Shown here piece after piece: positions 1 to 64,000 of a stretch of DNA of 64,000 nucleotides (position 1 is its first letter; every line of letters starts with the position of its first letter). The stretch lies in assembly GCF_024666525.1 (NCBI RefSeq), contig NZ_CP088294.1, positions 4,798,928 through 4,862,927 on the forward strand, written 5' to 3'. The position numbers and the translations under genes are program-made. Under the pieces are notes generated by a model. That model was not told where the DNA came from. It did not search any database and saw only the letters and a list, made by a program, of their open reading frames with translations. The DNA comes from Pseudomonas sp. J452. Lineage in GTDB: Bacteria > Pseudomonadota > Gammaproteobacteria > Pseudomonadales > Pseudomonadaceae.

Positions 1-1
1 G

Positions 2-1147
2 CGTGAAGGTCGCTCGGGTATCCGCTTCAACCCGACCTACGCCGAAGTCGGTATGCGCAGCCAGGTGTGTGGCGCCGTGCCGCTGGACATGGACAGCCTG
101 AACATCGACCGCAAGGTCAAACGCTTCATGGGTGACGCCGCCGCCTATGCCTACCTGGCCATGCAGCAGGCGGTGAAGGATGCCGGCCTGAGCAACGCCC
201 AGGTCTCCAACCCGCGCACCGGGCTGATCGCCGGCTCCGGCGGGGCGTCCTCCTTCAACCAGATGGAGGCCATGGACATCCTGCGCGAAAAAGGCATCGC
301 CCGGGTCGGCCCGTTCCGCGTACCGCGGACCATGAGCAACACCGTCTCGGCCTGCCTGGCCACACCCTTTCGCATCAAGGGCCTGAGCTACTCCATCGCC
401 TCGGCCTGCGCCAGCAGCGCGCATTGCATCGGCCACGCCATGGAACAGATTCGCATGGGCAAGCAGGACATCGTTTTCGCCGGCGGTGGCGAGGAAGAGC
501 ACTGGAGCCAGAGCTACCTGTTCGATGCCATGGGCGCCCTCTCCAGCCAGTACAACGACGCGCCCCAGCAGGCCTCGCGCCCCTACGACACGCGCCGCGA
601 TGGCTTCGTCATTGCCGCCGGTGGCGGTATCGTGGTGGTCGAAGCGCTGGAGCATGCCCTGGCCCGCAACGCGCAGATCCATGCGGAAATCATCGGTTAC
701 GGCGCCACGTCGGACGGCTACGACATGGTCGCACCCAGCGGCGAAGGCGGCATGCGCTGCATGCAGGACGCCCTGGTCGGGGTCACCGAGCCGATCGACT
801 ACCTGAATACCCACGGCACCTCCACGCCGGTCGGTGACCTGGCGGAGATGCGCGCCGTGCGCAAGGTGTTCGGCCGCGACATGCCGCTGATCAGCTCGAC
901 CAAGAGCCTGTCTGGCCATGCCCTGGGGGCGGCCGGCGTGCACGAGGTGATCTACTGCCTGTTGATGATGCGCGAGAACTTCATCGCCGCATCGGCCAAT
1001 ATCGACAACCTCGACCCCGAACTGACCGACATGCCGGTACTGCGCGAAACCCGCGAGAACGTCACCCTGAATACCATCATGAGCAACAGCTTCGGCTTCG
1101 GCGGCACCAATGCCACCCTGGTGCTGAAGCGCTGGCAAGGCGCATAA
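2..1147 (+). CDS. fabB: 3-oxoacyl-ACP synthase I, 5' end missing
   Basis: This is a condensing enzyme of fatty acid synthesis that elongates acyl-ACP with malonyl-ACP and is needed for unsaturated fatty acids. The reading frame is open from base 2, so about 20-25 residues of the usual ~405 are lost at the window edge; the first visible ATG at 53 is internal (the preceding residues read [17 protein letters not shown]). The ketosynthase triad is visible: Cys in SACASSAHC, His in NTHGTSTP and His in SGHALGAAG. In Pseudomonas it normally follows fabA, which would lie to the left. It faces the minus-strand fatty-acid-like cluster, so ordinary unsaturated fatty acid synthesis sits directly beside the specialised block. 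Confidence 0.96.
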
Positions 1148-1156
1148 GCGACTGAG

Positions 1157-1190
1157 CTTGCCACCAGCCCGCTTGCAGGCTGGCGGCAAG
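1157..1190. terminator. Hairpin between the convergent fabB and FabL-like gene
   Basis: Arms 1157-1169 and 1178-1190 pair at 12 of 13 positions around an 8-base loop, 9 bases after the fabB stop and 9 bases before the end of the opposing gene. There is no clear T-tract on either side, so termination activity is inferred from position and stem strength only. Confidence 0.45.
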
Positions 1191-1198
1191 GTCGAGAG

Positions 1199-1960
1199 TC
1201 AGGCGGCCAGACCGGTGCCGCCCGTAGCCATGACGATATGCCCGCGAATCGCGGTAGAGCGATCAGAGGCAAGAAAGGCGACGATATTGGCGATTTCCAT
1301 CGGCTCCAGCGCCCAGCGCCGCCCCACCGACTCCAGACGCCCGATCATCCCCGGCCACATCTCCGACAGGTACGGCAGCATCTCGCTCTTGACCACGCCG
1401 CCGCAGACGCCGTTGACGCGGATGCCCTTGTCGTACAGGTCCACCTCCATATAGCGCACCAGGTTTTCCAGCGCGGCCTTCATCAGGCCCAGCGGGTAGT
1501 TCGGCAATACCGCATGGGAGCCAACACCGGAGATGGCGCAGATGGTGCCTCCGGCCGGCATCAATGGCACTACGTGGTTGATACAGGCGACGTTGCCGAT
1601 CAGGCTGGTGCCGAACAGCTCCTTCCAGTCGTGCTTGGTCAGCTCGCGAATCGACTTGAATGGCGCGCTGGCGGCGTTGAGCACCAGATGATCGATGCGC
1701 TCGACGCCCTCGGCCTGCAGGTTCTTGACCATCTGCTCGATGTCGCGCGTCTCGGAGATATCCGCCTGTGCCTTGTAGGCCCGCACACCACGAGCCTCGG
1801 CGTGCGCCACCAGTTTGTCGACGCTGGCCGCGCCCTTGCCCTGGGCCCGGCGGAAATTGAGGATGACGTCGTAACCGTCTTCGATAAAGCGTTCGGCGAT
1901 AGCCGCGCCGATGCCGCGCGCGGCCCCGGTGATCAGAACAGTTTCCCGCTGTGCACTCAT
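1199..1960 (-). CDS. SDR-family oxidoreductase, FabL-like (possible enoyl-ACP reductase)
   Basis: This 253-residue Rossmann-fold reductase has the cofactor loop TGAARGIG (residues 11-18) and LVLNAAS near 93. The region after it resembles the FabL branch of enoyl-ACP reductases more than classical FabG: VLPNYPLGLMKAALENLVRY followed by GIRVNGVCGGVV. The catalytic Tyr155 and Lys161 are separated by five residues, whereas classical SDRs have three and FabI/FabL have six, so the class is not settled by motif alone. It is the last gene of the minus-strand fatty-acid-like block but is separated from the ABC permease gene by 235 bases, so it may have its own promoter. An enoyl reductase would complete the cycle KS-KR-DH-ER; a ketoreductase role is the alternative. 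Confidence 0.75.
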   Translation of the reverse strand: MSAQRETVLITGAARGIGAAIAERFIEDGYDVILNFRRAQGKGAASVDKLVAHAEARGVRAYKAQADISETRDIEQMVKNLQAEGVERIDHLVLNAASAPFKSIRELTKHDWKELFGTSLIGNVACINHVVPLMPAGGTICAISGVGSHAVLPNYPLGLMKAALENLVRYMEVDLYDKGIRVNGVCGGVVKSEMLPYLSEMWPGMIGRLESVGRRWALEPMEIANIVAFLASDRSTAIRGHIVMATGGTGLAA

Positions 1961-2122
1961 AACTTTCTTTCCCCAGATGATGAAGCGCCTAGTCCGTCAG
2001 TCATTCACCGCGGCTGCGCATTTCTTATTAACCACGGAACAACTTTCGCTGTTTCACTGACAACTTTATGAGCATTACCCAAACACTCTTCGAGTAACTT
2101 TCATCGCCCCACTCATCACAGG

Positions 2123-2150
2123 TCTATAACTGCACAACGACTTGCACAAC
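2123..2150 (-). promoter_or_regulatory. Possible promoter/operator of the FabL-like gene
   Basis: The 235-base gap upstream of the reductase is visibly richer in A+T than its surroundings. It contains an exact direct repeat, TGCACAAC at 2131-2138 and 2143-2150 on the plus strand (12-base period, about one helical turn). Next to it on the minus strand is a TATAGA -10-like hexamer (2123-2128). The spacing to the best -35-like sequence is only 15 bases, so the promoter call is weak; the repeat could be a regulator site. Confidence 0.3.
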
Positions 2151-2195
2151 TTCACGAGTACCGCCAAGGGCATTGCTAATTACTTGTTACGCTTA

Positions 2196-3521
2196 TCAGG
2201 TAAAGCGGAAGGCCTCCGCGATCAGCAACTTCGACGCGCGTTTGGCCGGAATGATCGAGGCCAGTACAGCGGTCACTATGGCCAGGGCGCAGGTGAACCA
2301 GAACAGGTTGAAGTTCTCGTCCCACAGGATGAACGCCAGGTAACCCTTGGTGTATCCGGGTGACGGCGGCATCGGCAGGCCGTTGATGTTGATCAGCTCG
2401 GCCAGGCCGATACCTACCGCCACGCTCAGCGCCGCGCCGAGCAGGCCGATGAAGATGCCCTCGAGGATGAACAGCCGCCCCACCTCACGCTGGGTCAGGC
2501 CCAGGGCGCGCAGGGTAGCGACCTCACGGGTGCGCTCGACCACGTTCATCATCAGGGTGTTACCGATCATGAACACCACGATCACGCTGACGATCGATTT
2601 GATGAAGAAGAAGATGCCGTCGAACAGGCTGACCACCTGGTGGTAGTACACCGCCAGTTCCGACCAGGGGCGTACCTCGAGCTTGAGGCCCTGTTGCTTG
2701 ATCAGGGTTTGTACACGCTGCAGCGCCGCGTCGGTCTGCTCGGTGTCGTTGAGCAGGATGATGATGCGACTGACCTCGTCGGTCTCCAGCAAGTCCTGGG
2801 CGGTCTTCAGCGGCAGCTTGAGGGCACGGTCGTCGTACTCCTTGATGCCGGACTGCATGACCCCGCGCACCGTCACCGACATGGCGTTCTGCCCGCCGGT
2901 GGGGTTGACCACCAGCAGGTCGAGGTCCGCGTCATAGCCCGCCGACAGGCCCTTGGCCACGCCGGTGCCGATGGTCGCGCCGAGCCCGTCGATGCGCGAC
3001 AGATCGCTGCCGAGGACGATGCGATCCAGCGCACCGAGGGTCAGCGAGCTGGCCGGCTCGATACCGACTCCGGAGATGAAGGTCGAGGTCTCCGACTCAT
3101 AGTGCGAGGCGATCCCGGAAAACTCGATCTGCCCGGTCACGGTCTTGAGCATCGGGCCGAGTTCGGCATCTTCTGCCAGGACCCGCTTGATCTGTTCGTA
3201 GCCGGGAATGCCGTAACGCAGCGGGTTGGTCGCGCCGCTGGCCAGGTAGCCCTCGCGATACAGCTGCAGGTGGCCGAGGTTGGTGCGGATGGTCTGCTCG
3301 CGCAGCGACGAGAAGGAGTGCTGGACGAAGCCGCCGAAGATGAACACCGCCCCACCGCCCATGATGATCGCCAGCAGGGTGATGCCGGAGCGGCGCCGCT
3401 GGCGGAACAGGTTGGCGAAGGCGTAACGGATCGAGGTCGGTCGTTTCAGGGCCGTCCACAGCACCAGCAGCAGGGCGTAGGCGATGATGGCGTTGGCCAG
3501 GTAATACAGCAGCTCGCTCAT
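2196..3521 (-). CDS. ABC transporter permease, FtsX/LolC/MacB type
   Basis: This is an inner-membrane permease of the mechanotransducing FtsX/MacB/LolCE superfamily. The 441-residue chain has a hydrophobic helix at about 4-24, a second at about 42-66 (with IIMGGGAVFIFGGF), a large periplasmic domain, then three C-terminal helices around residues 305-435 ending in IIPAKRASKLLIAEAFRFT. The extra first helix gives five predicted membrane segments instead of the usual four. The start at 3521 is chosen because it overlaps the previous stop as ATGA and has a GGAGGG ribosome site. With the LolD-like ATPase two genes upstream it would form a homodimeric transporter. The cluster context suggests it moves a lipid or acyl product out of the inner membrane; the substrate is inferred. 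Confidence 0.88.
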   Translation of the reverse strand: MSELLYYLANAIIAYALLLVLWTALKRPTSIRYAFANLFRQRRRSGITLLAIIMGGGAVFIFGGFVQHSFSSLREQTIRTNLGHLQLYREGYLASGATNPLRYGIPGYEQIKRVLAEDAELGPMLKTVTGQIEFSGIASHYESETSTFISGVGIEPASSLTLGALDRIVLGSDLSRIDGLGATIGTGVAKGLSAGYDADLDLLVVNPTGGQNAMSVTVRGVMQSGIKEYDDRALKLPLKTAQDLLETDEVSRIIILLNDTEQTDAALQRVQTLIKQQGLKLEVRPWSELAVYYHQVVSLFDGIFFFIKSIVSVIVVFMIGNTLMMNVVERTREVATLRALGLTQREVGRLFILEGIFIGLLGAALSVAVGIGLAELININGLPMPPSPGYTKGYLAFILWDENFNLFWFTCALAIVTAVLASIIPAKRASKLLIAEAFRFT

Positions 3522-4229
3522 TGTTCGCCCTCCACAATCGGCGCCAGCACGTAGTGGATTTCTTCCGCGGTGAGAAACAGCCGACTCGGCGCAGGCTGCT
3601 GCAGCAGTTCGGCCCACAGCGGCGAACGGCGCAATTGTTCACGCAGTTGCTCGGCCTGGGCCTGTTGCCCGTCTGCGTCGAGGGCACGGATCTGCAGAAA
3701 ATCGATCAGCGCAGCCAGGGACGCGGGCAACTCGCCCTGGCGCTGGCGCAGGTAGTCGAGGTCCTTCAGGGCCACCACATGGCGGCCGAACTCGGCGGGC
3801 ACGTAGACATCCAGGCGGGCGCGCAGGAAGCGCAGGCGCCAGTCGTCCGGCTGCTGGTCAACGGCCTCGTCGATCAGGAAGAAGCCGCGCTTGGCCAGTT
3901 CGGCGGCGCGAAAGTAGTTCTGCTTCTTGACGTATTCCCCGGCGGTGAACAGCCAGCCGTAACCCTCGTACATCTTGGCGTAGAGGTCATCCGGGTGCTG
4001 CTCGCGGTAGGCCGCCAGGGCCTCGATGGTCTGCTCGGCGACCCCATCGCTAGGCGCCTGGACCACGGCCAGAATGGCGCGATCACGGGCCGCGCTCAGC
4101 GAGCCGTCAGCCAGCAGGGCGTCCAGGCTGGCCCGGCTTTGCGCCCGATAGGCGTCGAGCGTGGCAGGTGGCTGAACGCTGGCCTGTACGCCGCCGGCCA
4201 GTACCAGGGTGAGCAACAGAGGCAGGCGC

Positions 4230-4237
<8 letters not shown>
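3518..4237 (-). CDS. Secreted helical protein of the ABC transporter operon, unknown function
   Basis: The 239-residue product starts with a clear signal peptide (MLKRLPLLLTLVLAGGVQAS), so it is probably periplasmic. The remainder is almost wholly helical and looks TPR-like, with repeated pairs such as LFTAGEYVKKQNYFRAAELA and LRFLRARLDVYVPAEFGRHV; no catalytic motif was recognised. The start at 4237 overlaps the ATPase stop by 8 bases and the stop overlaps the permease start, so the three genes are translationally coupled. A role as periplasmic adaptor between the transporter and the LolA-like carrier is an inference from context only. Confidence 0.75.
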
Positions 4238-4979
<742 letters not shown>

Positions 4980-5009
4980 GGCCTCGCCCCCTTGGCACGA
5001 AATCCGTTA

Positions 5010-6119
5010 TCACTGGCACCGCAACATCCAGGTGCCGCCGTGGCTGTCGCTCAGCGACAGGACTGCCGGTACGCCATCGTGGCCGGCGGCCTTGCGCTCG
5101 GCATAACGCTGCAGCGCCAGCAGTGGGTTGATGCCGCCGCTGTCGCCGAAGCGCCGACAGAGGTTTTCGTAGACCAGTTGATCGCCCATGGCCGCAGCCG
5201 CGCTGCCCTCCACCGCCGCCAGCAGACTGGAGGGGTAGTGGCCGCCATAGATGATCGCCCGTGGCTCCGGCAGCAGCGCCGACCAGGCCTGGCGCAGCGC
5301 CGCAGCGGCGGCCTCACGCCGGGCCGGCACGGCCAGGTACTGCGGCGCACCGAGCAGCACCGGCGCGGTCTTGGCCTTCAGTGCGGCCTCGGCACGCTTG
5401 AGCACGATGAAACCGGCGCGTTCGATGATCGGCGCATTGTGCTGACCGCCCTTGCCCAGCCAGCGCCGCTCCTGCTCGGCATTGCCGATCGCCTCGGAGA
5501 AACCCAGGGCCGGGTAGAAGCGGAACACCCCGCCGAGCAGCACGCTGTCGATATCGCCGCCATTGAGCAGTTCGCCCGCTACGCGCAGGCTCTGCACGAA
5601 ACCGGAGCGCCCCGCCTGCACCTTGCAGGAGTAGCCATCCACCGCATGCTCGCGCAGGAGGAATTTGGGAATCACGTCCAGATCGAAACCATCACGCCAG
5701 TTGAAGGCGTGTTCGAGGTGCGAGCACTGCCCCCAAAAATCCGAATAGACCAGAGCCAGGCGCTCCCGCGAACTGCGCCGACCACAACTGGCCTCGGCCG
5801 CAGCCAGCGCCTGCTTGGCGGCCTGACCGACGGCCGCGAGGGTTTCCCGGTAACCGGCCTTGTTCGCCTCAGGGCCGCCATCGACGCTGAAGCGACTGAG
5901 ATCCCACTGCCGCCGCCCGGTCTTGCGCACCGCGCGGCGATACAACTCGCCCTCCCAGGCGCGAAACCAGCGCTGCGTATAGGGCAGCGGCGCGCGCTCC
6001 GGCTGCACCACGGACAACCCGACCAGGGCCAGCGCCGTGCTGTTGGCGCCCTCCTCGCCGAGCAACTCGGCGCTGCTGGCGGCGCGGCTCGGGGTCAACT
6101 GCTTTTCTTCGACGGACAT
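5010..6119 (-). CDS. Degenerate beta-ketoacyl-synthase-like protein, predicted non-catalytic
   Basis: The 369-residue protein keeps the outline of a thiolase-fold ketosynthase: a helix after the nucleophile-elbow region, then LLNGGDIDSVLLGGV, later ERAGFIVLKR, and near the C terminus a block FGDSGGINPLLALQ where active enzymes have the second histidine (GHxxGAAG). The nucleophile elbow reads VQAGRSGFVQS around residues 167-176, with no cysteine, and no HGTGT-type histidine block can be found. All three catalytic residues therefore appear lost. A strong ribosome site (GGGAAGAG) precedes the start at 6119. It may be a structural or chain-length partner of the neighbouring ketosynthases, as in aryl polyene and aromatic polyketide systems; that role is inferred. 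Confidence 0.75.
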   Translation of the reverse strand: MSVEEKQLTPSRAASSAELLGEEGANSTALALVGLSVVQPERAPLPYTQRWFRAWEGELYRRAVRKTGRRQWDLSRFSVDGGPEANKAGYRETLAAVGQAAKQALAAAEASCGRRSSRERLALVYSDFWGQCSHLEHAFNWRDGFDLDVIPKFLLREHAVDGYSCKVQAGRSGFVQSLRVAGELLNGGDIDSVLLGGVFRFYPALGFSEAIGNAEQERRWLGKGGQHNAPIIERAGFIVLKRAEAALKAKTAPVLLGAPQYLAVPARREAAAAALRQAWSALLPEPRAIIYGGHYPSSLLAAVEGSAAAAMGDQLVYENLCRRFGDSGGINPLLALQRYAERKAAGHDGVPAVLSLSDSHGGTWMLRCQ

Positions 6120-6146
6120 GCACTCTTCCCTATCAACTGTCCTGGC

Positions 6147-7391
6147 TCACGCCAGGCGCGCCAACGTGCAGGCCGCGACGGAACCCTCGATGCCGAGGGC
6201 GAGCTTGACCACCTTGTCCGACACCAGCGGCAGCGGTTCGCGGTCGGCGTGCAACTGCACCCCGGCGGCGTTGTCCAGCGGCGCCTGGGCACGGAATGCC
6301 AGTAGGCGTTGTTGCTGCATGGCGTCGGCGAGAATGGCCAGATCGGTGAGGCCGCTGGCCGCCACCTGATAACCGAACTGCGCCTTGTACGAGACCGCCG
6401 GAATGCCGTTATCGCCCCACACCTTGCGCACCGCCATCAGCTCGGCCTGGTCACTGCCACGGATGCCGTTACCGTGCATGAAGATGCAGCCAACCTGCTC
6501 GGCGCTGACTTCTGCCTGCGCCAGCGAATCGTCGATGGTGCGCGAGATGGAGCGAAAATCCGGCGAGAAGGATTGCCCGCCGCGCGACGAACCGCCGCTC
6601 TGGCACATGGCAAAGCCATCGATCCGCAGGCGCCCCTGGCCACCGCGGGCTGCCAGGTGTTCGGGGCTTTCCAGCACCGTGGCGGCCAAGCCGCCGCCGA
6701 GCATCACCCCTTCGGTCGCCGCCGAGAACGGCTGCGTCACCGCACGCGCCAGGGCATTCAGGCCGCCCATGAACATCAGGTTGTACAGGGTCACCTGCTG
6801 CCAGGACGCGACCACGGCGATATCCGCGCGACCGGATTCGATCGCCTTGCTGGCCAGGTACAACGCCGACATGCTCGAACAGCTGGCGGTGGACAGCGCC
6901 AGCGGCGGCATGGCCAGTTGGTAATGCTGCATGAGCAGACGGCCGAGGCGCTCCTCGGCGTAGTTGTCGCTGTGCATCTGCTTGAGCGTCGGGTTGAGCT
7001 GCAGATCCTCCTGATCGTTGCGCTGCAGGTAGGCGGTGAATTCCATCACCTCCGGCTGCACGCCCTGCCCCCCGATATACAGCTGCACCCGCGGCCCGGC
7101 CAGGGCCTCAGGCCCCAGGCCGGCATGCTGGAGCGCTTCGTCGATCACTCGCTGGAGCAGTGCCAGGGCGGTCGGCGCATCGCTGCGGCGGCCCTTGACC
7201 AGCGCCGGCATGGCCACCTGCAGCGGGTTGAACGGCATGCCCAAACGGGCCGCCTCGCGCTCGTCCGGGAAGTACGGCCGGTAGTCGGCCTGGCGCTGTT
7301 CAGCCAGTGCCGCGACCAATGCCGGTGCGTCCAGGCCCAGGCCGTTGCAGGCGCCGACCCCGGAAATCACCGCCGCGCGGGGCTTAGGCAT
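6147..7391 (-). CDS. Beta-ketoacyl-ACP synthase homologue with altered catalytic triad
   Basis: The 414-residue FabF/FabB-fold protein keeps the nucleophile Cys171 (STASCSSMSAL) and the first histidine His306 (FMHGNGIRGSDQAE). The second catalytic histidine of the GHxxGAAG block is Tyr341 (KAQFGYQVAASG). A Cys-His-Tyr arrangement is unusual for an elongating ketosynthase and might mean altered decarboxylation, an acyl-transfer or priming role, or loss of function. The start at 7391 overlaps the end of the fused ketosynthase gene by 8 bases and is preceded by AGGG. It probably forms a homodimer or pairs with one of the two degenerate ketosynthase domains encoded on either side. Confidence 0.85.
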   Translation of the reverse strand: MPKPRAAVISGVGACNGLGLDAPALVAALAEQRQADYRPYFPDEREAARLGMPFNPLQVAMPALVKGRRSDAPTALALLQRVIDEALQHAGLGPEALAGPRVQLYIGGQGVQPEVMEFTAYLQRNDQEDLQLNPTLKQMHSDNYAEERLGRLLMQHYQLAMPPLALSTASCSSMSALYLASKAIESGRADIAVVASWQQVTLYNLMFMGGLNALARAVTQPFSAATEGVMLGGGLAATVLESPEHLAARGGQGRLRIDGFAMCQSGGSSRGGQSFSPDFRSISRTIDDSLAQAEVSAEQVGCIFMHGNGIRGSDQAELMAVRKVWGDNGIPAVSYKAQFGYQVAASGLTDLAILADAMQQQRLLAFRAQAPLDNAAGVQLHADREPLPLVSDKVVKLALGIEGSVAACTLARLA

Positions 7392-9933
7392 GCAGAGCAC
7401 CCTTGCGCAGAACCACGGCGTAGTTGTTGCCGCCGTCGGAAGCACCGATCAGCAGGGCATGCCGCACTTCACGCTGGATCGGCTCACGCACGAAGGCGAT
7501 ATCGTCGGCACAGAACTCGCGGGTGAAGGCGATCGGCATGATCTCGCCGGTCTTCATGGCTTCCAGCACCAGCGACAGGTTGAGCAGCGCGGCAGCCGAT
7601 TCGACGAAACCGAAATAGCCGTTGTAGTTGACCAGCGGAATCTCGGCGCTGGCGTTGCCGAACACTTCACGCACGGCCCCCAGTTCCTTGTCCGCACTCT
7701 CCGCCACGCCCCAGCTGGTGCCGCAGATCAGGTCGACCTGATCAAAACGCAGACCGGCATCATCCAGCGCCTGGCGGATCGCCGCCGTCATGGCATTGCC
7801 GCGCGCCAGCGCCGGCTCACCCGGGTAGACGGCATCGCAGGAGCGACCATAACCGACCACTTCGGCGAGAATCTGCGCACCGCGGGCCTGCGCACTGTCG
7901 ACATCCTCGAGCATGGCCACTGCTGCGCCTTCGCCGAGGACGAAACCACTGGGCTGGGCGCCGTAGACCTGAAAGGAGTCCGCCTCGGTGGTCCAGCTGA
8001 CGCGGGTACTGCCAGCCTGTGACATCAGCGCCGAGGAATAGGCATTCTCGTCGGCACCGCCGACCAGCGCCTGCGGCTGCAGGCCCTGACGCACCAGCTC
8101 GTAACCGTAAAACAGCGCACCAAACGAGGCGTTGTAGCCGGTCGACAGGGTGGTGTTGTAGCCCTTCATGCCCTTGGAGATGGCACAGAAGGTGGCAATC
8201 GAGTTCATCAGCGCCGAGGGGAACTCGAAAGTGCGCGCGCGGCGCGGGTCCGGGTACAGGCTCTGGGCATATTTGGCCACCGTCGACTGCGGGCCTTTGG
8301 ACATGCCCATGATCAAGGCGGTGTCGGTATCGCCGTGACGCACCTTCTTGCCGCCACTCTGCAGCGCCTGCTCCAGCGCCAGCAGACCGTAGGTGGCGAT
8401 CTTGCTGGCCTTGCGCGAGTCGAAGTTCTTCAGGTGCTTGCGCGGCTCGATATTGCGCACTTCATGGGCACGGAATTGCAGGGCACGGATATCACCCTCA
8501 CCGAGGCCGGCGAGCATCTCGCTGAGACGCGGGTTGGCCGCCAGCAGCTTCTCGTACTCCTGGCTGTTCTCGTCGCCATCCAGCCAGTCGCTCACGGCAA
8601 CCAGCGCCGAGCCCAGTTCACCGTCACGAATGCGCTGGCTGATCTGCTCCTGGCCATAGCCCAGGGAACTCAATGCGCCCATACCGGTAATCGCCACGCG
8701 GCGCGGGCGGTACTCGGTCTGCGGCACCTGCTCGGGCTTGACTGAGGAGACGATGCTGCAGTTGTTGCCGCCGAAGGCATAGTTGTTCTTCATGAACAGC
8801 TTGACGTCGTGCTGCTGGAACTCGTTGGGCACGTAGTTGAGGTCACAGCCGGTGCGCGGCACGCTGAAATTGAGGGTCGGCAGCACCTTGCCTTCGGGCA
8901 GGGTGACCAGACAGGCGATCAGTTCGATGATCCCGGCCGAGCCGATGTTATGGCCGAAGTAGGACTTGCTCGAACTGACCGGGATGTCGGCGATGTTGGG
9001 GAACACCTTCTTCATCGCCAGGGTTTCCGCGCGGTCGTTGGCTTCGGTGCCAGTGCCGTGGGCATTGATGTACTGGATCGCCTCCGGGCCGACCCCGGCA
9101 TTCGCCAGGGCCGCGCGCATCACCAGCGTGGCGCCCTCGGCACGCGGGTCCGGTGCGGTTTCATGGTGGGCATCGGACGAGGTGGCGTAGGAAATGATCT
9201 CGCCATAAATGGTCGCGCCGCGCGCCTTGGCGTGCTCGTACTCTTCCAGGACGATGGCGCCCGCGCCTTCGCCAATCGACAGCCCCGGCGTGCCGGAGAA
9301 CGGGCAGCAGGACTCCTCGCGCATCGCCTTGAGCGCATGAAAACCGGCAAAGGTCGGCAGGTAGACCGGGTCGGAACCGACGATCACCGCCACCGGATTC
9401 TTGTCGTTCTGGATCAGGTCGAAACCGATGCCGATGGCATTGGTACTGGCGGTACAGGCAGTCGCCACCAGTTCGAAACCGCCCTGCAGCCCCAGCAACG
9501 AGGTGACCACAGGACAGATGGAGGAAAAGTTGCCGGAGACTTCCATCTTGCGAACGGAAAACTCCTGCGGACGGTTTTCGATCAGCGGCATGATGGCTTC
9601 GGCGCCCGCGGAGGACACCCCGACCACCAGGCTGGTCTGTTGCAACAGCGGGTCGTTGAGCAGGCCGGCTTGCACCAGCGCATCGCGCCCGACCTTGTAA
9701 CCCCAGAGTACGGTGCGATCCAGCTCAGGCAGCAGTTCCTCGGCGATGCCTTCGTAGTCGACAGGCTGCAATACCTCGGAGGCCAGGGCATGGTCGAAAT
9801 ACTTGAGGAAATGCTCACTCGGACGGATCGACGCCTTGGCGGCGAACAAGCCCTCGCGGAACTCGTCCACGGTATTGCCCAGTGCCGTCAGCACGCCCAT
9901 CCCTGTGACTACTATTCGCTTGCGCTTGACCAT
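7384..9933 (-). CDS. Fused ketosynthase plus chain-length-factor-like protein
   Basis: This 849-residue protein is two ketosynthase domains in tandem. Residues 1 to about 400 are a complete FabF-type enzyme: Cys160 (VATACTASTNAI), His292 (NAHGTGTEAND) and His328 (SYFGHNIGSAG). Residues about 410 to 849 restart with RRVAITGMGALSSLG and keep the fold (GFVLGEGAAVAML), but every catalytic residue is replaced: Tyr600 (STGYNASFG), Cys737 (LICGTSWG) and Phe776 (NGYFGFVESA). The layout equals a KS-alpha/KS-beta (chain-length factor) heterodimer fused into one chain. The start at 9933 has AGGAG seven bases upstream. It is probably the elongating enzyme of the cluster, acting on the ACP encoded at 11234-11527. 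Confidence 0.92.
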   Translation of the reverse strand: MVKRKRIVVTGMGVLTALGNTVDEFREGLFAAKASIRPSEHFLKYFDHALASEVLQPVDYEGIAEELLPELDRTVLWGYKVGRDALVQAGLLNDPLLQQTSLVVGVSSAGAEAIMPLIENRPQEFSVRKMEVSGNFSSICPVVTSLLGLQGGFELVATACTASTNAIGIGFDLIQNDKNPVAVIVGSDPVYLPTFAGFHALKAMREESCCPFSGTPGLSIGEGAGAIVLEEYEHAKARGATIYGEIISYATSSDAHHETAPDPRAEGATLVMRAALANAGVGPEAIQYINAHGTGTEANDRAETLAMKKVFPNIADIPVSSSKSYFGHNIGSAGIIELIACLVTLPEGKVLPTLNFSVPRTGCDLNYVPNEFQQHDVKLFMKNNYAFGGNNCSIVSSVKPEQVPQTEYRPRRVAITGMGALSSLGYGQEQISQRIRDGELGSALVAVSDWLDGDENSQEYEKLLAANPRLSEMLAGLGEGDIRALQFRAHEVRNIEPRKHLKNFDSRKASKIATYGLLALEQALQSGGKKVRHGDTDTALIMGMSKGPQSTVAKYAQSLYPDPRRARTFEFPSALMNSIATFCAISKGMKGYNTTLSTGYNASFGALFYGYELVRQGLQPQALVGGADENAYSSALMSQAGSTRVSWTTEADSFQVYGAQPSGFVLGEGAAVAMLEDVDSAQARGAQILAEVVGYGRSCDAVYPGEPALARGNAMTAAIRQALDDAGLRFDQVDLICGTSWGVAESADKELGAVREVFGNASAEIPLVNYNGYFGFVESAAALLNLSLVLEAMKTGEIMPIAFTREFCADDIAFVREPIQREVRHALLIGASDGGNNYAVVLRKGALHA

Positions 9934-10037
9934 ATCCGTACTCCTCTGCGGTGCTACTCGAACGAGCGACCTCAAGCCACCCCAAGGTGTGGCCGCCGTC
10001 CCCGGCGGTCACCCTCGCTGTTGTTGTTTGCGACGTA

Positions 10038-11186
10038 TCAGGCCTTGGCCTGCTGCTCGATCAGGCTCTTCGGTCGCGAGGCATCGACATAGCTGTGCTC
10101 CGCCGGGTTGACCATGAAGCTGAAGTTCTGCAGGAACGGAATCGCTGAAGTGTTGATGGCCACACGCCCACCGTTGCCGGCGATCTGGTACTGGTCGATA
10201 CCGGCATAGGCATACTCGCTGTCGAGCAGGGCCTGGCCGATATAGCCGTCGACGCCCACCGAATGACCGAGGGTGATGACCTTGCCGATCTGCTGTTCGC
10301 CACTGAACACCGCATCGCCCAGACCCAGCGTCGCGCCGTCACCCTTGACCACGAAGCCGACCACGCGCTGCTTGACGCCTTCTTCCAGCTTGGCCAGCAG
10401 CGCCTCGCGACCGATGAACTCGTCCTTGTCGTAGCGCACCGCCCACTGCAGTTGCAGCTCGATCGGGCAGGTGCTGAACTCACCGACCAGGGCCGGATCC
10501 CAGCAGGGGTTTTCCAGGCGCGACTTGCCCTGGAAGTCGATACCGCCGGCTTTCATGTCGAACTTGGCACCGACCTCGCTGGCACGCTGCCACAGGTCGG
10601 CGGCGCCTTCCTTGGAGGTCAGGACCTTGAAGGCGAACTCGCCGTGCTTGCCGGAGCGGAACAGGATCGCGTCGTCGACATGCATGAACTCGAGGAACGG
10701 CAGGCCGAGCACATCGAAGCCGTACAGTTCGGCCATCAGTTCCCAGCTGTAGGGACCTTCGAACAGGGTGGTGGTGAGGTTGTCGTTCTGTGCGCTGATC
10801 TGCACTTCTTCTTCGCCGACCAGGGCCTGCAGGCTGGCAGCCAGCTTGTCGCCGCGCAGCCACTCGGAGATCAGCAGGAAGCGCTCGTCATCGCAGAGCA
10901 CATAGAGGTCGGTGACGATCTGACCCTGATCATTCAGCAGCAGGGTGTACAGCGCCTGCTCGTCGCGGATCACCGAGAGGTCACCGCCAACCACGCGATT
11001 GAGGAAGTCGTAGCCATCGTCGCCCTGCACTTCGACGATGCCGAAGTGCGAGTAGTCGACCATCAGAATGTTCTTGCGCGAGGCCAGATGCTCTTCGGCC
11101 GGATGGCCATAGTGCAGCGGGATCTTCACGCCATTGCGTTCAACCAGAGTGGCGCCGGCGGCTTGATGAATGGATTCCAGACTCAT
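10038..11186 (-). CDS. GcvT-fold (aminomethyltransferase-like) protein in the acyl cluster
   Basis: The 382-residue protein has the folate-binding fold of glycine-cleavage T protein and its relatives (sarcosine and dimethylglycine dehydrogenases, DmdA, YgfZ). Visible features are an N-terminal segment ILMVDYSHFGIVEVQGDD, the LLNDQGQIVTDLYV strand that corresponds to the GcvT folate site, and a C-terminal barrel-like domain (VVGFVVKGDG, IGKVITLGHSVGVDGYIG). No lipoyl carrier H protein or P protein is nearby, so it is unlikely to be glycine cleavage. It lies between the ACP and ketosynthase genes with a good AAGGAG site. A one-carbon transfer or demethylation on an ACP-bound or free acyl intermediate is the natural guess, unproven. 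Confidence 0.82.
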   Translation of the reverse strand: MSLESIHQAAGATLVERNGVKIPLHYGHPAEEHLASRKNILMVDYSHFGIVEVQGDDGYDFLNRVVGGDLSVIRDEQALYTLLLNDQGQIVTDLYVLCDDERFLLISEWLRGDKLAASLQALVGEEEVQISAQNDNLTTTLFEGPYSWELMAELYGFDVLGLPFLEFMHVDDAILFRSGKHGEFAFKVLTSKEGAADLWQRASEVGAKFDMKAGGIDFQGKSRLENPCWDPALVGEFSTCPIELQLQWAVRYDKDEFIGREALLAKLEEGVKQRVVGFVVKGDGATLGLGDAVFSGEQQIGKVITLGHSVGVDGYIGQALLDSEYAYAGIDQYQIAGNGGRVAINTSAIPFLQNFSFMVNPAEHSYVDASRPKSLIEQQAKA

Positions 11187-11233
11187 GAAAGTGCTCCTTG
11201 AAAAGTGGGCGGCGGATTGCGTGCGGCGGCCAA

Positions 11234-11527
11234 TCAGGCGGCGGCAGCGGCCTGGCGCTGGATGATGAAAGAGGCCAGGGAATTGACGTTGCGCATGTAG
11301 GACGGATCGTCGCCCTCGCTGATGCGCACGCCGAACTCTTCGTCGAGCATCACCACCAGTTCGGTGGCGTCCACGGAGTCGAGCTTGAGGCCGCTACCGA
11401 ACAGCGGGGTGTCGTCGTCGATCTGCTCTTTGCTTTGGTACAGGTTCAGCCGGTCGATCAGGCTTTCCTTGAGTTTGTTCAGCACGCTCTGGCGTTGCTC
11501 GATCACTGCTTGCAGTTGCTTGTCCAT
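11234..11527 (-). CDS. Acyl carrier protein of the cluster
   Basis: The 97-residue acidic helical protein carries the 4'-phosphopantetheine attachment motif LKLDSVDATELV, with Ser51 as the predicted modified residue (the usual DSL is DSV here). It is slightly longer than housekeeping AcpP because of an N-terminal helix and an Ala-rich tail. A GAGGAAG ribosome site precedes the start. It would hold the growing chain for the cluster's ketosynthases, reductases and dehydratase, and be activated by the AcpS-type enzyme encoded at 12944-13312. Confidence 0.93.
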   Translation of the reverse strand: MDKQLQAVIEQRQSVLNKLKESLIDRLNLYQSKEQIDDDTPLFGSGLKLDSVDATELVVMLDEEFGVRISEGDDPSYMRNVNSLASFIIQRQAAAAA

Positions 11528-11570
11528 GTTTTCTTCCTCGCTGAATGGCGGTTGTAGCCTGGCCTGGGGT

Positions 11571-12152
11571 TTAGCCTGGGTAGTTGAACGGCTTCGACAT
11601 GTCGAACCAGAAGTTGGCGAGCTTGCCGGTGGTGGTCACCCGCCGACCGATGCGCGCCTCGACCTTGAAATGGCTGAAGCCGGCCGGGTCCTTCATGATC
11701 AGTTCGCTGCGCATGAACAGGGTGTCGCCAGGCAGCACGACACTTTTGAACTTGAGGTCCTGGGAGGCCAGCACGCCGCCCCACTTCTTGCGGATGCCGG
11801 CAATAATCGCCATGCCTTCCTCGGAGTGCAGAGCCTTCTGCAGGTCGCGGCGAGCGGAGAGATCACACTCGAAACGCTGCTCGTACTCTTCACAGAAGGC
11901 GGTGAGCAGGGTCAGGTAGTCGCTGGTCTGGCCCATCGCCTCGGCGATCAGCACGCCCGGCATGATCGGGCTGTCCGGGAAGTGCCCGGTGAACTGCGGC
12001 TCGTTGAACGAGATGTTCTTCACCGCCGTGATGTAGCCACGCGAACCGCGCTTGAACTCGCAGATCTTGTCGACCAGGAAGAACGGGTAACGCCAGGGGC
12101 CCATCTTCATGAGCATCGAAGGTGCAACGAGACTTTCTTCGGAATCGGCCAT
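11571..12152 (-). CDS. 3-hydroxyacyl-ACP dehydratase, FabA/FabZ hotdog fold
   Basis: This enzyme dehydrates 3-hydroxyacyl-ACP to trans-2-enoyl-ACP. The diagnostic stretch [19 protein letters not shown] contains the catalytic His (GHFP) and Glu (AEAMGQ). At 193 residues it is about 45 longer than typical FabZ, with an insertion after the central helix (residues about 85-130) and a C-terminal hotdog strand set [14 protein letters not shown] textbook AAGGAGG site precedes the start at 12152, and it follows the FabG-like gene by 9 bases. Whether it can also isomerise like FabA cannot be told from sequence. Confidence 0.9.
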
Positions 12153-12161
12153 GGAGCCTCC

Positions 12162-12917
12162 TTAACGCATGATCAGGCCGCCATCGACCACCAGCGTCTG
12201 GCCGACGATGTAGCTCGATGAACTGGAGCAGAGAAAGGCAATCGCCTCGGCCACTTCACGGGTCTCCCCCATGCGCTGCAGAGGAATCACCGAGAGGGTC
12301 TGGCGGATCACGTTGCGCGGTACGCGCTTGGTCATCACCGACTCGATCAGGCCCGGCGCCACGGCATTTACCCGCACGCCCTTGGAGCCCAGTTCGGCGG
12401 CCAGGGTGCGGGTGAAACCGATCATCCCGGCCTTGGCCGAGCTGTAGTTGGTCTGCCCGAAGCTGTTGGTCATGCCGGCGATCGAGGAGACGTTGACCAC
12501 GGTCGCCAGCTTGGCCTTGCGCAGCATGCGCAGTGCCGCCTTGGTGGCCATGAAGGTGCCGTAGAGGTTGGTCTTGATGACGTCGTCGAATTCCTCGTAC
12601 TCCATCAGCGAGAACAGGTTGTCGCGGTACTTGCCGGCATTGTTGACCAGCACATCGAGCTTGCCGTCGGCTTCTTCGATGACGGTCATGGCCGCTTCCA
12701 GTTCATCCTTTTTGGTGATGTCGCACTTCAGCGCGATCACGCGTCCGGCGTACTCCTGACGGTCCGCCAGTTCGCCGAGGCGTGCCGGATTGCTGTTGTA
12801 GGTGGCGTACACCTTGCAACCGTCCTCCAGCAATTTCTCGCACACCGCCAGGCCGATATCGCCACTTGCCCCGGTCACTAACGCGACCTTCCCCTGCAAA
12901 TCCGAAAACGTTGCCAT
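12162..12917 (-). CDS. 3-oxoacyl-ACP reductase, FabG-like
   Basis: This 251-residue classical SDR reduces 3-ketoacyl-ACP with NADPH. It has the cofactor loop VTGASGDIG, LVNNAGKYRDN, the catalytic Ser in NVSSIAGM, and a classical Tyr-x3-Lys in TNYSSAKAG, ending VVDGGLIMR. It sits between the AcpS-type and dehydratase genes in the same tight operon. Unlike the SDR at 1199-1960, its active site is fully canonical, so this is the ketoreductase of the pathway. Confidence 0.93.
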   Translation of the reverse strand: MATFSDLQGKVALVTGASGDIGLAVCEKLLEDGCKVYATYNSNPARLGELADRQEYAGRVIALKCDITKKDELEAAMTVIEEADGKLDVLVNNAGKYRDNLFSLMEYEEFDDVIKTNLYGTFMATKAALRMLRKAKLATVVNVSSIAGMTNSFGQTNYSSAKAGMIGFTRTLAAELGSKGVRVNAVAPGLIESVMTKRVPRNVIRQTLSVIPLQRMGETREVAEAIAFLCSSSSSYIVGQTLVVDGGLIMR

Positions 12918-12943
12918 TGTCTGACCTATCGTCTTTTTGGTTA

Positions 12944-13312
12944 TTAACCGAGCACAACTGCCGCCACTGCGTGCGTGCCGCAGTGGGATATGCTCAAACT
13001 CGCCGCACTCAAACCTGACTGCTGCATGACTTCACGAAAACGGCCGGCCAATACCAGGTACGGCCGCCCCCTCTCCTCGTGTTCTATTTGCATGTCGTGA
13101 AACAGGATGCCGTCGCCAAAGCCGGTACCCAGGGCTTTCACCGCTGCTTCCTTGGCCGCCCAGATACCGGCCGCGCGCTCCGGGTTCTCCTCGGGGTTGC
13201 CGATGTAAGCCAGTTCGCGTTCGGTGTAGACCCGCGTCATGAAACCTTCGCCGCTGCGCTGGCTGGCGGTGCGGATACGCTCGATCTGCACGATGTCGAT
13301 GCCGATATGCAT
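12944..13312 (-). CDS. Cluster-specific holo-ACP synthase (AcpS-type phosphopantetheinyl transferase)
   Basis: This 122-residue enzyme transfers phosphopantetheine from coenzyme A to apo-ACP. AcpS hallmarks are the N-terminal MHIGIDIVQIERI with the metal-binding Asp, WAAKEAAVKALGTGF in the middle and SISHCGTHAVAAVV at the C terminus. Its length fits the short trimeric AcpS class. Housekeeping acpS normally lies beside pdxJ; this copy lies between a membrane protein gene (gap 2 bases) and the FabG-like gene, which suggests it is dedicated to the cluster ACP. Confidence 0.92.
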   Translation of the reverse strand: MHIGIDIVQIERIRTASQRSGEGFMTRVYTERELAYIGNPEENPERAAGIWAAKEAAVKALGTGFGDGILFHDMQIEHEERGRPYLVLAGRFREVMQQSGLSAASLSISHCGTHAVAAVVLG

Positions 13313-13314
13313 GC

Positions 13315-14364
13315 TCAGTTGAACTCCGCCATGCGCCGCGGCACCGCCACTGGCTGCACGGCCTGCTCATCGATGAACTGCGTGGCCTGTTCGGCATCAC
13401 GCTGCAGGGTCAAGCCGCGCTCCTGCCAGAACACCCAACCGAGGGCCGGCAGCAGCAACAGACAGAACAGTGGGAATGGCAGGACCAGCGGCAACAGGCT
13501 GAGCACCAGGCAGCAACCCAGGGTCCACAGCGCCAATACGCCGTAGTAGGCAAGCAGGCGCTGCAGCAATGGCCGCACCGGCCGCGCCGAGACAGCAGCG
13601 GCGCTGAACAGGCTGGAAAGGCCCTCGCCGACCCGCGAGAACAACCGCGAGCGGCGCGCGCCGAGCAAGGTGAAGAACCCGGCGATCCAGATCAGTAGCA
13701 GCGCCGCGACCATGAATTCGGGCGTGCCGTAGCCCGCCGCCAGACTGAATTCCGGCTTGTCCTGCAGGGGCCAGATCAGTACCCAGTTGATGGCCAGGGT
13801 GATAATCAGGTCCTCCCGCCGGAAGCTCGCCGCCTGACGCGGGCGGCTCAGCCCCTGGCGCAGGGTGTTTTCACCTTCCGGGCTGGCCAGCACCAGGAAG
13901 TAGCGGGCACTGCCCAGCAACAGCCAGCACAGCAACAGCGGAAACAGCCCACCCATCACCACCAGGGCAACCACGCCACGCTGCTCAGGAAACAGGCTGT
14001 GGCCCGCGACCAACAGCAGCAGTACCGACAACGTCAGCAAGGCCGGCATGCCCAGCGGGCTCTGCAGCGGATTGAGCCAGCGCAGCACTGGCGTAATTTT
14101 CAGGTTACGCACTGCACTCAGCTCGTCCCTGGACATCATGAATTTCGGTGCCAGGGTGCTGTAGATCCAGTATCCCGGCGCATCGCGAAAGGCGCCAAAG
14201 CTCACCCCGGCGGCAATCGCGCCACCGGCCAGCAGCAACTGCAGCAGCCCCAGTTCGGCACTGTTGCGCACCAGGGCAAAGGCCAGCAGCAGGCACAGCA
14301 GGGTGAGGCCGAACCACAGAGCCACGGCGTAACGGCCACGATGTCGCTGAAAAGTCGGAAGCAT
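13315..14364 (-). CDS. Polytopic inner-membrane protein of the acyl cluster, unknown function
   Basis: The 349-residue protein has about seven or eight hydrophobic helices: two near 12-55, two near 105-155, one near 190-205, one near 220-240 and two near 270-320. A basic and polar tail follows (LTLQRDAEQATQFIDE). The cytoplasmic loop after the second helix pair (APGYWIYSTLAPKFMMSRDE) is distinctive but not one I can assign. It is not an MMPL/RND or acyltransferase protein by visible motifs. Its place between the malonyl transferase and AcpS-type genes suggests a role in handling the product or anchoring the enzymes at the membrane. Confidence 0.7.
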   Translation of the reverse strand: MLPTFQRHRGRYAVALWFGLTLLCLLLAFALVRNSAELGLLQLLLAGGAIAAGVSFGAFRDAPGYWIYSTLAPKFMMSRDELSAVRNLKITPVLRWLNPLQSPLGMPALLTLSVLLLLVAGHSLFPEQRGVVALVVMGGLFPLLLCWLLLGSARYFLVLASPEGENTLRQGLSRPRQAASFRREDLIITLAINWVLIWPLQDKPEFSLAAGYGTPEFMVAALLLIWIAGFFTLLGARRSRLFSRVGEGLSSLFSAAAVSARPVRPLLQRLLAYYGVLALWTLGCCLVLSLLPLVLPFPLFCLLLLPALGWVFWQERGLTLQRDAEQATQFIDEQAVQPVAVPRRMAEFN

Positions 14365-14395
14365 GGTTCAGGAATCTCCGGGCAGTCGCCGCTGC

Positions 14396-15367
14396 TTACT
14401 CGGTCACGGCCGAAGCCGGTTTCGCGGTGATCAGCTCGGCGACATGCCGGGTGCTGAGCTGCTCTTGCAGTGCCGGGAAATCCAGCAGCAGGCGACTGAG
14501 CACCTTCTTCGGCCCAACTTCGAGACACAGGCGCACACCGCTGGCAGCCAGGCTGTGCATGGTTTCGCGCCAGCGCACGGTGGAGTACAGGTTGGTCACC
14601 AGGTCGGCACGCAGCTGCTCGGTGCTGCTCAGGCGCTCGGCCGCCTGATTGCCGAATACCGGCACCCGCGGCGCGGCGAAACTGAGGCTGTCGATTACCG
14701 CCTGGAAGTCTTCGGCGCCCGGACGCATCAGGCTGCTGTGCCAAGCGCCGTTGACCGGCAGGCGAACCTGCTCGAAGCCTTCGCGCAGCAGCACCGGCAG
14801 CAGCTCCTTGAGCGCCAGCTTGCAACCGGAAATCACCTGCTGGCGGGGCGAGTTGTCGTTGGCCACGGTGATACGGTCGGCCAGCTCGTGCAGGGCGATC
14901 AGCTCGGCGATGCCATCGCGGTCAATGCCCTTGATCGCATACATCGCGCCTTCGGTCTGTTCGGCCAGGGCCTGCATGATCCGGCCACGGGCGGCAACAC
15001 CACGGAACACGTCTTCCAGGCTCAGCACGCCGGCGGCATACAGCGCCGAGAACTCACCGACGCTGTGACCCGCCACGCAAGACTCGCCCACCGGCCCTTT
15101 GGCGCGCAGCGCTTCGAGGCAGGCGATGTTCACCGTGGTCACGGCCACCTGCTGGTACTGGGTCTTGTCCAGCTTGGGCAGCGGCCCTTTCAGGCACAGT
15201 CGGCGTACATCGAAGCCGGCGATATCACTGGCACAGTCCCAGACACGCGCGGTAAGCGGCGACTGATCGCAGACATCGCTACCCATGCCGATGTGCTGAG
15301 TACCCTGCCCAGGAAACAGCAGGGCACAGCCGTGCGTGTCGTTACCAGATTGCTCGTACGCCTGCAT
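14396..15367 (-). CDS. Malonyl-CoA:ACP transacylase, FabD-like
   Basis: This enzyme loads malonyl units onto ACP. The 323-residue protein has the acyltransferase N-terminal motif LLFPGQGTQHIGMG, the catalytic serine in VAGHSVGEFSALYAAG, and the second catalytic histidine in NGAWHSSLM. The start at 15367 lies inside the end of the beta-barrel gene (26-base overlap) and has a GGGGTGGGAT site. Malonyl versus methylmalonyl or other specificity is not certain; the GHSVGE elbow matches bacterial FabD. Confidence 0.92.
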   Translation of the reverse strand: MQAYEQSGNDTHGCALLFPGQGTQHIGMGSDVCDQSPLTARVWDCASDIAGFDVRRLCLKGPLPKLDKTQYQQVAVTTVNIACLEALRAKGPVGESCVAGHSVGEFSALYAAGVLSLEDVFRGVAARGRIMQALAEQTEGAMYAIKGIDRDGIAELIALHELADRITVANDNSPRQQVISGCKLALKELLPVLLREGFEQVRLPVNGAWHSSLMRPGAEDFQAVIDSLSFAAPRVPVFGNQAAERLSSTEQLRADLVTNLYSTVRWRETMHSLAASGVRLCLEVGPKKVLSRLLLDFPALQEQLSTRHVAELITAKPASAVTE

Positions 15368-16712
15368 ATCCCACCCCACTGGTTCCCAATCGACCAAATT
15401 CACTGCGCTCCCGCCCACCCAGATAACCGCCGCCGACATACACTTCAAAGTGCCGGCTAAGTTGCGAAGACAGGTGCAGATTCAACGCATAACTTTGATC
15501 TTCAAGGTTGTAGATAGTCGAAGTTTCCCACGACAGCCGTTGCAACTCCGCCTGATCGCGCTGGACATGCGCCATCAAATATTGACGGCCCAGCATCAGA
15601 TCACGACGTACCGTGTTATCGGTTTCTTGGGCAAACAACAATTGATAATCCCGAAACACCTCGGCACCACTGAAGCGATAGGCCTGTTCCGTCACGTCGA
15701 GGAAGTCGAAGTAATCATCCCAGTTGCTGTCATCCAGCCCCTGATCCTGAAACAGATACTCCACGGAAATGGCCAGGTTATTCTCCGTGGCATAGCGCAA
15801 ACCCGCAGCAAACTGGGTAAACACATCACGTTGCTGCTCAACGAAAACCTCATCGGCACTCGGCAATTGCCAAGACTGCAACTTGGCTAGGGCCGCGGAA
15901 CTAGTTTCGCGAATATCACTGCGATCACGCGCCGCCAGTTCCACATTCAGAATCCAGTCATCCGTCAAGAAACCGCTGGTGCCGAGACCGGCAGCGAAAC
16001 TTTCACCACCTAACAGCACAAACCGCGGATTGAAATCCTCAAATAACGACGAGGTATAGGCCGCGTAATAACGCTCTTCGCCATTGGTGCGCTGCAGCGT
16101 CGTCCACTCGGCAACCCGCGCTTTACTCGACTCATTCGCCAACTGCGGAATGGCGGCCAATTCGACCGTGCCATATTGATTGAACCATGATGCCTGTAGC
16201 GCTACCGAACCTTCGCGATAGCTATCACGCCAGGAAACGCCCATGGCATTGATTACACCCCGCGATGAGTAATTTCCCGGGCTCTGCAAAAAATCCAACG
16301 GACTAACAAAGAAGAACTGGCCGTTGCGAATATCTTTTTTCCCAACATCCACAAACAGTGATTCATGCGGACTTAATGACCAATAGGCTTCACGGATAAA
16401 ACCGTGATTGTCATAGCCATCATTGTCTTGCGCGCTACCGCTTTCACCATCATTCTGCATGCGCTCGCCATAGACATTCACATGTAACTTCGTGGTATCC
16501 ACCGCACAGTCGACGTTCAGCTCGCTGTACAACGCGGAGTGGCGCTGATCCTTACTGAAATCGCCCTGCGGATTGAGCTTGGCATCACGCACCTGCGCCT
16601 GCCCCGCCTCTACCCCGGAATACCCACCCGCACTGCAATCCACGGCCTGCGCAGGCCAGACCTGCATTCCAACGCCCGCACCGAGCGCCAGCAAAATCCA
16701 TTTGCGCATCAT
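15342..16712 (-). CDS. Outer-membrane beta-barrel protein (DUF1302-like)
   Basis: The 456-residue protein begins with a signal peptide (MMRKWILLALGAGVGMQVWPAQA) and continues as alternating amphipathic strands, ending in VGYAGVRAIW, the aromatic C terminus expected of a Bam-assembled barrel. Motifs such as FIREAYWSLSPHESLFVDVG and GQFFFVSPLDFL recall the DUF1302/alginate-export-like family that often accompanies LolA-like proteins. It follows the LolA-like gene by 17 bases. By eye its base composition is clearly lower in G+C than the enzyme genes downstream. It could be the outer-membrane exit or insertion point of the cluster product. Confidence 0.82.
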   Translation of the reverse strand: MMRKWILLALGAGVGMQVWPAQAVDCSAGGYSGVEAGQAQVRDAKLNPQGDFSKDQRHSALYSELNVDCAVDTTKLHVNVYGERMQNDGESGSAQDNDGYDNHGFIREAYWSLSPHESLFVDVGKKDIRNGQFFFVSPLDFLQSPGNYSSRGVINAMGVSWRDSYREGSVALQASWFNQYGTVELAAIPQLANESSKARVAEWTTLQRTNGEERYYAAYTSSLFEDFNPRFVLLGGESFAAGLGTSGFLTDDWILNVELAARDRSDIRETSSAALAKLQSWQLPSADEVFVEQQRDVFTQFAAGLRYATENNLAISVEYLFQDQGLDDSNWDDYFDFLDVTEQAYRFSGAEVFRDYQLLFAQETDNTVRRDLMLGRQYLMAHVQRDQAELQRLSWETSTIYNLEDQSYALNLHLSSQLSRHFEVYVGGGYLGGRERSEFGRLGTSGVGYAGVRAIW

Positions 16713-16729
16713 CAGGACACCAACTTCAA

Positions 16730-17557
16730 TTAGCGCAAGCGCAGCAAGTATTCTTTCTGGAAGTAGGCTTCTGGAACTTCTTCGAGGCGCACATCGGAAT
16801 ACAGCATGCGCGTGTACTGCTCTTTCTTCAGGCTGTCCTCGATGTATATCTCGTGCGGCCGATACTCACCAAGGGCCAATTTGTAATCCTTGTACCAGGC
16901 CCGTTTCAGCACCTTATCGCCGGTCGAGAGAAACTCCGCCTTGAACGGCCGGGAAGTTTCCACATCAACCCAGTAACTGATCTTCGGATAGGTCACATGC
17001 GGCCAACGGCGCTGCAACTCCAGGCGGTAGCACGGGCGCCCGTCACAGTCTTCCGTAGCGGCGACTGTCGCAATATAGGAAAGATCGAAGTCAGTGGCGA
17101 CCACATCGCCATTTGAAACCTGCCCAACCAGACGCTGCTGACGGGAAATAGGAATCGGCCGGCGCAACTTAGGTTCGTAATACCAAAGTTTATCGAAGAT
17201 CGATAACAACGACTTGCCACGCTCAGTTGGCGGATCAACAAAGCGCACCAAGGCGCGCGCATCACCGGCTTGCTCGGCAGTGGGCTTATAAAAGCGCATG
17301 GCGACGTCGAGACTTTGCCGGGAAACTTCTTGCTCGCCTTTCATTTCGACCAGGGTCAACGCATAACGAAAGGGTTCGGCAGGCGCTCGAATACGGTCGG
17401 CGCGACGAATAATCGCGACAGCCGGAGAGGATTCTTCGGTGGCTACAGAGGAAACAACGGAGTTATCTACGGGTACGGCTTCAGAAACCGCCGCACTATT
17501 CGGCGAAATAGCAAACAGCCCAAGTGCCAATAGAATAGAAATAACAGACGCTTGCAT
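16730..17557 (-). CDS. LolA-like outer-membrane lipoprotein-sorting family protein
   Basis: This periplasmic protein of the LolA-like family often annotated outer membrane lipoprotein-sorting protein is 275 residues with a signal peptide (MQASVISILLALGLFAISP). The family core is recognisable: ALVRFVDPPTERGKSLL, KLWYYEPKLRRPIPIS, then DLSYIATVAATEDCDGRPCY, YWVDVETSRPFKAEF and a C-terminal KKEQYTRMLYSDVRLEEVP. The ATG at 17557 is preferred over a TTG seven codons upstream. It is the first gene of the cluster and resembles the lipid carriers that accompany FtsX-type permeases and DUF1302-like barrels. It probably carries a hydrophobic product across the periplasm rather than housekeeping lipoproteins. 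Confidence 0.85.
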   Translation of the reverse strand: MQASVISILLALGLFAISPNSAAVSEAVPVDNSVVSSVATEESSPAVAIIRRADRIRAPAEPFRYALTLVEMKGEQEVSRQSLDVAMRFYKPTAEQAGDARALVRFVDPPTERGKSLLSIFDKLWYYEPKLRRPIPISRQQRLVGQVSNGDVVATDFDLSYIATVAATEDCDGRPCYRLELQRRWPHVTYPKISYWVDVETSRPFKAEFLSTGDKVLKRAWYKDYKLALGEYRPHEIYIEDSLKKEQYTRMLYSDVRLEEVPEAYFQKEYLLRLR

Positions 17558-17622
17558 CCCTTTCCCCTGCACTACCAATTAGAACGGCAGCCTAAATATT
17601 GCAGAAATTATTATTTTTATTA

Positions 17623-17648
17623 ACGACTCACTACTTCCATGGAGTCGT
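17623..17648 (-). promoter_or_regulatory. Hairpin in the leader of the acyl cluster mRNA
   Basis: Seven-base arms (ACGACTC at 17623-17629, GAGTCGT at 17642-17648) flank a 12-base loop, inside the predicted 110-base untranslated leader of the LolA-like gene. On the plus strand the stem is followed by TTTTATT, so it could also stop transcription entering from the other side. An attenuation or RNA-stability role is conjecture. Confidence 0.35.
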
Positions 17649-17673
17649 TTTATTAAGCGGAAAACGCTGGCGC

Positions 17674-17703
17674 ATCCTATTTTTATATTTGCGCCGCTGT
17701 CAA
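17674..17703 (-). promoter_or_regulatory. Sigma70-like promoter of the acyl/export cluster
   Basis: Reading the minus strand, a perfect -35 TTGACA (17698-17703) is followed after 18 bases by a TAGGAT -10 (17674-17679, four of six matches). The predicted start near 17667 lies about 110 bases before the LolA-like ATG. The spacer and surroundings are markedly A+T rich. Confidence 0.6.
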
Positions 17704-18061
17704 CACGGCGCCTTTCCCGAGGACTCGCCGAGTACGAACCAGCGCACATTAAAGCGGTCACCAAATGAACTGAAAACTCAATTTAAATCGATCAAAAGAA
17801 CAGCGACCATTTTCATGCAAATGTCACAGCTATTAAATTTAGGGCACTTAAATAGCCGACATTCTTGTGACCAGACAGTCACGAATAAGAGCCGATTTAA
17901 CCACCACAGCAGCTGTTCTAGAGGGGGCCAGGCCAGGCGCATTGAGCCATGCTGCAAGCATGATTAGTGCACTTTATCTCGCGAGCGATTTCGCCACCCA
18001 GCAGCTGACCAGCCAGGTGGAGCGGAAAAATGTCGGATAACCCGGGACTGAGTGGGCGGCA
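17704..18061. other. A+T-rich intergenic region upstream of the cluster
   Basis: No convincing gene was found here. The left half is much richer in A+T than the window average. It contains an inverted repeat GTGAC-6-GTCAC at 17867-17882, about 165 bases upstream of the promoter, which could be a regulator site. Confidence 0.35.
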
Positions 18062-18128
18062 TGAAAAAAGGATGAGTGGCCGTTTCTGCGGCATGAGTTA
18101 CCACAGGCAACTCAGCAGAAACCGGGCC
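18062..18128 (-). terminator. Probable terminator of the small membrane protein gene
   Basis: On the minus strand a long imperfect hairpin (arms 18115-18128 and 18078-18089, with an inner stem 18109-18113/18095-18099) lies about 50 bases after the stop at 18176. It is followed within about ten bases by a run of six T. The stem is unusually long for a simple terminator. Confidence 0.45.
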
Positions 18129-18175
18129 AAAGAGCAGCTGCCCGCACAGAACGGGCACTTGCTGCGCTGCAGCGA

Positions 18176-18460
18176 TCAGAGCCCGGTGCTGAACCAGGAC
18201 AACAGCAAGGCTGCCAGCAGCGTGATGCCGGCAAAGGCATAGAAGAAGCGATTCAGGCGCCGAGTTGGCTCGTGCAGCAGCGAAGCCTCATCACTCAGTT
18301 CAACCTGGCTACCGGCAACCAGGCCCGCCACCGCACGCTGCTCGCGAAAGCGCGTGGCCAGTAGCAGCCAGGCCCCCGCAACGGCGAAAAACAGGGCCAG
18401 GCTGTTGACCACTTGGGCCGGGTGATTGAACAACAGCGACCAGAAAACCTGCAGCGACAT
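18176..18460 (-). CDS. Small two-helix membrane protein, unknown
   Basis: The 94-residue product has two membrane helices, residues about 17-35 (VVNSLALFFAVAGAWLLLA) and 73-92 (FFYAFAGITLLAALLLSWF). They are joined by a polar loop rich in Arg and Glu (TRFREQRAVAG, EASLLHEPTRRLN). An AGAGG site supports the start at 18460; longer frames upstream lack one. No function recognised. Confidence 0.6.
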   Translation of the reverse strand: MSLQVFWSLLFNHPAQVVNSLALFFAVAGAWLLLATRFREQRAVAGLVAGSQVELSDEASLLHEPTRRLNRFFYAFAGITLLAALLLSWFSTGL

Positions 18461-18727
18461 CAGCAACCTCTGCTTCAGGCGACCTCGGCACACAGCGCCG
18501 GGGCAACGAAAGGAATGGCAGCCAGGCAAATAAGCTGGCGGGCAAAATACGGGGGCGGATTCTACCGAAGCCCTGCACGCATGGCTGTCGTTTCCGACGA
18601 AGTAGCGTCTAGCACTTGGCCCATTACCAATCGATCTGATGAGCGTCATGTTGGTCAACTATGTTTGCGCCTTGCCTGGCTGACTCGCAGCCATATTGGC
18701 AACAACCAGACTAGGGAGACTCGCAGC

Positions 18728-18940
18728 ATGTTCACGGCGCAACCGCAGGATCGTGATTACTTGATCGATTCGCTGGACGATATCGAAACCATCCGACTGG
18801 TCGATGAGCTGTCTATCAACGTGCAGGATCACCATTGGCTGGCCTATTGCGCCTTGGGCGGCCACGAGCACTACGATCTGCCGGATATCGATGAGCAGAC
18901 CGGCATCAGCCTGCCCGAGCTGTACCACGAAGCGGCCTGA
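18728..18940 (+). CDS. Small acidic conserved-looking protein, unknown
   Basis: The 70-residue, strongly acidic protein starts at an ATG with a GGAG site nine bases upstream (AGGGAGACTCGCAGC). It contains DRDYLIDSLDDIETIRLVDE and ends near GISLPELYHEAA. A good terminator follows 15 bases after the stop, which supports it being a real monocistronic gene. No domain was recognised. Confidence 0.6.
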   Translation: MFTAQPQDRDYLIDSLDDIETIRLVDELSINVQDHHWLAYCALGGHEHYDLPDIDEQTGISLPELYHEAA

Positions 18941-18955
18941 TGCGGGCCCGATATG

Positions 18956-18983
18956 AAAAAACCCGGCCTGAGCCGGGTTTTTT
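18956..18983. terminator. Bidirectional rho-independent terminator
   Basis: Perfect 12-base arms (AAAAAACCCGGC and its complement) around the loop CTGA end in six T on either strand. It serves the small acidic gene on the left and the YajG-like gene that converges from the right. Confidence 0.9.
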
Positions 18984-18997
18984 CATACTGCAAAGAC

Positions 18998-19582
18998 TTA
19001 CTGAGCCAGCAACTGACCGATGGTCGGGTCCTTGAAGGCGCGAGTCAGCGCATCGCTGAGCACATCGCCAACCAGCTTGGTGTTGGTTTCCTGGTTCGGC
19101 GCCATGCCGAAGCGCTGGTTCAGCGAGGCGCCGTAGCGGCCGCTGTAGCGACGGCTGCTGTTCTGCACATCGACACGGAAGGTGGCGCTGATATCGGCCT
19201 CGGTGACGTACAGACCTTCTTTCGGCGACTGGTACTTGAGGTCGGCCAGGGTCAGGGTCAGCTGCGGTGCGTTGTAGGCATTGGCGCTCGGAGTGAAGCC
19301 AAGCAGGCGCACGGCGGCCTCGGCCTCGGCCTGCAGGCGCGGCAGGATGTCCGGGCCCTGCACACTGATCGCGCTGGTTTCCGGATACAGGCCGCCACGG
19401 GTGCCGAGGTTCGGCGAGGCACGTCCATCGGCAACCCGCACCACCACCGGCTGCCCCTGGCCCACGGCGACCAGGGCCGCGTTGAGGCGCGGTTGCGGTT
19501 TGAGTTGCTGCGGGCTGTGGGCACAGCCGACCAGGGCCAGGCTGAACAGGGCGATCAGGCCGAGCAGCGCACGGTTCATCAT
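18998..19582 (-). CDS. YajG-family lipoprotein
   Basis: The 194-residue predicted outer-membrane lipoprotein has signal peptide MMNRALLGLIALFSLALVGC with a lipobox cysteine at residue 20. The YajG-type core follows: VVVRVADGRASPNLGTRGG, ISVQGPDILPRLQAEAE, LTLADLKYQ and a C-terminal LVGDVLSDALTRAFKD. Function in the family is not established; it is often near peptidoglycan or envelope genes. It ends 15 bases from the shared terminator. Confidence 0.8.
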   Translation of the reverse strand: MMNRALLGLIALFSLALVGCAHSPQQLKPQPRLNAALVAVGQGQPVVVRVADGRASPNLGTRGGLYPETSAISVQGPDILPRLQAEAEAAVRLLGFTPSANAYNAPQLTLTLADLKYQSPKEGLYVTEADISATFRVDVQNSSRRYSGRYGASLNQRFGMAPNQETNTKLVGDVLSDALTRAFKDPTIGQLLAQ

Positions 19583-19749
19583 GCTTGATCTCTCCAGAAG
19601 GGGGTTGCGGAAAATGGCCGGCAGTATACCCAGCAGGATTCTGGGCTGACAGCTGGTTTTTCTGACCACGCCAGCGTCACGCGGGTTCCTGTCATGCCCC
19701 TGTCACCCGACCATGGGATAAGGAGCGGGCCAACCAAGAGGACAGCCTG

Positions 19750-19983
19750 ATGATGAGTTTGTGGAGCCTGCTCAGCCCGCGCCGCAAGATGCACTGCTAT
19801 GCCCTGCTGGATAGCGACGGTCGCTGCCGGGCCTTGCGCGAGAGCACTGTGATGCCCAGCGCGCCAGGCTGGGTACAAATCAAGGAAGTGCGCATCTGCT
19901 GGTTGGGCCAGGAGCTGCCAGTCGGGGAGATTGTTCTGCCCCGACAACAATTCAGCCGCCCGAGAGCGATGGTAGCTGCATAA
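19750..19983 (+). CDS. Small hypothetical protein
   Basis: The 77-residue basic protein (MMSLWSLLSPRRKMHCYALL at its start) has an AGAGG site seven bases before the first ATG and a strong terminator directly after its stop. The body (GRCRALRESTVMPSAPGWVQ, then VRICWLGQELPVGEIVLPR) looks like a small beta-rich domain. No family recognised. Confidence 0.6.
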   Translation: MMSLWSLLSPRRKMHCYALLDSDGRCRALRESTVMPSAPGWVQIKEVRICWLGQELPVGEIVLPRQQFSRPRAMVAA

Positions 19984-20011
19984 AAAAACCGCCCCGAGAG
20001 GCGGTTTTTTT
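19982..20011. terminator. Bidirectional rho-independent terminator
   Basis: Twelve-base perfect arms (AAAAAAACCGCC and complement) around a six-base loop, with T-runs on both strands, lie between the small plus-strand gene and the convergent mqo. Confidence 0.9.
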
Positions 20012-20028
20012 ATCGTGCATCAGACTCT

Positions 20029-21519
20029 TTAAGCATTCAGCTGCAGGCGATCTGCCGTCTGCGCACTGACTTCGCGGTACAGCTCGGCATTCTCCTCCAG
20101 CACCGCTTCGCGGGCCGGGAAGATTTCCTTGAGCTTGCTCGCCCAGGCGTCGCTCTTGGCCTGTTCGGCGAAGCAACGCTCGATCAGGTTGAGCATGATC
20201 GACACGGTCACCGAAGCGCCCGGCGAAGCGCCCAGCAGGGCGGCGATGGTGCCATCCTCGGCCGATACCAGCTCGGTACCGAACTGCAGGATGCCGCCCT
20301 TCTTCGGGTCTTTCTTGATGATCTGCACGCGCTGACCGGCCACTTCCAGGCTCCAGTCCTCGGCTTTGACCTGTGGATAGAACTTGCGCAGGGCATCCAG
20401 GCGCTGGTCCTGGGACTGCAACACTTCCTTGATCAGGTAGCGGGTCAGGTCCATGTTGTCGCGGGCCACGGCCAGCATCGGGCCGATGTTGCTCGGGCGT
20501 ACCGACAGCGGCAGGTCGAGGAACGAACCGTACTTGAGGAACTTGGTGGTGAAGCCGGCATAGGGGCCGAACAGCAGCGAAGTTTTGCCATCCACCACAC
20601 GGGTGTCGAGGTGCGGCACCGACATCGGCGGCGCGCCGACTTCGGCCTGGCTGTAGACCTTGGCCTGGTGCAGCTTGACCACTTCCGGGTTGTCGCAACG
20701 CAGCCACTGGCCACTCACCGGGAAGCCGCCGAAGCCCTTGCCTTCCGGAATGCCGGACAGTTGCAGGAGCGGCAGCGCGCCGCCACCGGCGCCGAGGAAG
20801 ACGAACTTGGTCGTTACTTCACGCTGCTCGCCGGTCTTGCTGTTCTTGATCTCGACCGACCAGCCCTGGCTAGTGCGCTTGAGACCGGTAACTTTCTGGT
20901 TGTAGCTGACGTTGACGTCGACCTGGCTGGCCAGGTGCTGCAGCAGCTGATTGGTCAGCGCACCGAAGTTGACGTCGGTACCGTTCAGCGAACGGGTCGC
21001 AGCGATGCACTCGCTGGCATCGCGGCCCTGCATCATCAGCGGCATCCACTCGGCCATGGCGGCCTTGTCTTCGCTGTATTCCATGCCTTCGAAGGCATGG
21101 TGCTGGCTCAGTGCGGCGTGCCGGGTCTTGAGGAAGCCGACGTCCTTCTCGCCACGCACGAAGCTCAGGTGCGGTACCGGGTTGATGAAGTTGCGCGGCG
21201 AGCCGAAGCTGCTCTTGCCACACAGATAGGACCAGAACTGCTTGGAGACTTCGAACTGGGTGTTGATCTGCACGGCCTTCTTGATATCGACCGAACCATC
21301 CGCCGCCTGCGGGGTATAGTTCAGCTCACAGAGGCCGGCGTGACCGGTACCGGCGTTGTTCCACGGGTTGGAACTCTCGATCGCACCAGAAGAGCGCAGC
21401 TCGGCGATTTCCAGCTTGAGGCCGGGGTCGAGCTCCTTGAGCAACACCGCCAGGGTGGCGCTCATGATGCCGGCGCCAACCAGCAGCACATCCACAGTTT
21501 CGTGATTGACTTGCGTCAT
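20029..21519 (-). CDS. mqo: Malate:quinone oxidoreductase
   Basis: This membrane-associated FAD enzyme oxidises malate to oxaloacetate and passes electrons to the quinone pool, replacing or supplementing malate dehydrogenase. The 496-residue protein starts with the FAD-binding [19 protein letters not shown] and carries family stretches [17 protein letters not shown] and [19 protein letters not shown], ending in [12 protein letters not shown] and the Mqo C-terminal helix. The start at 21519 has a GGAGAAG site. A neighbouring PA4642-like gene matches the PAO1 mqoB locus from memory. Confidence 0.97.
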
Positions 21520-21910
21520 TAACGCTTCTCCAAGATCTGCAGTACCAAATTGATGGCATCGGCCTTTTGAGCCGCGCATCAACCACTAATCACTGACAGC
21601 CAGACAGGTGCCTGGAATATCGTAGCGGCGATCATCAGGGGCCGTTGACTCGGCCTGACCCGATTCCTCACCACCTCTCATTGGCATGCGCCACCTGTGG
21701 GCAGCCCATGCGCTCAAACTCCGCAACACCACCGCTTTCGCCCGCCGAGCCTGCAAGCGCTCAAGGCTGGACTGCAGCGCGCGCCTGCCGAACAGGCGCA
21801 AGCCGACCTTTGCCGGGCGGATTTTACGGCGCGCACAATACCATTAATGACGCATTTTCAGACGCAAAAATTGCGCCGATAACATCCGTCGATCCTGTTT
21901 ATTGGCCGAA
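21520..21910. other. Intergenic region upstream of mqo
   Basis: About 390 bases without a convincing gene. It must contain the mqo promoter on the minus strand; no clear -35/-10 pair was found. The right-hand 100 bases, after the PA4642-like stop, are richer in A+T. Confidence 0.4.
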
Positions 21911-22198
21911 TCAGCCGCGTGCGGCCTTGATCGCCTCGATATAAGGCTCGGCCAGGCGCTGATCCTGGATCAGGGCGACGAAGTCATGGCCCTGGGCATC
22001 CTGGGCATTCAGGTCGTAACCGGCGTCCTTGAAAAAGCCGAGGAAACGCTCGAAATCGTCGATACGCAGGCCACGGTAGGCCTTGACCAGCTTGTGCAGG
22101 GACGGCGGCGTGGCATCGGCCGGTTCAACCGCGAGGAACAGCTTGATCGAGTCTTCGCTGATTTCTTCGCCAATCACCTGTTTCTTGTCTTTACGCAT
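21911..22198 (-). CDS. PA4642-family conserved protein
   Basis: The 95-residue soluble protein (MRKDKKQVIGEEISEDSIKL, then ATPPSLHKLVKAYRGLRIDD and LGFFKDAGYDLNAQDAQGHD) matches what I recall of the small Pseudomonas protein encoded next to mqoB. No enzymatic motif is present. The ATG at 22198 with GGAG six bases upstream is preferred over two start codons further upstream that lack a ribosome site. Confidence 0.8.
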   Translation of the reverse strand: MRKDKKQVIGEEISEDSIKLFLAVEPADATPPSLHKLVKAYRGLRIDDFERFLGFFKDAGYDLNAQDAQGHDFVALIQDQRLAEPYIEAIKAARG

Positions 22199-22344
22199 CA
22201 CGCACTCCAGCTCGGCGACCATCACGGGGCCGGCAGTTTACCCTTGCCCGCCAGTGCGCTCAACGCGACTAAATGATCCAGCGCAGAGCAAACCCACACG
22301 AAGCGCAAGCCTTTATACTGCCGCCAGTCGACATGGAGCCTGCG

Positions 22345-24066
22345 ATGCCTCTCCCCCAGCTGTTTGCCGCCTGGCGTCAGGCCTGGCGTGCCGGTTACTC
22401 GCTACAGGCCCTGCGCGGCGACCTCAGCGCCGGCCTGACCGTCGGCATCATCGCCATTCCCCTGGCCATGGCCCTGGCGATTGCCGTCGGCGTACCGCCG
22501 CAACATGGCCTGTACACCGTCCTGATCTCCGCTCCGCTGATCGCCCTGACCGGCGGCTCGCGTTTCAATATCTCCGGACCAACCGCGGCCTTCGTGGTGA
22601 TTCTGCTGCCCATCACCCAGCAATACGGCCTCGGCGGCCTGTTGCTGTGCACCCTGCTGGCCGGGCTGATCCTGATTGCCCTGGGGCTGGGACGCGCCGG
22701 CAAGCTGATCGAGTTCGTGCCCTACCCGGTGACGCTCGGCTTCACCGCCGGCATCGGCATCGTGATTGCCGTGCTGCAGATCAAGGACCTGCTCGGCCTG
22801 CGCCTGGCCGGTGCGCCACAGCATGTGGTCGAGCACCTGCAGCTGATCGGCCAGGCCCTGCCGGACTTCCACCCCGGTGACGTACTGATCGCCAGCGCCA
22901 GCCTGGCCACCCTGCTGCTGTGGCCGAAACTGCTGCCCAAGGTGCCGGGCCACCTGGTCGCCCTGGCTGTCGGCGCCCTGCTCGCGCTGCTGCTGGAATC
23001 GCTCGGCCTGCCGGTGGCGACCCTCGGCGAGCGCTTCAGCTATACCGTGGACGGCGTCAGTCATCCCGGCATCCCACCCTTCCTGCCTGAATTCGCCTGG
23101 CCCTGGCAATTACCGGGGGCAGATGGCAAACCCTTGCTGCTGTCCTTCGAGCTGATCCGCCAGTTGTTGGCCCCGGCCTTCGCCATCGCCATGCTCGGCG
23201 CCATCGAGTCATTGCTGTGCGCGGTGGTCGCCGATGGCATGACCGGCAGCAAGCACGATCCGAATGCCGAGCTGATCGGCCAGGGCCTGGGCAATCTGCT
23301 CGCCCCGCTGTTCGGCGGCATCACCGCCACCGCCGCCATCGCCCGCAGTGCCGCCAACGTGCGCGCCGGCGCCTTTTCGCCGCTAGCGGCGATCATCCAT
23401 GCCGGCGTGGTGCTGCTGGCCATGCTGTTCCTGGCGCCCCTGTTCAGCTACCTGCCGATGTCCGCACTGGCCGCCCTGCTGCTGGTGGTGGCGTGGAACA
23501 TGAGCGAGCCAGGCCATGTGCTGCACACCCTGCGTATCGCCCCGCGCAGCGACGTACTGGTGCTGCTCACCTGCCTGTTGCTCACCGTGCTGTTCGACAT
23601 GGTCCTGGCGGTCGGGGTCGGCCTGCTGCTGGCCACCGGCATCTTCATCAAGCGCATGAGCGAGCTGACCGATACCGCCGTGCTGCCGGGGCACCAGCTG
23701 CAGAGTCTCGGCGAGCTGCCGCCCCAGGTGCTGGCCTACAGCATCCGCGGCCCGCTGTTCTTCGGCGCGGCGGAGAAGGCCCTGAGCGTGCTGCGCCGCT
23801 TCAATCCGGAAGTGCGGGTGGTGATCGTCGACATGAGCGCGGTGCCGCTGCTGGACATGACCGCCCTGGCCGCCCTGGACAACGTGCTGCGCGACTACCG
23901 CAAACAGGATATCGGCCTGGTACTGGTCGGCGTGGCGCCACGCCTGCGCCTGAAACTGCGGCGGGCCGGGGTGCAGCGTGAGAATGGCCGGCTGGCCTAT
24001 ATGCGTGACCTGCCCCAGGCACGGGCCAAGGCGCTGAGCTGGCTGGAGCAAGCGGGTAATCCGTAG
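22345..24066 (+). CDS. SulP-family anion (sulfate-type) transporter with STAS domain
   Basis: This 573-residue inner-membrane transporter carries the SulP core: RGDLSAGLTVGIIAIPLAMA, GGSRFNISGPTAAFVVILLP, and GGITATAAIARSAANVRAGA. About ten to twelve helices are followed by a cytoplasmic STAS domain (residues about 465-565, VVIVDMSAVPLLDMTALAAL). The ATG at 22345 has GGAG six bases before it, better than the ATG at 22333. Substrate could be sulfate, bicarbonate or another anion. Its stop codon lies inside the left arm of a long palindrome. Confidence 0.93.
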   Translation: MPLPQLFAAWRQAWRAGYSLQALRGDLSAGLTVGIIAIPLAMALAIAVGVPPQHGLYTVLISAPLIALTGGSRFNISGPTAAFVVILLPITQQYGLGGLLLCTLLAGLILIALGLGRAGKLIEFVPYPVTLGFTAGIGIVIAVLQIKDLLGLRLAGAPQHVVEHLQLIGQALPDFHPGDVLIASASLATLLLWPKLLPKVPGHLVALAVGALLALLLESLGLPVATLGERFSYTVDGVSHPGIPPFLPEFAWPWQLPGADGKPLLLSFELIRQLLAPAFAIAMLGAIESLLCAVVADGMTGSKHDPNAELIGQGLGNLLAPLFGGITATAAIARSAANVRAGAFSPLAAIIHAGVVLLAMLFLAPLFSYLPMSALAALLLVVAWNMSEPGHVLHTLRIAPRSDVLVLLTCLLLTVLFDMVLAVGVGLLLATGIFIKRMSELTDTAVLPGHQLQSLGELPPQVLAYSIRGPLFFGAAEKALSVLRRFNPEVRVVIVDMSAVPLLDMTALAALDNVLRDYRKQDIGLVLVGVAPRLRLKLRRAGVQRENGRLAYMRDLPQARAKALSWLEQAGNP

Positions 24067-24123
24067 CCCGGATGCAATCCGGGAGCGGAGTTGCCGGCTT
24101 CCCGGATTGCATCCGGGCTACGG
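24061..24123. repeat. REP-like perfect palindrome
   Basis: Two 23-base arms (24061-24083, 24101-24123) match perfectly around a 17-base spacer; the core is TAGCCCGGATGCAATCCGG. The left arm contains the stop codon of the SulP gene. The same arm sequence recurs at 45825-45876. It may act as a terminator or mRNA-stabilising stem between convergent genes. Confidence 0.9.
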
Positions 24124-24128
24124 AAGGG

Positions 24129-24602
24129 TCAGACGAACTGCGTGCGCATCCAGGCCAGGTACTCGGCCACGCCGGCCTCGCCTTCGCGCGGCGCCCAGGC
24201 CGCCTGCTCGTCTTCAACCAGCGGGCGGTAGGGGCCGGCCTTGCATTCGAACAACACGCTATCTGCCGCCAGCACCACCAGGGCATGAAATTGCCCCGGC
24301 GGCAGATCAACCCCCAGGCAGTCGCCGCCCGCTTCAAGCAATCGGGTTTCCTGCAACTCGCCGCTCTCGCCAAATAGCAGCAGGCCGAGTCGCCCCTGCA
24401 GCACCAGCAGGGTCTCGGCCTTGTCGGCCGCCAGATGGCGATGGGGCGGGATATAGGTATCCGGCTGCAGCCCAACCGCCAGGCGGTGGCAAGGCTCGGC
24501 CATCTCATGCAGGTTGTGGTGGCTGCGCTGGCGCGGGCTCTGCGCCGCCCTGGCGGTCAGCGCGGCGAACAGGTCACGGTCGAGAAAAGTCGTCTTACTC
24601 AT
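24129..24602 (-). CDS. WbuC-like cupin-fold metalloprotein
   Basis: The 157-residue protein has a cupin barrel with metal ligands in YIPPHRHLAADKAETLLVLQ (His, His, Glu) and a later PGQFHALVVLAAD (His). The N-terminal helix with RQRSHHNLHE and the C-terminal half with FECKAGPYRPL fit WbuC-type proteins linked to polysaccharide loci, although no such locus is nearby. The start at 24602 has AGGATC eight bases upstream, a site that lies partly within the end of the adjacent miniature element. Confidence 0.8.
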   Translation of the reverse strand: MSKTTFLDRDLFAALTARAAQSPRQRSHHNLHEMAEPCHRLAVGLQPDTYIPPHRHLAADKAETLLVLQGRLGLLLFGESGELQETRLLEAGGDCLGVDLPPGQFHALVVLAADSVLFECKAGPYRPLVEDEQAAWAPREGEAGVAEYLAWMRTQFV

Positions 24603-24607
24603 AACTT

Positions 24608-24747
24608 GATCCTGCTTAGGATCTCGCGAGCTAGAGCCAGGCAAGGCAGAAGTGCGCGAGGACGCGGAGTTTACTGAGTGTAAATGAGCAGTCCGAGCGC
24701 GCTTCTAACGCAGCATGGCCGACGCGCAGCAGATCCTATGCGGGATC
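24608..24747. repeat. Miniature inverted-repeat element, copy A
   Basis: A 140-base element has 17-base terminal inverted repeats (24608-24624, 24731-24747; 15 of 17 matching, starting GATCCTGC). Its interior shares the core AGTTTACT...TGTAAATGAGCA and the downstream TAACGCAGCATGGCCGACGC with copies at 54394-54539 and 58851-59027. It fills the whole gap between hpt and the cupin gene, and its right arm carries two bases of the hpt stop codon. Confidence 0.75.
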
Positions 24748-25303
24748 AGAGGCCTTTGACCGCGTAGATACCGGCGGCATTGCGCCAGTAACCCTTGTAG
24801 TCCATGCCGTAGCCGAAGATGAAGCGGTCTTCGCAGGGCAGTCCGACGTAATCGGCCTTGAGGTCCGGGCGCGCCTTGCGGTCGTGGATCTTGTCGATCA
24901 GCACCGCGGTGTGCACCTGGCTCGCGCCGGCATGCTTGCAGAAGTCGATGATCGCCGAGAGGGTGTGCCCCTCGTCGAGGATGTCGTCGATGATCAGCAC
25001 TTCGCGGTCAATAAAGGAGATTTCCGGCTTGGCCTTCCAGAACAGCTCGCCGCCAGTGGTTTCGCTGCGGTAGCGGGTGGCGTGCAGGTACGACAGCTCC
25101 AGCGGGAAGCCCAGCTTGGGCAGCAGCTTGCCGGCGAAGATCAGGCCGCCATTCATCACGCAGAACACCACCGGATTACTCTCGGCCAGCTCACCATTGA
25201 TCACCGCAGCGACTTTATCGATGGCCGCTTCCACTTGCGCATCGGTGTACAGGCAATCGGCTTCGGCCATGATTTGGCGGATGTGGGCGAGGTCGGCAGA
25301 CAT
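24746..25303 (-). CDS. hpt: Hypoxanthine-guanine phosphoribosyltransferase
   Basis: This purine salvage enzyme converts hypoxanthine or guanine plus PRPP to IMP or GMP. The 185-residue protein has the type I phosphoribosyltransferase PRPP loop VLIIDDILDEGHTLSA, the hood region YLHATRYRS and the C-terminal PCEDRFIFGYGMDYKGYWRN. The start at 25303 is supported by TCCGGAGAAGACC upstream. It is divergent from upp, which forms a salvage locus with uraA as in PAO1. Confidence 0.95.
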   Translation of the reverse strand: MSADLAHIRQIMAEADCLYTDAQVEAAIDKVAAVINGELAESNPVVFCVMNGGLIFAGKLLPKLGFPLELSYLHATRYRSETTGGELFWKAKPEISFIDREVLIIDDILDEGHTLSAIIDFCKHAGASQVHTAVLIDKIHDRKARPDLKADYVGLPCEDRFIFGYGMDYKGYWRNAAGIYAVKGL

Positions 25304-25337
25304 GGTCTTCTCCGGAAGCGAGGAAATAGGCTGGTTA

Positions 25338-25377
25338 AACAATTGCCGGGAGCAATTGTTAACGTCGCGTAGCGACG
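25338..25377 (-). promoter_or_regulatory. Paired inverted repeats in the hpt upstream region
   Basis: A perfect 9-base inverted repeat (AACAATTGC, 25338-25346, and its complement 25352-25360, loop 5) is followed by a second stem CGTCGC-GTA-GCGACG (25363-25377). Both lie 35-75 bases upstream of the hpt start, so they could be an operator for a purine-type regulator or structured leader RNA. Confidence 0.35.
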
Positions 25378-25576
25378 GCCCGAAGGGGGCCCGCCAGGGA
25401 TGGTAGGTCATAAAAAATGGTCGGCAAAGGTACTCAGACTGAAGCAGCAGGGCAAGTCTGGGCGGATATTTTCTGACCACTTACTCAAGTCACTCAGTAA
25501 ACTGCGCATCGTCCAGCTGGCATGACCAGTGCTTTACTCTAGACAGTATTTCAGCCGCCCTTCCCGGAGACCCTGC

Positions 25577-26215
25577 ATGCCCATCCGCGAGATCCGCCAC
25601 CCACTGATCCGCCACAAGCTCGGCCTGATGCGCCGCGCCGATATCAGCACGAAGAACTTTCGCGAACTGGCCCAGGAAGTGGGCGCCCTGCTCACCTACG
25701 AGGCGACCAACGACCTGCCCCTGGAAGACTGCGAGATCCAGGGTTGGGCCGGCACCGTGCAGGTGGAGAAGATTGCCGGCAAGAAGATCACCGTGGTGCC
25801 GATCCTGCGCGCCGGTATCGGCATGCTCGAAGGGGTGCTCAGCCTGATCCCCGGGGCCAAGGTCAGCGCCGTCGGCGTGGCGCGCAACGAGGAAACCCTG
25901 CAAGCGCACACCTACCTGGAAAAACTCGCCCCGGAGATAGACGAGCGCCTGGCGCTGATCATCGACCCGATGCTGGCCACCGGCGGCTCCCTGGTCGCCA
26001 CCATCGACCTGCTGAAAAAAGCCGGCTGCAAGGAAATCCGCGCCATGGTCCTGGTCGCCGCGCCGGAAGGGATCAAGGTGGTCAACGACGCCCATCCGGA
26101 CGTGATGATCTTCACCGCCTCGATCGACCAGTGCCTCAACGAGCACGGCTACATCATTCCCGGCCTCGGCGATGCCGGCGACAAGATCTTCGGCACCAAG
26201 CAGAAGGACGCCTGA
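25577..26215 (+). CDS. upp: Uracil phosphoribosyltransferase
   Basis: This enzyme converts uracil and PRPP to UMP. The 212-residue protein has [17 protein letters not shown] at the N terminus, [20 protein letters not shown] in the middle, the PRPP-binding [12 protein letters not shown] and the C-terminal [17 protein letters not shown] uracil-binding loop. A GGAG site precedes the start at 25577. uraA follows after two bases. Confidence 0.97.
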
Positions 26216-26217
26216 AT

Positions 26218-27483
26218 ATGCAGGATGAATTCAACGATCCACTCTGGCGCCAGGTGATTTCCGGCGCACAGATGCTCTTCGTCGCCTTCGGCGCCCTGGT
26301 GCTGATGCCGCTGATCACCGGCATGGACCCCAACGTGGCGCTGTTCACCGCCGGCATCGGCACCCTGCTGTTCCAACTGGTTACCGGGCGCCAGGTGCCG
26401 GTGTTCCTGGCCTCCAGCTTCGCCTTCATCGCGCCGATTCTCGCCGCCAAGGGTGAGTTCGGCCTGCCTGCCGTGCTCGGTGGCGTGGTCGCCTCCGGCC
26501 TGGTCTACATCCTGCTCAGCGCTTTGGTGCGGGTCAAAGGCGCTGGTTTCATTGACCGCCTGCTACCGCCGGTGGTGATCGCCCCGGTGATCATCTCCAT
26601 CGGCCTGGCCCTGTCGCCGGTAGCGGTGAACATGGCCATGGGCAAGGCCGGTGACGGCAGCGCGCAACTGGTGCCGTACGAAACCGCCATGCTGATTTCC
26701 ATGCCGGCACTGATCACCACCCTGCTGGTGGCCGTGCTCGGCCGTGGCCTGCTGCGCCTGGTGCCGATCATCGCCGGCATCGTCGTCGGCTGTGTACTGG
26801 CCGCCTTCTTCGGCGTGATCGACAGCAGCGGTATCGCCGCCGCGCCCTGGCTGGCACTTCCGGCCTTCGTCACGCCCGAGCTGCACTGGGGTGCCATCCT
26901 CTACATGGTGCCGGTGGCCCTGGCACCCGCCATCGAACACATCGGCGGGGTCGTGGCGATTGGCAGCGTGACCGGCAAGAACTTTATCAAGCAGCCCGGC
27001 CTGCACCGCACCCTGCTCGGCGACGGCCTGGCCACCTCGGCGGCCGGCGTGTTCGGCGGCCCGCCCAACACCACCTATGCCGAAGTCACCGGCGCGGTGA
27101 TGCTGACCAAGAGCTTCAACCCGAAGATCATGACCTGGGCAGCCGTGTTCGCCATCGCCCTGGCCTTCATCGGCAAGTTCGGCGCGGCGCTGCAGAGCAT
27201 TCCGGTACCGGTGATGGGCGGCATTCTCTGCCTGCTGTTCGGCTCGATCGCCGTGGTCGGCCTGAACACCCTGATCCGTCACCAGGTCGACCTGTCCGAG
27301 GCGCGCAACCTGATCATCGTCTCGGTGACCCTGGTGTTCGGCATCGGCGGCATGGTCATCGGCAACGGCGACTTCGCCCTGTCCGGCATTTCCCTGTGCG
27401 CCATCAGCGCCTTGCTGCTGAACCTGGTACTGCCGGGCGGCAGCGCCTGGCACAAGCACCCGCCGCTGGACCCGGAAATCTGA
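26218..27483 (+). CDS. uraA: Uracil permease
   Basis: This NCS2-family uracil:proton symporter of the inner membrane is 421 residues, with about 14 helices and family motifs FLASSFAFIAPILAAKGEFG, MVPVALAPAIEHIGGVVAIG (conserved Glu) and TSAAGVFGGPPNTTYAEVTG. It is translated two bases after the upp stop, which couples uptake to phosphoribosylation. A strong terminator follows. Confidence 0.96.
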   Translation: MQDEFNDPLWRQVISGAQMLFVAFGALVLMPLITGMDPNVALFTAGIGTLLFQLVTGRQVPVFLASSFAFIAPILAAKGEFGLPAVLGGVVASGLVYILLSALVRVKGAGFIDRLLPPVVIAPVIISIGLALSPVAVNMAMGKAGDGSAQLVPYETAMLISMPALITTLLVAVLGRGLLRLVPIIAGIVVGCVLAAFFGVIDSSGIAAAPWLALPAFVTPELHWGAILYMVPVALAPAIEHIGGVVAIGSVTGKNFIKQPGLHRTLLGDGLATSAAGVFGGPPNTTYAEVTGAVMLTKSFNPKIMTWAAVFAIALAFIGKFGAALQSIPVPVMGGILCLLFGSIAVVGLNTLIRHQVDLSEARNLIIVSVTLVFGIGGMVIGNGDFALSGISLCAISALLLNLVLPGGSAWHKHPPLDPEI

Positions 27484-27502
27484 GCCGCCCGCTAAAACAA
27501 TC

Positions 27503-27528
27503 AGCCCCGCATCTGCGGGGCTTTTTTT
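27503..27528 (+). terminator. Rho-independent terminator of upp-uraA
   Basis: The stem AGCCCCGC / GCGGGGCT with loop ATCT is followed by seven T, about 20 bases after the uraA stop. Confidence 0.92.
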
Positions 27529-27619
27529 CATGCGGTTCGCCGAAGGCGGGAGCAACGTGCAAAGCCGGCAACGCGGGTTGCACGCGCCCTACGTTTCACT
27601 GCGGCAACCGGGCCCTGTC

Positions 27620-28447
27620 TCAGAACGGCTCGGCGATGTACTTGAAGGGGTAATTGGCCGCCTTGTAAGAGCCGATCTTGCGCTTGGGCAGCTTGACCTT
27701 GGGCTGCGGGATTTCCTCGTAGGGAATCTGCTGCAGCAGGTGGCTGATCAGGTTCAGGCGCACGCGCTTCTTGTCCTCGGAACGGGCGACGAACCAGGGT
27801 GCCCAAGGCGTATCGGTGGTCTCGAACATCTTGTCGCGGGCCTCGGTATAGGCGTCCCAGCGATTGTAGGACTTGATGTCCATCGCGGTCAGCTTCCAAG
27901 TCTTGCGCCCGTCCTCGATGCGCGCGCGCAAGCGCCGTTCCTGCTCCTCGGGGCTGACCTCCAGCCAGTACTTGAGCAGGATGATCCCCGAGTCGACCAT
28001 GTTGCGTTCGAACATCGGTGCACCTTCGAGAAACTTTTCTAGCTGCACCTCGGTGCAGAAGCCCATCACCCGCTCGACGCCGGCGCGGTTGTACCAGCTG
28101 CGGTCGAAGATCACCACTTCACCGGCCGCCGGCATGTGCTGGACGTAACGCTGCACATACATCTGGCTCTTTTCCCGCTCGGTCGGCGCCGGCAGTGCCA
28201 CCACGCGGAAGATGCGCGGACTGACCCGCTCGGTCAGCGCCTTGATGGTGCCGCCCTTGCCCGCGCCATCGCGGCCCTCGAACACCACCGCGACCTTGGC
28301 GCCGGTGGCCACCACCCATTGCTGCAACTTCACCAGTTCGACATGCAAGTCATGCAACTGCTGCTCGTACTCCTTGCGCGACAGCTTTGCGCCTGCAGTA
28401 TCGGCAGCGGCTTCGGCTTTTCCTTGCTTGCTCTTGTGCTTGCTCAT
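27620..28447 (-). CDS. ppk2: Polyphosphate kinase 2
   Basis: This enzyme uses polyphosphate to phosphorylate nucleoside diphosphates (or makes polyphosphate in reverse). The 275-residue protein has the PPK2 Walker A FEGRDGAGKGGTIK, the YVQRYVQHMPAAGEVVIFDR strand with the Walker B-like Asp, WYNRAGVERVMGFC and LKYWLEVSPEEQ. The ATG at 28447 with GGA upstream is preferred; an ATG five codons earlier has no ribosome site. The N-terminal 20 residues are lysine-rich and low in complexity. Confidence 0.93.
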   Translation of the reverse strand: MSKHKSKQGKAEAAADTAGAKLSRKEYEQQLHDLHVELVKLQQWVVATGAKVAVVFEGRDGAGKGGTIKALTERVSPRIFRVVALPAPTEREKSQMYVQRYVQHMPAAGEVVIFDRSWYNRAGVERVMGFCTEVQLEKFLEGAPMFERNMVDSGIILLKYWLEVSPEEQERRLRARIEDGRKTWKLTAMDIKSYNRWDAYTEARDKMFETTDTPWAPWFVARSEDKKRVRLNLISHLLQQIPYEEIPQPKVKLPKRKIGSYKAANYPFKYIAEPF

Positions 28448-28611
28448 GTCTGATTCCGTCATTATTGATAACCCAGCACCAGCCTAGATCGTCTGGCACC
28501 AGCCTTCCATGTGCTGGATCAATAACATAGCAGTGTGCCCCCGCGCTGCTGGCGCCACATGGCAGCGCGCGCTATGGTCAGCCCCCCACTGCTGCCAGCG
28601 GACGACAGCCC

Positions 28612-30540
<1,929 letters not shown>

Positions 30541-30552
30541 GCTCTGCTTTGC

Positions 30553-30626
30553 CCTGTAGGAGCCAGCTTGCTGGCGATCGAGTTGCCCCTATTCGCGCTG
30601 ATCGCCAGCAAGCTGGCTCCTACAGG
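30553..30626. repeat. REP-like perfect palindrome after recQ
   Basis: Twenty-seven-base arms (30553-30579 and 30600-30626, beginning CCTGTAGGAGCCAGCTTGCT) are perfect complements around a 20-base spacer. It lies between the convergent recQ and GGDEF/EAL genes and is related in its first bases (TAGGAGC) to the element at 48611-48675. Confidence 0.9.
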
Positions 30627-30677
30627 AATTTCCGGTGCGGCTCTGCGCTCCCGCGCTCAGGCGTTGCGGGCCAGTCA

Positions 30678-33029
30678 CTAGCAGCGCGGCAGCCCCCAAT
30701 GGGTCTGCACCAGCCACTCGGCAAAGGCCGCCGGCGCCAGCGGTTTGCTCAGCAGGTAGCCCTGGGCGATATCGCAGCCGAGCTGGTCGAGGCGCTGCAG
30801 CACGGCGTCGGTTTCCACCCCTTCGGCCACCACCTTGAGGCCCATGTTGTGGCCCAGCTCGACGGTGGAACGGACGATGATGTCGTCGTCCGGGTTGCTC
30901 AACAGGTCCTGGACGAAGGATTTGTCGATCTTCAGCTCGTGCACCGGCAGGCGCTTGAGCTGGGCCATGCTCGAGTAGCCGGTGCCGTAGTCGTCGATCG
31001 ACAGGCGCACGCCCAGTTCGCACAGCTGCTGCAACTGGCCCAGCGCCTGCTCGGGGTCGGCCATCACCGCGCTTTCGGTGATTTCCACCACCAGACTGCC
31101 CGGCGGCACGCCCTGCGCAGCCAACTCGCTGGCGATAAAGCCGGCGAAACCAGGGTCGGCCAGGTCGAGGGCGGAGACGTTGACCGCGGTTTTCAGCGCC
31201 AGGCCCTGCTCCTGCCAGGCACGGCTCTGCGCCAGAGCCGTGCGCACCACCCAGCGGGTCAGCGCGCAGACGTTGCCGGTCTGCTCGGCCAGGGGAATGA
31301 ACTCGTCCGGCGGAACAAAGCCATGCACCGGATGAATCCAGCGCACCAGGCACTCCACGCCCATCAGGCAGCGCTGGCGGATATTCAGCTTGGGCTGGAA
31401 ATACAGGCTCAGCTGGCCCTGCTCCACGGCGCCTTTCAGCTCGCTCATCAGAGCCAGGCGCACCAGGCTGTGGCGGTCCAGCTCCGGGCGGTAGAGGGCG
31501 TAAGGCGAGCGCTGCGCCTTGCCCAGGTACATGGCCACCTCGGCGTGCTGCAGCAGGCTGCCGGCGCTCTCGCCGTGGTCCGGGTGCAGGGCGATGCCGA
31601 GGGTGGCATTCAGGGTCATGCTGATGCCGCGCACAGCAAACGGCTGCTGCAGGGCGCTGCGGTAGTGCTCGGCGGCGGGGATCACGCTGCCGGGGTGGCA
31701 GTGCGGGATCAGCAGGGCGAATTCGTCACCGCCCAGGCGCGCCAGTTGCTCGCCAGCGCGCAGCAGCTCCTGCAGGCGCCGGGCGAGCAGGCACAGTAAC
31801 TGGTCGCCGGCCTCGTGGCCGAGGGTGTCGTTGAGATCCTTGAAGTTGTCCAGGTCCATCAGCAGCACGGCCACGCCCTCGCCTGCCGGGCAGTCGGCCA
31901 GGGCCAGCTGCAGCTCGGCGACGAAACGGTTGCGGTTGGCCAGCTGGGTCAGCGGATCGCGGTAGGCGAGGAAGCTGATGGTCTGCTCGCGCTCGGCGAT
32001 GCCCTGCTGCATGGCGACGAACTCACGGGCCAGCAGGCCGACCTCGCCGCTGGCACGGGTAGCCACGCTGGCCTGGTAATCGCCACCGGCGATGCGCCGC
32101 ACGTTCTCCACCATCTGCGCCAGCGGCCGGCTGACGGTATTGGCGATCCACAGCGCGCCGAGGCCAGCGAACAGCAGGGCAATGGCAAAGATGGCCGCCA
32201 GTTGCCACTGCAGCGGCTGGTAGTGGGCCAGTTCGGCAGACAGCGAACGCATCAGCAGCACCTGCAACGGCCCACCGGTTTCGGTCAGGGGCGCGCGCAG
32301 AGCCACCTGTTCGCGCTGCTGCAACTGGAAGTGGAACACCCCCGCTGTATCCGGCACCTGCAGGCTCGCCAATTCGGCGCGCGACAGCCCGTCGAGGTTG
32401 CTGGCCAGCACCCGGTAGGCGCCGGGCGCGCCGTCCAGCAGGGCCACGTCGGCCCCGCTGAGTTCGGCCAGGTGCGCGGCCGCCGCGTCGTCCAGCTCGA
32501 AGGCCATCAGCAGCCAGCCCATCAAGTTGGGCCGCGGGGCGAAAATAGGTGTCAAGTTGACGTGCAGCACGCGGCCATCCAGCACCACCAGGCGCTCGGC
32601 ACTGTCGGGCTCGTCCAGGGCCAGCAGGTCGTTCCAGGGCAGACGCGCACCGGGCACCAGTTCGGCGCTGGTGCCGGCCAACACCTGGCCCTCGGGTGCC
32701 AGCACCAGGGCGAAGCTGGCCTGGCTGCGCGAGGCGAATGATTCCAGCGCGGCGGACAGCGACTGCGCCTCCTGCTGCGGGCTGGCGACCAGATCGGCGA
32801 TCTCGCCGAGCAAGGTGAAGTCCTTGGCAATCAGCTCGGCCAGCGCGCTCTGCGCCTGGCGCCGGCTCTGCAGTTCATTGGCCAGCACGCCATGCGCCGA
32901 GCCCAGCTGCGCCTGCACCTGCTGCAGGCTGTGGCTGTAGGTGGAGCGATAGACCAGCGCCAGCAGTAGCACCATCACCGCCAGCAGCAGGAGCAGGAAG
33001 AAGCCGAGGATCTTGCCGCGCAGGCTCAT
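30678..33029 (-). CDS. Membrane GGDEF-EAL cyclic-di-GMP protein with periplasmic sensor
   Basis: This 783-residue protein controls cyclic-di-GMP. A first membrane helix (residues about 8-28), a periplasmic sensor region to about 262, a second helix (about 265-290), a HAMP-like linker, a GGDEF domain (RLGGDEFALLIPH) and an EAL domain follow in order. The GGDEF signature is intact. The EAL signature reads ECL (MGVECLVRW), while the other phosphodiesterase residues are present (VNVSALDLADPGF, EITESAVM, DDYGTGYSSMAQL, IDKSFVQDL), so phosphodiesterase activity is likely. The start overlaps the upstream cupredoxin-like stop as ATGA, which suggests the two act together in the envelope. Confidence 0.93.
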   Translation of the reverse strand: MSLRGKILGFFLLLLLAVMVLLLALVYRSTYSHSLQQVQAQLGSAHGVLANELQSRRQAQSALAELIAKDFTLLGEIADLVASPQQEAQSLSAALESFASRSQASFALVLAPEGQVLAGTSAELVPGARLPWNDLLALDEPDSAERLVVLDGRVLHVNLTPIFAPRPNLMGWLLMAFELDDAAAAHLAELSGADVALLDGAPGAYRVLASNLDGLSRAELASLQVPDTAGVFHFQLQQREQVALRAPLTETGGPLQVLLMRSLSAELAHYQPLQWQLAAIFAIALLFAGLGALWIANTVSRPLAQMVENVRRIAGGDYQASVATRASGEVGLLAREFVAMQQGIAEREQTISFLAYRDPLTQLANRNRFVAELQLALADCPAGEGVAVLLMDLDNFKDLNDTLGHEAGDQLLCLLARRLQELLRAGEQLARLGGDEFALLIPHCHPGSVIPAAEHYRSALQQPFAVRGISMTLNATLGIALHPDHGESAGSLLQHAEVAMYLGKAQRSPYALYRPELDRHSLVRLALMSELKGAVEQGQLSLYFQPKLNIRQRCLMGVECLVRWIHPVHGFVPPDEFIPLAEQTGNVCALTRWVVRTALAQSRAWQEQGLALKTAVNVSALDLADPGFAGFIASELAAQGVPPGSLVVEITESAVMADPEQALGQLQQLCELGVRLSIDDYGTGYSSMAQLKRLPVHELKIDKSFVQDLLSNPDDDIIVRSTVELGHNMGLKVVAEGVETDAVLQRLDQLGCDIAQGYLLSKPLAPAAFAEWLVQTHWGLPRC

Positions 33030-33673
33030 GGCGCGTAACCACCCTTGCCCTGCGGTCGCTTGCTCGGTTCCTTGGGCCGTGGGTCCGGTTTGAGTTCACC
33101 GCTCAGGCGCCAGAGCAACGGGCCGTCAGCCGCCAGTGTGCGCACCTGCTGCTCGGCCGGGTCGGCGATGCGCGGATGCCAGACATGCACGCGCTGCCCG
33201 GCGGCCGGCTGGTAATCGATGCGCGCCTGGCCCTGGGCATCGGTCTGGGCGAACCAGGGGCTGTCCAGCACCAGGATGAAACCGAGCATCCAGTCGTGGA
33301 TATTGCAACCGAGGGTGACCAGGCCGGGCTTGTCGAATAGCACGTCCTGGGGCAGGTCCTGCTGCTTCTGCAGGCGCAACTCGAAGCGCTTGGCCGGGGA
33401 GAAGGAATAGACGTGGTGGTTGATCGGGTCGGCGTTGGGGAAGCTCACCGTGGTGCCCGCCTGCACGGCCAGGATATAGGGCACGAACTGGCGTTTTTCC
33501 TGGTTGACCTTGAGGCCGGCTGCCGGCGCCTGCCCCGCCCCCGGCTCGATCCACAACACGGCGTCGGCCAGCGGCCCGCCGTGCTTGTCCGTCACCTGGA
33601 TATCGAGGCTCGCCGCCGCCAGCCAGCCACTCCACAACAGTCCAGCCAGCAGCCCAACACCCAGCTTGCCCAT
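33026..33673 (-). CDS. Secreted cupredoxin-like protein (methylamine-utilisation-like annotation family)
   Basis: The 215-residue protein has a signal peptide (MGKLGVGLLAGLLWSGWLAA) and a cupredoxin core: FPNADPINHHVYSFSPAKRF gives a ligand His, and LGCNIHDWMLGFI gives Cys-x2-His-x2-Met, the usual type 1 copper ligand pattern. A carboxypeptidase-regulatory-like strand set (GGPLADAVLWIEP, TDAQGQARIDYQ) surrounds it. The ATG at 33673 has GGAGGTGGG upstream. The ATGA overlap with the GGDEF-EAL gene suggests this periplasmic protein senses copper or redox state and signals to its partner; that is inferred. Confidence 0.85.
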   Translation of the reverse strand: MGKLGVGLLAGLLWSGWLAAASLDIQVTDKHGGPLADAVLWIEPGAGQAPAAGLKVNQEKRQFVPYILAVQAGTTVSFPNADPINHHVYSFSPAKRFELRLQKQQDLPQDVLFDKPGLVTLGCNIHDWMLGFILVLDSPWFAQTDAQGQARIDYQPAAGQRVHVWHPRIADPAEQQVRTLAADGPLLWRLSGELKPDPRPKEPSKRPQGKGGYAP

Positions 33674-33800
33674 GCCCACCTCCAACGGTCGATGGGCTGA
33701 GTATAGGAAGGCAGCGCCAGGCTGTAGCCATTCGCCAGCAACGGGCGATGCTGTTTAACGCCGGCGGGCCGAGCGGTAGTCCAGCGCCGGTAGGTTGTGC

Positions 33801-36146
33801 CTACTCGCTGACACTGAACTGCAGCTGGGCGGTCTGCCCGCCCTGGTCCAGCACGCTCAGCTGATACTGCCCCGTCTCGCGCAGCACCTGGGCGAATGCC
33901 TCGCCTGGCTGGCTTTCGGCCAGCGGCGCGCCATTGAGGAACCACCAGCGCGTGCCACTGCCGCCCAGGGCCGATAGCTGCAGGCGCAGTGGGTCGGCAC
34001 TGCTGGCCGGGCGACGCAGGCGGTCGTGGTCGCGAATGCCGACGATCGACAGCGGCGCCGCCGGCGGTGCCATGGCCGGCGGACAGCTGGTGTCAGCCGC
34101 CGGCAAACGTGCCGCGCGGCGTTCACGACGCGGCAACCAGGGCTCCAGTGGTGCCGGCCAGAGCGCCACCTGACGCGCCTCGCCAGCTGTACAGGTGGCG
34201 GCCACCTGGCGCCCCTGCGGATTGACCCAGATGTTCTGCAACAGCCCCAGGCCCAGCGGCTGATCGGCCGCCTGCAGGGTCGGCGGCGTAGTGCCGTCGA
34301 GGGTCCAGGCAAAGCGCTGGCGCCGGCAATTGTCATCCTCACGGGCCAGCGGTTGCCCCAGCGGCCAACAAATCGCGGCCACGCCGATACTCTCCGGCAC
34401 TTCTTGCACAGGAGGCGCCAGGCCACGCTGGCTGTCGCGGTTGACCAGCAGATCATGCACCTGCAGCAACAGCGGCGCGGCCGAGGCCAGGCCGAACTGA
34501 CCGGGCACCGGGGTGCCGTCCGGACGGCCAATCCAGATACCGATCAGGTGCCGTGGACCGACGCCCACCGCCCAGGCATCGCGAAAGCCGTAGCTGGTGC
34601 CGGTCTTCCAGGCCAGCACGGGGCGCTGCAGCAACTCGGCACGCGGGTCGCGATCGGGTCGTGCCTGGCCGGCCAGAATACGCCGGATGATCCACGCCGC
34701 GCCGGGCGAGAGCAGGCGGCGCTCGTGCAGGGCGTCCTGCGGCTGCAGGCGCGGGCGCGCGGCGAGGCCGTCGCGGGCAAAAGCGCTGTAGCCGCCGACC
34801 AACTCCTCCAGACGGCTGCCGGCGCCACCGAGAATCAGCGCCAGGTTGGGCTCGGCAGCGGCCGGCAAGGTCAGCGGCACCCCGGCATTGCGCAGCTCAC
34901 CGGCAAAGCGCTTCGGCCCGTAGGCCTCCAGCAGTTGCACCGCGGGCAGGTTGAGCGAGGTGGCCAGGGCCTCGCTGGCCGACACCGGGCCGATAAACCC
35001 GGCCGCGAAGTTACCGGGGCGATAGTCGCCATAGCGCCGCGGCACATCCTGCAGCAGCGACTCGGAATGGATCAGCCCGGCGTCGAGGGCCAGGCCATAG
35101 AGAAAGGGTTTCAGCGTGGAACCCGGCGAGCGCAGGGCGCGCACCATGTCGACATGGCCGAAGCGGCGCTTGTCGGCGATATCCACCGAACCGAGGTAGG
35201 CGCGCACCGCCATGCTCTCGTGCTCGACCACCAGGATCGCCGCCGAGGTGTGCTCCGGCAGGCGCGCGCGCCAACCCAGCAGCAAGTCCTCCAGGCGCCG
35301 CTGCAGGCTGGCATCGAGGGTGGTGCGGATCAGCGGCGGGCTGCCCGGCACATTCAGCCGCCGCGCCAGCAGCGGCGCCAGGTTGGGCTCTTGGCGCGGC
35401 GCCAGCAGCACCGGCTCCTGCAACGCTTCGTCGACCAGGCCCTGCGGCCACACCTGGAACTGCGCCAGGCGCCGCAGCACCTTGTCTCTCGCCGCCTGGG
35501 CGCGCTCGGGGTGACGATCCGGACGCAGCCGGCTGGGCGCCTGCGGCAACACCGCGAGCAACGCCGCCTCGGCGCGGGTCAGCTGTGCCGGTGACTTGCC
35601 CAGGTAGGCCCAGCTGGCCGCCGCCACGCCCTGCAAGGTGCCGCCGAAGGGTGCGCGGTTAAGGTAGAGGGCGAGGATCTCGTCCTTGGACAGGTGCCAC
35701 TCCAGTTGCAGGGTGCGCCCGAGCTGACGCAACTTGCCGGCAAAGGTGCGCGAATGCGGATCGAGCAGGCGCGCCACCTGCATCGACAGGGTGCTGCCAC
35801 CGGACAGCACGCGCCCCCCCGTGAGGTTCTGCCAGGCCGCACGACCGAGAGCCAGCGGGTTGACCCCGGGATGCCGGTAGAACCAGCGATCCTCGTAGGT
35901 CAGCAGCGCCTGCAGGTAATAGGGCGAGACCTGCTCCGGCGTCACCGGGTAACGCCACACCCCCTCGGCATCGGCGAAGCGCCACAGTGGCGTGCCGTCC
36001 TCGGCCAGCACCACACGGGCCAGGTCGTCCTGCGGCAAGGGTAGCGGGAACAGCCGATCGACCACCAGCAGCAGCAGCGCCACCAGCAGCACGGGCAGCG
36101 CCAACCAGGGGCGACGCAAGCGAATGAGTAAGCGGCTCAGCTCCAT
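33801..36146 (-). CDS. pbpC: Penicillin-binding protein 1C
   Basis: This bifunctional-type peptidoglycan glycosyltransferase/transpeptidase is 781 residues. An N-terminal membrane helix (about 18-40) is followed by the GT51 domain (EDRWFYRHPGVNP, GGSTLSMQVARLLDPHSRT) and the transpeptidase domain with SxxK in SPGSTLKPFLYG, SLN in LATSLNLPAV and KTG in AWKTGTSYGFRDAWAVG. The C-terminal BiPBP_C domain closes it. The ribosome site before 36146 is weak. PbpC is typically encoded with a bacterial alpha-2-macroglobulin, present here at 37246-42146, and the pair is thought to repair the wall when the envelope is attacked by proteases. Confidence 0.95.
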   Translation of the reverse strand: MELSRLLIRLRRPWLALPVLLVALLLLVVDRLFPLPLPQDDLARVVLAEDGTPLWRFADAEGVWRYPVTPEQVSPYYLQALLTYEDRWFYRHPGVNPLALGRAAWQNLTGGRVLSGGSTLSMQVARLLDPHSRTFAGKLRQLGRTLQLEWHLSKDEILALYLNRAPFGGTLQGVAAASWAYLGKSPAQLTRAEAALLAVLPQAPSRLRPDRHPERAQAARDKVLRRLAQFQVWPQGLVDEALQEPVLLAPRQEPNLAPLLARRLNVPGSPPLIRTTLDASLQRRLEDLLLGWRARLPEHTSAAILVVEHESMAVRAYLGSVDIADKRRFGHVDMVRALRSPGSTLKPFLYGLALDAGLIHSESLLQDVPRRYGDYRPGNFAAGFIGPVSASEALATSLNLPAVQLLEAYGPKRFAGELRNAGVPLTLPAAAEPNLALILGGAGSRLEELVGGYSAFARDGLAARPRLQPQDALHERRLLSPGAAWIIRRILAGQARPDRDPRAELLQRPVLAWKTGTSYGFRDAWAVGVGPRHLIGIWIGRPDGTPVPGQFGLASAAPLLLQVHDLLVNRDSQRGLAPPVQEVPESIGVAAICWPLGQPLAREDDNCRRQRFAWTLDGTTPPTLQAADQPLGLGLLQNIWVNPQGRQVAATCTAGEARQVALWPAPLEPWLPRRERRAARLPAADTSCPPAMAPPAAPLSIVGIRDHDRLRRPASSADPLRLQLSALGGSGTRWWFLNGAPLAESQPGEAFAQVLRETGQYQLSVLDQGGQTAQLQFSVSE

Positions 36147-36244
36147 GGGCCTGCTACCCTTCGCCACAGCAGGTGCCTGTGGCATGCTGCCTCGCATTGC
36201 GCGCAACAGCCGAGGAGCGGCCCCGAGCGGCCGGACATATTTTC

Positions 36245-36532
36245 GTGAGTGATTTCTTTCAATGGCTGGGTCACGCACTCGGCACTCTGATCCGTTTCAT
36301 CGTCGAAGCCCTCAGCGGCTTCTTCGGCCTGTTCGCCGACGCCGGCCGCAGCTTCCTGCAGGGCCTGGCCAACGCCCTGGGCACCGACATCGGCCTGCTC
36401 AGCCTGGTGGCCATGGTCTGCGGCCTGTTGCTGCTCTACGCCGCGGTCCGTGCCGGCATGCGCAAGGCTTTCGTGCGCATGGTGATCTATGGGTTGCTGG
36501 GGTTGTGGTTGTTGAGTTTGATTGTGAGTTGA
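36245..36532 (+). CDS. Small membrane protein divergent from pbpC, unknown
   Basis: The 95-residue product, read from a GTG at 36245 (VSDFFQWLGHALGTLIRFIV), has a first amphipathic or membrane segment to about residue 40 and two clear helices at about 48-66 and 74-94. The start is uncertain: no strong ribosome site is visible, and a GTG at 36173 would add 24 residues. It is transcribed away from pbpC and ends 8 bases before the repeat that frames the DUF559 gene. No family recognised. Confidence 0.55.
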   Translation: MSDFFQWLGHALGTLIRFIVEALSGFFGLFADAGRSFLQGLANALGTDIGLLSLVAMVCGLLLLYAAVRAGMRKAFVRMVIYGLLGLWLLSLIVS

Positions 36533-36540
36533 GACAACTG

Positions 36541-36775
36541 CCCTCTCCCCCGGCCCCTCGGCTTTGGCTTCCTGCGTCGCTCTAACTCCTGCATCCCTGC
36601 AGTCGTCTCCCATAAATGGGCGAGGGGTGACTAACGCCAGACGCCGTAGTTTATCCCGATGCCTGCTCTTCACCTGCAAAGCCTTCGGCAGCACCTATCA
36701 GTCACCCTGGGCACGGCCTACCCCCCCTCTCCCGCTCTTTGTTTATCAAGAGGGGGGAGAGGGCTGGGGAGAGGG
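36541..36775. repeat. Left arm of the modular inverted repeat around the DUF559 gene
   Basis: Three blocks recur inverted on the right side: CCCTCTCCCCCGGCCCCT (36541-36558), a block starting CTCCCATAAATGGGCGAGG (36607-36631), and a ~57-base block (36719-36775, CTCTTTGTTTATCAAGAGG inside). The gap between the first two is 48 bases here and zero on the right. The innermost block also encodes the last residues of the nuclease (PLPPLDKQRAGEGG). Confidence 0.8.
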
Positions 36776-37101
36776 TCGATGGCCAGACGAATCCGCTCCA
36801 GCACCGCCGCCATCTCCCCCAGCACCTGATGACTCCAGAAGCGCAGCACACGATAACCACGCTCCTGTAGATAGCCATCGCGCACCTCATCCAGCTGCCG
36901 CTGCTCGACATGCTGGCCGCCATCCAGTTCGATGATCAGGAAACACTCCAGACAGACAAAGTCGACGATATAGCGGGCAATCGGTTTCTGTCGCTTGAAC
37001 TTCAACCCCATGAAGCGGTGACCACGCAAGTGATACCAAAGCCGGGCTTCGGCATCCGTCATGTGGGTACGCAGGTGCTTGGCGTTTTCACGCAGTCCCA
37101 T
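36718..37101 (-). CDS. DUF559 domain protein, Vsr-like endonuclease fold
   Basis: The 127-residue protein has the family's opening RENAKHLRTHMTDAEARLWY and core LRGHRFMGLKFKRQKPIARY, then the PD-(D/E)XK-type stretch YIVDFVCLECFLIIELDGGQH and the C-terminal VLRFWSHQVLGEMAAVLERI. A strong AAGGAGG site precedes the start. The last 14-17 residues are encoded by a repeat arm and are not part of the usual domain. Function of such solitary proteins is unknown; the inverted-repeat frame suggests the gene travels as a unit. Confidence 0.85.
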   Translation of the reverse strand: MGLRENAKHLRTHMTDAEARLWYHLRGHRFMGLKFKRQKPIARYIVDFVCLECFLIIELDGGQHVEQRQLDEVRDGYLQERGYRVLRFWSHQVLGEMAAVLERIRLAIDPLPSPLPPLDKQRAGEGG

Positions 37102-37121
37102 GTGAGCCTCCTTGCTCCCTT

Positions 37122-37245
37122 TGCCCTCTCCCCAGCCCTCTCCCCCTCTTCATAAACAAAGAGTGGGAGAGGGGGTAGTCCGCGCATGGCCGACCTGCTG
37201 AAGTCACCCCTCGCCCACTTATGGGAGAGGGGCCGGGGGAGAGGG
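37122..37245. repeat. Right arm of the modular inverted repeat around the DUF559 gene
   Basis: This is the reverse complement of the left arm in the same module order: the ~57-base block at 37122-37178, the GTCACCCCTCGCCCACTTAT block at 37203-37227 and the terminal block ending at 37245. It begins 20 bases upstream of the DUF559 start and ends directly against the macroglobulin stop codon. Confidence 0.8.
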
Positions 37246-40200
37246 TTAGCGCCCCCTCACCACCAGTTTCTCCGGCGTCTCGCCCTGGGCCTTCCACGCC
37301 GGGCGGTACATCGATTCCACTTGAGGCGGCGGAACCCGGTAGGTGCCGGGCGTCACGGCTCGGGCCAGGTAGAGCAGGTGGGTGGTGTCGTAGCCATTCA
37401 CATCCAGCGCCGCCACGTAGCGGTCGTCGCGGAACTCCTGGTGTTTGATCGCGGCGTTCTGCATCGATTTCTGCCAGTCCTTCACCGCGCTGCTGGCGTC
37501 GTCCAGGCTGGCGGCGCTCTGCGCCAGGTTCTGGTTTTCCAGCTCCAGGCCCGCCGGTAGCAGGTCGACCAGCAGGGCATCCGGCACCCGCTCATCGGCG
37601 CGCACCGCCAGGTGCACCAGCACCAGCTGGCCGCTTTGCAGATTGTTCAGGTCCAGCGCGTTGCCGCCCAGGTCGTAGTACTCGCGCTCGATGCTCAGGT
37701 TGTTGCCCCCGCCTGCGGCGCCTGGGCCGGGTAACCGGACAGTGTCAGCTGCTGGTACAGGCTCTGCTCGCCCGGATTGCTCAGGCTCAGCGGCTCGCCC
37801 AGGCCAGCCCCCTGCAGCAGCACGGCCGGCTGGCTGTTGCTCAGCTCGCGCAGTTGGCCGGCGACTTCCAGCACGGCGTTCCAGTCCTGCTCCGGCTTCT
37901 TCACCAGGCTACGGCCGGCGAGGAACAGCGAATTGCGCTCCTGGGTCGACAGGTAGTCCTGCAGCGCACGCTCCTCGGCCAGTTCGAACAGCAGTTGCTC
38001 GCGCGTGCCGGCGGCCAGGTCGTTCTCCTCCAGCAGGGCGTAGATCAGCGCCTGGTCGCGCAGCGGGCTGCCGTAGTCGGCCAGCCAGTCCTCGCGGTTG
38101 CGACCCTGGGCCATACCCACGGCCAGCGCCTCGTCGGCACGCGGCTTGTCGCCCATCTTCTGCAGGGCCACGGCCAGGTGCACCAACGGCAGGCCGGACT
38201 GCGACTCGCTGCGCCGCTCGTACAGCGCGCGCAGGGCGCCCAGCGGCGCCTGCTGACTGCGCGCCAGCACGTAGCCGGCGTAGGCCTGCACGGCAAAGCG
38301 GGTGTGGTCGAGGTTTTCGCTGTAGCCGACTTCGATCAGGTTGCGTTCCTGCAGGTAGCGCAACAGGCGCTCGCTGGCCTTCTTCAGCGGCTCGGCGGGC
38401 ACGGCGAAGCCCTGCTCGCGGGCGCGCAGGAGGAAGTCGGTGACATAGGCGGTCAGCCAGTATTCCTCGTCGCTGTCACTGCCCCACAGGCCGAAGCTGC
38501 CGTTGTAGCGCTGCATACCGAGCAGACGCTCGATGCCGATCTCGATGGAGCGGCGGCGCTGCTGTTCCGGTTCGCCTTCCAGGCCGAGGCGCTTGAGGGT
38601 GGCGGCATCCGCGTACAGCGAGGGGTACAGGCCGCTGGTGGTCTGCTCCAGGCAGCCGTAGGGATAGGCCTTGAGGGCACGGATCTGCTCGGCCAGATTG
38701 AGCGGCGGACGACTGGACACGCTGAGCAGCGCCTCCAGCCCGGCCGGTTCGAAGGCCGCCAGGGTGCCGGCAGGCAGGCTCCAGCGCTCGCCCTTGAGCA
38801 CGCTGCGGAACATCTGCTGCTGCGCCGGCCAGGCCGGACGCACACCGATGCGCCAGGTGCGACTGAACGGCGGCAGGTTCTCGCCCGGCAAGCTCAGGCC
38901 CTGCACGCTGATGCGCAGCACGCCGGCGCCGAAGCCGCCGGCGGCGCGCACCGGGATACGCAGGGTGGTGCGCTGGCCCTGGTCGAGCTGAATCGGCGCG
39001 GTATGCCCGCCGGGGGTTTCGCTCAAGGCCAGCTGCCCCTCGGCGTTGAGCTGCACATCAAGCTTTTGCATGGCGCCGGACAGGTTGGTCAGGTCCAGGG
39101 CCACGGTGGTTTCATCGCCGCCGGCGAGGAAGCGCGGCGCCGACAATTCGGCCACCAGCGGCGCGGCCACCACCGTCTTGCCCTCGGCCATGCCGTAGCG
39201 CTCGTCGGTCCAGGCCTGGGCCATCAGGCGCAGCTCGCCATTGAAGTCGGGAATATCCAGGCTCACTTCACCCCGGCCCTGGGCATCCAGCTGCACCGGC
39301 AGGCTCTGCTGAGCGACGATAGTGATGCTGGTGTCCGGGCGTTTGCCGCCCTTGGCCAGCGCGGCGTCACCGCCGAAAGCCAGGCTGGCCAGGCGACCCT
39401 GACCGGCCTCGATCAGTTGGCCGTAGACATCCAGCTGATCGGCGCCGTAGGCCTTGCGCCCGAAGAACTGGGCGAAGGGGTCCGGCGTCGGGTATTCGGT
39501 GATATTGAGGATGCCGACATCCACCGCTGCCACCAGCACCCGCACCTCGCTCGGCACGCTGCCGTCGGCGTTCTTCGCCTGGATCTGCACCTTCAGCGGC
39601 TGCTGCGGACGCATCTTCTCCGGCGCGCTCAGGCTCAGCTGCAGCTTGCGCGAGCCGCGTTCGAACGGCAGATGCAGCAGGCCCACGGCGCGCTTGGGCG
39701 TGGCGCCCGCCTTGCGCTCGCCGGGGCGGATCACCAGCGCGCTGATGTACAGGTCATGCCGTGCCCAGTCGTCGTCCAGGGCAATCTCGAAGGCCTTGCC
39801 TTCGGCCGGCACCTCGATTTCCTGCCACCACAGCGGGCCGTCGCTGGATTCCACCAGCAGGTAGCCACTGCCGGCCACCGGCGGGGTAACGGTGACCGTG
39901 GCGGTGTCGCCGGCACTGTAGGCCGGCTTGTCGAGAGCCAGTTTGACCTGGTCCGGACGCACCGCGCCGCCGTCGGTATTGTCCTGCCAGGAGTAACCGG
40001 CCCACAGCCGCAGGCTGCTCATGATGCCGGTCTCGGCATCGGTGACTTCGATACGGTACGGGCCCCACTCCACCGGGAAACTGACCTTGGCCGTGCCGCC
40101 GGCGGCGACACTGATGTTTTCCTCGGCCAGGTTGAGGAACTTCTCGTTGTAGTGGTAATTCCAGCCCTCGCCTTCGGAGAAGCTCCAGTAGTAGTCGCGA

Positions 40201-42146
40201 CGCTCGCGGATAAAGCGCACGTTGAGCTGTTCGGCGGCCAGCTTGTTGCCGGCCGGGTCGGCGACCAGCAGTTCGAACTCGGCCAGGCTGTCGCCATCCA
40301 CCTCCTCGCCCTCGAACAGGCCGCGCACCCCGGGCAGTCGCTCGGCTGGCCACACCGGTTGCACCAGGCGCCGGGTGATCGGCCGGCCCCCGGACTCCTG
40401 CAGGCTGGCCTGGACGATCAGCTGCAGCGGTGACTTGGCCTCGGCCCAGCGGTTTTCCACCTGGATAACAGTCTTGCCCTCGGCATCCAGGCTGGTTTCC
40501 TCCAGCTCGAGATCCTGGCTTAGCTCCTCCTCGGTGAGCGAGCCGAACTGGTAGCCGGGCAGCGCCTTCACGGCCTCGCGCAGCGGCCGCACGTAGACCT
40601 GGCCGGTCAGGCGGTTGCCGGACGCCGGCGCGCCGTACAGGTAACGGCCCTCGACCTGGAATTGCGCCTCGTCGCTCGGGGCGATCGGCGTCTCGCTGCC
40701 CTTGAGTTCCAGGGCCAGGCGTTCGGGCAGGAAGTCCTCGACGAGGAATTCGTAGATCTGGCTGTGGCCGCTGCCGACATCCAGCAGCAGTTGCCAGCGC
40801 CCGGTCGGTGCCTCGCCGGCCAGCTGCAGCTGGTACTGGTAGAGGCCATCCTCGCCCGGCTGCCAGACGAACTTGCGGCTGACCTGCTCATCCGGCCGGC
40901 GCACTTCCACATTCACCGGCTGCGGCTTGACCGCGCGGCCATCGGCATCGCGCAGCAGGGCATTGAGCAGCACGGTCTCGCCCGGGCGATACAGATCACG
41001 CGGACCGAACACGAACAGCTGCAGCGGGTTGGGCATCTCGCCGCCGATATCGAACTCGGCCAGGTCGAGGGCCGGGCCGCTGAGGTTGAGCAGGCTGGTC
41101 TGCTCGCCCTGGCGGGCAAGCAGCAGGGCGGCATTGTCGGGCAGGCTCAGCTCGGCATGGCCACTGCTGTCGGTGCTGCCTTCGCCGATCACCTGGCCCT
41201 TGTCGCTGAGCAGTTCCAGGGTCACATCGGCCTGCGCCGCGCCGCCTTCCAGGGCCTGGGTGAAGACATCCAGACGGCCACGGTAACGGTGTACCGACAG
41301 GCCGATATCACTGAGGGTGAACAGGGTCGCCGGCTGCGTGTAGTTGTAGGTGCCGGCCTCGCGCATCACCGCCAGGTACACGCCCGGCTGCTTGAACGGC
41401 TCCAGGCCGGCAATCGGCAGCAGCAGGGTTTCGCGGGTATTGCGCGCCGGGTTGAGGTCGAAGCGCCCGCCATACACCAGCTCGGCCATCGGCAGCAGCT
41501 CGCGGGCTTCCCAGGTGCTGATATTCGAGCTGCGCCCCCACTGGGCGAGAAAACTCGGCAGCGCTTCCTGGCGGATGCGGAAGAATTCGACGTTGACCTT
41601 GTCGACGTTCAGCGCGATCACCGGCAGGCCTTCGGCCAGGCGGGTCGGCAGCAACGAGCCACGGCTGGCGAAGCCAACCGTGGGCTGCATGTCGCGGGTA
41701 TCGATCTGGCTGCTGTATTCCGCGCCCAGTTCGCTGGCATTCACTCCGCGCAGGCCGGCATCGATGGTCAGCAGCAGGCTGCGTTGCGGTTCGAGATGGC
41801 GCAGGCGCAGTTCCATCAGGTTGTCGGACAGTTCCCAGGCGCCGTCGACCTTGCCGCTTTTCTTGTCGACCAGATGCAGCTTGGCGGCGAAGTCCTGTTC
41901 GGGATCGAGCGGCACGCTGAAGGTCACCGACAGCGCACTGGCGCCCTCGAGCTGCACTTCCGAGGCATCGGCCACGCTCAGCTGGCGCCCGGCATAGCGC
42001 TTGGCCAGCGCCTCGACATCCGCCGCCGGCCTGGCCGCGTCCTGCGGTGCGACGGGGCGGTCGGCGCTGGGCGCCTCGGGAGTGGAAGAATCGCAGGCAC
42101 TGAGCAGCGTCAGTGCGAGGGCCAGAAGCAGTCCTTTGTTCGGCAT
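37246..42146 (-). pseudogene. Bacterial alpha-2-macroglobulin, one-base frameshift near the 3' end
   Basis: This periplasmic protease-trapping lipoprotein (YfhM/ECAM type) is usually paired with PbpC. The frame from 42146 gives 1483 residues: lipoprotein signal ending LLSAC, MG-domain strands, ALVIRPGERK, and the thioester motif PYGCLEQ. It then ends prematurely at 37695. The remaining C terminus continues in another frame to 37246 (NNLSIEREYYDLGGNALDLN ... VRADERVPDALLVDLLPAGL ... RDDRYVAALDVNG). Adding one base to the run of five C at 37706-37710 joins the two into one protein of about 1633 residues. Either a recent inactivating slip or a sequencing error explains it; purH shows the same kind of defect, which favours error. 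Confidence 0.9.
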
Positions 42147-42312
42147 AGCAGGCTCCCAGAGCGGGCAAGGCAGAGGAGCGCAACTATAGCCGAAGCCTGC
42201 TCACTCAGACGTGATGCAGGGCGGGGTCATGGCGCATAACCCGTCTTCGTAGAGACCGCGCGAACCACCGGCAATTTGCGGGTTACCGATATCCAGCACC
42301 CGTCGCGCCCGC

Positions 42313-42777
42313 TCAGGCACTCAACTCGCACAGCTGGGCATTGGGCGCCAGCTTGAAGAACTCGTCGATGGACAGATGCACCAGGCTTTCGTGGTCGCCG
42401 GCCTCCAGGTAGATATCGGCCTGCCGCGCCAGCGCCGGGTCGATCAGCATGCCCATGCCATAGGCCTCGCCAAGTGCCGGCACGGCGCCACGCTCGCAGT
42501 CACGGAACAGGCCGCCGAGGCTCTGTTCGCTGGTCAGCTGCCAGCGCCAGGGGCCCTTGTGCACCTTGCCCAGGTCCAGCTGCCGGTTGGCCGGCACCAC
42601 GGCCATCAGGTAGTGCCCACGGCGGTCGTCGAGGATGATCGGCTTGGCCATGCGCGAGGCGGGAACGCCGGCCTTGCGCGCCGACTCCAGGCTGGTCGCC
42701 GAATGATCATGCTCGACCAGATCGTACTGACATTCGGCCCGTTGCAGACTACGGGCCAGGGTTTCGGCCACATGCAT
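42313..42777 (-). CDS. YbaK/EbsC-family aminoacyl-tRNA deacylase
   Basis: The 154-residue protein of the YbaK/ProX editing superfamily hydrolyses misacylated tRNA in characterised members. Visible features are VEHDHSATSLESARKAGVPA, ASRMAKPIILDDRRGHYLMA with the conserved Lys, and ALGEAYGMGMLIDPAL. A GAGGAGG site precedes the start at 42777. Substrate specificity cannot be read from sequence. Confidence 0.88.
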   Translation of the reverse strand: MHVAETLARSLQRAECQYDLVEHDHSATSLESARKAGVPASRMAKPIILDDRRGHYLMAVVPANRQLDLGKVHKGPWRWQLTSEQSLGGLFRDCERGAVPALGEAYGMGMLIDPALARQADIYLEAGDHESLVHLSIDEFFKLAPNAQLCELSA

Positions 42778-42966
42778 GTTGCACCTCCTCGGCCGCCACG
42801 GCTGCGCGGCACTCGCCAACTGCTGATACAGACAAGTCTAGCCAGCCGCCCGCATGGCCGACCGGGCCTGGCTACAACACTTGCTGCTATCGGCTGGCGG
42901 CGCTAGTCGCAAATGCGCTATGACCGACCGGCCCTGCCTATAATCGGCCTTTTGCCGGTACTGCCC

Positions 42967-44313
42967 ATGTCCGCCCTGCTCGATGCCTGGCGCCACGCCC
43001 CGACCCATCGGCGGGTCTGGGCGCTGGCCCTGCCGATGATCCTGTCCAACCTCTCGGTACCGCTGGTGGCGCTGGTCGACACCGCCGTGATCGGCCACCT
43101 GCCGCATGCCCATCAGCTTGGCGCGGTGGTGGTCGGCGCCAGCCTGTACGCCATGCTAGTCGGCGTGTTCGGCATCCTGCGCATGAGCGCCACCGGCTTC
43201 GCCGCCCAGGCCTGTGGCCGTGGCGATGGTACGGCGCTGCGCCAGGTGCTGCTGCAGAGCCTGCTGCTGGTGGGAGGCCTATCGCTGCTGCTGGCGCTGT
43301 TGGCCGTGCCGCTGAGCGGCCTGGCCCTGAACCTGATGCAGCCCTCGGTGGAGTTGGCCAGCCTGGCCCGCGAGTTCTTCCACGCGCGCCTGTTCGGCTT
43401 GCCGGCCACCCTGGCCAGTTCCGCCCTGATCGGCTGGCTGCTGGGCACGCAGCGTGCGCGTGGCGCGCTGGCCATCATGCTCAGCACCAACCTGCTGAAC
43501 ATCGTGCTCAACCTGTGGTTCGTCCTCGGCCTGGAGTGGGGCGTGGTCGGTTCCGCGCGCGCCTCGGTGCTGGCCGAATGGAGCGGCGCCCTGCTCGGTC
43601 TGTTGCTGGCCGCTCGCGCCCTGCGCCATCACCCCGGACGGCTCGACGGGTCGGCCCTCAAACAGTGGCGCAGCTGGCACGCGTTGCTGGCGGTCAACCG
43701 CGACATCCTGATCCGCACCCTGGCCCTGCATCTGGTGTTCTTCCTGGTCACCGTGCAGGGCACCCGCCTCGGTGACGCCACGGTGGCGGCCAATGCCCTG
43801 CTGCTCAACGGCCTGCTGCTCGCCGCCTTTGCCCTGGACGGCCTGGCCCATGCGGTGGAGGCGCTGTGCGGGCACGCCATCGGTGCCGCTGACCGCCTGG
43901 CCCTGCGCCGCTCGCTGGTGGTCGCCAGCGGTTGGGCGCTGCTGGCCAGCCTGGGCTTCGCGTTGCTGTTTCTCGCTGGCGGTGAACTGTTCGTCAACCT
44001 GCAGAGCGACATTCCCGCGGTACGCGCGGTGGCCTACCTGTACCTACCCTACCTGGCCGTGCTGCCGCTGCTGGGAGTGTGGAGCTACCTGCTCGACGGC
44101 CTGTTCATCGGCGCCACCCGCGCCCGCGAAATGCGCAATGCGATGCTCGCCAGCGTAGCCCTGGCCCTGCCGCTGGGCTGGCTGCTGCAAGGGCTGGGCA
44201 ATCACGGCCTGTGGCTGGCTTTGCTATGTTTTATGCTGATGCGCGGCCTGAGCCTGGCCATCCTCGCGTGGCGCCTGCAGCGCCAGGATGCCTGGCTGGC
44301 TCCCCAGCACTGA
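42967..44313 (+). CDS. MATE-family efflux transporter, DinF-like
   Basis: This 448-residue inner-membrane exporter has twelve predicted helices in two similar halves, beginning RVWALALPMILSNLSVPLVA and LVDTAVIGHL, with GFAAQACGRGDG and the second-half LALRRSLVVASGWALLASLG. The pattern fits the DinF branch of MATE proteins, which couple drug or metabolite export to Na+ or H+. The start at 42967 is chosen for homology length; the upstream leader is low in ribosome-site strength. The next gene begins 12 bases after its stop. Confidence 0.92.
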   Translation: MSALLDAWRHAPTHRRVWALALPMILSNLSVPLVALVDTAVIGHLPHAHQLGAVVVGASLYAMLVGVFGILRMSATGFAAQACGRGDGTALRQVLLQSLLLVGGLSLLLALLAVPLSGLALNLMQPSVELASLAREFFHARLFGLPATLASSALIGWLLGTQRARGALAIMLSTNLLNIVLNLWFVLGLEWGVVGSARASVLAEWSGALLGLLLAARALRHHPGRLDGSALKQWRSWHALLAVNRDILIRTLALHLVFFLVTVQGTRLGDATVAANALLLNGLLLAAFALDGLAHAVEALCGHAIGAADRLALRRSLVVASGWALLASLGFALLFLAGGELFVNLQSDIPAVRAVAYLYLPYLAVLPLLGVWSYLLDGLFIGATRAREMRNAMLASVALALPLGWLLQGLGNHGLWLALLCFMLMRGLSLAILAWRLQRQDAWLAPQH

Positions 44314-44325
44314 TCGGAGACAAGC

Positions 44326-45354
44326 ATGCTGCCCGCCCCCTGCCCACCCGATGAAGCCCTTCGCCAACAGGCGCTGGATGACCTCGATCTGCTCGACACC
44401 CCCGCCGAGCTGTATCTCGACACCCTGGTACGCCTGACCCGCGAGCTGTTCGGTGTCGATACCGTGCTGATCAGCCTGATCGACCGCGACCGCCAGTGGT
44501 TCAAGGCACGCGTGGGCTTTGACACCGCCGAAACCCCGCGCGACATTTCCTTCTGTGGCCATGCGGTGGCGGCGCGCAACCCGCTGGTCGTCGAGGATGC
44601 CCACCAGGACCCGCGTTTCAGCGACAACCCGGTGGTGGTCGGCGCGCCCTTTATCCGTTTCTACGCCGGCCATCCGCTCTACAGCCGCGACAACCAACCG
44701 ATCGGTACCCTCTGCCTGCTGCATCCGCAGCCACGCGGCCTCGACCCGACGGAGCGGCTGCGCCTGCGTGACCTGGCCACGCTGGTCGAGGGTTACCTGC
44801 ATCTACGCAATGTCAGCCAGCATGCTCACAAGTTGCGCCAGGCGGTCAGCCGCGAACAACGCAAGGCGCTGATCGACCCGCTGACCCAGCTGTGGAACCG
44901 CGCCGGCTTCAATGAGTTCTACCCGCGCGAGCTGGCCAGCGCGACGGGCCTGGGCTTGCAACTCGCCGCGATCTATTGCGACCTCGACCACTTCAAGCAG
45001 GTCAACGACCAGTTCGGCCATGGCGGTGGCGACCAGGTGCTGTGGGAAAGCGCGCGGCGTATGAGCGCCGCCCTGCGCCCGGATGATCTGCTGGTGCGCC
45101 TGGGTGGCGAGGAGTTCGTCGCCCTGGTCAGCGTGCACGACGCCAGCGAGCTGCAGCACATCGCCGAGCGCGTACGCCAGGCCATTGCCGCCACGCCAAT
45201 CAGCATCGGCACGCTCAACCATACGGTGACCAGCAGCATCGGTACCGCCATTGCGGCGCCCGGAGAGAACCCGGCTTCGCTACTGGAACGCGCCGACAGC
45301 GCGCTGTACCTTGCCAAGCACCAGGGCCGTAACCGAACGGTCCACGCTACCTGA
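44326..45354 (+). CDS. GAF-GGDEF diguanylate cyclase
   Basis: The 342-residue soluble protein makes cyclic-di-GMP. An N-terminal GAF domain (residues about 25-160, ELFGVDTVLISLIDRDRQWF, FCGHAVAARNPLVVEDA) leads through a helix to a GGDEF domain with the active signature RLGGEEFVALV and LIDPLTQLWNRAGFNEFY. No RxxD inhibitory site was noted at the expected distance. A GGAG site precedes the start, 12 bases after the MATE gene. Confidence 0.93.
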   Translation: MLPAPCPPDEALRQQALDDLDLLDTPAELYLDTLVRLTRELFGVDTVLISLIDRDRQWFKARVGFDTAETPRDISFCGHAVAARNPLVVEDAHQDPRFSDNPVVVGAPFIRFYAGHPLYSRDNQPIGTLCLLHPQPRGLDPTERLRLRDLATLVEGYLHLRNVSQHAHKLRQAVSREQRKALIDPLTQLWNRAGFNEFYPRELASATGLGLQLAAIYCDLDHFKQVNDQFGHGGGDQVLWESARRMSAALRPDDLLVRLGGEEFVALVSVHDASELQHIAERVRQAIAATPISIGTLNHTVTSSIGTAIAAPGENPASLLERADSALYLAKHQGRNRTVHAT

Positions 45355-45373
45355 CCCTGCACGAGGAATAGCC

Positions 45374-45820
45374 ATGGCCGACGCGATTGCCGCCAGCCTG
45401 CACTACCTGTCGATCTTCGTCCTGTTCGCCCTGCTGACCGCCGAGCACCTGCTGTTCAAGCCGCAGATGGACGTCGCCAGCGCTCAGCGCCTGCTGCGCA
45501 TCGACATCGCCTACGGCGTCAGCGCCGGCCTGGTACTGGTCACCGGCGTTGCGCGTGTGCTGTGGTTCGGCAAGGGCCTGGACTACTACCTGCACAACGG
45601 TCTGTTCCACGCCAAGGTCGGCCTGTTCCTGCTGATCGGCCTGCTCTCGGCGCTGCCGACCCTGACCTTCTTCAACTGGCGCAACGACCTGCTGGCCGGC
45701 AAGGCGCCGCAGATCAGCCCGGCAGTGGCCAAACGCACGATCTGGGTGATCCGCCTGGAGCTGCTGTTGCTGGTCTGTCTGCCCTTCCTCGCCAGCCTGA
45801 TGGCGCGGGGCTTCGGCTAG
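45374..45820 (+). CDS. DUF2214-family membrane protein
   Basis: This 148-residue protein has four hydrophobic helices (about 8-25, 45-65, 80-97 and 125-143). Family stretches are AEHLLFKPQMDVASAQRLLR and VLWFGKGLDYYLHNGLFHAK. An AGGAATAGCC leader precedes the start. Function in the family is unknown. It is probably co-transcribed with the GGDEF gene 19 bases upstream. Confidence 0.85.
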   Translation: MADAIAASLHYLSIFVLFALLTAEHLLFKPQMDVASAQRLLRIDIAYGVSAGLVLVTGVARVLWFGKGLDYYLHNGLFHAKVGLFLLIGLLSALPTLTFFNWRNDLLAGKAPQISPAVAKRTIWVIRLELLLLVCLPFLASLMARGFG

Positions 45821-45824
45821 CCAG

Positions 45825-45876
45825 GTAGCCCGGATGCAATCCGGGGAACCCCCGTCCCGGATTGCATCCGGGCTAC
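45825..45876. repeat. REP-like perfect palindrome, same class as at 24061
   Basis: Twenty-one-base arms (45825-45845, 45856-45876; core TAGCCCGGATGCAATCCGG) pair perfectly around a 10-base spacer, four bases after the DUF2214 stop. A conventional terminator follows. Confidence 0.9.
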
Positions 45877-45884
45877 GCAGACAA

Positions 45885-45911
45885 AAAAGCCCGGCATGCG
45901 CCGGGCTTTTT
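45885..45911. terminator. Bidirectional rho-independent terminator before speA
   Basis: The GCCCGGC/GCCGGGC stem (45889-45895, 45900-45906) with loop ATGC is flanked by A and T runs on both sides. It lies between DUF2214 and the convergent speA. Confidence 0.9.
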
Positions 45912-45930
45912 CATCTCAAGAGCCTTCGGC

Positions 45931-47844
45931 TCAAGTCGCCAGATAAGACGAACGAGTCAGTCCCAGACGCAGGGCATCGAGGAACTGGGTGCGTTCACGC
46001 GGGCTGAGCTTGGCGCTGGCCACCTTGTCGCGGTAGTGGCTCATCAGTTCCTCGGGCGACAGGTGCACGTAGCGCAGCATGTCCTCGATGGTGTCGTGGG
46101 TCTCGATCCCGGCGTGGTAGGACGTGCCGTCGGCGTTCTGGTAGATGTTCACCGAGTCGGTGTCACCGAACAGGTTGTGCATGTCGCCGAGAATTTCCTG
46201 GTAGGCGCCGACCAGGAAGATCCCCAACACATAGTCCTCGCCATCGCGCAGTTCGTGCACCGGCAGGCTGGTCTCGATGCTCTGCTCGTCGACGTACTGG
46301 TTGATCTTGCCGTCGGAGTCGCAGGTCAGATCCTGCAGCACGGCACGGCGCAGCGGCTCTTCGTCCAGGCGGTGCAGCGGCAGGATCGGCAGGATCTGGC
46401 CGATGGCCCAGGTGTCCGGCAGGCTCTGGAACACCGAGAAGTTGCAGATGTACTTGTCCGCCAGCTTGTCGTTGAGCTCGTCGAGCACCTGGCGGTGCGA
46501 GCGCTGGCGGGCCTTGAGCTGGTTGTACAGGCGCCGGCAGATGGCGAAGTAGCACTGTTCGGCCAGGGCCTTCTGCGGCAGGTCGAGCTTGCCGGCGGAG
46601 TACTGCGCCGCCACCTCGCTGACGTAGTGGGTGGCACGCCAGTAGGTCTCGGCGACCATTTCCGGATCGCTGTCGCCGAGCAGGTCGATCAGCACCTGCA
46701 GCACTTCCGGCTGCTCGATGCTGCTGTCGATGCGCGGCACTTCGTCGTGGTGTTTTTCCACGTCGGTCACCTGCACCAGCAGTACCGCGTGGTGCGCGGT
46801 CATCGCCCGGCCGCTCTCGGAGAAGATGTGCGGATGGGGGATGTCCTGGCGGTCGCAGAACTCCTTGAGCATGTCGACCACGGCATCGGCGTAGTCTTCC
46901 ATGTCGTAGTTGATCGAGCTGGCGTTGCGCGAATGGGTGCCGTCGTAGTCGACGCCCAGGCCGCCGCCGACGTCGATATGATCGACCGGCAGGCCGAGGG
47001 CGCGCAGCTCACCGTAGTAGCGGATGGCCTCGCGGAAACCCTTGCGGTAGTCGGCGATGTTGGCGATCTGCGAGCCCATGTGGAAGTGCAGCAGGCGGAC
47101 GCCCTGGTCCAGGCCAGCTTGCTTGAAGCGCTCGACCACCGATAGCAGCTGCGCGGCGGACAGACCGAACTTGGACTTCTCGCCGCCGGTATCGGCCCAC
47201 TTGCTCGACGCCAGGGACGACAGGCGCACGCGCAGGCCGATCTGCGGGGCGACCTTGAGTTCGGCCGCCTCGTCGATGACGAACTGCACCTCGGACTCTT
47301 TCTCGATGACGATGAACACGTTGTGGCCGAGCTTCTGCCCCATCAGGGCCAGGCGGATGAACTCGCGGTCCTTGTAGCCGTTGCAGACGATGGTGCCGCC
47401 CTTGGGAGCCAGGGCCAGTACGGCCATCAGCTCGGGCTTGGAACCGGCTTCCAGGCCGATGGACACGTCCTGGGTGGCGATGATGTTCTCCACCACCGCT
47501 TCCTGCTGGTTGACCTTGATCGGGTACAGCGCGGTGTAGCGGTTCTGGTATTCCAGGCGCGCGATGCTGGCGTCGAAGGCGCCGGTCAGCTGGCGCACGC
47601 GGTACTGCAGGATGTCCGGGAAGCGCACCAGCAACGGCAGCGACAGGCCGCTTTCGCGCAGGCCATCGAGCTGGGCATAGAGGTCGATCGGCGCGCTCTG
47701 CGGGCCATTCGGGCGAACTTCCACGCGGCCTTCGTCATTGATCGCGAAGAAGCCGGCGCCCCAATGGCGGATGCCATATACGCTGCGGCTGTCCGCGACT
47801 GTCCATTGGCTACCGTCATCTTTGCGTGTGCGTCTTGCGGCCAT
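45931..47844 (-). CDS. speA: Biosynthetic arginine decarboxylase
   Basis: This PLP enzyme of fold III converts arginine to agmatine, the first step of polyamine synthesis in Pseudomonas. The 637-residue protein has the PLP lysine region [30 protein letters not shown] [19 protein letters not shown], the glycine-rich [17 protein letters not shown] phosphate site and [16 protein letters not shown] with the active cysteine-type C-terminal half. AGGAG precedes the start at 47844. It opens the block syntenic with PAO1 PA4839-PA4854. Confidence 0.97.
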
Positions 47845-47963
47845 CGGGGTCTCCTGCAATAGAAAGGAACAGCTGCCTGATCAAGCAACAGGTTAGAAGC
47901 GAATCATGACGAATGACGGAGAGTGGACCCACTGCCCCATCGAGAAGTTTAGGAGGCGCCGGC

Positions 47964-48335
47964 TCAGCCGCCGGATTTCTTGGCCTTGAAGCCACGCTTG
48001 GTGAGCTCTTCGAGGAGCAGGTCGACCATGTCGCCCTGGATCTCGATGACCCCATCCTTGAGTCCGCCGCCGCAGCCGCAGCGTTTCTTCAGCGCGCTGG
48101 CCAGTTCTTTCAGCGGCTCTTCGGCTAGCGGCACACCGCTGATGGTGGTGACCGTCTTGCCACCCCGGCCCTTGGTTTCCCGGCGCACACGGGCGATACC
48201 ATCCCCTTCGGGAATCCGGCTCTGCTTGCAGATACAGGCATCCACCGGCTGGCTGCAGTCGGGGCAGTGCCGACCGCTGTCGGTGGAATAGACGAGACCG
48301 CTCAAGGCGGAGAATGACGAAGCTTTCTTGACCAC
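47964..48335 (-). CDS. SUI1/YciH-family translation factor-like protein
   Basis: This 123-residue protein starts at a GTG with AGAGG upstream. It has an N-terminal zinc-ribbon-like Cys set (HCPDCSQPVDACICKQ) and a SUI1 domain (RVRRETKGRGGKTVTTISGV, LKKRCGCGGGLKDGVIEIQG). YciH proteins resemble eukaryotic eIF1 and affect initiation fidelity; the exact role in Pseudomonas is unclear. Confidence 0.92.
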   Translation of the reverse strand: MVKKASSFSALSGLVYSTDSGRHCPDCSQPVDACICKQSRIPEGDGIARVRRETKGRGGKTVTTISGVPLAEEPLKELASALKKRCGCGGGLKDGVIEIQGDMVDLLLEELTKRGFKAKKSGG

Positions 48336-48610
48336 CGGCTTTTCCTCTTGGGTTGGTCAGGATAGCGACTGGTCGACAAGTGCCTGAGGCATCGACCGCG
48401 AAGCCCCACTCTGGCAGGGGCAGCGCAACCGGGCTGGGAACCCGGCTTCAAAGGTCGCGCAGTGTAACGGCAAAGATTGGCCTTGCTAAGTATGTAATTG
48501 CGCCAATGATCGATGGATTGGCGACCTTTGCCCGCCCTCGTTCGGCATCTCGCACAAGCACGCCCAGAAAACTGCACAAAGCCAGGCAAGACTAGGCCTG
48601 CATGCTTTAT
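48336..48610. other. Intergenic region upstream of the SUI1 gene
   Basis: About 275 bases without a convincing gene. It must contain the promoter of the SUI1 gene on the minus strand. Only a short stem around 48428-48452 (AGCCGGGTTCCCAGCCCGG on the minus strand) was noticed. Confidence 0.35.
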
Positions 48611-48675
48611 GTAGGAGCGAGCTCTGCTCGCGAAGCTCTGCGCCCAGCCATTTCGCGAGCAGAGCTCGCTCCTAC
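48611..48675. repeat. REP-like perfect palindrome
   Basis: Arms of 24 bases (48611-48634, 48652-48675, beginning GTAGGAGCGAGCTCTGCTCG) pair perfectly around a 17-base spacer, directly after the Nudix gene stop. This resembles the TAGGAGCGAGC-type REP sequences familiar from fluorescent pseudomonads. Confidence 0.9.
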
Positions 48676-48677
48676 CA

Positions 48678-49211
48678 TCAGGTATTGGCCAGGTAACTGC
48701 GCAGCGCCTGCAGCGAGTCGGGGCAGAAGGGCTTGCTCTCGGCCTCACGCAGCACCTCCGGCAGCGGCAGGAAAACCGCCTCCAGCACTTCCTCCGGCTG
48801 CAGCACCAGCGGTGCATCGGAGACCGCCGAGAACACCGCACACCACAGTCGATTGTCCGGCTGATCGAAGAAGAAGCGCCCATGCTCGCGCAGTTCGACA
48901 CCGGCAATGCCCAGCTCCTCCTGCAGCTCGCGCGCGGCCGATTCGGCATAGCTCTCGCCCTCGCCCACCATGCCGCCGGCCGCCACATCCCAGTAGCCGG
49001 GATAGATGGCCTTGCTCAGGGTGCGCCGGTGCACGCACAGCTCGCCGGCAGCATTGAACAGCAGGATGAAGGTGCCGCGACCGATCAGCCCGCGCTCACG
49101 CAGCTCGGCGCGCGGCAGGCTGCCGAGCAGGCAATCCTGCGCGTCGACCCAGGCAATGCGTTCAGCATCGGAAGCGGCACGGTGCGCCGCTTCCTCGGCG
49201 GAGATCGGCAT
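48678..49211 (-). CDS. Nudix hydrolase, YfcD-like
   Basis: The 177-residue protein has the complete Nudix box GGMVGEGESYAESAARELQE followed by ELGI, which binds the metal-diphosphate substrate. The N-terminal VDAQDCLLGSLPRAELRERG and FNAAGELCVHRRTLSKAIYP match the isopentenyl-diphosphate-isomerase-like/YfcD branch. The substrate is not known. Confidence 0.92.
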   Translation of the reverse strand: MPISAEEAAHRAASDAERIAWVDAQDCLLGSLPRAELRERGLIGRGTFILLFNAAGELCVHRRTLSKAIYPGYWDVAAGGMVGEGESYAESAARELQEELGIAGVELREHGRFFFDQPDNRLWCAVFSAVSDAPLVLQPEEVLEAVFLPLPEVLREAESKPFCPDSLQALRSYLANT

Positions 49212-49283
49212 GCCTCAGCCCTCGGTCAGGCTGCAGGATGGACTGCGCACGACACGATCCGACAGCGCGTAGGCAAACATGCC

Positions 49284-50351
49284 TTAGCCTTGGGTCAGCA
49301 GGGTGCGCAAGTCGATGATCGCCGCATTGGCGCGCGAGATGTAGTTGGCCATCACCAGCGAGTGGTTGGCCAGCACGCCGTAGCCGCTGCCATTGAGCAC
49401 CATCGGGCTCCACAGCGGCTCCTGTGCCGCCTCCAGCTCGCGGATGATCTGCCGCACGCTGACGGTGGCATTCTTCTTCGCCAGCACGTCGGCGAAGTCC
49501 ACCTCGATGGCGCGCAGGATGTGCGACAGCGCCCAGGCCTGGCCACGGGCTTCGTAGAACACGTTGTCGATCTGCAGCCAGGGGGTCTTCACCTCCTCCT
49601 CGCTGAGCGGCACGGCCTCACCGTCGACCGGCGCCTTGTCCGACAGATCGGTGTTCAGGCGCACTCGACCGACACTGGCGGACAGGCGCTGGGACAGCGA
49701 ACCGAGGCGGGTAGCGACATCGCCCAGCCAGCTGTTGAGGTTGTCGGCGCGAGCGTAGAACTGTGCGTTCTGCTGGCTCGGGTCGGCCAAGGCCGCCAGG
49801 TAGCGATCCAGCGATTTGAGGCCCTCGGCGTATTCAGCTTCCGAGGCCGGCAGGGCCCAGCTCTTGTTGTCGAAGTTAAAACGCTGCTCGGCCCTGACCA
49901 GAAGCGTGCTCTCGGTGGATTGCGACTGCGAGCGGGCAAAATCCTTGCGCAGCGCGCGGGACAGGTCACGCACCTGGACCAGCACGCCGTACTCCCAGGC
50001 TGGCATGTTGTCCAGCCACAGGCCGGGCGGCGCGATGTCGTTGGACAGGTAGCCACCCGGCTTGTTGAGCAGCGTGCTGGATACCTGCTTGAGGGTTTCC
50101 ACCGTGGTGTAGCCCGCCACCAGCTTGCGCTGCGCCTTCTCGGCCGCCGTCTGGGCATGTTGCTGCACCGGGAACAGCGCGGGCTCCTGGCTCCAGTACC
50201 AGCCGACGCCCAGCGCCGCCAGCAGATAAATAGCCAGCAGGCTGCCCAGGGTGCGGCTCAGCCACAGGCCACCGAAATAGCTGCGAACATCATCCACCGA
50301 GTCGTCGACGCTGCCGCGCAGGTCTTCTGTGCGTTTCTTCCAATCCAGCAT
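49284..50351 (-). CDS. DUF2333-family membrane-anchored protein
   Basis: The 355-residue protein has one membrane helix (residues about 30-50, TLGSLLAIYLLAALGVGWYW) after a short cytoplasmic tail, then a large helical periplasmic region (LNKPGGYLSNDIAPPGLWLD, KDFARSQSQSTESTLLVRAE, ILRAIEVDFADVLAKKNATV). The ATG at 50351 has AAGGA at the right distance; the ATG at 50357 is too close to it. Function unknown; gene order beside gcbA is conserved with PAO1 from memory. Confidence 0.88.
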   Translation of the reverse strand: MLDWKKRTEDLRGSVDDSVDDVRSYFGGLWLSRTLGSLLAIYLLAALGVGWYWSQEPALFPVQQHAQTAAEKAQRKLVAGYTTVETLKQVSSTLLNKPGGYLSNDIAPPGLWLDNMPAWEYGVLVQVRDLSRALRKDFARSQSQSTESTLLVRAEQRFNFDNKSWALPASEAEYAEGLKSLDRYLAALADPSQQNAQFYARADNLNSWLGDVATRLGSLSQRLSASVGRVRLNTDLSDKAPVDGEAVPLSEEEVKTPWLQIDNVFYEARGQAWALSHILRAIEVDFADVLAKKNATVSVRQIIRELEAAQEPLWSPMVLNGSGYGVLANHSLVMANYISRANAAIIDLRTLLTQG

Positions 50352-50602
50352 GGCCATATCCTTAAATCGTCTTTCTCGAATTACCAACCACACCCCAGAC
50401 ATGGAGCTGGCGGCCCTGCACTATAAGTGAAGCCTAGGCGCAAACGCAGCGCTGCGGAGCGCTACCGTACCCGCAAAGCGGGCAAAAGCGCCAAAAGATG
50501 GAAGGTTGACGCCAAATGATCGGCGGTTGTAGCACCACAGTTCCCCAGTGGTAGCATGGGGCCATCATCCCGCCCTACCAGGGCACGAGAAGACTGCAGG
50601 CC

Positions 50603-52219
50603 ATGATCGAGCAAGAAGACCCAAGCCGCGACCGTCTCAAGCAGCACTTTGCCAAACGCGTCATCCACCAGGCCCGTCAGGTTCTGGAAGTCTGGCAACG
50701 CCTGCAACAGGCCGAGTGGAATGCCGTCGACATGGCCGAACTGGTCGAGGCCAACCTGGGCCTGCTGCGCTACGCCGAACGTTTCGAGCAGGCCGTGCAT
50801 GTGCAACTGGCGGCCAGCATCGGCAACTGCCTGAGCGCCGTGGAGGCCAATCGCGGGCGCCTCAACAGCCAACTGATCACCGAGCTCAACCAACTGATGC
50901 AGCGCCTGTCACGCACCGGCCTGCGCCATGGCGACCAGTTCGAGCAGACGTTCCTGCCGCCGCTGCGCAAACCGGTGTACCTGGCCCTGCAGGATCACGA
51001 GCGTGCCGAGCGCCTGGCCCAGCAACTGGAGTTCTTCGGCCTCACCGCCCAGGCCCTGGACAGCGCCAATGCGTTTCGTGCCGCCATGACCGAGCGCCAT
51101 CCGGCGGCCATCCTCATGGAAGTCGACTTCGCTGGCCCCGGCCTCGGCCTGCAACTGGCCAGCGAAGCCCAGCAGGGCCTGGAACAGAAGCTGCCGCTGC
51201 TGTTCTTCAGCCACGCCGATACCGACACGCCGACGCGCCTGGCCGCCGTACGCGCCGGCGGCCAGGAATTCTTCACTGGCAGCCTCGATGCCTCCAGCCT
51301 GATCGAGCGCATCGAGGTGCTCACCCACGTTTCCCAGTACGACCCGTACAAGGTGCTGATCATCGATGACTCACGGGCCCAGGCGACCCACACCGAGCGC
51401 GTGCTGAACAGCGCCGGGATCGTCACCCGCACCCTCACCGAGCCGATCCAGGCGATGGCCGAGCTGGCCGACTTCCAGCCGGACCTGATCATCCTCGACA
51501 TGTACATGCCTGACTGCAACGGCCCGGAACTGGCCAAGGTGATCCGCCACAATGACCGCTATGTCAGCGTGCCGATCATCTACCTGTCCGCCGAGGACGA
51601 CCTGGACAAGCAGCTCGACGCCATGAGCGAGGGCGGCGACGATTTCCTCACCAAGCCGATCAAGCCGCGTCACCTGATCGCCACCGTGCGCAACCGCGCC
51701 AGCCGCGCGCGCAATCTCAGGTCGCGCATGGTGCGTGACAGCCTCACCGGGCTGTACAACCACACCCACACCCTGCAGCTGCTGGAGGATGCGCGTTTCC
51801 GCGCCCGTCGCGACGGCCAGCCGCTGAGCTTCGCCATGCTCGACATCGACCACTTCAAACGGGTCAACGACACCTACGGCCACCCCATGGGCGACCGGGT
51901 GATCAAGAGCCTGGCGTTGTTCCTCAAGCAGCGCCTGCGCAAGACCGACCATATCGGTCGCTACGGCGGCGAGGAATTCGCCGTGGTCCTGCCGGACACC
52001 GACGCGGTCACCGCCGCCAAGGTGCTCGACGAGATCCGCAAGCGCTTCGCCGAGATCGTCTACCCGGCGCAACCCCAGGACCTGTCCTGCACCTTCAGCT
52101 GCGGCATCGCCGAACTGCGCGGCGAACTGGACAGCAACCTGCTGTCCAAACAGGCCGACGAAGCCCTGTACGTGGCCAAGCATGGCGGGCGCAACCGGGT
52201 GGAAATCCATCTCGCCTAA
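50603..52219 (+). CDS. gcbA: Two-receiver diguanylate cyclase (GcbA/AdcA-like)
   Basis: This 538-residue cytoplasmic signalling protein makes cyclic-di-GMP and in pseudomonads is linked to biofilm formation and dispersal. An N-terminal helical region (to about 120) is followed by a degenerate receiver domain (about 125-245; ILMEVDFAGPGLG at the phospho-acceptor strand), a complete receiver (KVLIIDDSRAQ, phospho-acceptor Asp in LIILDMYMPD, LTKPIKPRHL) and a GGDEF domain (MLDIDHFKRVNDTYGHPMGD, RYGGEEFAVVLPD). Both length and synteny fit PA4843 of PAO1. ctpL follows after 97 bases with its own regulatory site. Confidence 0.92.
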   Translation: MIEQEDPSRDRLKQHFAKRVIHQARQVLEVWQRLQQAEWNAVDMAELVEANLGLLRYAERFEQAVHVQLAASIGNCLSAVEANRGRLNSQLITELNQLMQRLSRTGLRHGDQFEQTFLPPLRKPVYLALQDHERAERLAQQLEFFGLTAQALDSANAFRAAMTERHPAAILMEVDFAGPGLGLQLASEAQQGLEQKLPLLFFSHADTDTPTRLAAVRAGGQEFFTGSLDASSLIERIEVLTHVSQYDPYKVLIIDDSRAQATHTERVLNSAGIVTRTLTEPIQAMAELADFQPDLIILDMYMPDCNGPELAKVIRHNDRYVSVPIIYLSAEDDLDKQLDAMSEGGDDFLTKPIKPRHLIATVRNRASRARNLRSRMVRDSLTGLYNHTHTLQLLEDARFRARRDGQPLSFAMLDIDHFKRVNDTYGHPMGDRVIKSLALFLKQRLRKTDHIGRYGGEEFAVVLPDTDAVTAAKVLDEIRKRFAEIVYPAQPQDLSCTFSCGIAELRGELDSNLLSKQADEALYVAKHGGRNRVEIHLA

Positions 52220-52246
52220 GCGGCACGGAGCGTGACGAACGTCACG

Positions 52247-52279
52247 CTGTCACAAAGTCGCAATCAAACCGCAATAACC
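52247..52279 (+). promoter_or_regulatory. Pho-box-like tandem repeat upstream of ctpL
   Basis: Three consecutive 11-base units, CTGTCACAAAG, TCGCAATCAAA and CCGCAATAACC, follow the PhoB-box layout (7 conserved bases plus 4 A+T-rich). The first unit matches CTGTCAY best. It ends 37 bases before the ctpL start. A 6-base inverted repeat CGTGAC-GAAC-GTCACG lies just upstream (52231-52246). Confidence 0.5.
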
Positions 52280-52316
52280 TCGACGGCACCGTTTCAGACT
52301 TCCGGTTGCCGCCACC

Positions 52317-54281
52317 ATGCGCCTCAAGCTGCTCACCAATCTGTCCACCGCCCTGCTGGTTACCGCCTGCCTGGCTCTTGCCGCCACGCTCTGGTGGTCG
52401 GAGCGGGCGCTGGAGCGCCCTTACCTGCTAATGCAGCGCTACCTCAACCTGTCGCAGCAGTTCCAGCACCAGGTCGCCGACAACATCCAGCGTTACCTGG
52501 GCAGCGGTGATGCCCTGCGCCACAGCGCCGCCAGCCTGGCCATCAGCGAGCTGGAACAGAACCTCGACGCCCTGCCCACGCAACTGGCCGATGAACTGCG
52601 CCCGAGCCTGGCCGAACTCAGCCAGTTCACCGCCAACGACCTGCTCGCCGCCGGCAAGCTCGCTGGCGACCCGCAAGGCCTGCTGCTGCAGGCCGAGCGC
52701 GAAATCAGCGGCGCCCTCGAGCAGCTCGAAAAGTATTCCCGCGAGAGCACCAGCAGCACTGCCGCCAGTTATCAGGCGCCGTTGTTCAAGGCCGCCCAGC
52801 ACCTCAGCCGTCTGAGCCACGCCCGTGGCAAGCTGGTCAGCAGCGGGCGCAGCGAGCTGATCGCCGATGTCGAGCGCGAACTGGCCGTCCTCAGCCAGCA
52901 GGCCAGCACCCTCGACAGCCTGCCGCTGCTGGGTGTGACGGACAGCAGTGAAGCCAGCGGCAACAGTTTTGGCGCCCTGCTCGGCCTGGCCGACAGTGAC
53001 GAGCAGGAGCAGGCCGAAGACCGCGGCATCGCCCTCAAACGCGACTTTGCCAGCCTGCTCAAGCGCTACCCGGCCGAACTGGGCCGCACCCGCGAGTTGA
53101 TAGAGAAGCGCAACCAGCTGGCACTCGACAGCACGGCCAAGATCGAAGGCCTGCAGCAGGCATTGGCCGCCCTGGAGCCGGCGGTGCGCGCCGAGCACGG
53201 GCGCATCCAGGGCGAAGTACGCCTGATCCAGGGCCTGATGATCGGCCTGATCCTGCTGATTGCCCTGACCATCGACCGCATCCAGCGCCGCCTGAGCAAT
53301 GTTCTCGGACGCCTGGCCCCGGCTCTGGGCACCTGGGCCGCCGGCGACTTCGCCAGCGACATCGCGCTCAACTCACAGACCCGCGAAATGCGCGATATCG
53401 AGGACTCGCTGAACCGCCTGCGCCGCTATCTGGTCGAGCTGGTCGGCACCATCCACCACAACGCCGCCCAAGTCGCCGGCAGCAGCCGCACCCTGGCCGA
53501 CATCAGCCAGGGCCTGCACGGTGGCGCCGAACGCCAGTTGGCCGATACCGCACAAATCCGCGATGCCCTCGGCGAGTTGGAAGGCACTATCGCCCAGGTC
53601 GCCGACGATGCCAGCCAGGCCGCCGATGCCAGCCGCGCCGCCAGCCGCGCGGCAGAACAGGGCCAGCGGGTGATCGAGCAGAGCCTCACCGGCCTGCATG
53701 CCTTGGTCGGCAAGGTGCAGGGCAATGCCCAGTCCATCGAACAGCTAGCCAGCGAGACCGCCACCATCGGCCAGGTGCTCACGGTGATCCGCGGCGTGGC
53801 CGAGCAGACCAACCTGCTGGCGCTGAACGCCGCCATCGAAGCCGCCCGTGCCGGCGAGATGGGCCGCGGCTTCGCCGTGGTTGCCGACGAGGTACGCTCG
53901 CTGGCCCAGCGCACCAGTGGCGCCACCGACGAGATCCAGCAACTGATCGCGCGCCTGCAGCAGGCGGCGCAACAGTCGGTAGCGGCCATGCGCGCCCAGG
54001 TCGAGCATGCCGAGGCCACCGCGGGCCAGGCGGCCCAGGCCGATGGCGCGCTGGACGAAGTGGTCGGGGCGATCCGCACTATCGCCAGCATGGCCGAGCG
54101 CATCGCCGAGGCCACGGCCCAGCAAGGCGGCGCCGCCAGCGAAATCCGCGGCCACAGTGAACGCATCCACCGCCTCGGCGGCGACAACCTGGCGCGCATC
54201 GGCGAAGGCCGCCAGCAGGGTGAACAGCTGTTGCAACTAGGCGGACAATTGAACACCGCGGTGCAGGCCTTTCGCGTCTGA
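52317..54281 (+). CDS. ctpL: Methyl-accepting chemotaxis protein, CtpL-like
   Basis: This 654-residue transducer has a membrane helix at about 10-28, a long helical periplasmic ligand domain, a second helix at about 298-318 ([20 protein letters not shown]), a HAMP-like linker and the signalling hairpin with [20 protein letters not shown] and [20 protein letters not shown]. In PAO1 the gene at this place, CtpL (PA4844), mediates chemotaxis to phosphate at low concentration. The Pho-box-like repeat upstream fits that role. No C-terminal CheR-docking pentapeptide was seen. Confidence 0.92.
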
Positions 54282-54291
54282 GCGGCGAGAC

Positions 54292-54343
54292 GTAGGGCGG
54301 GTGCAACCCGCGGTGAGCCCAGCGCGGGTTGCACCCGCCCTAC
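54292..54343. repeat. REP-like perfect palindrome after ctpL
   Basis: Arms of 21 bases (54292-54312, 54323-54343; core TAGGGCGGGTGCAACCCG) pair perfectly around a 10-base spacer, 11 bases past the ctpL stop. Confidence 0.9.
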
Positions 54344-54393
54344 CAATAGACCTGCCCGCACGAAGCCGCCGTCCATCAGCCGGCAACATCCAC

Positions 54394-54539
54394 TAGCAGG
54401 CTGTTGAAAAACGTTGGCGAGGCAGCCAGCGCAAGGCAAAAAAAGGCGAAAAAGCGCAGTTTACGAGCTGTAAATGAGCATTTTGAGCCTGTTTTTAACG
54501 CCGTGATGGCAACGCAGGTAGTTTTTCAACAGCCTGCTA
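54394..54539. repeat. Miniature inverted-repeat element, copy B
   Basis: A 146-base element is bounded by perfect 19-base terminal inverted repeats (TAGCAGGCTGTTGAAAAAC at 54394-54412, complement at 54521-54539). It shares the internal core GCGCAGTTTACG, TGTAAATGAGCA and TTTTTAACGCCG with copies A and C. It carries no gene and lies between the ctpL palindrome and dsbD. Confidence 0.85.
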
Positions 54540-54620
54540 ACCCTATGCGCCAACCAGCCGCCTGGGGTCGGCTCGCCGACTTGGGTATGATGCCCGCCAA
54601 GTCCGTCGTGCGAGCCCGCC

Positions 54621-56429
54621 ATGCGCCGTTTGTTGCCTCTCGTTCTGTTCCTGCTGTTCAGCCTGCCGGCCAGCGCCGGCCTGTTCGACAAGCTGCCCGA
54701 CGCGCCCCTGGGTGCGCCGCTGAACAACAGCGCCGACTTCCTGCCGGTAGGCGAAGCCTTCCGCCTGAGCTTGGTAGAGAACTCGCCGACGGCGCTGAAA
54801 CTGCGCTTCGTGGGCGCCGAGGGTTACTACCTCTATCGGCACGCCTTCAAGTTCCGCATCGAGCCGAGCGACCTGGCCAAGGGCGAGGCCGTGATCCCGG
54901 GCGGTCAGCCCAAGCACGACGAATACTTCGGCGATGTCGAGGTGTACTACGGCATCACCGATATCGAGCTGCCGCTGGACAACCCCATCGACCTGCCCTT
55001 CAGCGTCCACGTTACCTACCAGGGCTGCGCCGACAAGGGCCTGTGCTATCCGCCGGAGACCGCGCGCCTGGAAGTCGGCGCAGCCGCCAGCCCAGCACCG
55101 ACCAGCGCTACCAGCGAAGCCTCCAGCACCGCCACCGCAGCCCCGGCCAGCGCGACCGGCTGGAGCTGGAAGGAGCTGGCGCTGTTCTTCCTTGGTGGCC
55201 TGGGCCTGGCATTCACCCCCTGCGTACTGCCGATGCTGCCGATCCTCACCGGCGTGGTCCTGCGCGGCCAGCCAGGCGGCATGCGTGGCCTGGTGCTGTC
55301 GCTGGCCTACGTGCTGCCGATGGCGCTCAGCTTCGCCATTCTCGGCGCGCTGATGGGCCTGTTCGGTGCCGAGCTCAACCTGCAGGCGCGCCTGCAGTCG
55401 CCCTGGGTGCTGGTGCCATTCGCGATCTTCTTCGCCCTGTTCGCCGCCGCCAGCCTGGGTTTCCTCGAATTGCGCCTGCCGCAGGCGGTCGACGGCCCGC
55501 TGCAGCGCCTGAGCCAGCGCCTGCATGGCGGCACCCTGCTCAGCGCCGCCGCGCTCGGCGTGCTCTCCAGCCTGCTGGTCTCACCCTGCGTATCCGCGCC
55601 GCTGGCCGGTGCCCTGCTGTATATCAGCGCCAGCGGCGACGCCCTCGGTGGTGGCCTCAAGTTGCTGGCCCTGGGCCTGGGCATGGGCACCCCGCTGGTG
55701 CTGTTCGCTGTCGGCGGTGGCGCCCTGCTGCCGAAATCCGGCGCCTGGATGCTCGGCGTGCGCAACCTGTTCGGCGCCCTGTTGCTGGCGGTATCGATAT
55801 GGCTGCTGGAGCGTGTCGTGCCCGGCCCGGTCAGCCTGGCCCTGTGGGGCCTGCTGGCAGCCGGCGTGGCCCTGTGGCTCGGCGCACTGGAGCTGACGCC
55901 GAAAACCCACCACCAGAAAGTCGCACAAGTGCTCGGCCTGCCCCTGCTGGTGTATGCCATCGTCGCCTGGGTTGGCGCCCTGCAGGGCCACAGCGACCCG
56001 CTGCGCCCGCTCGGCAGCGCCGGCGTCGTGGCTGCCGAAACACAAGCTCCGGCCAGCAGCAGCTGGCAGACCATCAGCAGCCCGGCCGAACTAGATGCCG
56101 CCCTGGCCGCAGCGAAAAGTGCCGGCCAGCCGCTGCTGCTGGACTGGTACGCGGACTGGTGCATCAGCTGCAAGGTGATCGAGCGCGAAGTACTGACCGC
56201 CCCCGAGGTGACCCGTCAACTCGGCGCCTATCGGCTGATCCGCTTCGATATCACGGAAAGTCGCGCCGATCAGCGCGCCCTGCTCGATCGCTACCAGCTG
56301 TTCGGCCCGCCGGCGATCCTGTTCTTTGCCGGCAACGGTGACGAATGGGCCGATCTGCGTGTCGTAGGAGAGATCAGCGCCGCCGACTTCGCCGAACGCC
56401 TAAACCGCGCAGGCAGCCGCCAACAGTAA
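54621..56429 (+). CDS. dsbD: Thiol:disulfide interchange protein DsbD (DipZ)
   Basis: This protein carries reducing power from cytoplasmic thioredoxin across the inner membrane to periplasmic DsbC, DsbG and cytochrome c maturation proteins. The 602-residue chain has a signal peptide (to about 19), the N-terminal domain with the Cys pair in [11 protein letters not shown], eight membrane helices with catalytic Cys in [12 protein letters not shown] and [13 protein letters not shown], and a C-terminal thioredoxin domain with [16 protein letters not shown]. All six cysteines expected for the relay are present. It corresponds to dipZ (PA4845) by synteny. Confidence 0.95.
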
Positions 56430-56544
56430 GTACGTCATTTATCTGCCGCAAAAATCGGCCATCGTGATGGCTACTGCAGGCAACTGGACAGCCTGCAGCG
56501 CTTTCGGCATAGTCCCGGCCATTGGACAGAATAAGGACGCATTC

Positions 56545-56988
56545 ATGGCCACCCTTCTGGTGCTGCACGGCCCCAATCTCAATCTGCTGGGCACTCGCGA
56601 GCCCGGCGTCTACGGCGCCACCACCCTGGCCCAGATCAATCAGGATCTCGAGCAGCGCGCCCGCGCCGCCGGCCACCACCTGCTGTACCTGCAGAGCAAC
56701 GCCGAATACGAGCTGATCGAGCGCATTCACGCCGCAAAAGGCGAAGGTGTCGACTTTATTCTGATAAATCCGGCGGCTTTCACCCATACCAGTGTCGCAT
56801 TACGTGACGCGCTGCTGGCGGTAAGCATCCCATTCATCGAAGTGCACCTGTCCAACGTGCACAAACGTGAAGCCTTCCGCCATCACTCCTACTTTTCTGA
56901 CGTAGCCGTTGGAGTGATCTGCGGCCTTGGCGCCAGCGGTTATCGGCTGGCCCTGGAGGCTGCCCTGGAACAATTAGAACGCCCCTGA
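56545..56988 (+). CDS. aroQ: 3-dehydroquinate dehydratase, type II
   Basis: This shikimate-pathway enzyme converts 3-dehydroquinate to 3-dehydroshikimate. The 147-residue dodecameric type shows [20 protein letters not shown] (flexible lid with the catalytic Arg and Tyr), [20 protein letters not shown], and the catalytic His in [25 protein letters not shown] precedes the start at 56545. accB begins 27 bases after its stop, the same order as in PAO1. Confidence 0.97.
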
Positions 56989-57015
56989 AGACCTGACCTT
57001 GGGAGTTGCAAAGCT

Positions 57016-57474
57016 ATGGATATCCGTAAAGTCAAAAAACTGATCGAGCTGCTGGAAGAGTCCGGTATCGACGAGCTGGAAATCCGCGAGGGCGAAGAGT
57101 CCGTGCGCATCAGCCGTCACAGCAAGCAGCCGGCCTATGCCCAGCCGATGTACGCCCCGGCTCCTGCGCCGGTTGCCGCTCCGGTTGCCGCCGCTGCTCC
57201 GGTCGCCGCCGAAGCCGCTCCGGTGGCCGCCAAGCTGAATGGCACCGTGGCCCGCTCGCCGATGGTCGGCACCTTCTACCGCGCCGCCTCGCCGACCTCC
57301 GGCAACTTCGTTGAAGTCGGCCAGAGCGTGAAGAAAGGCGACATCCTGTGCATCGTCGAAGCGATGAAGATGATGAACCACATCGAGGCCGAAGCCAGCG
57401 GCGTGATCGAATCCATCCTGGTCGATAACAACCAGCCGGTGGAATACGACCAACCCCTGTTCACCATCGTTTGA
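57016..57474 (+). CDS. accB: Biotin carboxyl carrier protein of acetyl-CoA carboxylase
   Basis: This carrier holds the biotin that shuttles carboxyl groups in the first step of fatty acid synthesis. The 152-residue protein has an N-terminal helical segment ([20 protein letters not shown]), an Ala-Pro-rich linker (about 45-75) and the biotinyl domain with the modified lysine in [15 protein letters not shown]. It is co-transcribed with accC, which starts 17 bases after its stop. Confidence 0.98.
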
Positions 57475-57491
57475 TGCGCGGGGAGCCTGTG

Positions 57492-58847
57492 ATGCAGAAG
57501 CTGGAAAAAGTCCTGATCGCCAACCGTGGCGAAATTGCCCTGCGCATCCTGCGCGCCTGCAAGGAGCTGGGCATCAAGACGGTGGCCGTGCACTCCACCG
57601 CCGACCGTGAGCTGATGCACCTGGGCCTGGCCGACGAGTCCGTCTGCATTGGCCCGGCATCGGGCGCACTGTCCTACCTGAACATTCCGGCGATCATCAG
57701 CGCCGCCGAAGTCACCGGCGCCACGGCGATTCACCCGGGCTACGGCTTCCTCGCGGAAAACGCCGACTTCGCCGAACAGGTGGAGAACTCCGGCTTCGCC
57801 TTTATCGGCCCGAAAGCCGACACCATTCGCCTGATGGGCGACAAGGTGTGCGCCAAGGCCGCCATGATCAAATCCGGCGTCCCCGTGGTCCCCGGTTCCG
57901 ACGGCCCGCTGCCGGAGGACGAGGAAACCGCCCTGCGCATTGCCCGCGAAGTCGGCTACCCGGTGATCATCAAGGCCGCTGGCGGCGGCGGTGGTCGCGG
58001 CATGCGCGTGGTGCACAAGGAAGAAGACCTGATCAAATCGGCCAAGCTGACCCGCACCGAAGCCGGTGCCGCGTTCGGCAACCCGATGGTCTATCTGGAG
58101 AAGTTCCTCGGCAACCCGCGTCATGTGGAAGTCCAGGTGCTCTCCGACGGCCAGGGCAACGCCGTGCATCTGGGCGACCGCGACTGCTCGCTGCAGCGCC
58201 GTCACCAGAAGGTGCTGGAAGAAGCGCCAGCCCCGGGCATCGACGAGAAGGCTCGTACCGAAGTGCTGAAACGCTGCGTCGATGCCTGCATCGAGATCGG
58301 CTACCGCGGTGCCGGCACCTTCGAGTTCCTCTATGAAGACGGCCGTTTCTACTTCATCGAGATGAACACCCGCGTGCAGGTCGAACATCCGGTCACCGAG
58401 ATGGTCACAGGCATCGACATCGTCAAGGAGATGCTCAGCATCGCCGCCGGCAACAAGCTGTCGATCAAGCAGAGCGACGTGGTTATCCGCGGTCACGCCC
58501 TGGAGTGCCGGATCAACGCCGAAGACCCGGACAACTTCATGCCCTGCCCGGGCAAGGTCAAGCACTACCACGCCCCGGGTGGCAACGGTGTACGCGTCGA
58601 TTCGCACCTGTACAGCGGCTACGCGGTACCGCCGAACTACGACTCGCTGATCGGCAAGCTGATCACCTACGGCAAGGATCGCGCCGAGGCCATGGCGCGC
58701 ATGCGCAATGCCCTGGACGAGATTGTGGTCGACGGGATCAAGACCAATATCCCGCTGCACCGTGACCTGGTGGTCGACAAGGGCTTCAATAAAGGCTGCG
58801 TGAATATCCACTACCTGGAAAAGAAACTGGGTATGGATAAGCACTAA
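57492..58847 (+). CDS. accC: Biotin carboxylase of acetyl-CoA carboxylase
   Basis: This ATP-grasp enzyme carboxylates the biotin of AccB. The 451-residue protein matches the family in length and shows [20 protein letters not shown], the ATP loop [39 protein letters not shown] and the metal/ATP site [26 protein letters not shown] precedes the start at 57492. It supplies malonyl-CoA both to ordinary fatty acid synthesis and, in principle, to the cluster at 1-17 kb. Confidence 0.98.
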
Positions 58848-58850
58848 GCC

Positions 58851-59027
58851 CACGACCTGCTGCGCGTCGGCGATACGGCGTTAAAAACAGCCTCGGCAAG
58901 CCGCTTGCGGCTAACGCGCTTCAGCGCGACCCGAAGGGCGAGTGCAACGAGTCATGCTCATTTACAGCAGTAAACTGCGCTTCCTCGGTTGTTTTTGCCT
59001 AGTCTCGCTCTAGCTCGCAAGGTCGTG
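58851..59027. repeat. Miniature inverted-repeat element, copy C (inverted, enlarged)
   Basis: A 177-base element lies between the 8-base inverted ends CACGACCT (58851-58858) and AGGTCGTG (59020-59027). Read on the minus strand it contains the shared core GCGCAGTTTACTGCTGTAAA followed by TGAGCA, then TTTTTAACGCCG and GCCGACGCGCAGCAG, with an extra ~40 bases between core and right half. It starts 3 bases after the accC stop. Confidence 0.75.
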
Positions 59028-59036
59028 ACTAAATGC

Positions 59037-59072
59037 AACGACAAGGGCTGCCCACGGGCGGCCCTTGTCGTT
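59037..59072 (+). terminator. Probable terminator of accBC
   Basis: Twelve-base perfect arms (AACGACAAGGGC at 59037-59048 and complement at 59061-59072), with a further small stem in the loop, lie beyond the miniature element. The T-run is short. Confidence 0.6.
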
Positions 59073-59164
59073 TCCGCCCGGCACCTGCGCTGGCCGCATG
59101 CCCATGCGTTCAAGTAAGCTGCGCGCCCTATTGCACCTAGCGCCCCACGTTCACGAGGTTTCCC

Positions 59165-60043
59165 ATGCCCTGGTTACAAGTCCGTCTCGCCATCACCCCG
59201 GATCAGGCGGAAACCTACGAAGACGCCCTGCTCGGTGTCGGTGCCGTCTCGGTGACCTTCATGGATGCCGAAGACCAGCCGATCTTCGAGCCAGACCTGG
59301 GCACCACCCCACTGTGGTCGCACACCCACCTGCTGGCGCTGTTCGAAGCCGATACCGACCCGGTCAACCTGATCGCCCACCTGGAGCTGCTGACTGGCGC
59401 CGCATTGCCCGAGCACCAGATCGAGCACATTGCCGACCAGGACTGGGAGCGCAGCTGGATGGACAACTTCCAGCCGATGCGCTTCGGCCAGCGCCTGTGG
59501 ATCGTGCCGAGCTGGCACGCCGCACCGGAGCCGGAGGCAGTCAACCTGCTGCTCGACCCCGGCCTGGCCTTCGGTACCGGCACCCACCCGACCACCGCCC
59601 TGTGCCTGGAATGGCTGGACGGCCAGGATCTCAGCGGCTGCGACGTACTGGATTTCGGTTGCGGCTCCGGCATCCTCGCCATCGCCGCCCTGCTGCTCGG
59701 CGCGCCCCAGGCGGTCGGCACCGATATCGACATCCAGGCCCTGGAAGCCTCGCGCGACAACGCCTCGCGCAATGGCATCGACCCGGCCCGTTTCCCGGTC
59801 TACCTGCCCGCCGACCTGCCGCAGCAACCGGCCGATGTGGTGGTGGCCAATATTCTCGCCGGCCCGCTGGTGTCGCTGGCGCCGCAGATCAGCAGCCTGG
59901 TCAAGGCAGGCGGGCGCCTGGCGCTGTCCGGCATTCTTGCCGAGCAGGCCGACGAAGTGCGCGCCGCCTATCAGGACGCCTTCATCCTCGATCCAACCGC
60001 GATCAAGGATGGCTGGGTACGGATTAGCGGGGTCAAGCGCTAG
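59165..60043 (+). CDS. prmA: Ribosomal protein L11 methyltransferase
   Basis: This SAM-dependent enzyme trimethylates ribosomal protein L11. The 292-residue protein has the N-terminal recognition domain ([40 protein letters not shown]) and the Rossmann domain with [39 protein letters not shown] and [18 protein letters not shown]. The length matches the family. It starts in the usual place after accC. Confidence 0.97.
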
Positions 60044-60097
60044 TAGCGCCTGTACGAGCTTGAGTAAACTAGCGCCTCGCTTTGCACGGATCGCCGC

Positions 60098-61429
60098 ATG
60101 ACCGACAGTTTTGTCACTCAGTGCCCCCATTGCCGCACCAGTTTCCGCATCAACCGCGCCCAGTTGGGTGCGGCACATGGTGCGGTGCGGTGTGGCGCCT
60201 GCATGCACGTGTTCAATGCGGCCCAGCAACTGCTGGTCGACCAGACGCGCGCCAGCAAGCCCGTAGCACCGCAACCCAGTGCACCGGCACGCCCGCAAGC
60301 CGCAGCCCCGAGCCCAGCCGCTGCACCCAGCATGCCACCAGCGAGCAAGCCCGTTCCCGAGCGCGCTCCAGCGCCAGCGCCGACGGCCAGCCTGAATAAG
60401 CCGGCCACAGCGGACAAGCAGCCGGTCGACACCCTGTGGATCCACGACGACCTCGATCTCGACAGCCTCGACCTCGACGAGGAGCTGGCCAAGCTCGAAG
60501 AGCAGGAAATGCAGCTGTCCCAGGCCTTCGTCGCCCTCAAGCCGGCCGCTGGTAACAGCGCCGAGCTGCTCAAGGCGCCGAGCGAGACCCGCGACCCGCA
60601 TGACGAAGACTGGGCCGAGTCCCTGCTGCGCGAGGACAAGCCCGCCAAGCCGCAGCCGGTATTTCGCCCGCCAGCCGCCGCCGAGCCACAGCCGTCAGTC
60701 GAGCCGACACCAGCGCCGGCCGTTCCAGAAGAGCGCCAGGAGCCCAGCCTGCATGCCCTGCGCGACGAACCAGACGACAGCGTTGATGCCGACGAAGAGC
60801 GCATCGAAGAAGTCGCCGACGCCGACTACGCTCCGCCCGCCAACCTGCCCGGCAAACCCGAGCGCAGTGAGCCGGCCCTGCGCGATGACAGCCTGCTGAG
60901 CCTGGAAGACGAACCCCTGCAACTCGACTGGCAGCAGGCCAGGAAGCCCTGGGGCCGCTGGATCGCCTGGGGCCTGCTGAACCTGCTGGCCGCCGGCGCC
61001 CTGACGACCCAGTACGTGACCTATCACTTCGAGGAACTGGCGCGCCAGGACCAGTACCGTCCCTGGTTCGAGCAGCTGTGCCCGGAACTCGGCTGCGTGC
61101 TGCCATCCAAGGTCGATATCGAGCAGATCAAGAGCAGCAACCTGGTGGTGCGCAGCCATCCGGAATTCCGCGATTCGCTGGTGGTCGACGCGATCATCTA
61201 CAACCGCGCACCCTTCGCCCAGCCCTTCCCGCTGCTGGAACTGCGCTTCGCCGACCTCAACGGTCAGCTGCTGGCCAGTCGTCGCTTCAAGCCGGGTGAA
61301 TACCTCGGCGGCGAGCTCGCCGGCCAGGCGGAAATGCCGCCGCAGACGCCGATCCACGTGTCCCTGGAAATCCTCGACCCAGGTGCCAAGGCGGTCAACT
61401 ACAGCCTCAGCTTCCACTCCCCGGAATAA
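60098..61429 (+). CDS. Zinc-ribbon (MJ0042-type) and DUF3426 membrane protein
   Basis: The 443-residue protein begins with a zinc-finger domain (TQCPHCRTSFRI and VRCGACMHVFNA; CxxC pairs), followed by a long low-complexity Pro/Ala/Glu-rich region (about 50-275). It then has one membrane helix (about 288-307, WIAWGLLNLLAAGALTTQYV) and a C-terminal DUF3426 domain (ELGCVLPSKVDIEQIKSSNL, VVDAIIYNRAPFAQPFPLLE). The N terminus is cytoplasmic. It may sense or bind nucleic acid or protein at the membrane; its function is not established. It corresponds to PA4851 by synteny. Confidence 0.88.
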   Translation: MTDSFVTQCPHCRTSFRINRAQLGAAHGAVRCGACMHVFNAAQQLLVDQTRASKPVAPQPSAPARPQAAAPSPAAAPSMPPASKPVPERAPAPAPTASLNKPATADKQPVDTLWIHDDLDLDSLDLDEELAKLEEQEMQLSQAFVALKPAAGNSAELLKAPSETRDPHDEDWAESLLREDKPAKPQPVFRPPAAAEPQPSVEPTPAPAVPEERQEPSLHALRDEPDDSVDADEERIEEVADADYAPPANLPGKPERSEPALRDDSLLSLEDEPLQLDWQQARKPWGRWIAWGLLNLLAAGALTTQYVTYHFEELARQDQYRPWFEQLCPELGCVLPSKVDIEQIKSSNLVVRSHPEFRDSLVVDAIIYNRAPFAQPFPLLELRFADLNGQLLASRRFKPGEYLGGELAGQAEMPPQTPIHVSLEILDPGAKAVNYSLSFHSPE

Positions 61430-61643
61430 GCCTGCAGGCGCCGGATTTCCGGCACTTGCAGGGTGTCCAAGACCCAGCGGCGATAACCCGACAGCTGCTC
61501 ATAATTTGTTCAAAACAGCCTTTATCCGGTCACCGAGAGCGGGTATCATGCCCTCCTTTTTCGCACTCCCATGAAGCCGTTTTCCAGTTCAGGCGGGCCT
61601 AGCCATTGCCTGAACGGCTTCAAAAACAACAGGGATGACCTCC

Positions 61644-62642
61644 ATGTCGGTGGTACGCATCGGCCCTTACACACTGCCCAATCAGCTGATCCTCGCCCCC
61701 ATGGCGGGCGTCACCGATCAGCCGTTCCGGCAGCTGTGCCGGCGCCTGGGCGCCGGGCTGGTGGTATCGGAAATGGTCAGCAGCGACGTGCGCCTGTGGA
61801 ACACCCGCAAATCGAGCCTACGCATGATCCACAGCGGCGATCCCGAGCCACGCTCGGTACAGATCGCCGGTGGTGATCCCGAGATGCTCGCCGAGGCGGC
61901 CCGGCGCAACGTGAAAATGGGCGCGCAGATCATCGACATCAACATGGGCTGCCCGGCCAAGAAGGTCTGCAACAAGGCCGCCGGCTCGGCGCTGATGAAG
62001 GATGAAGAGCTGGTCAGCGCGATCCTCGACGCGGTGGTCAAGGCGGTCGACGTACCGGTGACCCTGAAGATCCGCACCGGCTGGGATCGCTCGAACAAGA
62101 ACGGCTTGAACGTGGCGAAAATCGCCGAACAGGCCGGCATCAGCGCCCTGGCCGTGCATGGCCGAACCCGCGCCGACCTGTACACCGGCGAGGCCGAGTA
62201 CGACACCATCGCCGCGATCAAGCAGGCGGTCACGATTCCGGTGTTCGCCAATGGCGACATCGATTCGCCGCACAAGGCCAAGGCCGTGCTCGCCGCCACT
62301 GGCGCCGACGCCCTGCTGATCGGTCGTGCGGCGCAGGGGCGGCCGTGGATCTTCCGCGAGATCGCCCATTACCTGGCGACCGGCAAGGAACTGGCGGCGC
62401 CAACGCTGTACGAAATAGAACGGATTCTGTTGGAACACCTGAGCGCCCTGCACGCCTTCTACGGCGATGTGATGGGCGTGCGCATCGCCCGCAAGCATGT
62501 CGGCTGGTACCTGGCCACCCTGCCCGGCGCCAGGGAGTTCCGCACCGACTTCAATCGTCTGGACAGTACGGACGCGCAGTACACCCACGTTCGGCAGTTT
62601 TTTGCCGAACGCCATAACAAGGACAACGAGGTGGCCGCATGA
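61644..62642 (+). CDS. dusB: tRNA-dihydrouridine synthase B
   Basis: This FMN enzyme reduces uridine to dihydrouridine in the tRNA D-loop. The 332-residue protein shows LILAPMAGVTDQPFRQLCRR, the active-site cysteine in DINMGCPAKKVCNKAAGSAL, HGRTRADLYTGEA and the FMN phosphate site DALLIGRAAQGRPWIF. The ATG at 61644 is preferred because AGGG lies nine bases before it; an in-frame ATG three codons upstream touches that site. The stop overlaps the fis start (ATGA), the widely conserved dusB-fis operon. Confidence 0.96.
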   Translation: MSVVRIGPYTLPNQLILAPMAGVTDQPFRQLCRRLGAGLVVSEMVSSDVRLWNTRKSSLRMIHSGDPEPRSVQIAGGDPEMLAEAARRNVKMGAQIIDINMGCPAKKVCNKAAGSALMKDEELVSAILDAVVKAVDVPVTLKIRTGWDRSNKNGLNVAKIAEQAGISALAVHGRTRADLYTGEAEYDTIAAIKQAVTIPVFANGDIDSPHKAKAVLAATGADALLIGRAAQGRPWIFREIAHYLATGKELAAPTLYEIERILLEHLSALHAFYGDVMGVRIARKHVGWYLATLPGAREFRTDFNRLDSTDAQYTHVRQFFAERHNKDNEVAA

Positions 62643-62974
62643 CGAGGATGACCGAGCCTTTTTTTGATCAATCAGTTTTTGATGGGGCAGTACCCGTGAG
62701 CGACAACACCAACCTGAAGCAGCACCTGACCACGCCGAGCGAAGAGGGCCAGACCCTGCGCGGCAGTGTCGAAAAGGCGCTGCACAACTACTTTGCTCAC
62801 CTGGAAGGCGCTGACGTTACCGACGTCTACAACCTGGTTCTCAACGAGGTCGAGGCGCCGCTGCTGGAAACCGTGATGAACTACGTCAAAGGCAACCAGA
62901 CCAAGGCCTCCGAGCTGCTCGGCCTGAATCGCGGCACCCTGCGCAAGAAGCTCAAGCAGTACGACCTGCTGTAA
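62639..62974 (+). CDS. fis: DNA-binding protein Fis
   Basis: This nucleoid protein bends DNA and regulates rRNA, recombination and many promoters. The 111-residue chain carries the family core [20 protein letters not shown] and the C-terminal helix-turn-helix [20 protein letters not shown] followed by [15 protein letters not shown]. The first ~25 residues are variable; the start at 62639 overlaps the dusB stop, and internal ATGs at 62648 or later would shorten only this region. Confidence 0.96.
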
Positions 62975-62990
62975 ACACCCGAATACATGG

Positions 62991-63031
62991 AAAAGGGCGG
63001 CCCGCAACATTAAACAGAGGGCCGCCCTTTT
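62991..63031 (+). terminator. Rho-independent terminator of dusB-fis
   Basis: Thirteen-base arms (AAAAGGGCGGCCC, 62991-63003, and complement 63019-63031) around a 15-base loop end in a run of seven T, 16 bases after the fis stop. Confidence 0.9.
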
Positions 63032-63064
63032 TTACTGATTTCCCAAGCTCTGATGGACTCTGCA

Positions 63065-64000
63065 ATGACCGACCAGACCACCCGCCTCCCCGTTCGCCGC
63101 GCCCTGATCAGTGTTTCCGACAAGACCGGCATCCTCGAGTTCGCCCGCGAACTGGTTGCCCTGGGCGTGGAAATCCTCTCCACCGGCGGCACCTACAAGC
63201 TGCTCAAGGACAACGGTGTGGCTGCCGTGGAAGTCGCCGACTACACCGGCTTCCCGGAAATGATGGACGGTCGCGTGAAGACCCTGCACCCGAAAATCCA
63301 CGGCGGCATCCTCGGCCGTCGCGCCCTCGACGGCGCGGTGATGGAGCAGCACGGCATCAAGCCGATCGACCTGGTCGCGGTCAACCTCTACCCTTCGCCG
63401 CCACCGTAGCCAAGCCTGGCTGTGACCTGGCCGACGCCATCGAGAACATCGACATCGGCGGCCCGACCATGGTCCGCAGCGCGGCGAAGAACCACAAAGA
63501 CGTGGCCATCGTGGTCAACGCCGGCGACTACGCCGGCATCGTCGAGTCGCTGAAAGCCGGTGGCCTGAGCTACGCCCAGCGCTTCGACCTGGCGCTGAAA
63601 GCCTTCGAGCACACTGCCGCCTACGACGGCATGATCGCCAACTACCTGGGCACCATCGAGCAGAGCCGCGACACCCTGAGCACTGAAAATCGCGGCGCCT
63701 TCCCGCGCACCTTCAACAGCCAGTTCATCAAGGCCCAGGAAATGCGCTACGGCGAGAACCCGCACCAGAGCGCGGCGTTCTATGTGGAAGCGCAGAAGGG
63801 CGAGGCCAGCGTGGCCACCGCCGTGCAACTGCAGGGCAAGGAACTGTCGTTCAACAACGTGGCCGACACCGACGCCGCGCTGGAATGCGTGAAGAGCTTC
63901 GTCAAGCCGGCCTGCGTCATCGTCAAACATGCCAACCCGTGCGGCGTGGCCGTGGCCCTGGACAGCGAAGGCGGCATCCGCCGTGGCCTATGAGCTGGCC
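63065..64000 (+). pseudogene. purH: Bifunctional purine biosynthesis protein PurH, frameshifted and cut by the window end
   Basis: AICAR transformylase/IMP cyclohydrolase performs the last two steps to IMP. The N-terminal frame from 63065 ([40 protein letters not shown]) stops after LVAVNLYP because one C is missing at 63391-63393. The homologous sequence continues one frame over ([73 protein letters not shown]). A second break, an extra G at 63985-63986, precedes AYELA at the window end. Because purH is rarely lost and two indels fall within 600 bases, sequencing error is more likely than real inactivation. Confidence 0.92.

What the first reader, a model, noticed from the sequence alone, without database searches (positions are those of the whole stretch)
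1199..17557. Self-contained type II acyl-chain pathway next to fabB, with its own activation and export genes
One minus-strand gene run combines a complete elongation set (malonyl transferase, two ketosynthase genes plus a degenerate one, ketoreductase, dehydratase, FabL-like reductase, ACP), its own AcpS, a GcvT-fold protein, an ABC transporter, a LolA-like carrier and an outer-membrane barrel. Aryl polyene clusters share the KS/CLF-like pairs, ACP, dehydratase and LolA-like gene, but I see no ammonia-lyase, AMP ligase, glycosyltransferase or acyltransferase typical of them. I cannot match this gene set to a described pathway; a lipid or polyene made and placed in the outer membrane is the simplest reading.
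Basis: partly seen in the sequence, partly recalled or inferred. Interest (0 to 1): 0.88.

Follow-up and report, generated by a model that had tools for sequence, protein, structure and literature searches.

The report
Conserved envelope-bound acyl-chain pathway
A block of sixteen genes in a Pseudomonas probably makes a fatty-acid-like chain of unknown structure and carries it towards the outer membrane; much the same block turns up in scattered enterobacteria, including a disease-associated E. coli lineage, and a common laboratory E. coli strain keeps only its tail end.

Summary
In detail: 1199-17557 is a tight minus-strand run of 16 genes, all under purifying selection. The block is conserved as a unit. 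I examined 17 loci that hold it (window included) in Pseudomonas, other Gammaproteobacteria and plasmids. Nine carry the FabL-like SDR (type A, window included); six lack it but have a two-partner-secretion pair directly upstream (type B, among them E. coli O157:H7); a Proteus locus lacks the LolA-like and barrel genes; one Klebsiella copy is broken. Of 5426 complete E. coli genomes 367 hold most of the block; 2652 have some match, in the rows sampled mostly only its tail (MCAT part plus ycdU). I found no characterised product. Best reading: a dedicated type II KS-CLF polyene or acyl-lipid pathway; a KS-like protein with Ser for Cys plus an inactive-looking thiolase-fold partner probably off-load the chain; a LolD/LolCE-like ABC system, LolA-like carrier and putative barrel export it. 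It is not an aryl polyene cluster: starter activation, glycosyl/acyl-transferase and RND genes are absent. GcvT plus fused KS-CLF recalls cyl (granadaene) operons and a Priestia plasmid cluster; that kinship is suggestive, not proved.

The parts
53..1147 (+). fabB-like ketoacyl synthase at the border (neighbour, not counted in the block; the gene as listed may lack its true 5' end)
   Evidence: PF00109/PF02801, N-terminal part of the profile missing; longer in relatives, 411 aa frame
1199..1960 (-). SDR, FabL-like below cut-off; marks type A loci
   Evidence: 156.5 bits, cut-off 328; present in 9 of 9 type A loci, not found in 6 type B loci, Proteus or the broken Klebsiella copy
2196..3521 (-). 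FtsX/MacB-type permease, distant LolC/E relative (start inferred)
   Evidence: PF02687, PF12704; TIGR02212 94.6 bits, cut-off 362
3518..4237 (-). protein p260 with signal-peptide-like N-terminus, no family (start inferred)
   Evidence: no Pfam; homologue in 17 of 17 loci
4230..4979 (-). LolD-like ABC ATPase
   Evidence: PF00005; TIGR02211 245 bits, cut-off 307.75; Walker A and LSGGQ motifs
5010..6119 (-). p369, degenerate thiolase-fold protein, candidate partner of KS3
   Evidence: no Pfam; hhalign to KS3 over 105 columns E 0.0026 but probability 11%; model pLDDT 65, pTM 0.71; Foldseek best 6smo_E, a type II PKS ketosynthase complex, E 8e-10
6147..7391 (-). KS3: KS-like protein with Ser at the nucleophile position, first active-site His and the Lys kept, second His replaced by Tyr (start inferred)
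   Evidence: S188, H324, K354, Y359 invariant in 9 of 9; columns checked against KS
7384..9933 (-). fused KS-CLF: first half with Cys-His-Lys-His; second half without the Cys (start inferred)
10038..11186 (-). GcvT-fold protein, diverged from other GcvT
   Evidence: PF01571, PF08669
11234..11527 (-). acyl carrier protein
   Evidence: PF00550
11571..12152 (-). FabZ-like dehydratase
   Evidence: PF07977, TIGR01750 109 bits, cut-off 155, HFP and MPGV motif
12162..12917 (-). FabG-like ketoreductase
   Evidence: TIGR01830 263 bits, cut-off 298, YxxxK
12944..13312 (-). AcpS-type phosphopantetheinyl transferase
   Evidence: PF01648, TIGR00516 above cut-off
13315..14364 (-). membrane protein, distant relative of E. 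coli YcdU
   Evidence: no Pfam; profile comparison with the ycdU-type proteins of type B loci, probability 99%, E 7e-20; helical low-confidence model without PDB match
14396..15367 (-). malonyl transferase, FabD-like (start inferred; overlaps the barrel gene)
   Evidence: PF00698, TIGR00128 239 bits, cut-off 261, GHSVGE
15342..16712 (-). putative outer-membrane barrel protein
   Evidence: no Pfam, no PDB match; signal-peptide-like start and terminal Trp read from the sequence; homologues in 16 of 17 loci
16730..17557 (-). LolA-like periplasmic carrier (start inferred)
   Evidence: PF17131 E 2e-40; PDB 3buu E 4e-37

Best explanation
The block encodes a dedicated type II acyl-chain (probably polyene) assembly line with its own envelope export. 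AcpS activates the ACP, the FabD-like enzyme loads malonate, the fused KS-CLF condenses, and the FabG- and FabZ-like enzymes reduce and dehydrate; with no clear enoyl reductase the chain would stay unsaturated. The KS-like protein KS3, with Ser for Cys and without the second His, together with the inactive-looking thiolase-fold p369, would transfer the finished chain from the ACP to an acceptor. The LolD/FtsX-like ABC system with p260 lifts the product from the inner membrane, the LolA-like protein carries it and the barrel places or exports it. Shown by sequence: gene families, fusion, active-site states, conservation as a unit. Inferred: chain chemistry, acyl transfer, direction of export, outer-membrane location. 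The roles of the GcvT-like protein, the YcdU-like protein and the SDR are open.
For: Gene assignments. 17 loci examined: 15 have homologues of all 15 core genes (all but the SDR), Proteus lacks LolA-like and barrel, and in the broken Klebsiella copy, held only to the end of its record, AcpS and DH were not found. Purifying selection on all 16 genes. The KS half keeps Cys, Lys and both His in 8 of 8; the CLF half has Tyr, Ile, Asn, Glu or Gln for Cys in 8 of 8. KS3 has Ser in 9 of 9; one of its weak NCBIfam matches, second in rank and far below cut-off, is the cispentacin acyltransferase subunit AmcF. p369 thiolase fold. LolA-like match to 3buu. The SDR that could reduce enoyl groups is missing in 6 of 6 type B loci and in Proteus.
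Against: No product known. A host enoyl reductase could act in trans, giving saturated chains. The SDR in type A may itself be an enoyl reductase (nearest FabL, below cut-off). Proteus lacks LolA-like and barrel genes and has a diverged ABC pair (27 and 30% identity), so this export set is not universal. KS3 of the window and of G921 has a Cys one residue after the Ser, so a shifted nucleophile is not excluded. AmcF also matches the KS-CLF, so it says little about KS3. The p369 model is modest (pLDDT 65) and the hhalign probability low. The barrel is not confirmed by any model.
Confidence: 0.6

Rival explanations
1. Gram-negative branch of the cyl (granadaene) type of polyene pathway: the GcvT-like protein is the counterpart of CylF, and the KS-CLF, KR, DH, ACP, MCAT and phosphopantetheinyl transferase are those of their cyl equivalents, with CylE replaced by KS3/p369.
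For: GcvT-type CylF, KS, KR, DH and ACP are listed as conserved in all cyl operons (section 7 of PMC6985545 read). A Priestia megaterium plasmid has PPTase-MCAT-KR-ACP-DH-GcvT-fused KS-CLF in a row, its CLF half likewise without the Cys and with a Gly just before that place. GcvT tree: 13 cluster GcvT plus Priestia on one side, 16 other GcvT on the other, 99/99. KS tree: Priestia KS beside cluster KS, 92/84, not starred.
Against: No cyl sequence was compared. Priestia GcvT is a long branch (2.2) with at most 27% identity to any row, and its CLF half does not group with the cluster CLF. No glycosyltransferase and no evident CylE in the block; the paper calls CylE universal in cyl operons and reports them from Gram-positive bacteria and one chloroflexus. 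In a sample of Clostridia no GcvT locus looked at had a KS beside it.
Confidence: 0.35
2. Acylation system for a surface protein: the chain is attached to the two-partner-secretion exoprotein encoded upstream, as CdiC acylates class IV CdiA.
For: TpsA plus TpsB genes directly upstream in 6 of 6 type B loci and a TpsA-like gene without adjacent TpsB in Proteus. Lipidation of a TPS exoprotein has a precedent (abstract and passages of PMC8510554).
Against: No match to the O157 TpsA or TpsB in the held stretches of 9 of 9 type A loci, window 1-40000 included. No gene of the window's block has a toxin-acyltransferase Pfam match. A LolA-like carrier and barrel would not be needed for a protein that has its own TpsB.
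Confidence: 0.15
3. Aryl polyene variant with a different starter unit.
For: Shared KS/CLF, ACP, dehydratase, ketoreductase and LolA-like protein; APE are said to be covalently attached in the outer membrane (passages of PMC8253772).
Against: No acyl-ACP synthetase, ammonia lyase, methyltransferase, glycosyl/acyltransferase, thioesterase or RND exporter among the 16 genes by Pfam (APE gene table); ABC/FtsX export and GcvT instead.
Confidence: 0.07
4. A specialised saturated or hydroxy fatty acid for an unusual envelope lipid, with the SDR as enoyl reductase in type A and a host enzyme in type B.
For: SDR nearest FabL; FabB-like neighbour in 4 of 4 Pseudomonas loci.
Against: A KS with a Cys-less CLF half is, from general knowledge, the architecture of type II polyketide and polyene synthases rather than of fatty acid synthesis; own MCAT, AcpS and ACP argue for insulation from fatty acid synthesis.
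Confidence: 0.2

Closest known systems
E. coli O157:H7 O-island 47 lipid genes (ECs1284 onwards, with TPS pair ECs1282-1283; identified by gene order)
   Same: AcpS-KR-DH-ACP-GcvT-KS/CLF-KS3-p369-ABC-p260-FtsX-LolA-barrel-MCAT-YcdU
   Different: The window has the extra SDR, no TPS pair, and the LolA-barrel-MCAT-membrane segment at the other end; product unknown in both
cyl operon (granadaene) of Gram-positives
   Same: GcvT, KS, KR, DH, ACP, malonyl transferase, phosphopantetheinyl transferase, ABC export (gene table of PMC6985545)
   Different: No evident CylE, no glycosyltransferase; added KS3, p369, LolA-like, barrel; sequences not compared
Priestia megaterium pBM500 cluster (BMQ_RS26330-26280)
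   Same: PPTase, MCAT, FabG, ACP, FabZ, GcvT and 809-aa KS-CLF fusion in a row
   Different: 28-40% identity; thioesterase and MFS transporter; no KS3, p369, ABC, LolA-like or barrel match
Aryl polyene clusters
   Same: Type II KS pairs, ACP, DH, KR, LolA-like protein
   Different: No starter activation, tailoring or RND genes; GcvT and ABC/FtsX instead (gene table)
Lol lipoprotein sorting
   Same: LolD-, LolC/E- and LolA-like parts
   Different: ATPase and permease score below the Lol cut-offs and the LolA-like protein has no NCBIfam match; linked to acyl-chain synthesis

Membership tests
Gammaproteobacterial acyl-chain block (O-island 47 type) | AcpS, KR, DH, ACP, GcvT, KS-CLF fusion, KS3, p369, ABC, p260, FtsX, LolA-like, barrel, MCAT, YcdU-like together on one strand | tested here: met
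   15 of 15 in the window and in 14 of the 16 other loci; YcdU-like protein linked to ycdU by profile comparison
Gammaproteobacterial acyl-chain block (O-island 47 type) | two-partner-secretion pair upstream | tested here: not met
   no match to O157 TpsA/TpsB in window 1-40000 or in the other 8 type A loci, so it marks type B only
Aryl polyene cluster | KS/CLF, ACP, DH, KR, LolA-like | tested here: met
Aryl polyene cluster | starter activation (acyl-ACP synthetase or ammonia lyase) | tested here: not met
   none among the 16 genes by Pfam
Aryl polyene cluster | glycosyl/acyltransferase and RND exporter | tested here: not met
   gene table of PMC8253772
cyl (granadaene) operon | GcvT-fold CylF with KS, KR, DH, ACP | tested here: inconclusive
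   counterparts present but no cyl sequence compared; a Priestia stand-in groups with the cluster GcvT on a long branch
cyl (granadaene) operon | CylE acyltransferase | tested here: inconclusive
   no acyltransferase Pfam other than that of MCAT; CylE itself not compared
cyl (granadaene) operon | glycosyltransferase (CylJ or equivalent) | tested here: not met
   none among the 16 genes by Pfam
Lol lipoprotein-releasing system | LolC/E and LolD above curated cut-offs | tested here: not met
   94.6 of 362 bits and 245 of 307.75 bits
Polyene-forming type II PKS | polyene product | not testable with these tools
   needs extraction and mass/UV spectra

The most novel reading that the evidence does not exclude
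The block is the Gram-negative arm of an ancient family of GcvT-containing polyene-lipid pathways whose Gram-positive members include granadaene. The GcvT-like protein acts not on the lipoyl H-protein but on a one-carbon or amino group carried by the neighbouring ACP, using folate; a Ser-nucleophile KS with a dead thiolase-fold partner replaces CylE as the off-loading acyltransferase; and the ABC-LolA-barrel set displays the polyene on the cell surface, where one branch combines it with a two-partner-secretion protein.
Probability: 0.25. Interest if true: 0.82.

Novelty: new variant of a known kind. Interest (0 to 1): 0.6.

Why it matters
It ties a gene island of E. coli O157:H7 without known product, the orphan gene ycdU that many E. 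coli genomes still carry, a Proteus locus and a rare Pseudomonas block into one conserved pathway with a defined anatomy. That makes the product testable in an environmental host, offers a role for GcvT-like proteins outside glycine cleavage, and suggests a lipid-export use of LolA-like, FtsX-like and barrel proteins distinct from lipoprotein sorting.

Tried and rejected
First orthologue search with p369 in the class gave one weak match outside the window's genome (1 of 273 others, G128, E 5e-4); the 32 kb fetched around it held no other block gene and it was dropped. The barrel query in 57 relatives gave one weak match besides the window's own (E 9e-4), not followed. Seven weak p369 matches in the genus (E 4e-5 to 9e-4, at most 30% identity) were not examined and not counted. 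Two phylum hits at E 2e-42 and 3e-41 are ordinary fab operons. Of 80 loci kept by the genome-contig scan, 74 matched only the generic KS, SDR/KR, MCAT, ABC or DH queries.

CylF kinship in Clostridia: 43 of 196 genomes had a GcvT match at E <= 1e-20; none of the 30 loci returned had a KS beside it within its flank of about 1.5 kb; 13 further places without a locus were not looked at. A Georgenia GcvT hit lies among unrelated genes and a Nonomuraea one has no KS match in the stretch read. Structure of the YcdU-like protein: low confidence and no PDB match at E <= 0.001. No simple empty site at fabB: in the 4 same-genus genomes read, FabB is 75-76% identical and none of the window's tested flank or block genes lies within the roughly 9.7 kb read downstream of it.

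While checking this report I found that my first reading of the CLF half (Gly at the Cys position) was one residue off and that one CLF half (Cedecea) keeps the second His; one search gives the corrected columns. The tie between the window's membrane protein and YcdU rested on position alone until.

Literature: searches showed no characterised product for this block; only an open-licence library was searched. Rfam and tandem-repeat searches were not run.
Full report
WHAT IS THERE. The window lies at the end of a single 4.86 Mb contig; a same-genus genome (G412) has a contig of the same length, 738,209 bases, as Pseudomonas guryensis, so the genus is taken to be Pseudomonas. From 17557 down to 1199 sixteen genes run on the minus strand with short gaps or small overlaps (starts partly inferred): LolA-like, putative barrel, FabD-like MCAT, a membrane protein, AcpS, FabG-like KR, FabZ-like DH, ACP, GcvT-fold protein, an 863-aa KS-CLF fusion, a second KS-like protein (KS3), p369, a LolD-like ATPase, p260, an FtsX/LolCE-like permease and an SDR. 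A FabB-like gene lies beyond on the plus strand.

ACTIVE SITES. In 8 of 8 loci aligned the first half of the fusion keeps Cys, Lys and both His of a condensing enzyme. In the second half the Cys position holds Tyr, Ile, Asn, Glu or Gln, preceded by Gly; the first His is lost in 8 of 8 and the second in 7 of 8 (Cedecea keeps it). It is therefore a chain-length-factor-like half. KS3 has Ser where KS have Cys, keeps the first His and the Lys and has Tyr for the second His, in 9 of 9 (columns checked); in the window and G921 a Cys follows the Ser directly. Such a site fits acyl transfer rather than decarboxylating condensation (general knowledge of KS-like acyltransferases). p369 has no family, weak profile similarity to KS3 (E 0.0026, probability 11%), none worth the name to the CLF, and a predicted fold whose best PDB match is a chain of the AntDE:AntF type II PKS complex (E 8e-10; model pLDDT 65). 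The MCAT has GHSVGE, the KR YxxxK, the DH its HFP motif, the ATPase Walker A and LSGGQ.

THE GcvT-LIKE PROTEIN. Against 37 other GcvT rows (two genes appear twice), positions invariant there are changed in 8 of 8 cluster proteins, among others N108 to E, Y180 to K, T181 to H and R219 to Q; D93, E183, R223 and E225 are kept. From recall, several of these line the folate pocket of the glycine-cleavage T-protein. It is a diverged paralogue; what it does is not shown.

CONSERVATION. Genus search: 2 of 347 other genomes hold a clear p369 orthologue, and both hold the whole block. The scan of genome contigs kept 80 of 395 candidates; 6 hold the block: Pseudomonas guryensis (G412), Pseudomonas sp. 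F(2018), Cedecea, Serratia rubidaea, S. silvae (G1173, 100% identical) and Entomohabitans. In the order of G900, 5 of 394 genomes match at E <= 1e-60 and all 5 hold the block. In the phylum sample 4 of 299 pass 1e-40: the window's genome, G900 and two ordinary fab operons. The table of the 17 loci is. In the 4 Pseudomonas loci the LolA-barrel-MCAT-membrane segment stands first; in the other loci that have it, last.

BRANCHES. In the GcvT tree the 7 type A rows (with SDR) and the 6 type B rows (without) form two starred sets (98/97 and 98/98). Type A: 9 loci, none with a match to the O157 TPS pair in the stretch held. Type B: 6 loci, all with a TpsA and a TpsB gene immediately before AcpS; the broken K. 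aerogenes copy has no upstream sequence. Proteus has a TpsA-like gene (TPS domain E 6e-26), no TpsB match in the stretch read, a diverged ABC pair and neither LolA-like nor barrel gene. A DUF6134-type gene lies between p369 and the ATPase in 4 of 17 loci: Cedecea, S. rubidaea, S. silvae and G921 (Pfam above cut-off for Cedecea, below it for S. silvae).

E. COLI. 370 of 5426 complete E. coli genomes match the S. silvae KS-CLF DNA. With the O157 stretch from TpsB to ycdU as query, 2652 of 5426 have a match and 367 hold at least 80% of it. Of the 40 rows listed evenly down that ranking, 6 hold all of it, 33 hold only its last 1.2-1.5 kb (part of the MCAT gene plus ycdU) and one only 46 bases; the strain NEB Turbo is among the 33. 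The window's membrane protein and the ycdU proteins of type B loci are related by profile (probability 99%, E 7e-20). So ycdU is best read as the last gene of a mostly lost block (inference). The O157 genes are in print as a list: ECs1282-1289 (PMC1635569, passages) and 'adhesin and fatty-acid biosynthesis' for O-island 47 (PMC5567499, passages; PMC3893438 on the island's spread, passages). The exoprotein OtpA, by recall the TpsA of this locus, is listed as of unknown function (PMC5422565, passages).

SELECTION. Against G488 all 16 genes have dN/dS of 0.10-0.51. The barrel and LolA-like genes have much higher dS (1.43 and 1.32 against 0.34-0.90) and lower GC3 (0.59 and 0.60 against 0.75-0.89), which I cannot explain.

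MECHANISM. The reading is given under best explanation. The step best supported is chain assembly; chain type, off-loading by KS3/p369 and export to the outer membrane are inferred, in that order of certainty.

COMPARISON. It fails as an aryl polyene cluster on starter activation, tailoring and exporter. It resembles cyl operons in gene content, and a Priestia plasmid cluster links the two in architecture, but the trees support this only partly: 99/99 for GcvT with a long branch, 92/84 unstarred for the KS half, and no grouping of the CLF halves. In the cyl paper the words Gram-negative, Proteobacteria and Pseudomonas do not occur in the main text.

LITERATURE READ. PMC6985545: abstract, passages, section 7. 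PMC6920887, PMC3893438, PMC5567499, PMC5422565, PMC8253772, PMC1635569, PMC2323221: passages. PMC8510554: abstract and passages. Others: search listings only.

Noticed in passing
window 15342-17557: Barrel and LolA-like genes have lower GC (53-54%) and much higher dS against G488 than the other block genes.
   Followed up: no
L100:23712-25223 and E. coli genomes: E. coli ycdU and the adjacent malonyltransferase part look like the tail of this block, present without the rest in many E. coli genomes.
   Followed up: partly
L163:7828-17688: Priestia megaterium pBM500 carries a GcvT plus fused KS-CLF cluster with thioesterase and MFS transporter; the GcvT is also on three other Priestia plasmids.
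   Followed up: partly
L023:7920-14173: Serratia rubidaea NCTC12971 copy has GcvT, KS-CLF and p369 in several frames; could be decay or sequencing error.
   Followed up: no
L166: Klebsiella aerogenes plasmid copy is broken into many short frames.
   Followed up: no
L165:15208-17774: Rahnella plasmid KS-CLF is split into two frames.
   Followed up: no
L170:10295-12820: Proteus mirabilis has a TpsA-like gene beside its LolA-less version of the block, with no TpsB match in the stretch read.
   Followed up: partly
window 18998-21582: Beyond the block: a Lipoprotein_16 family gene and malate:quinone oxidoreductase.
   Followed up: no
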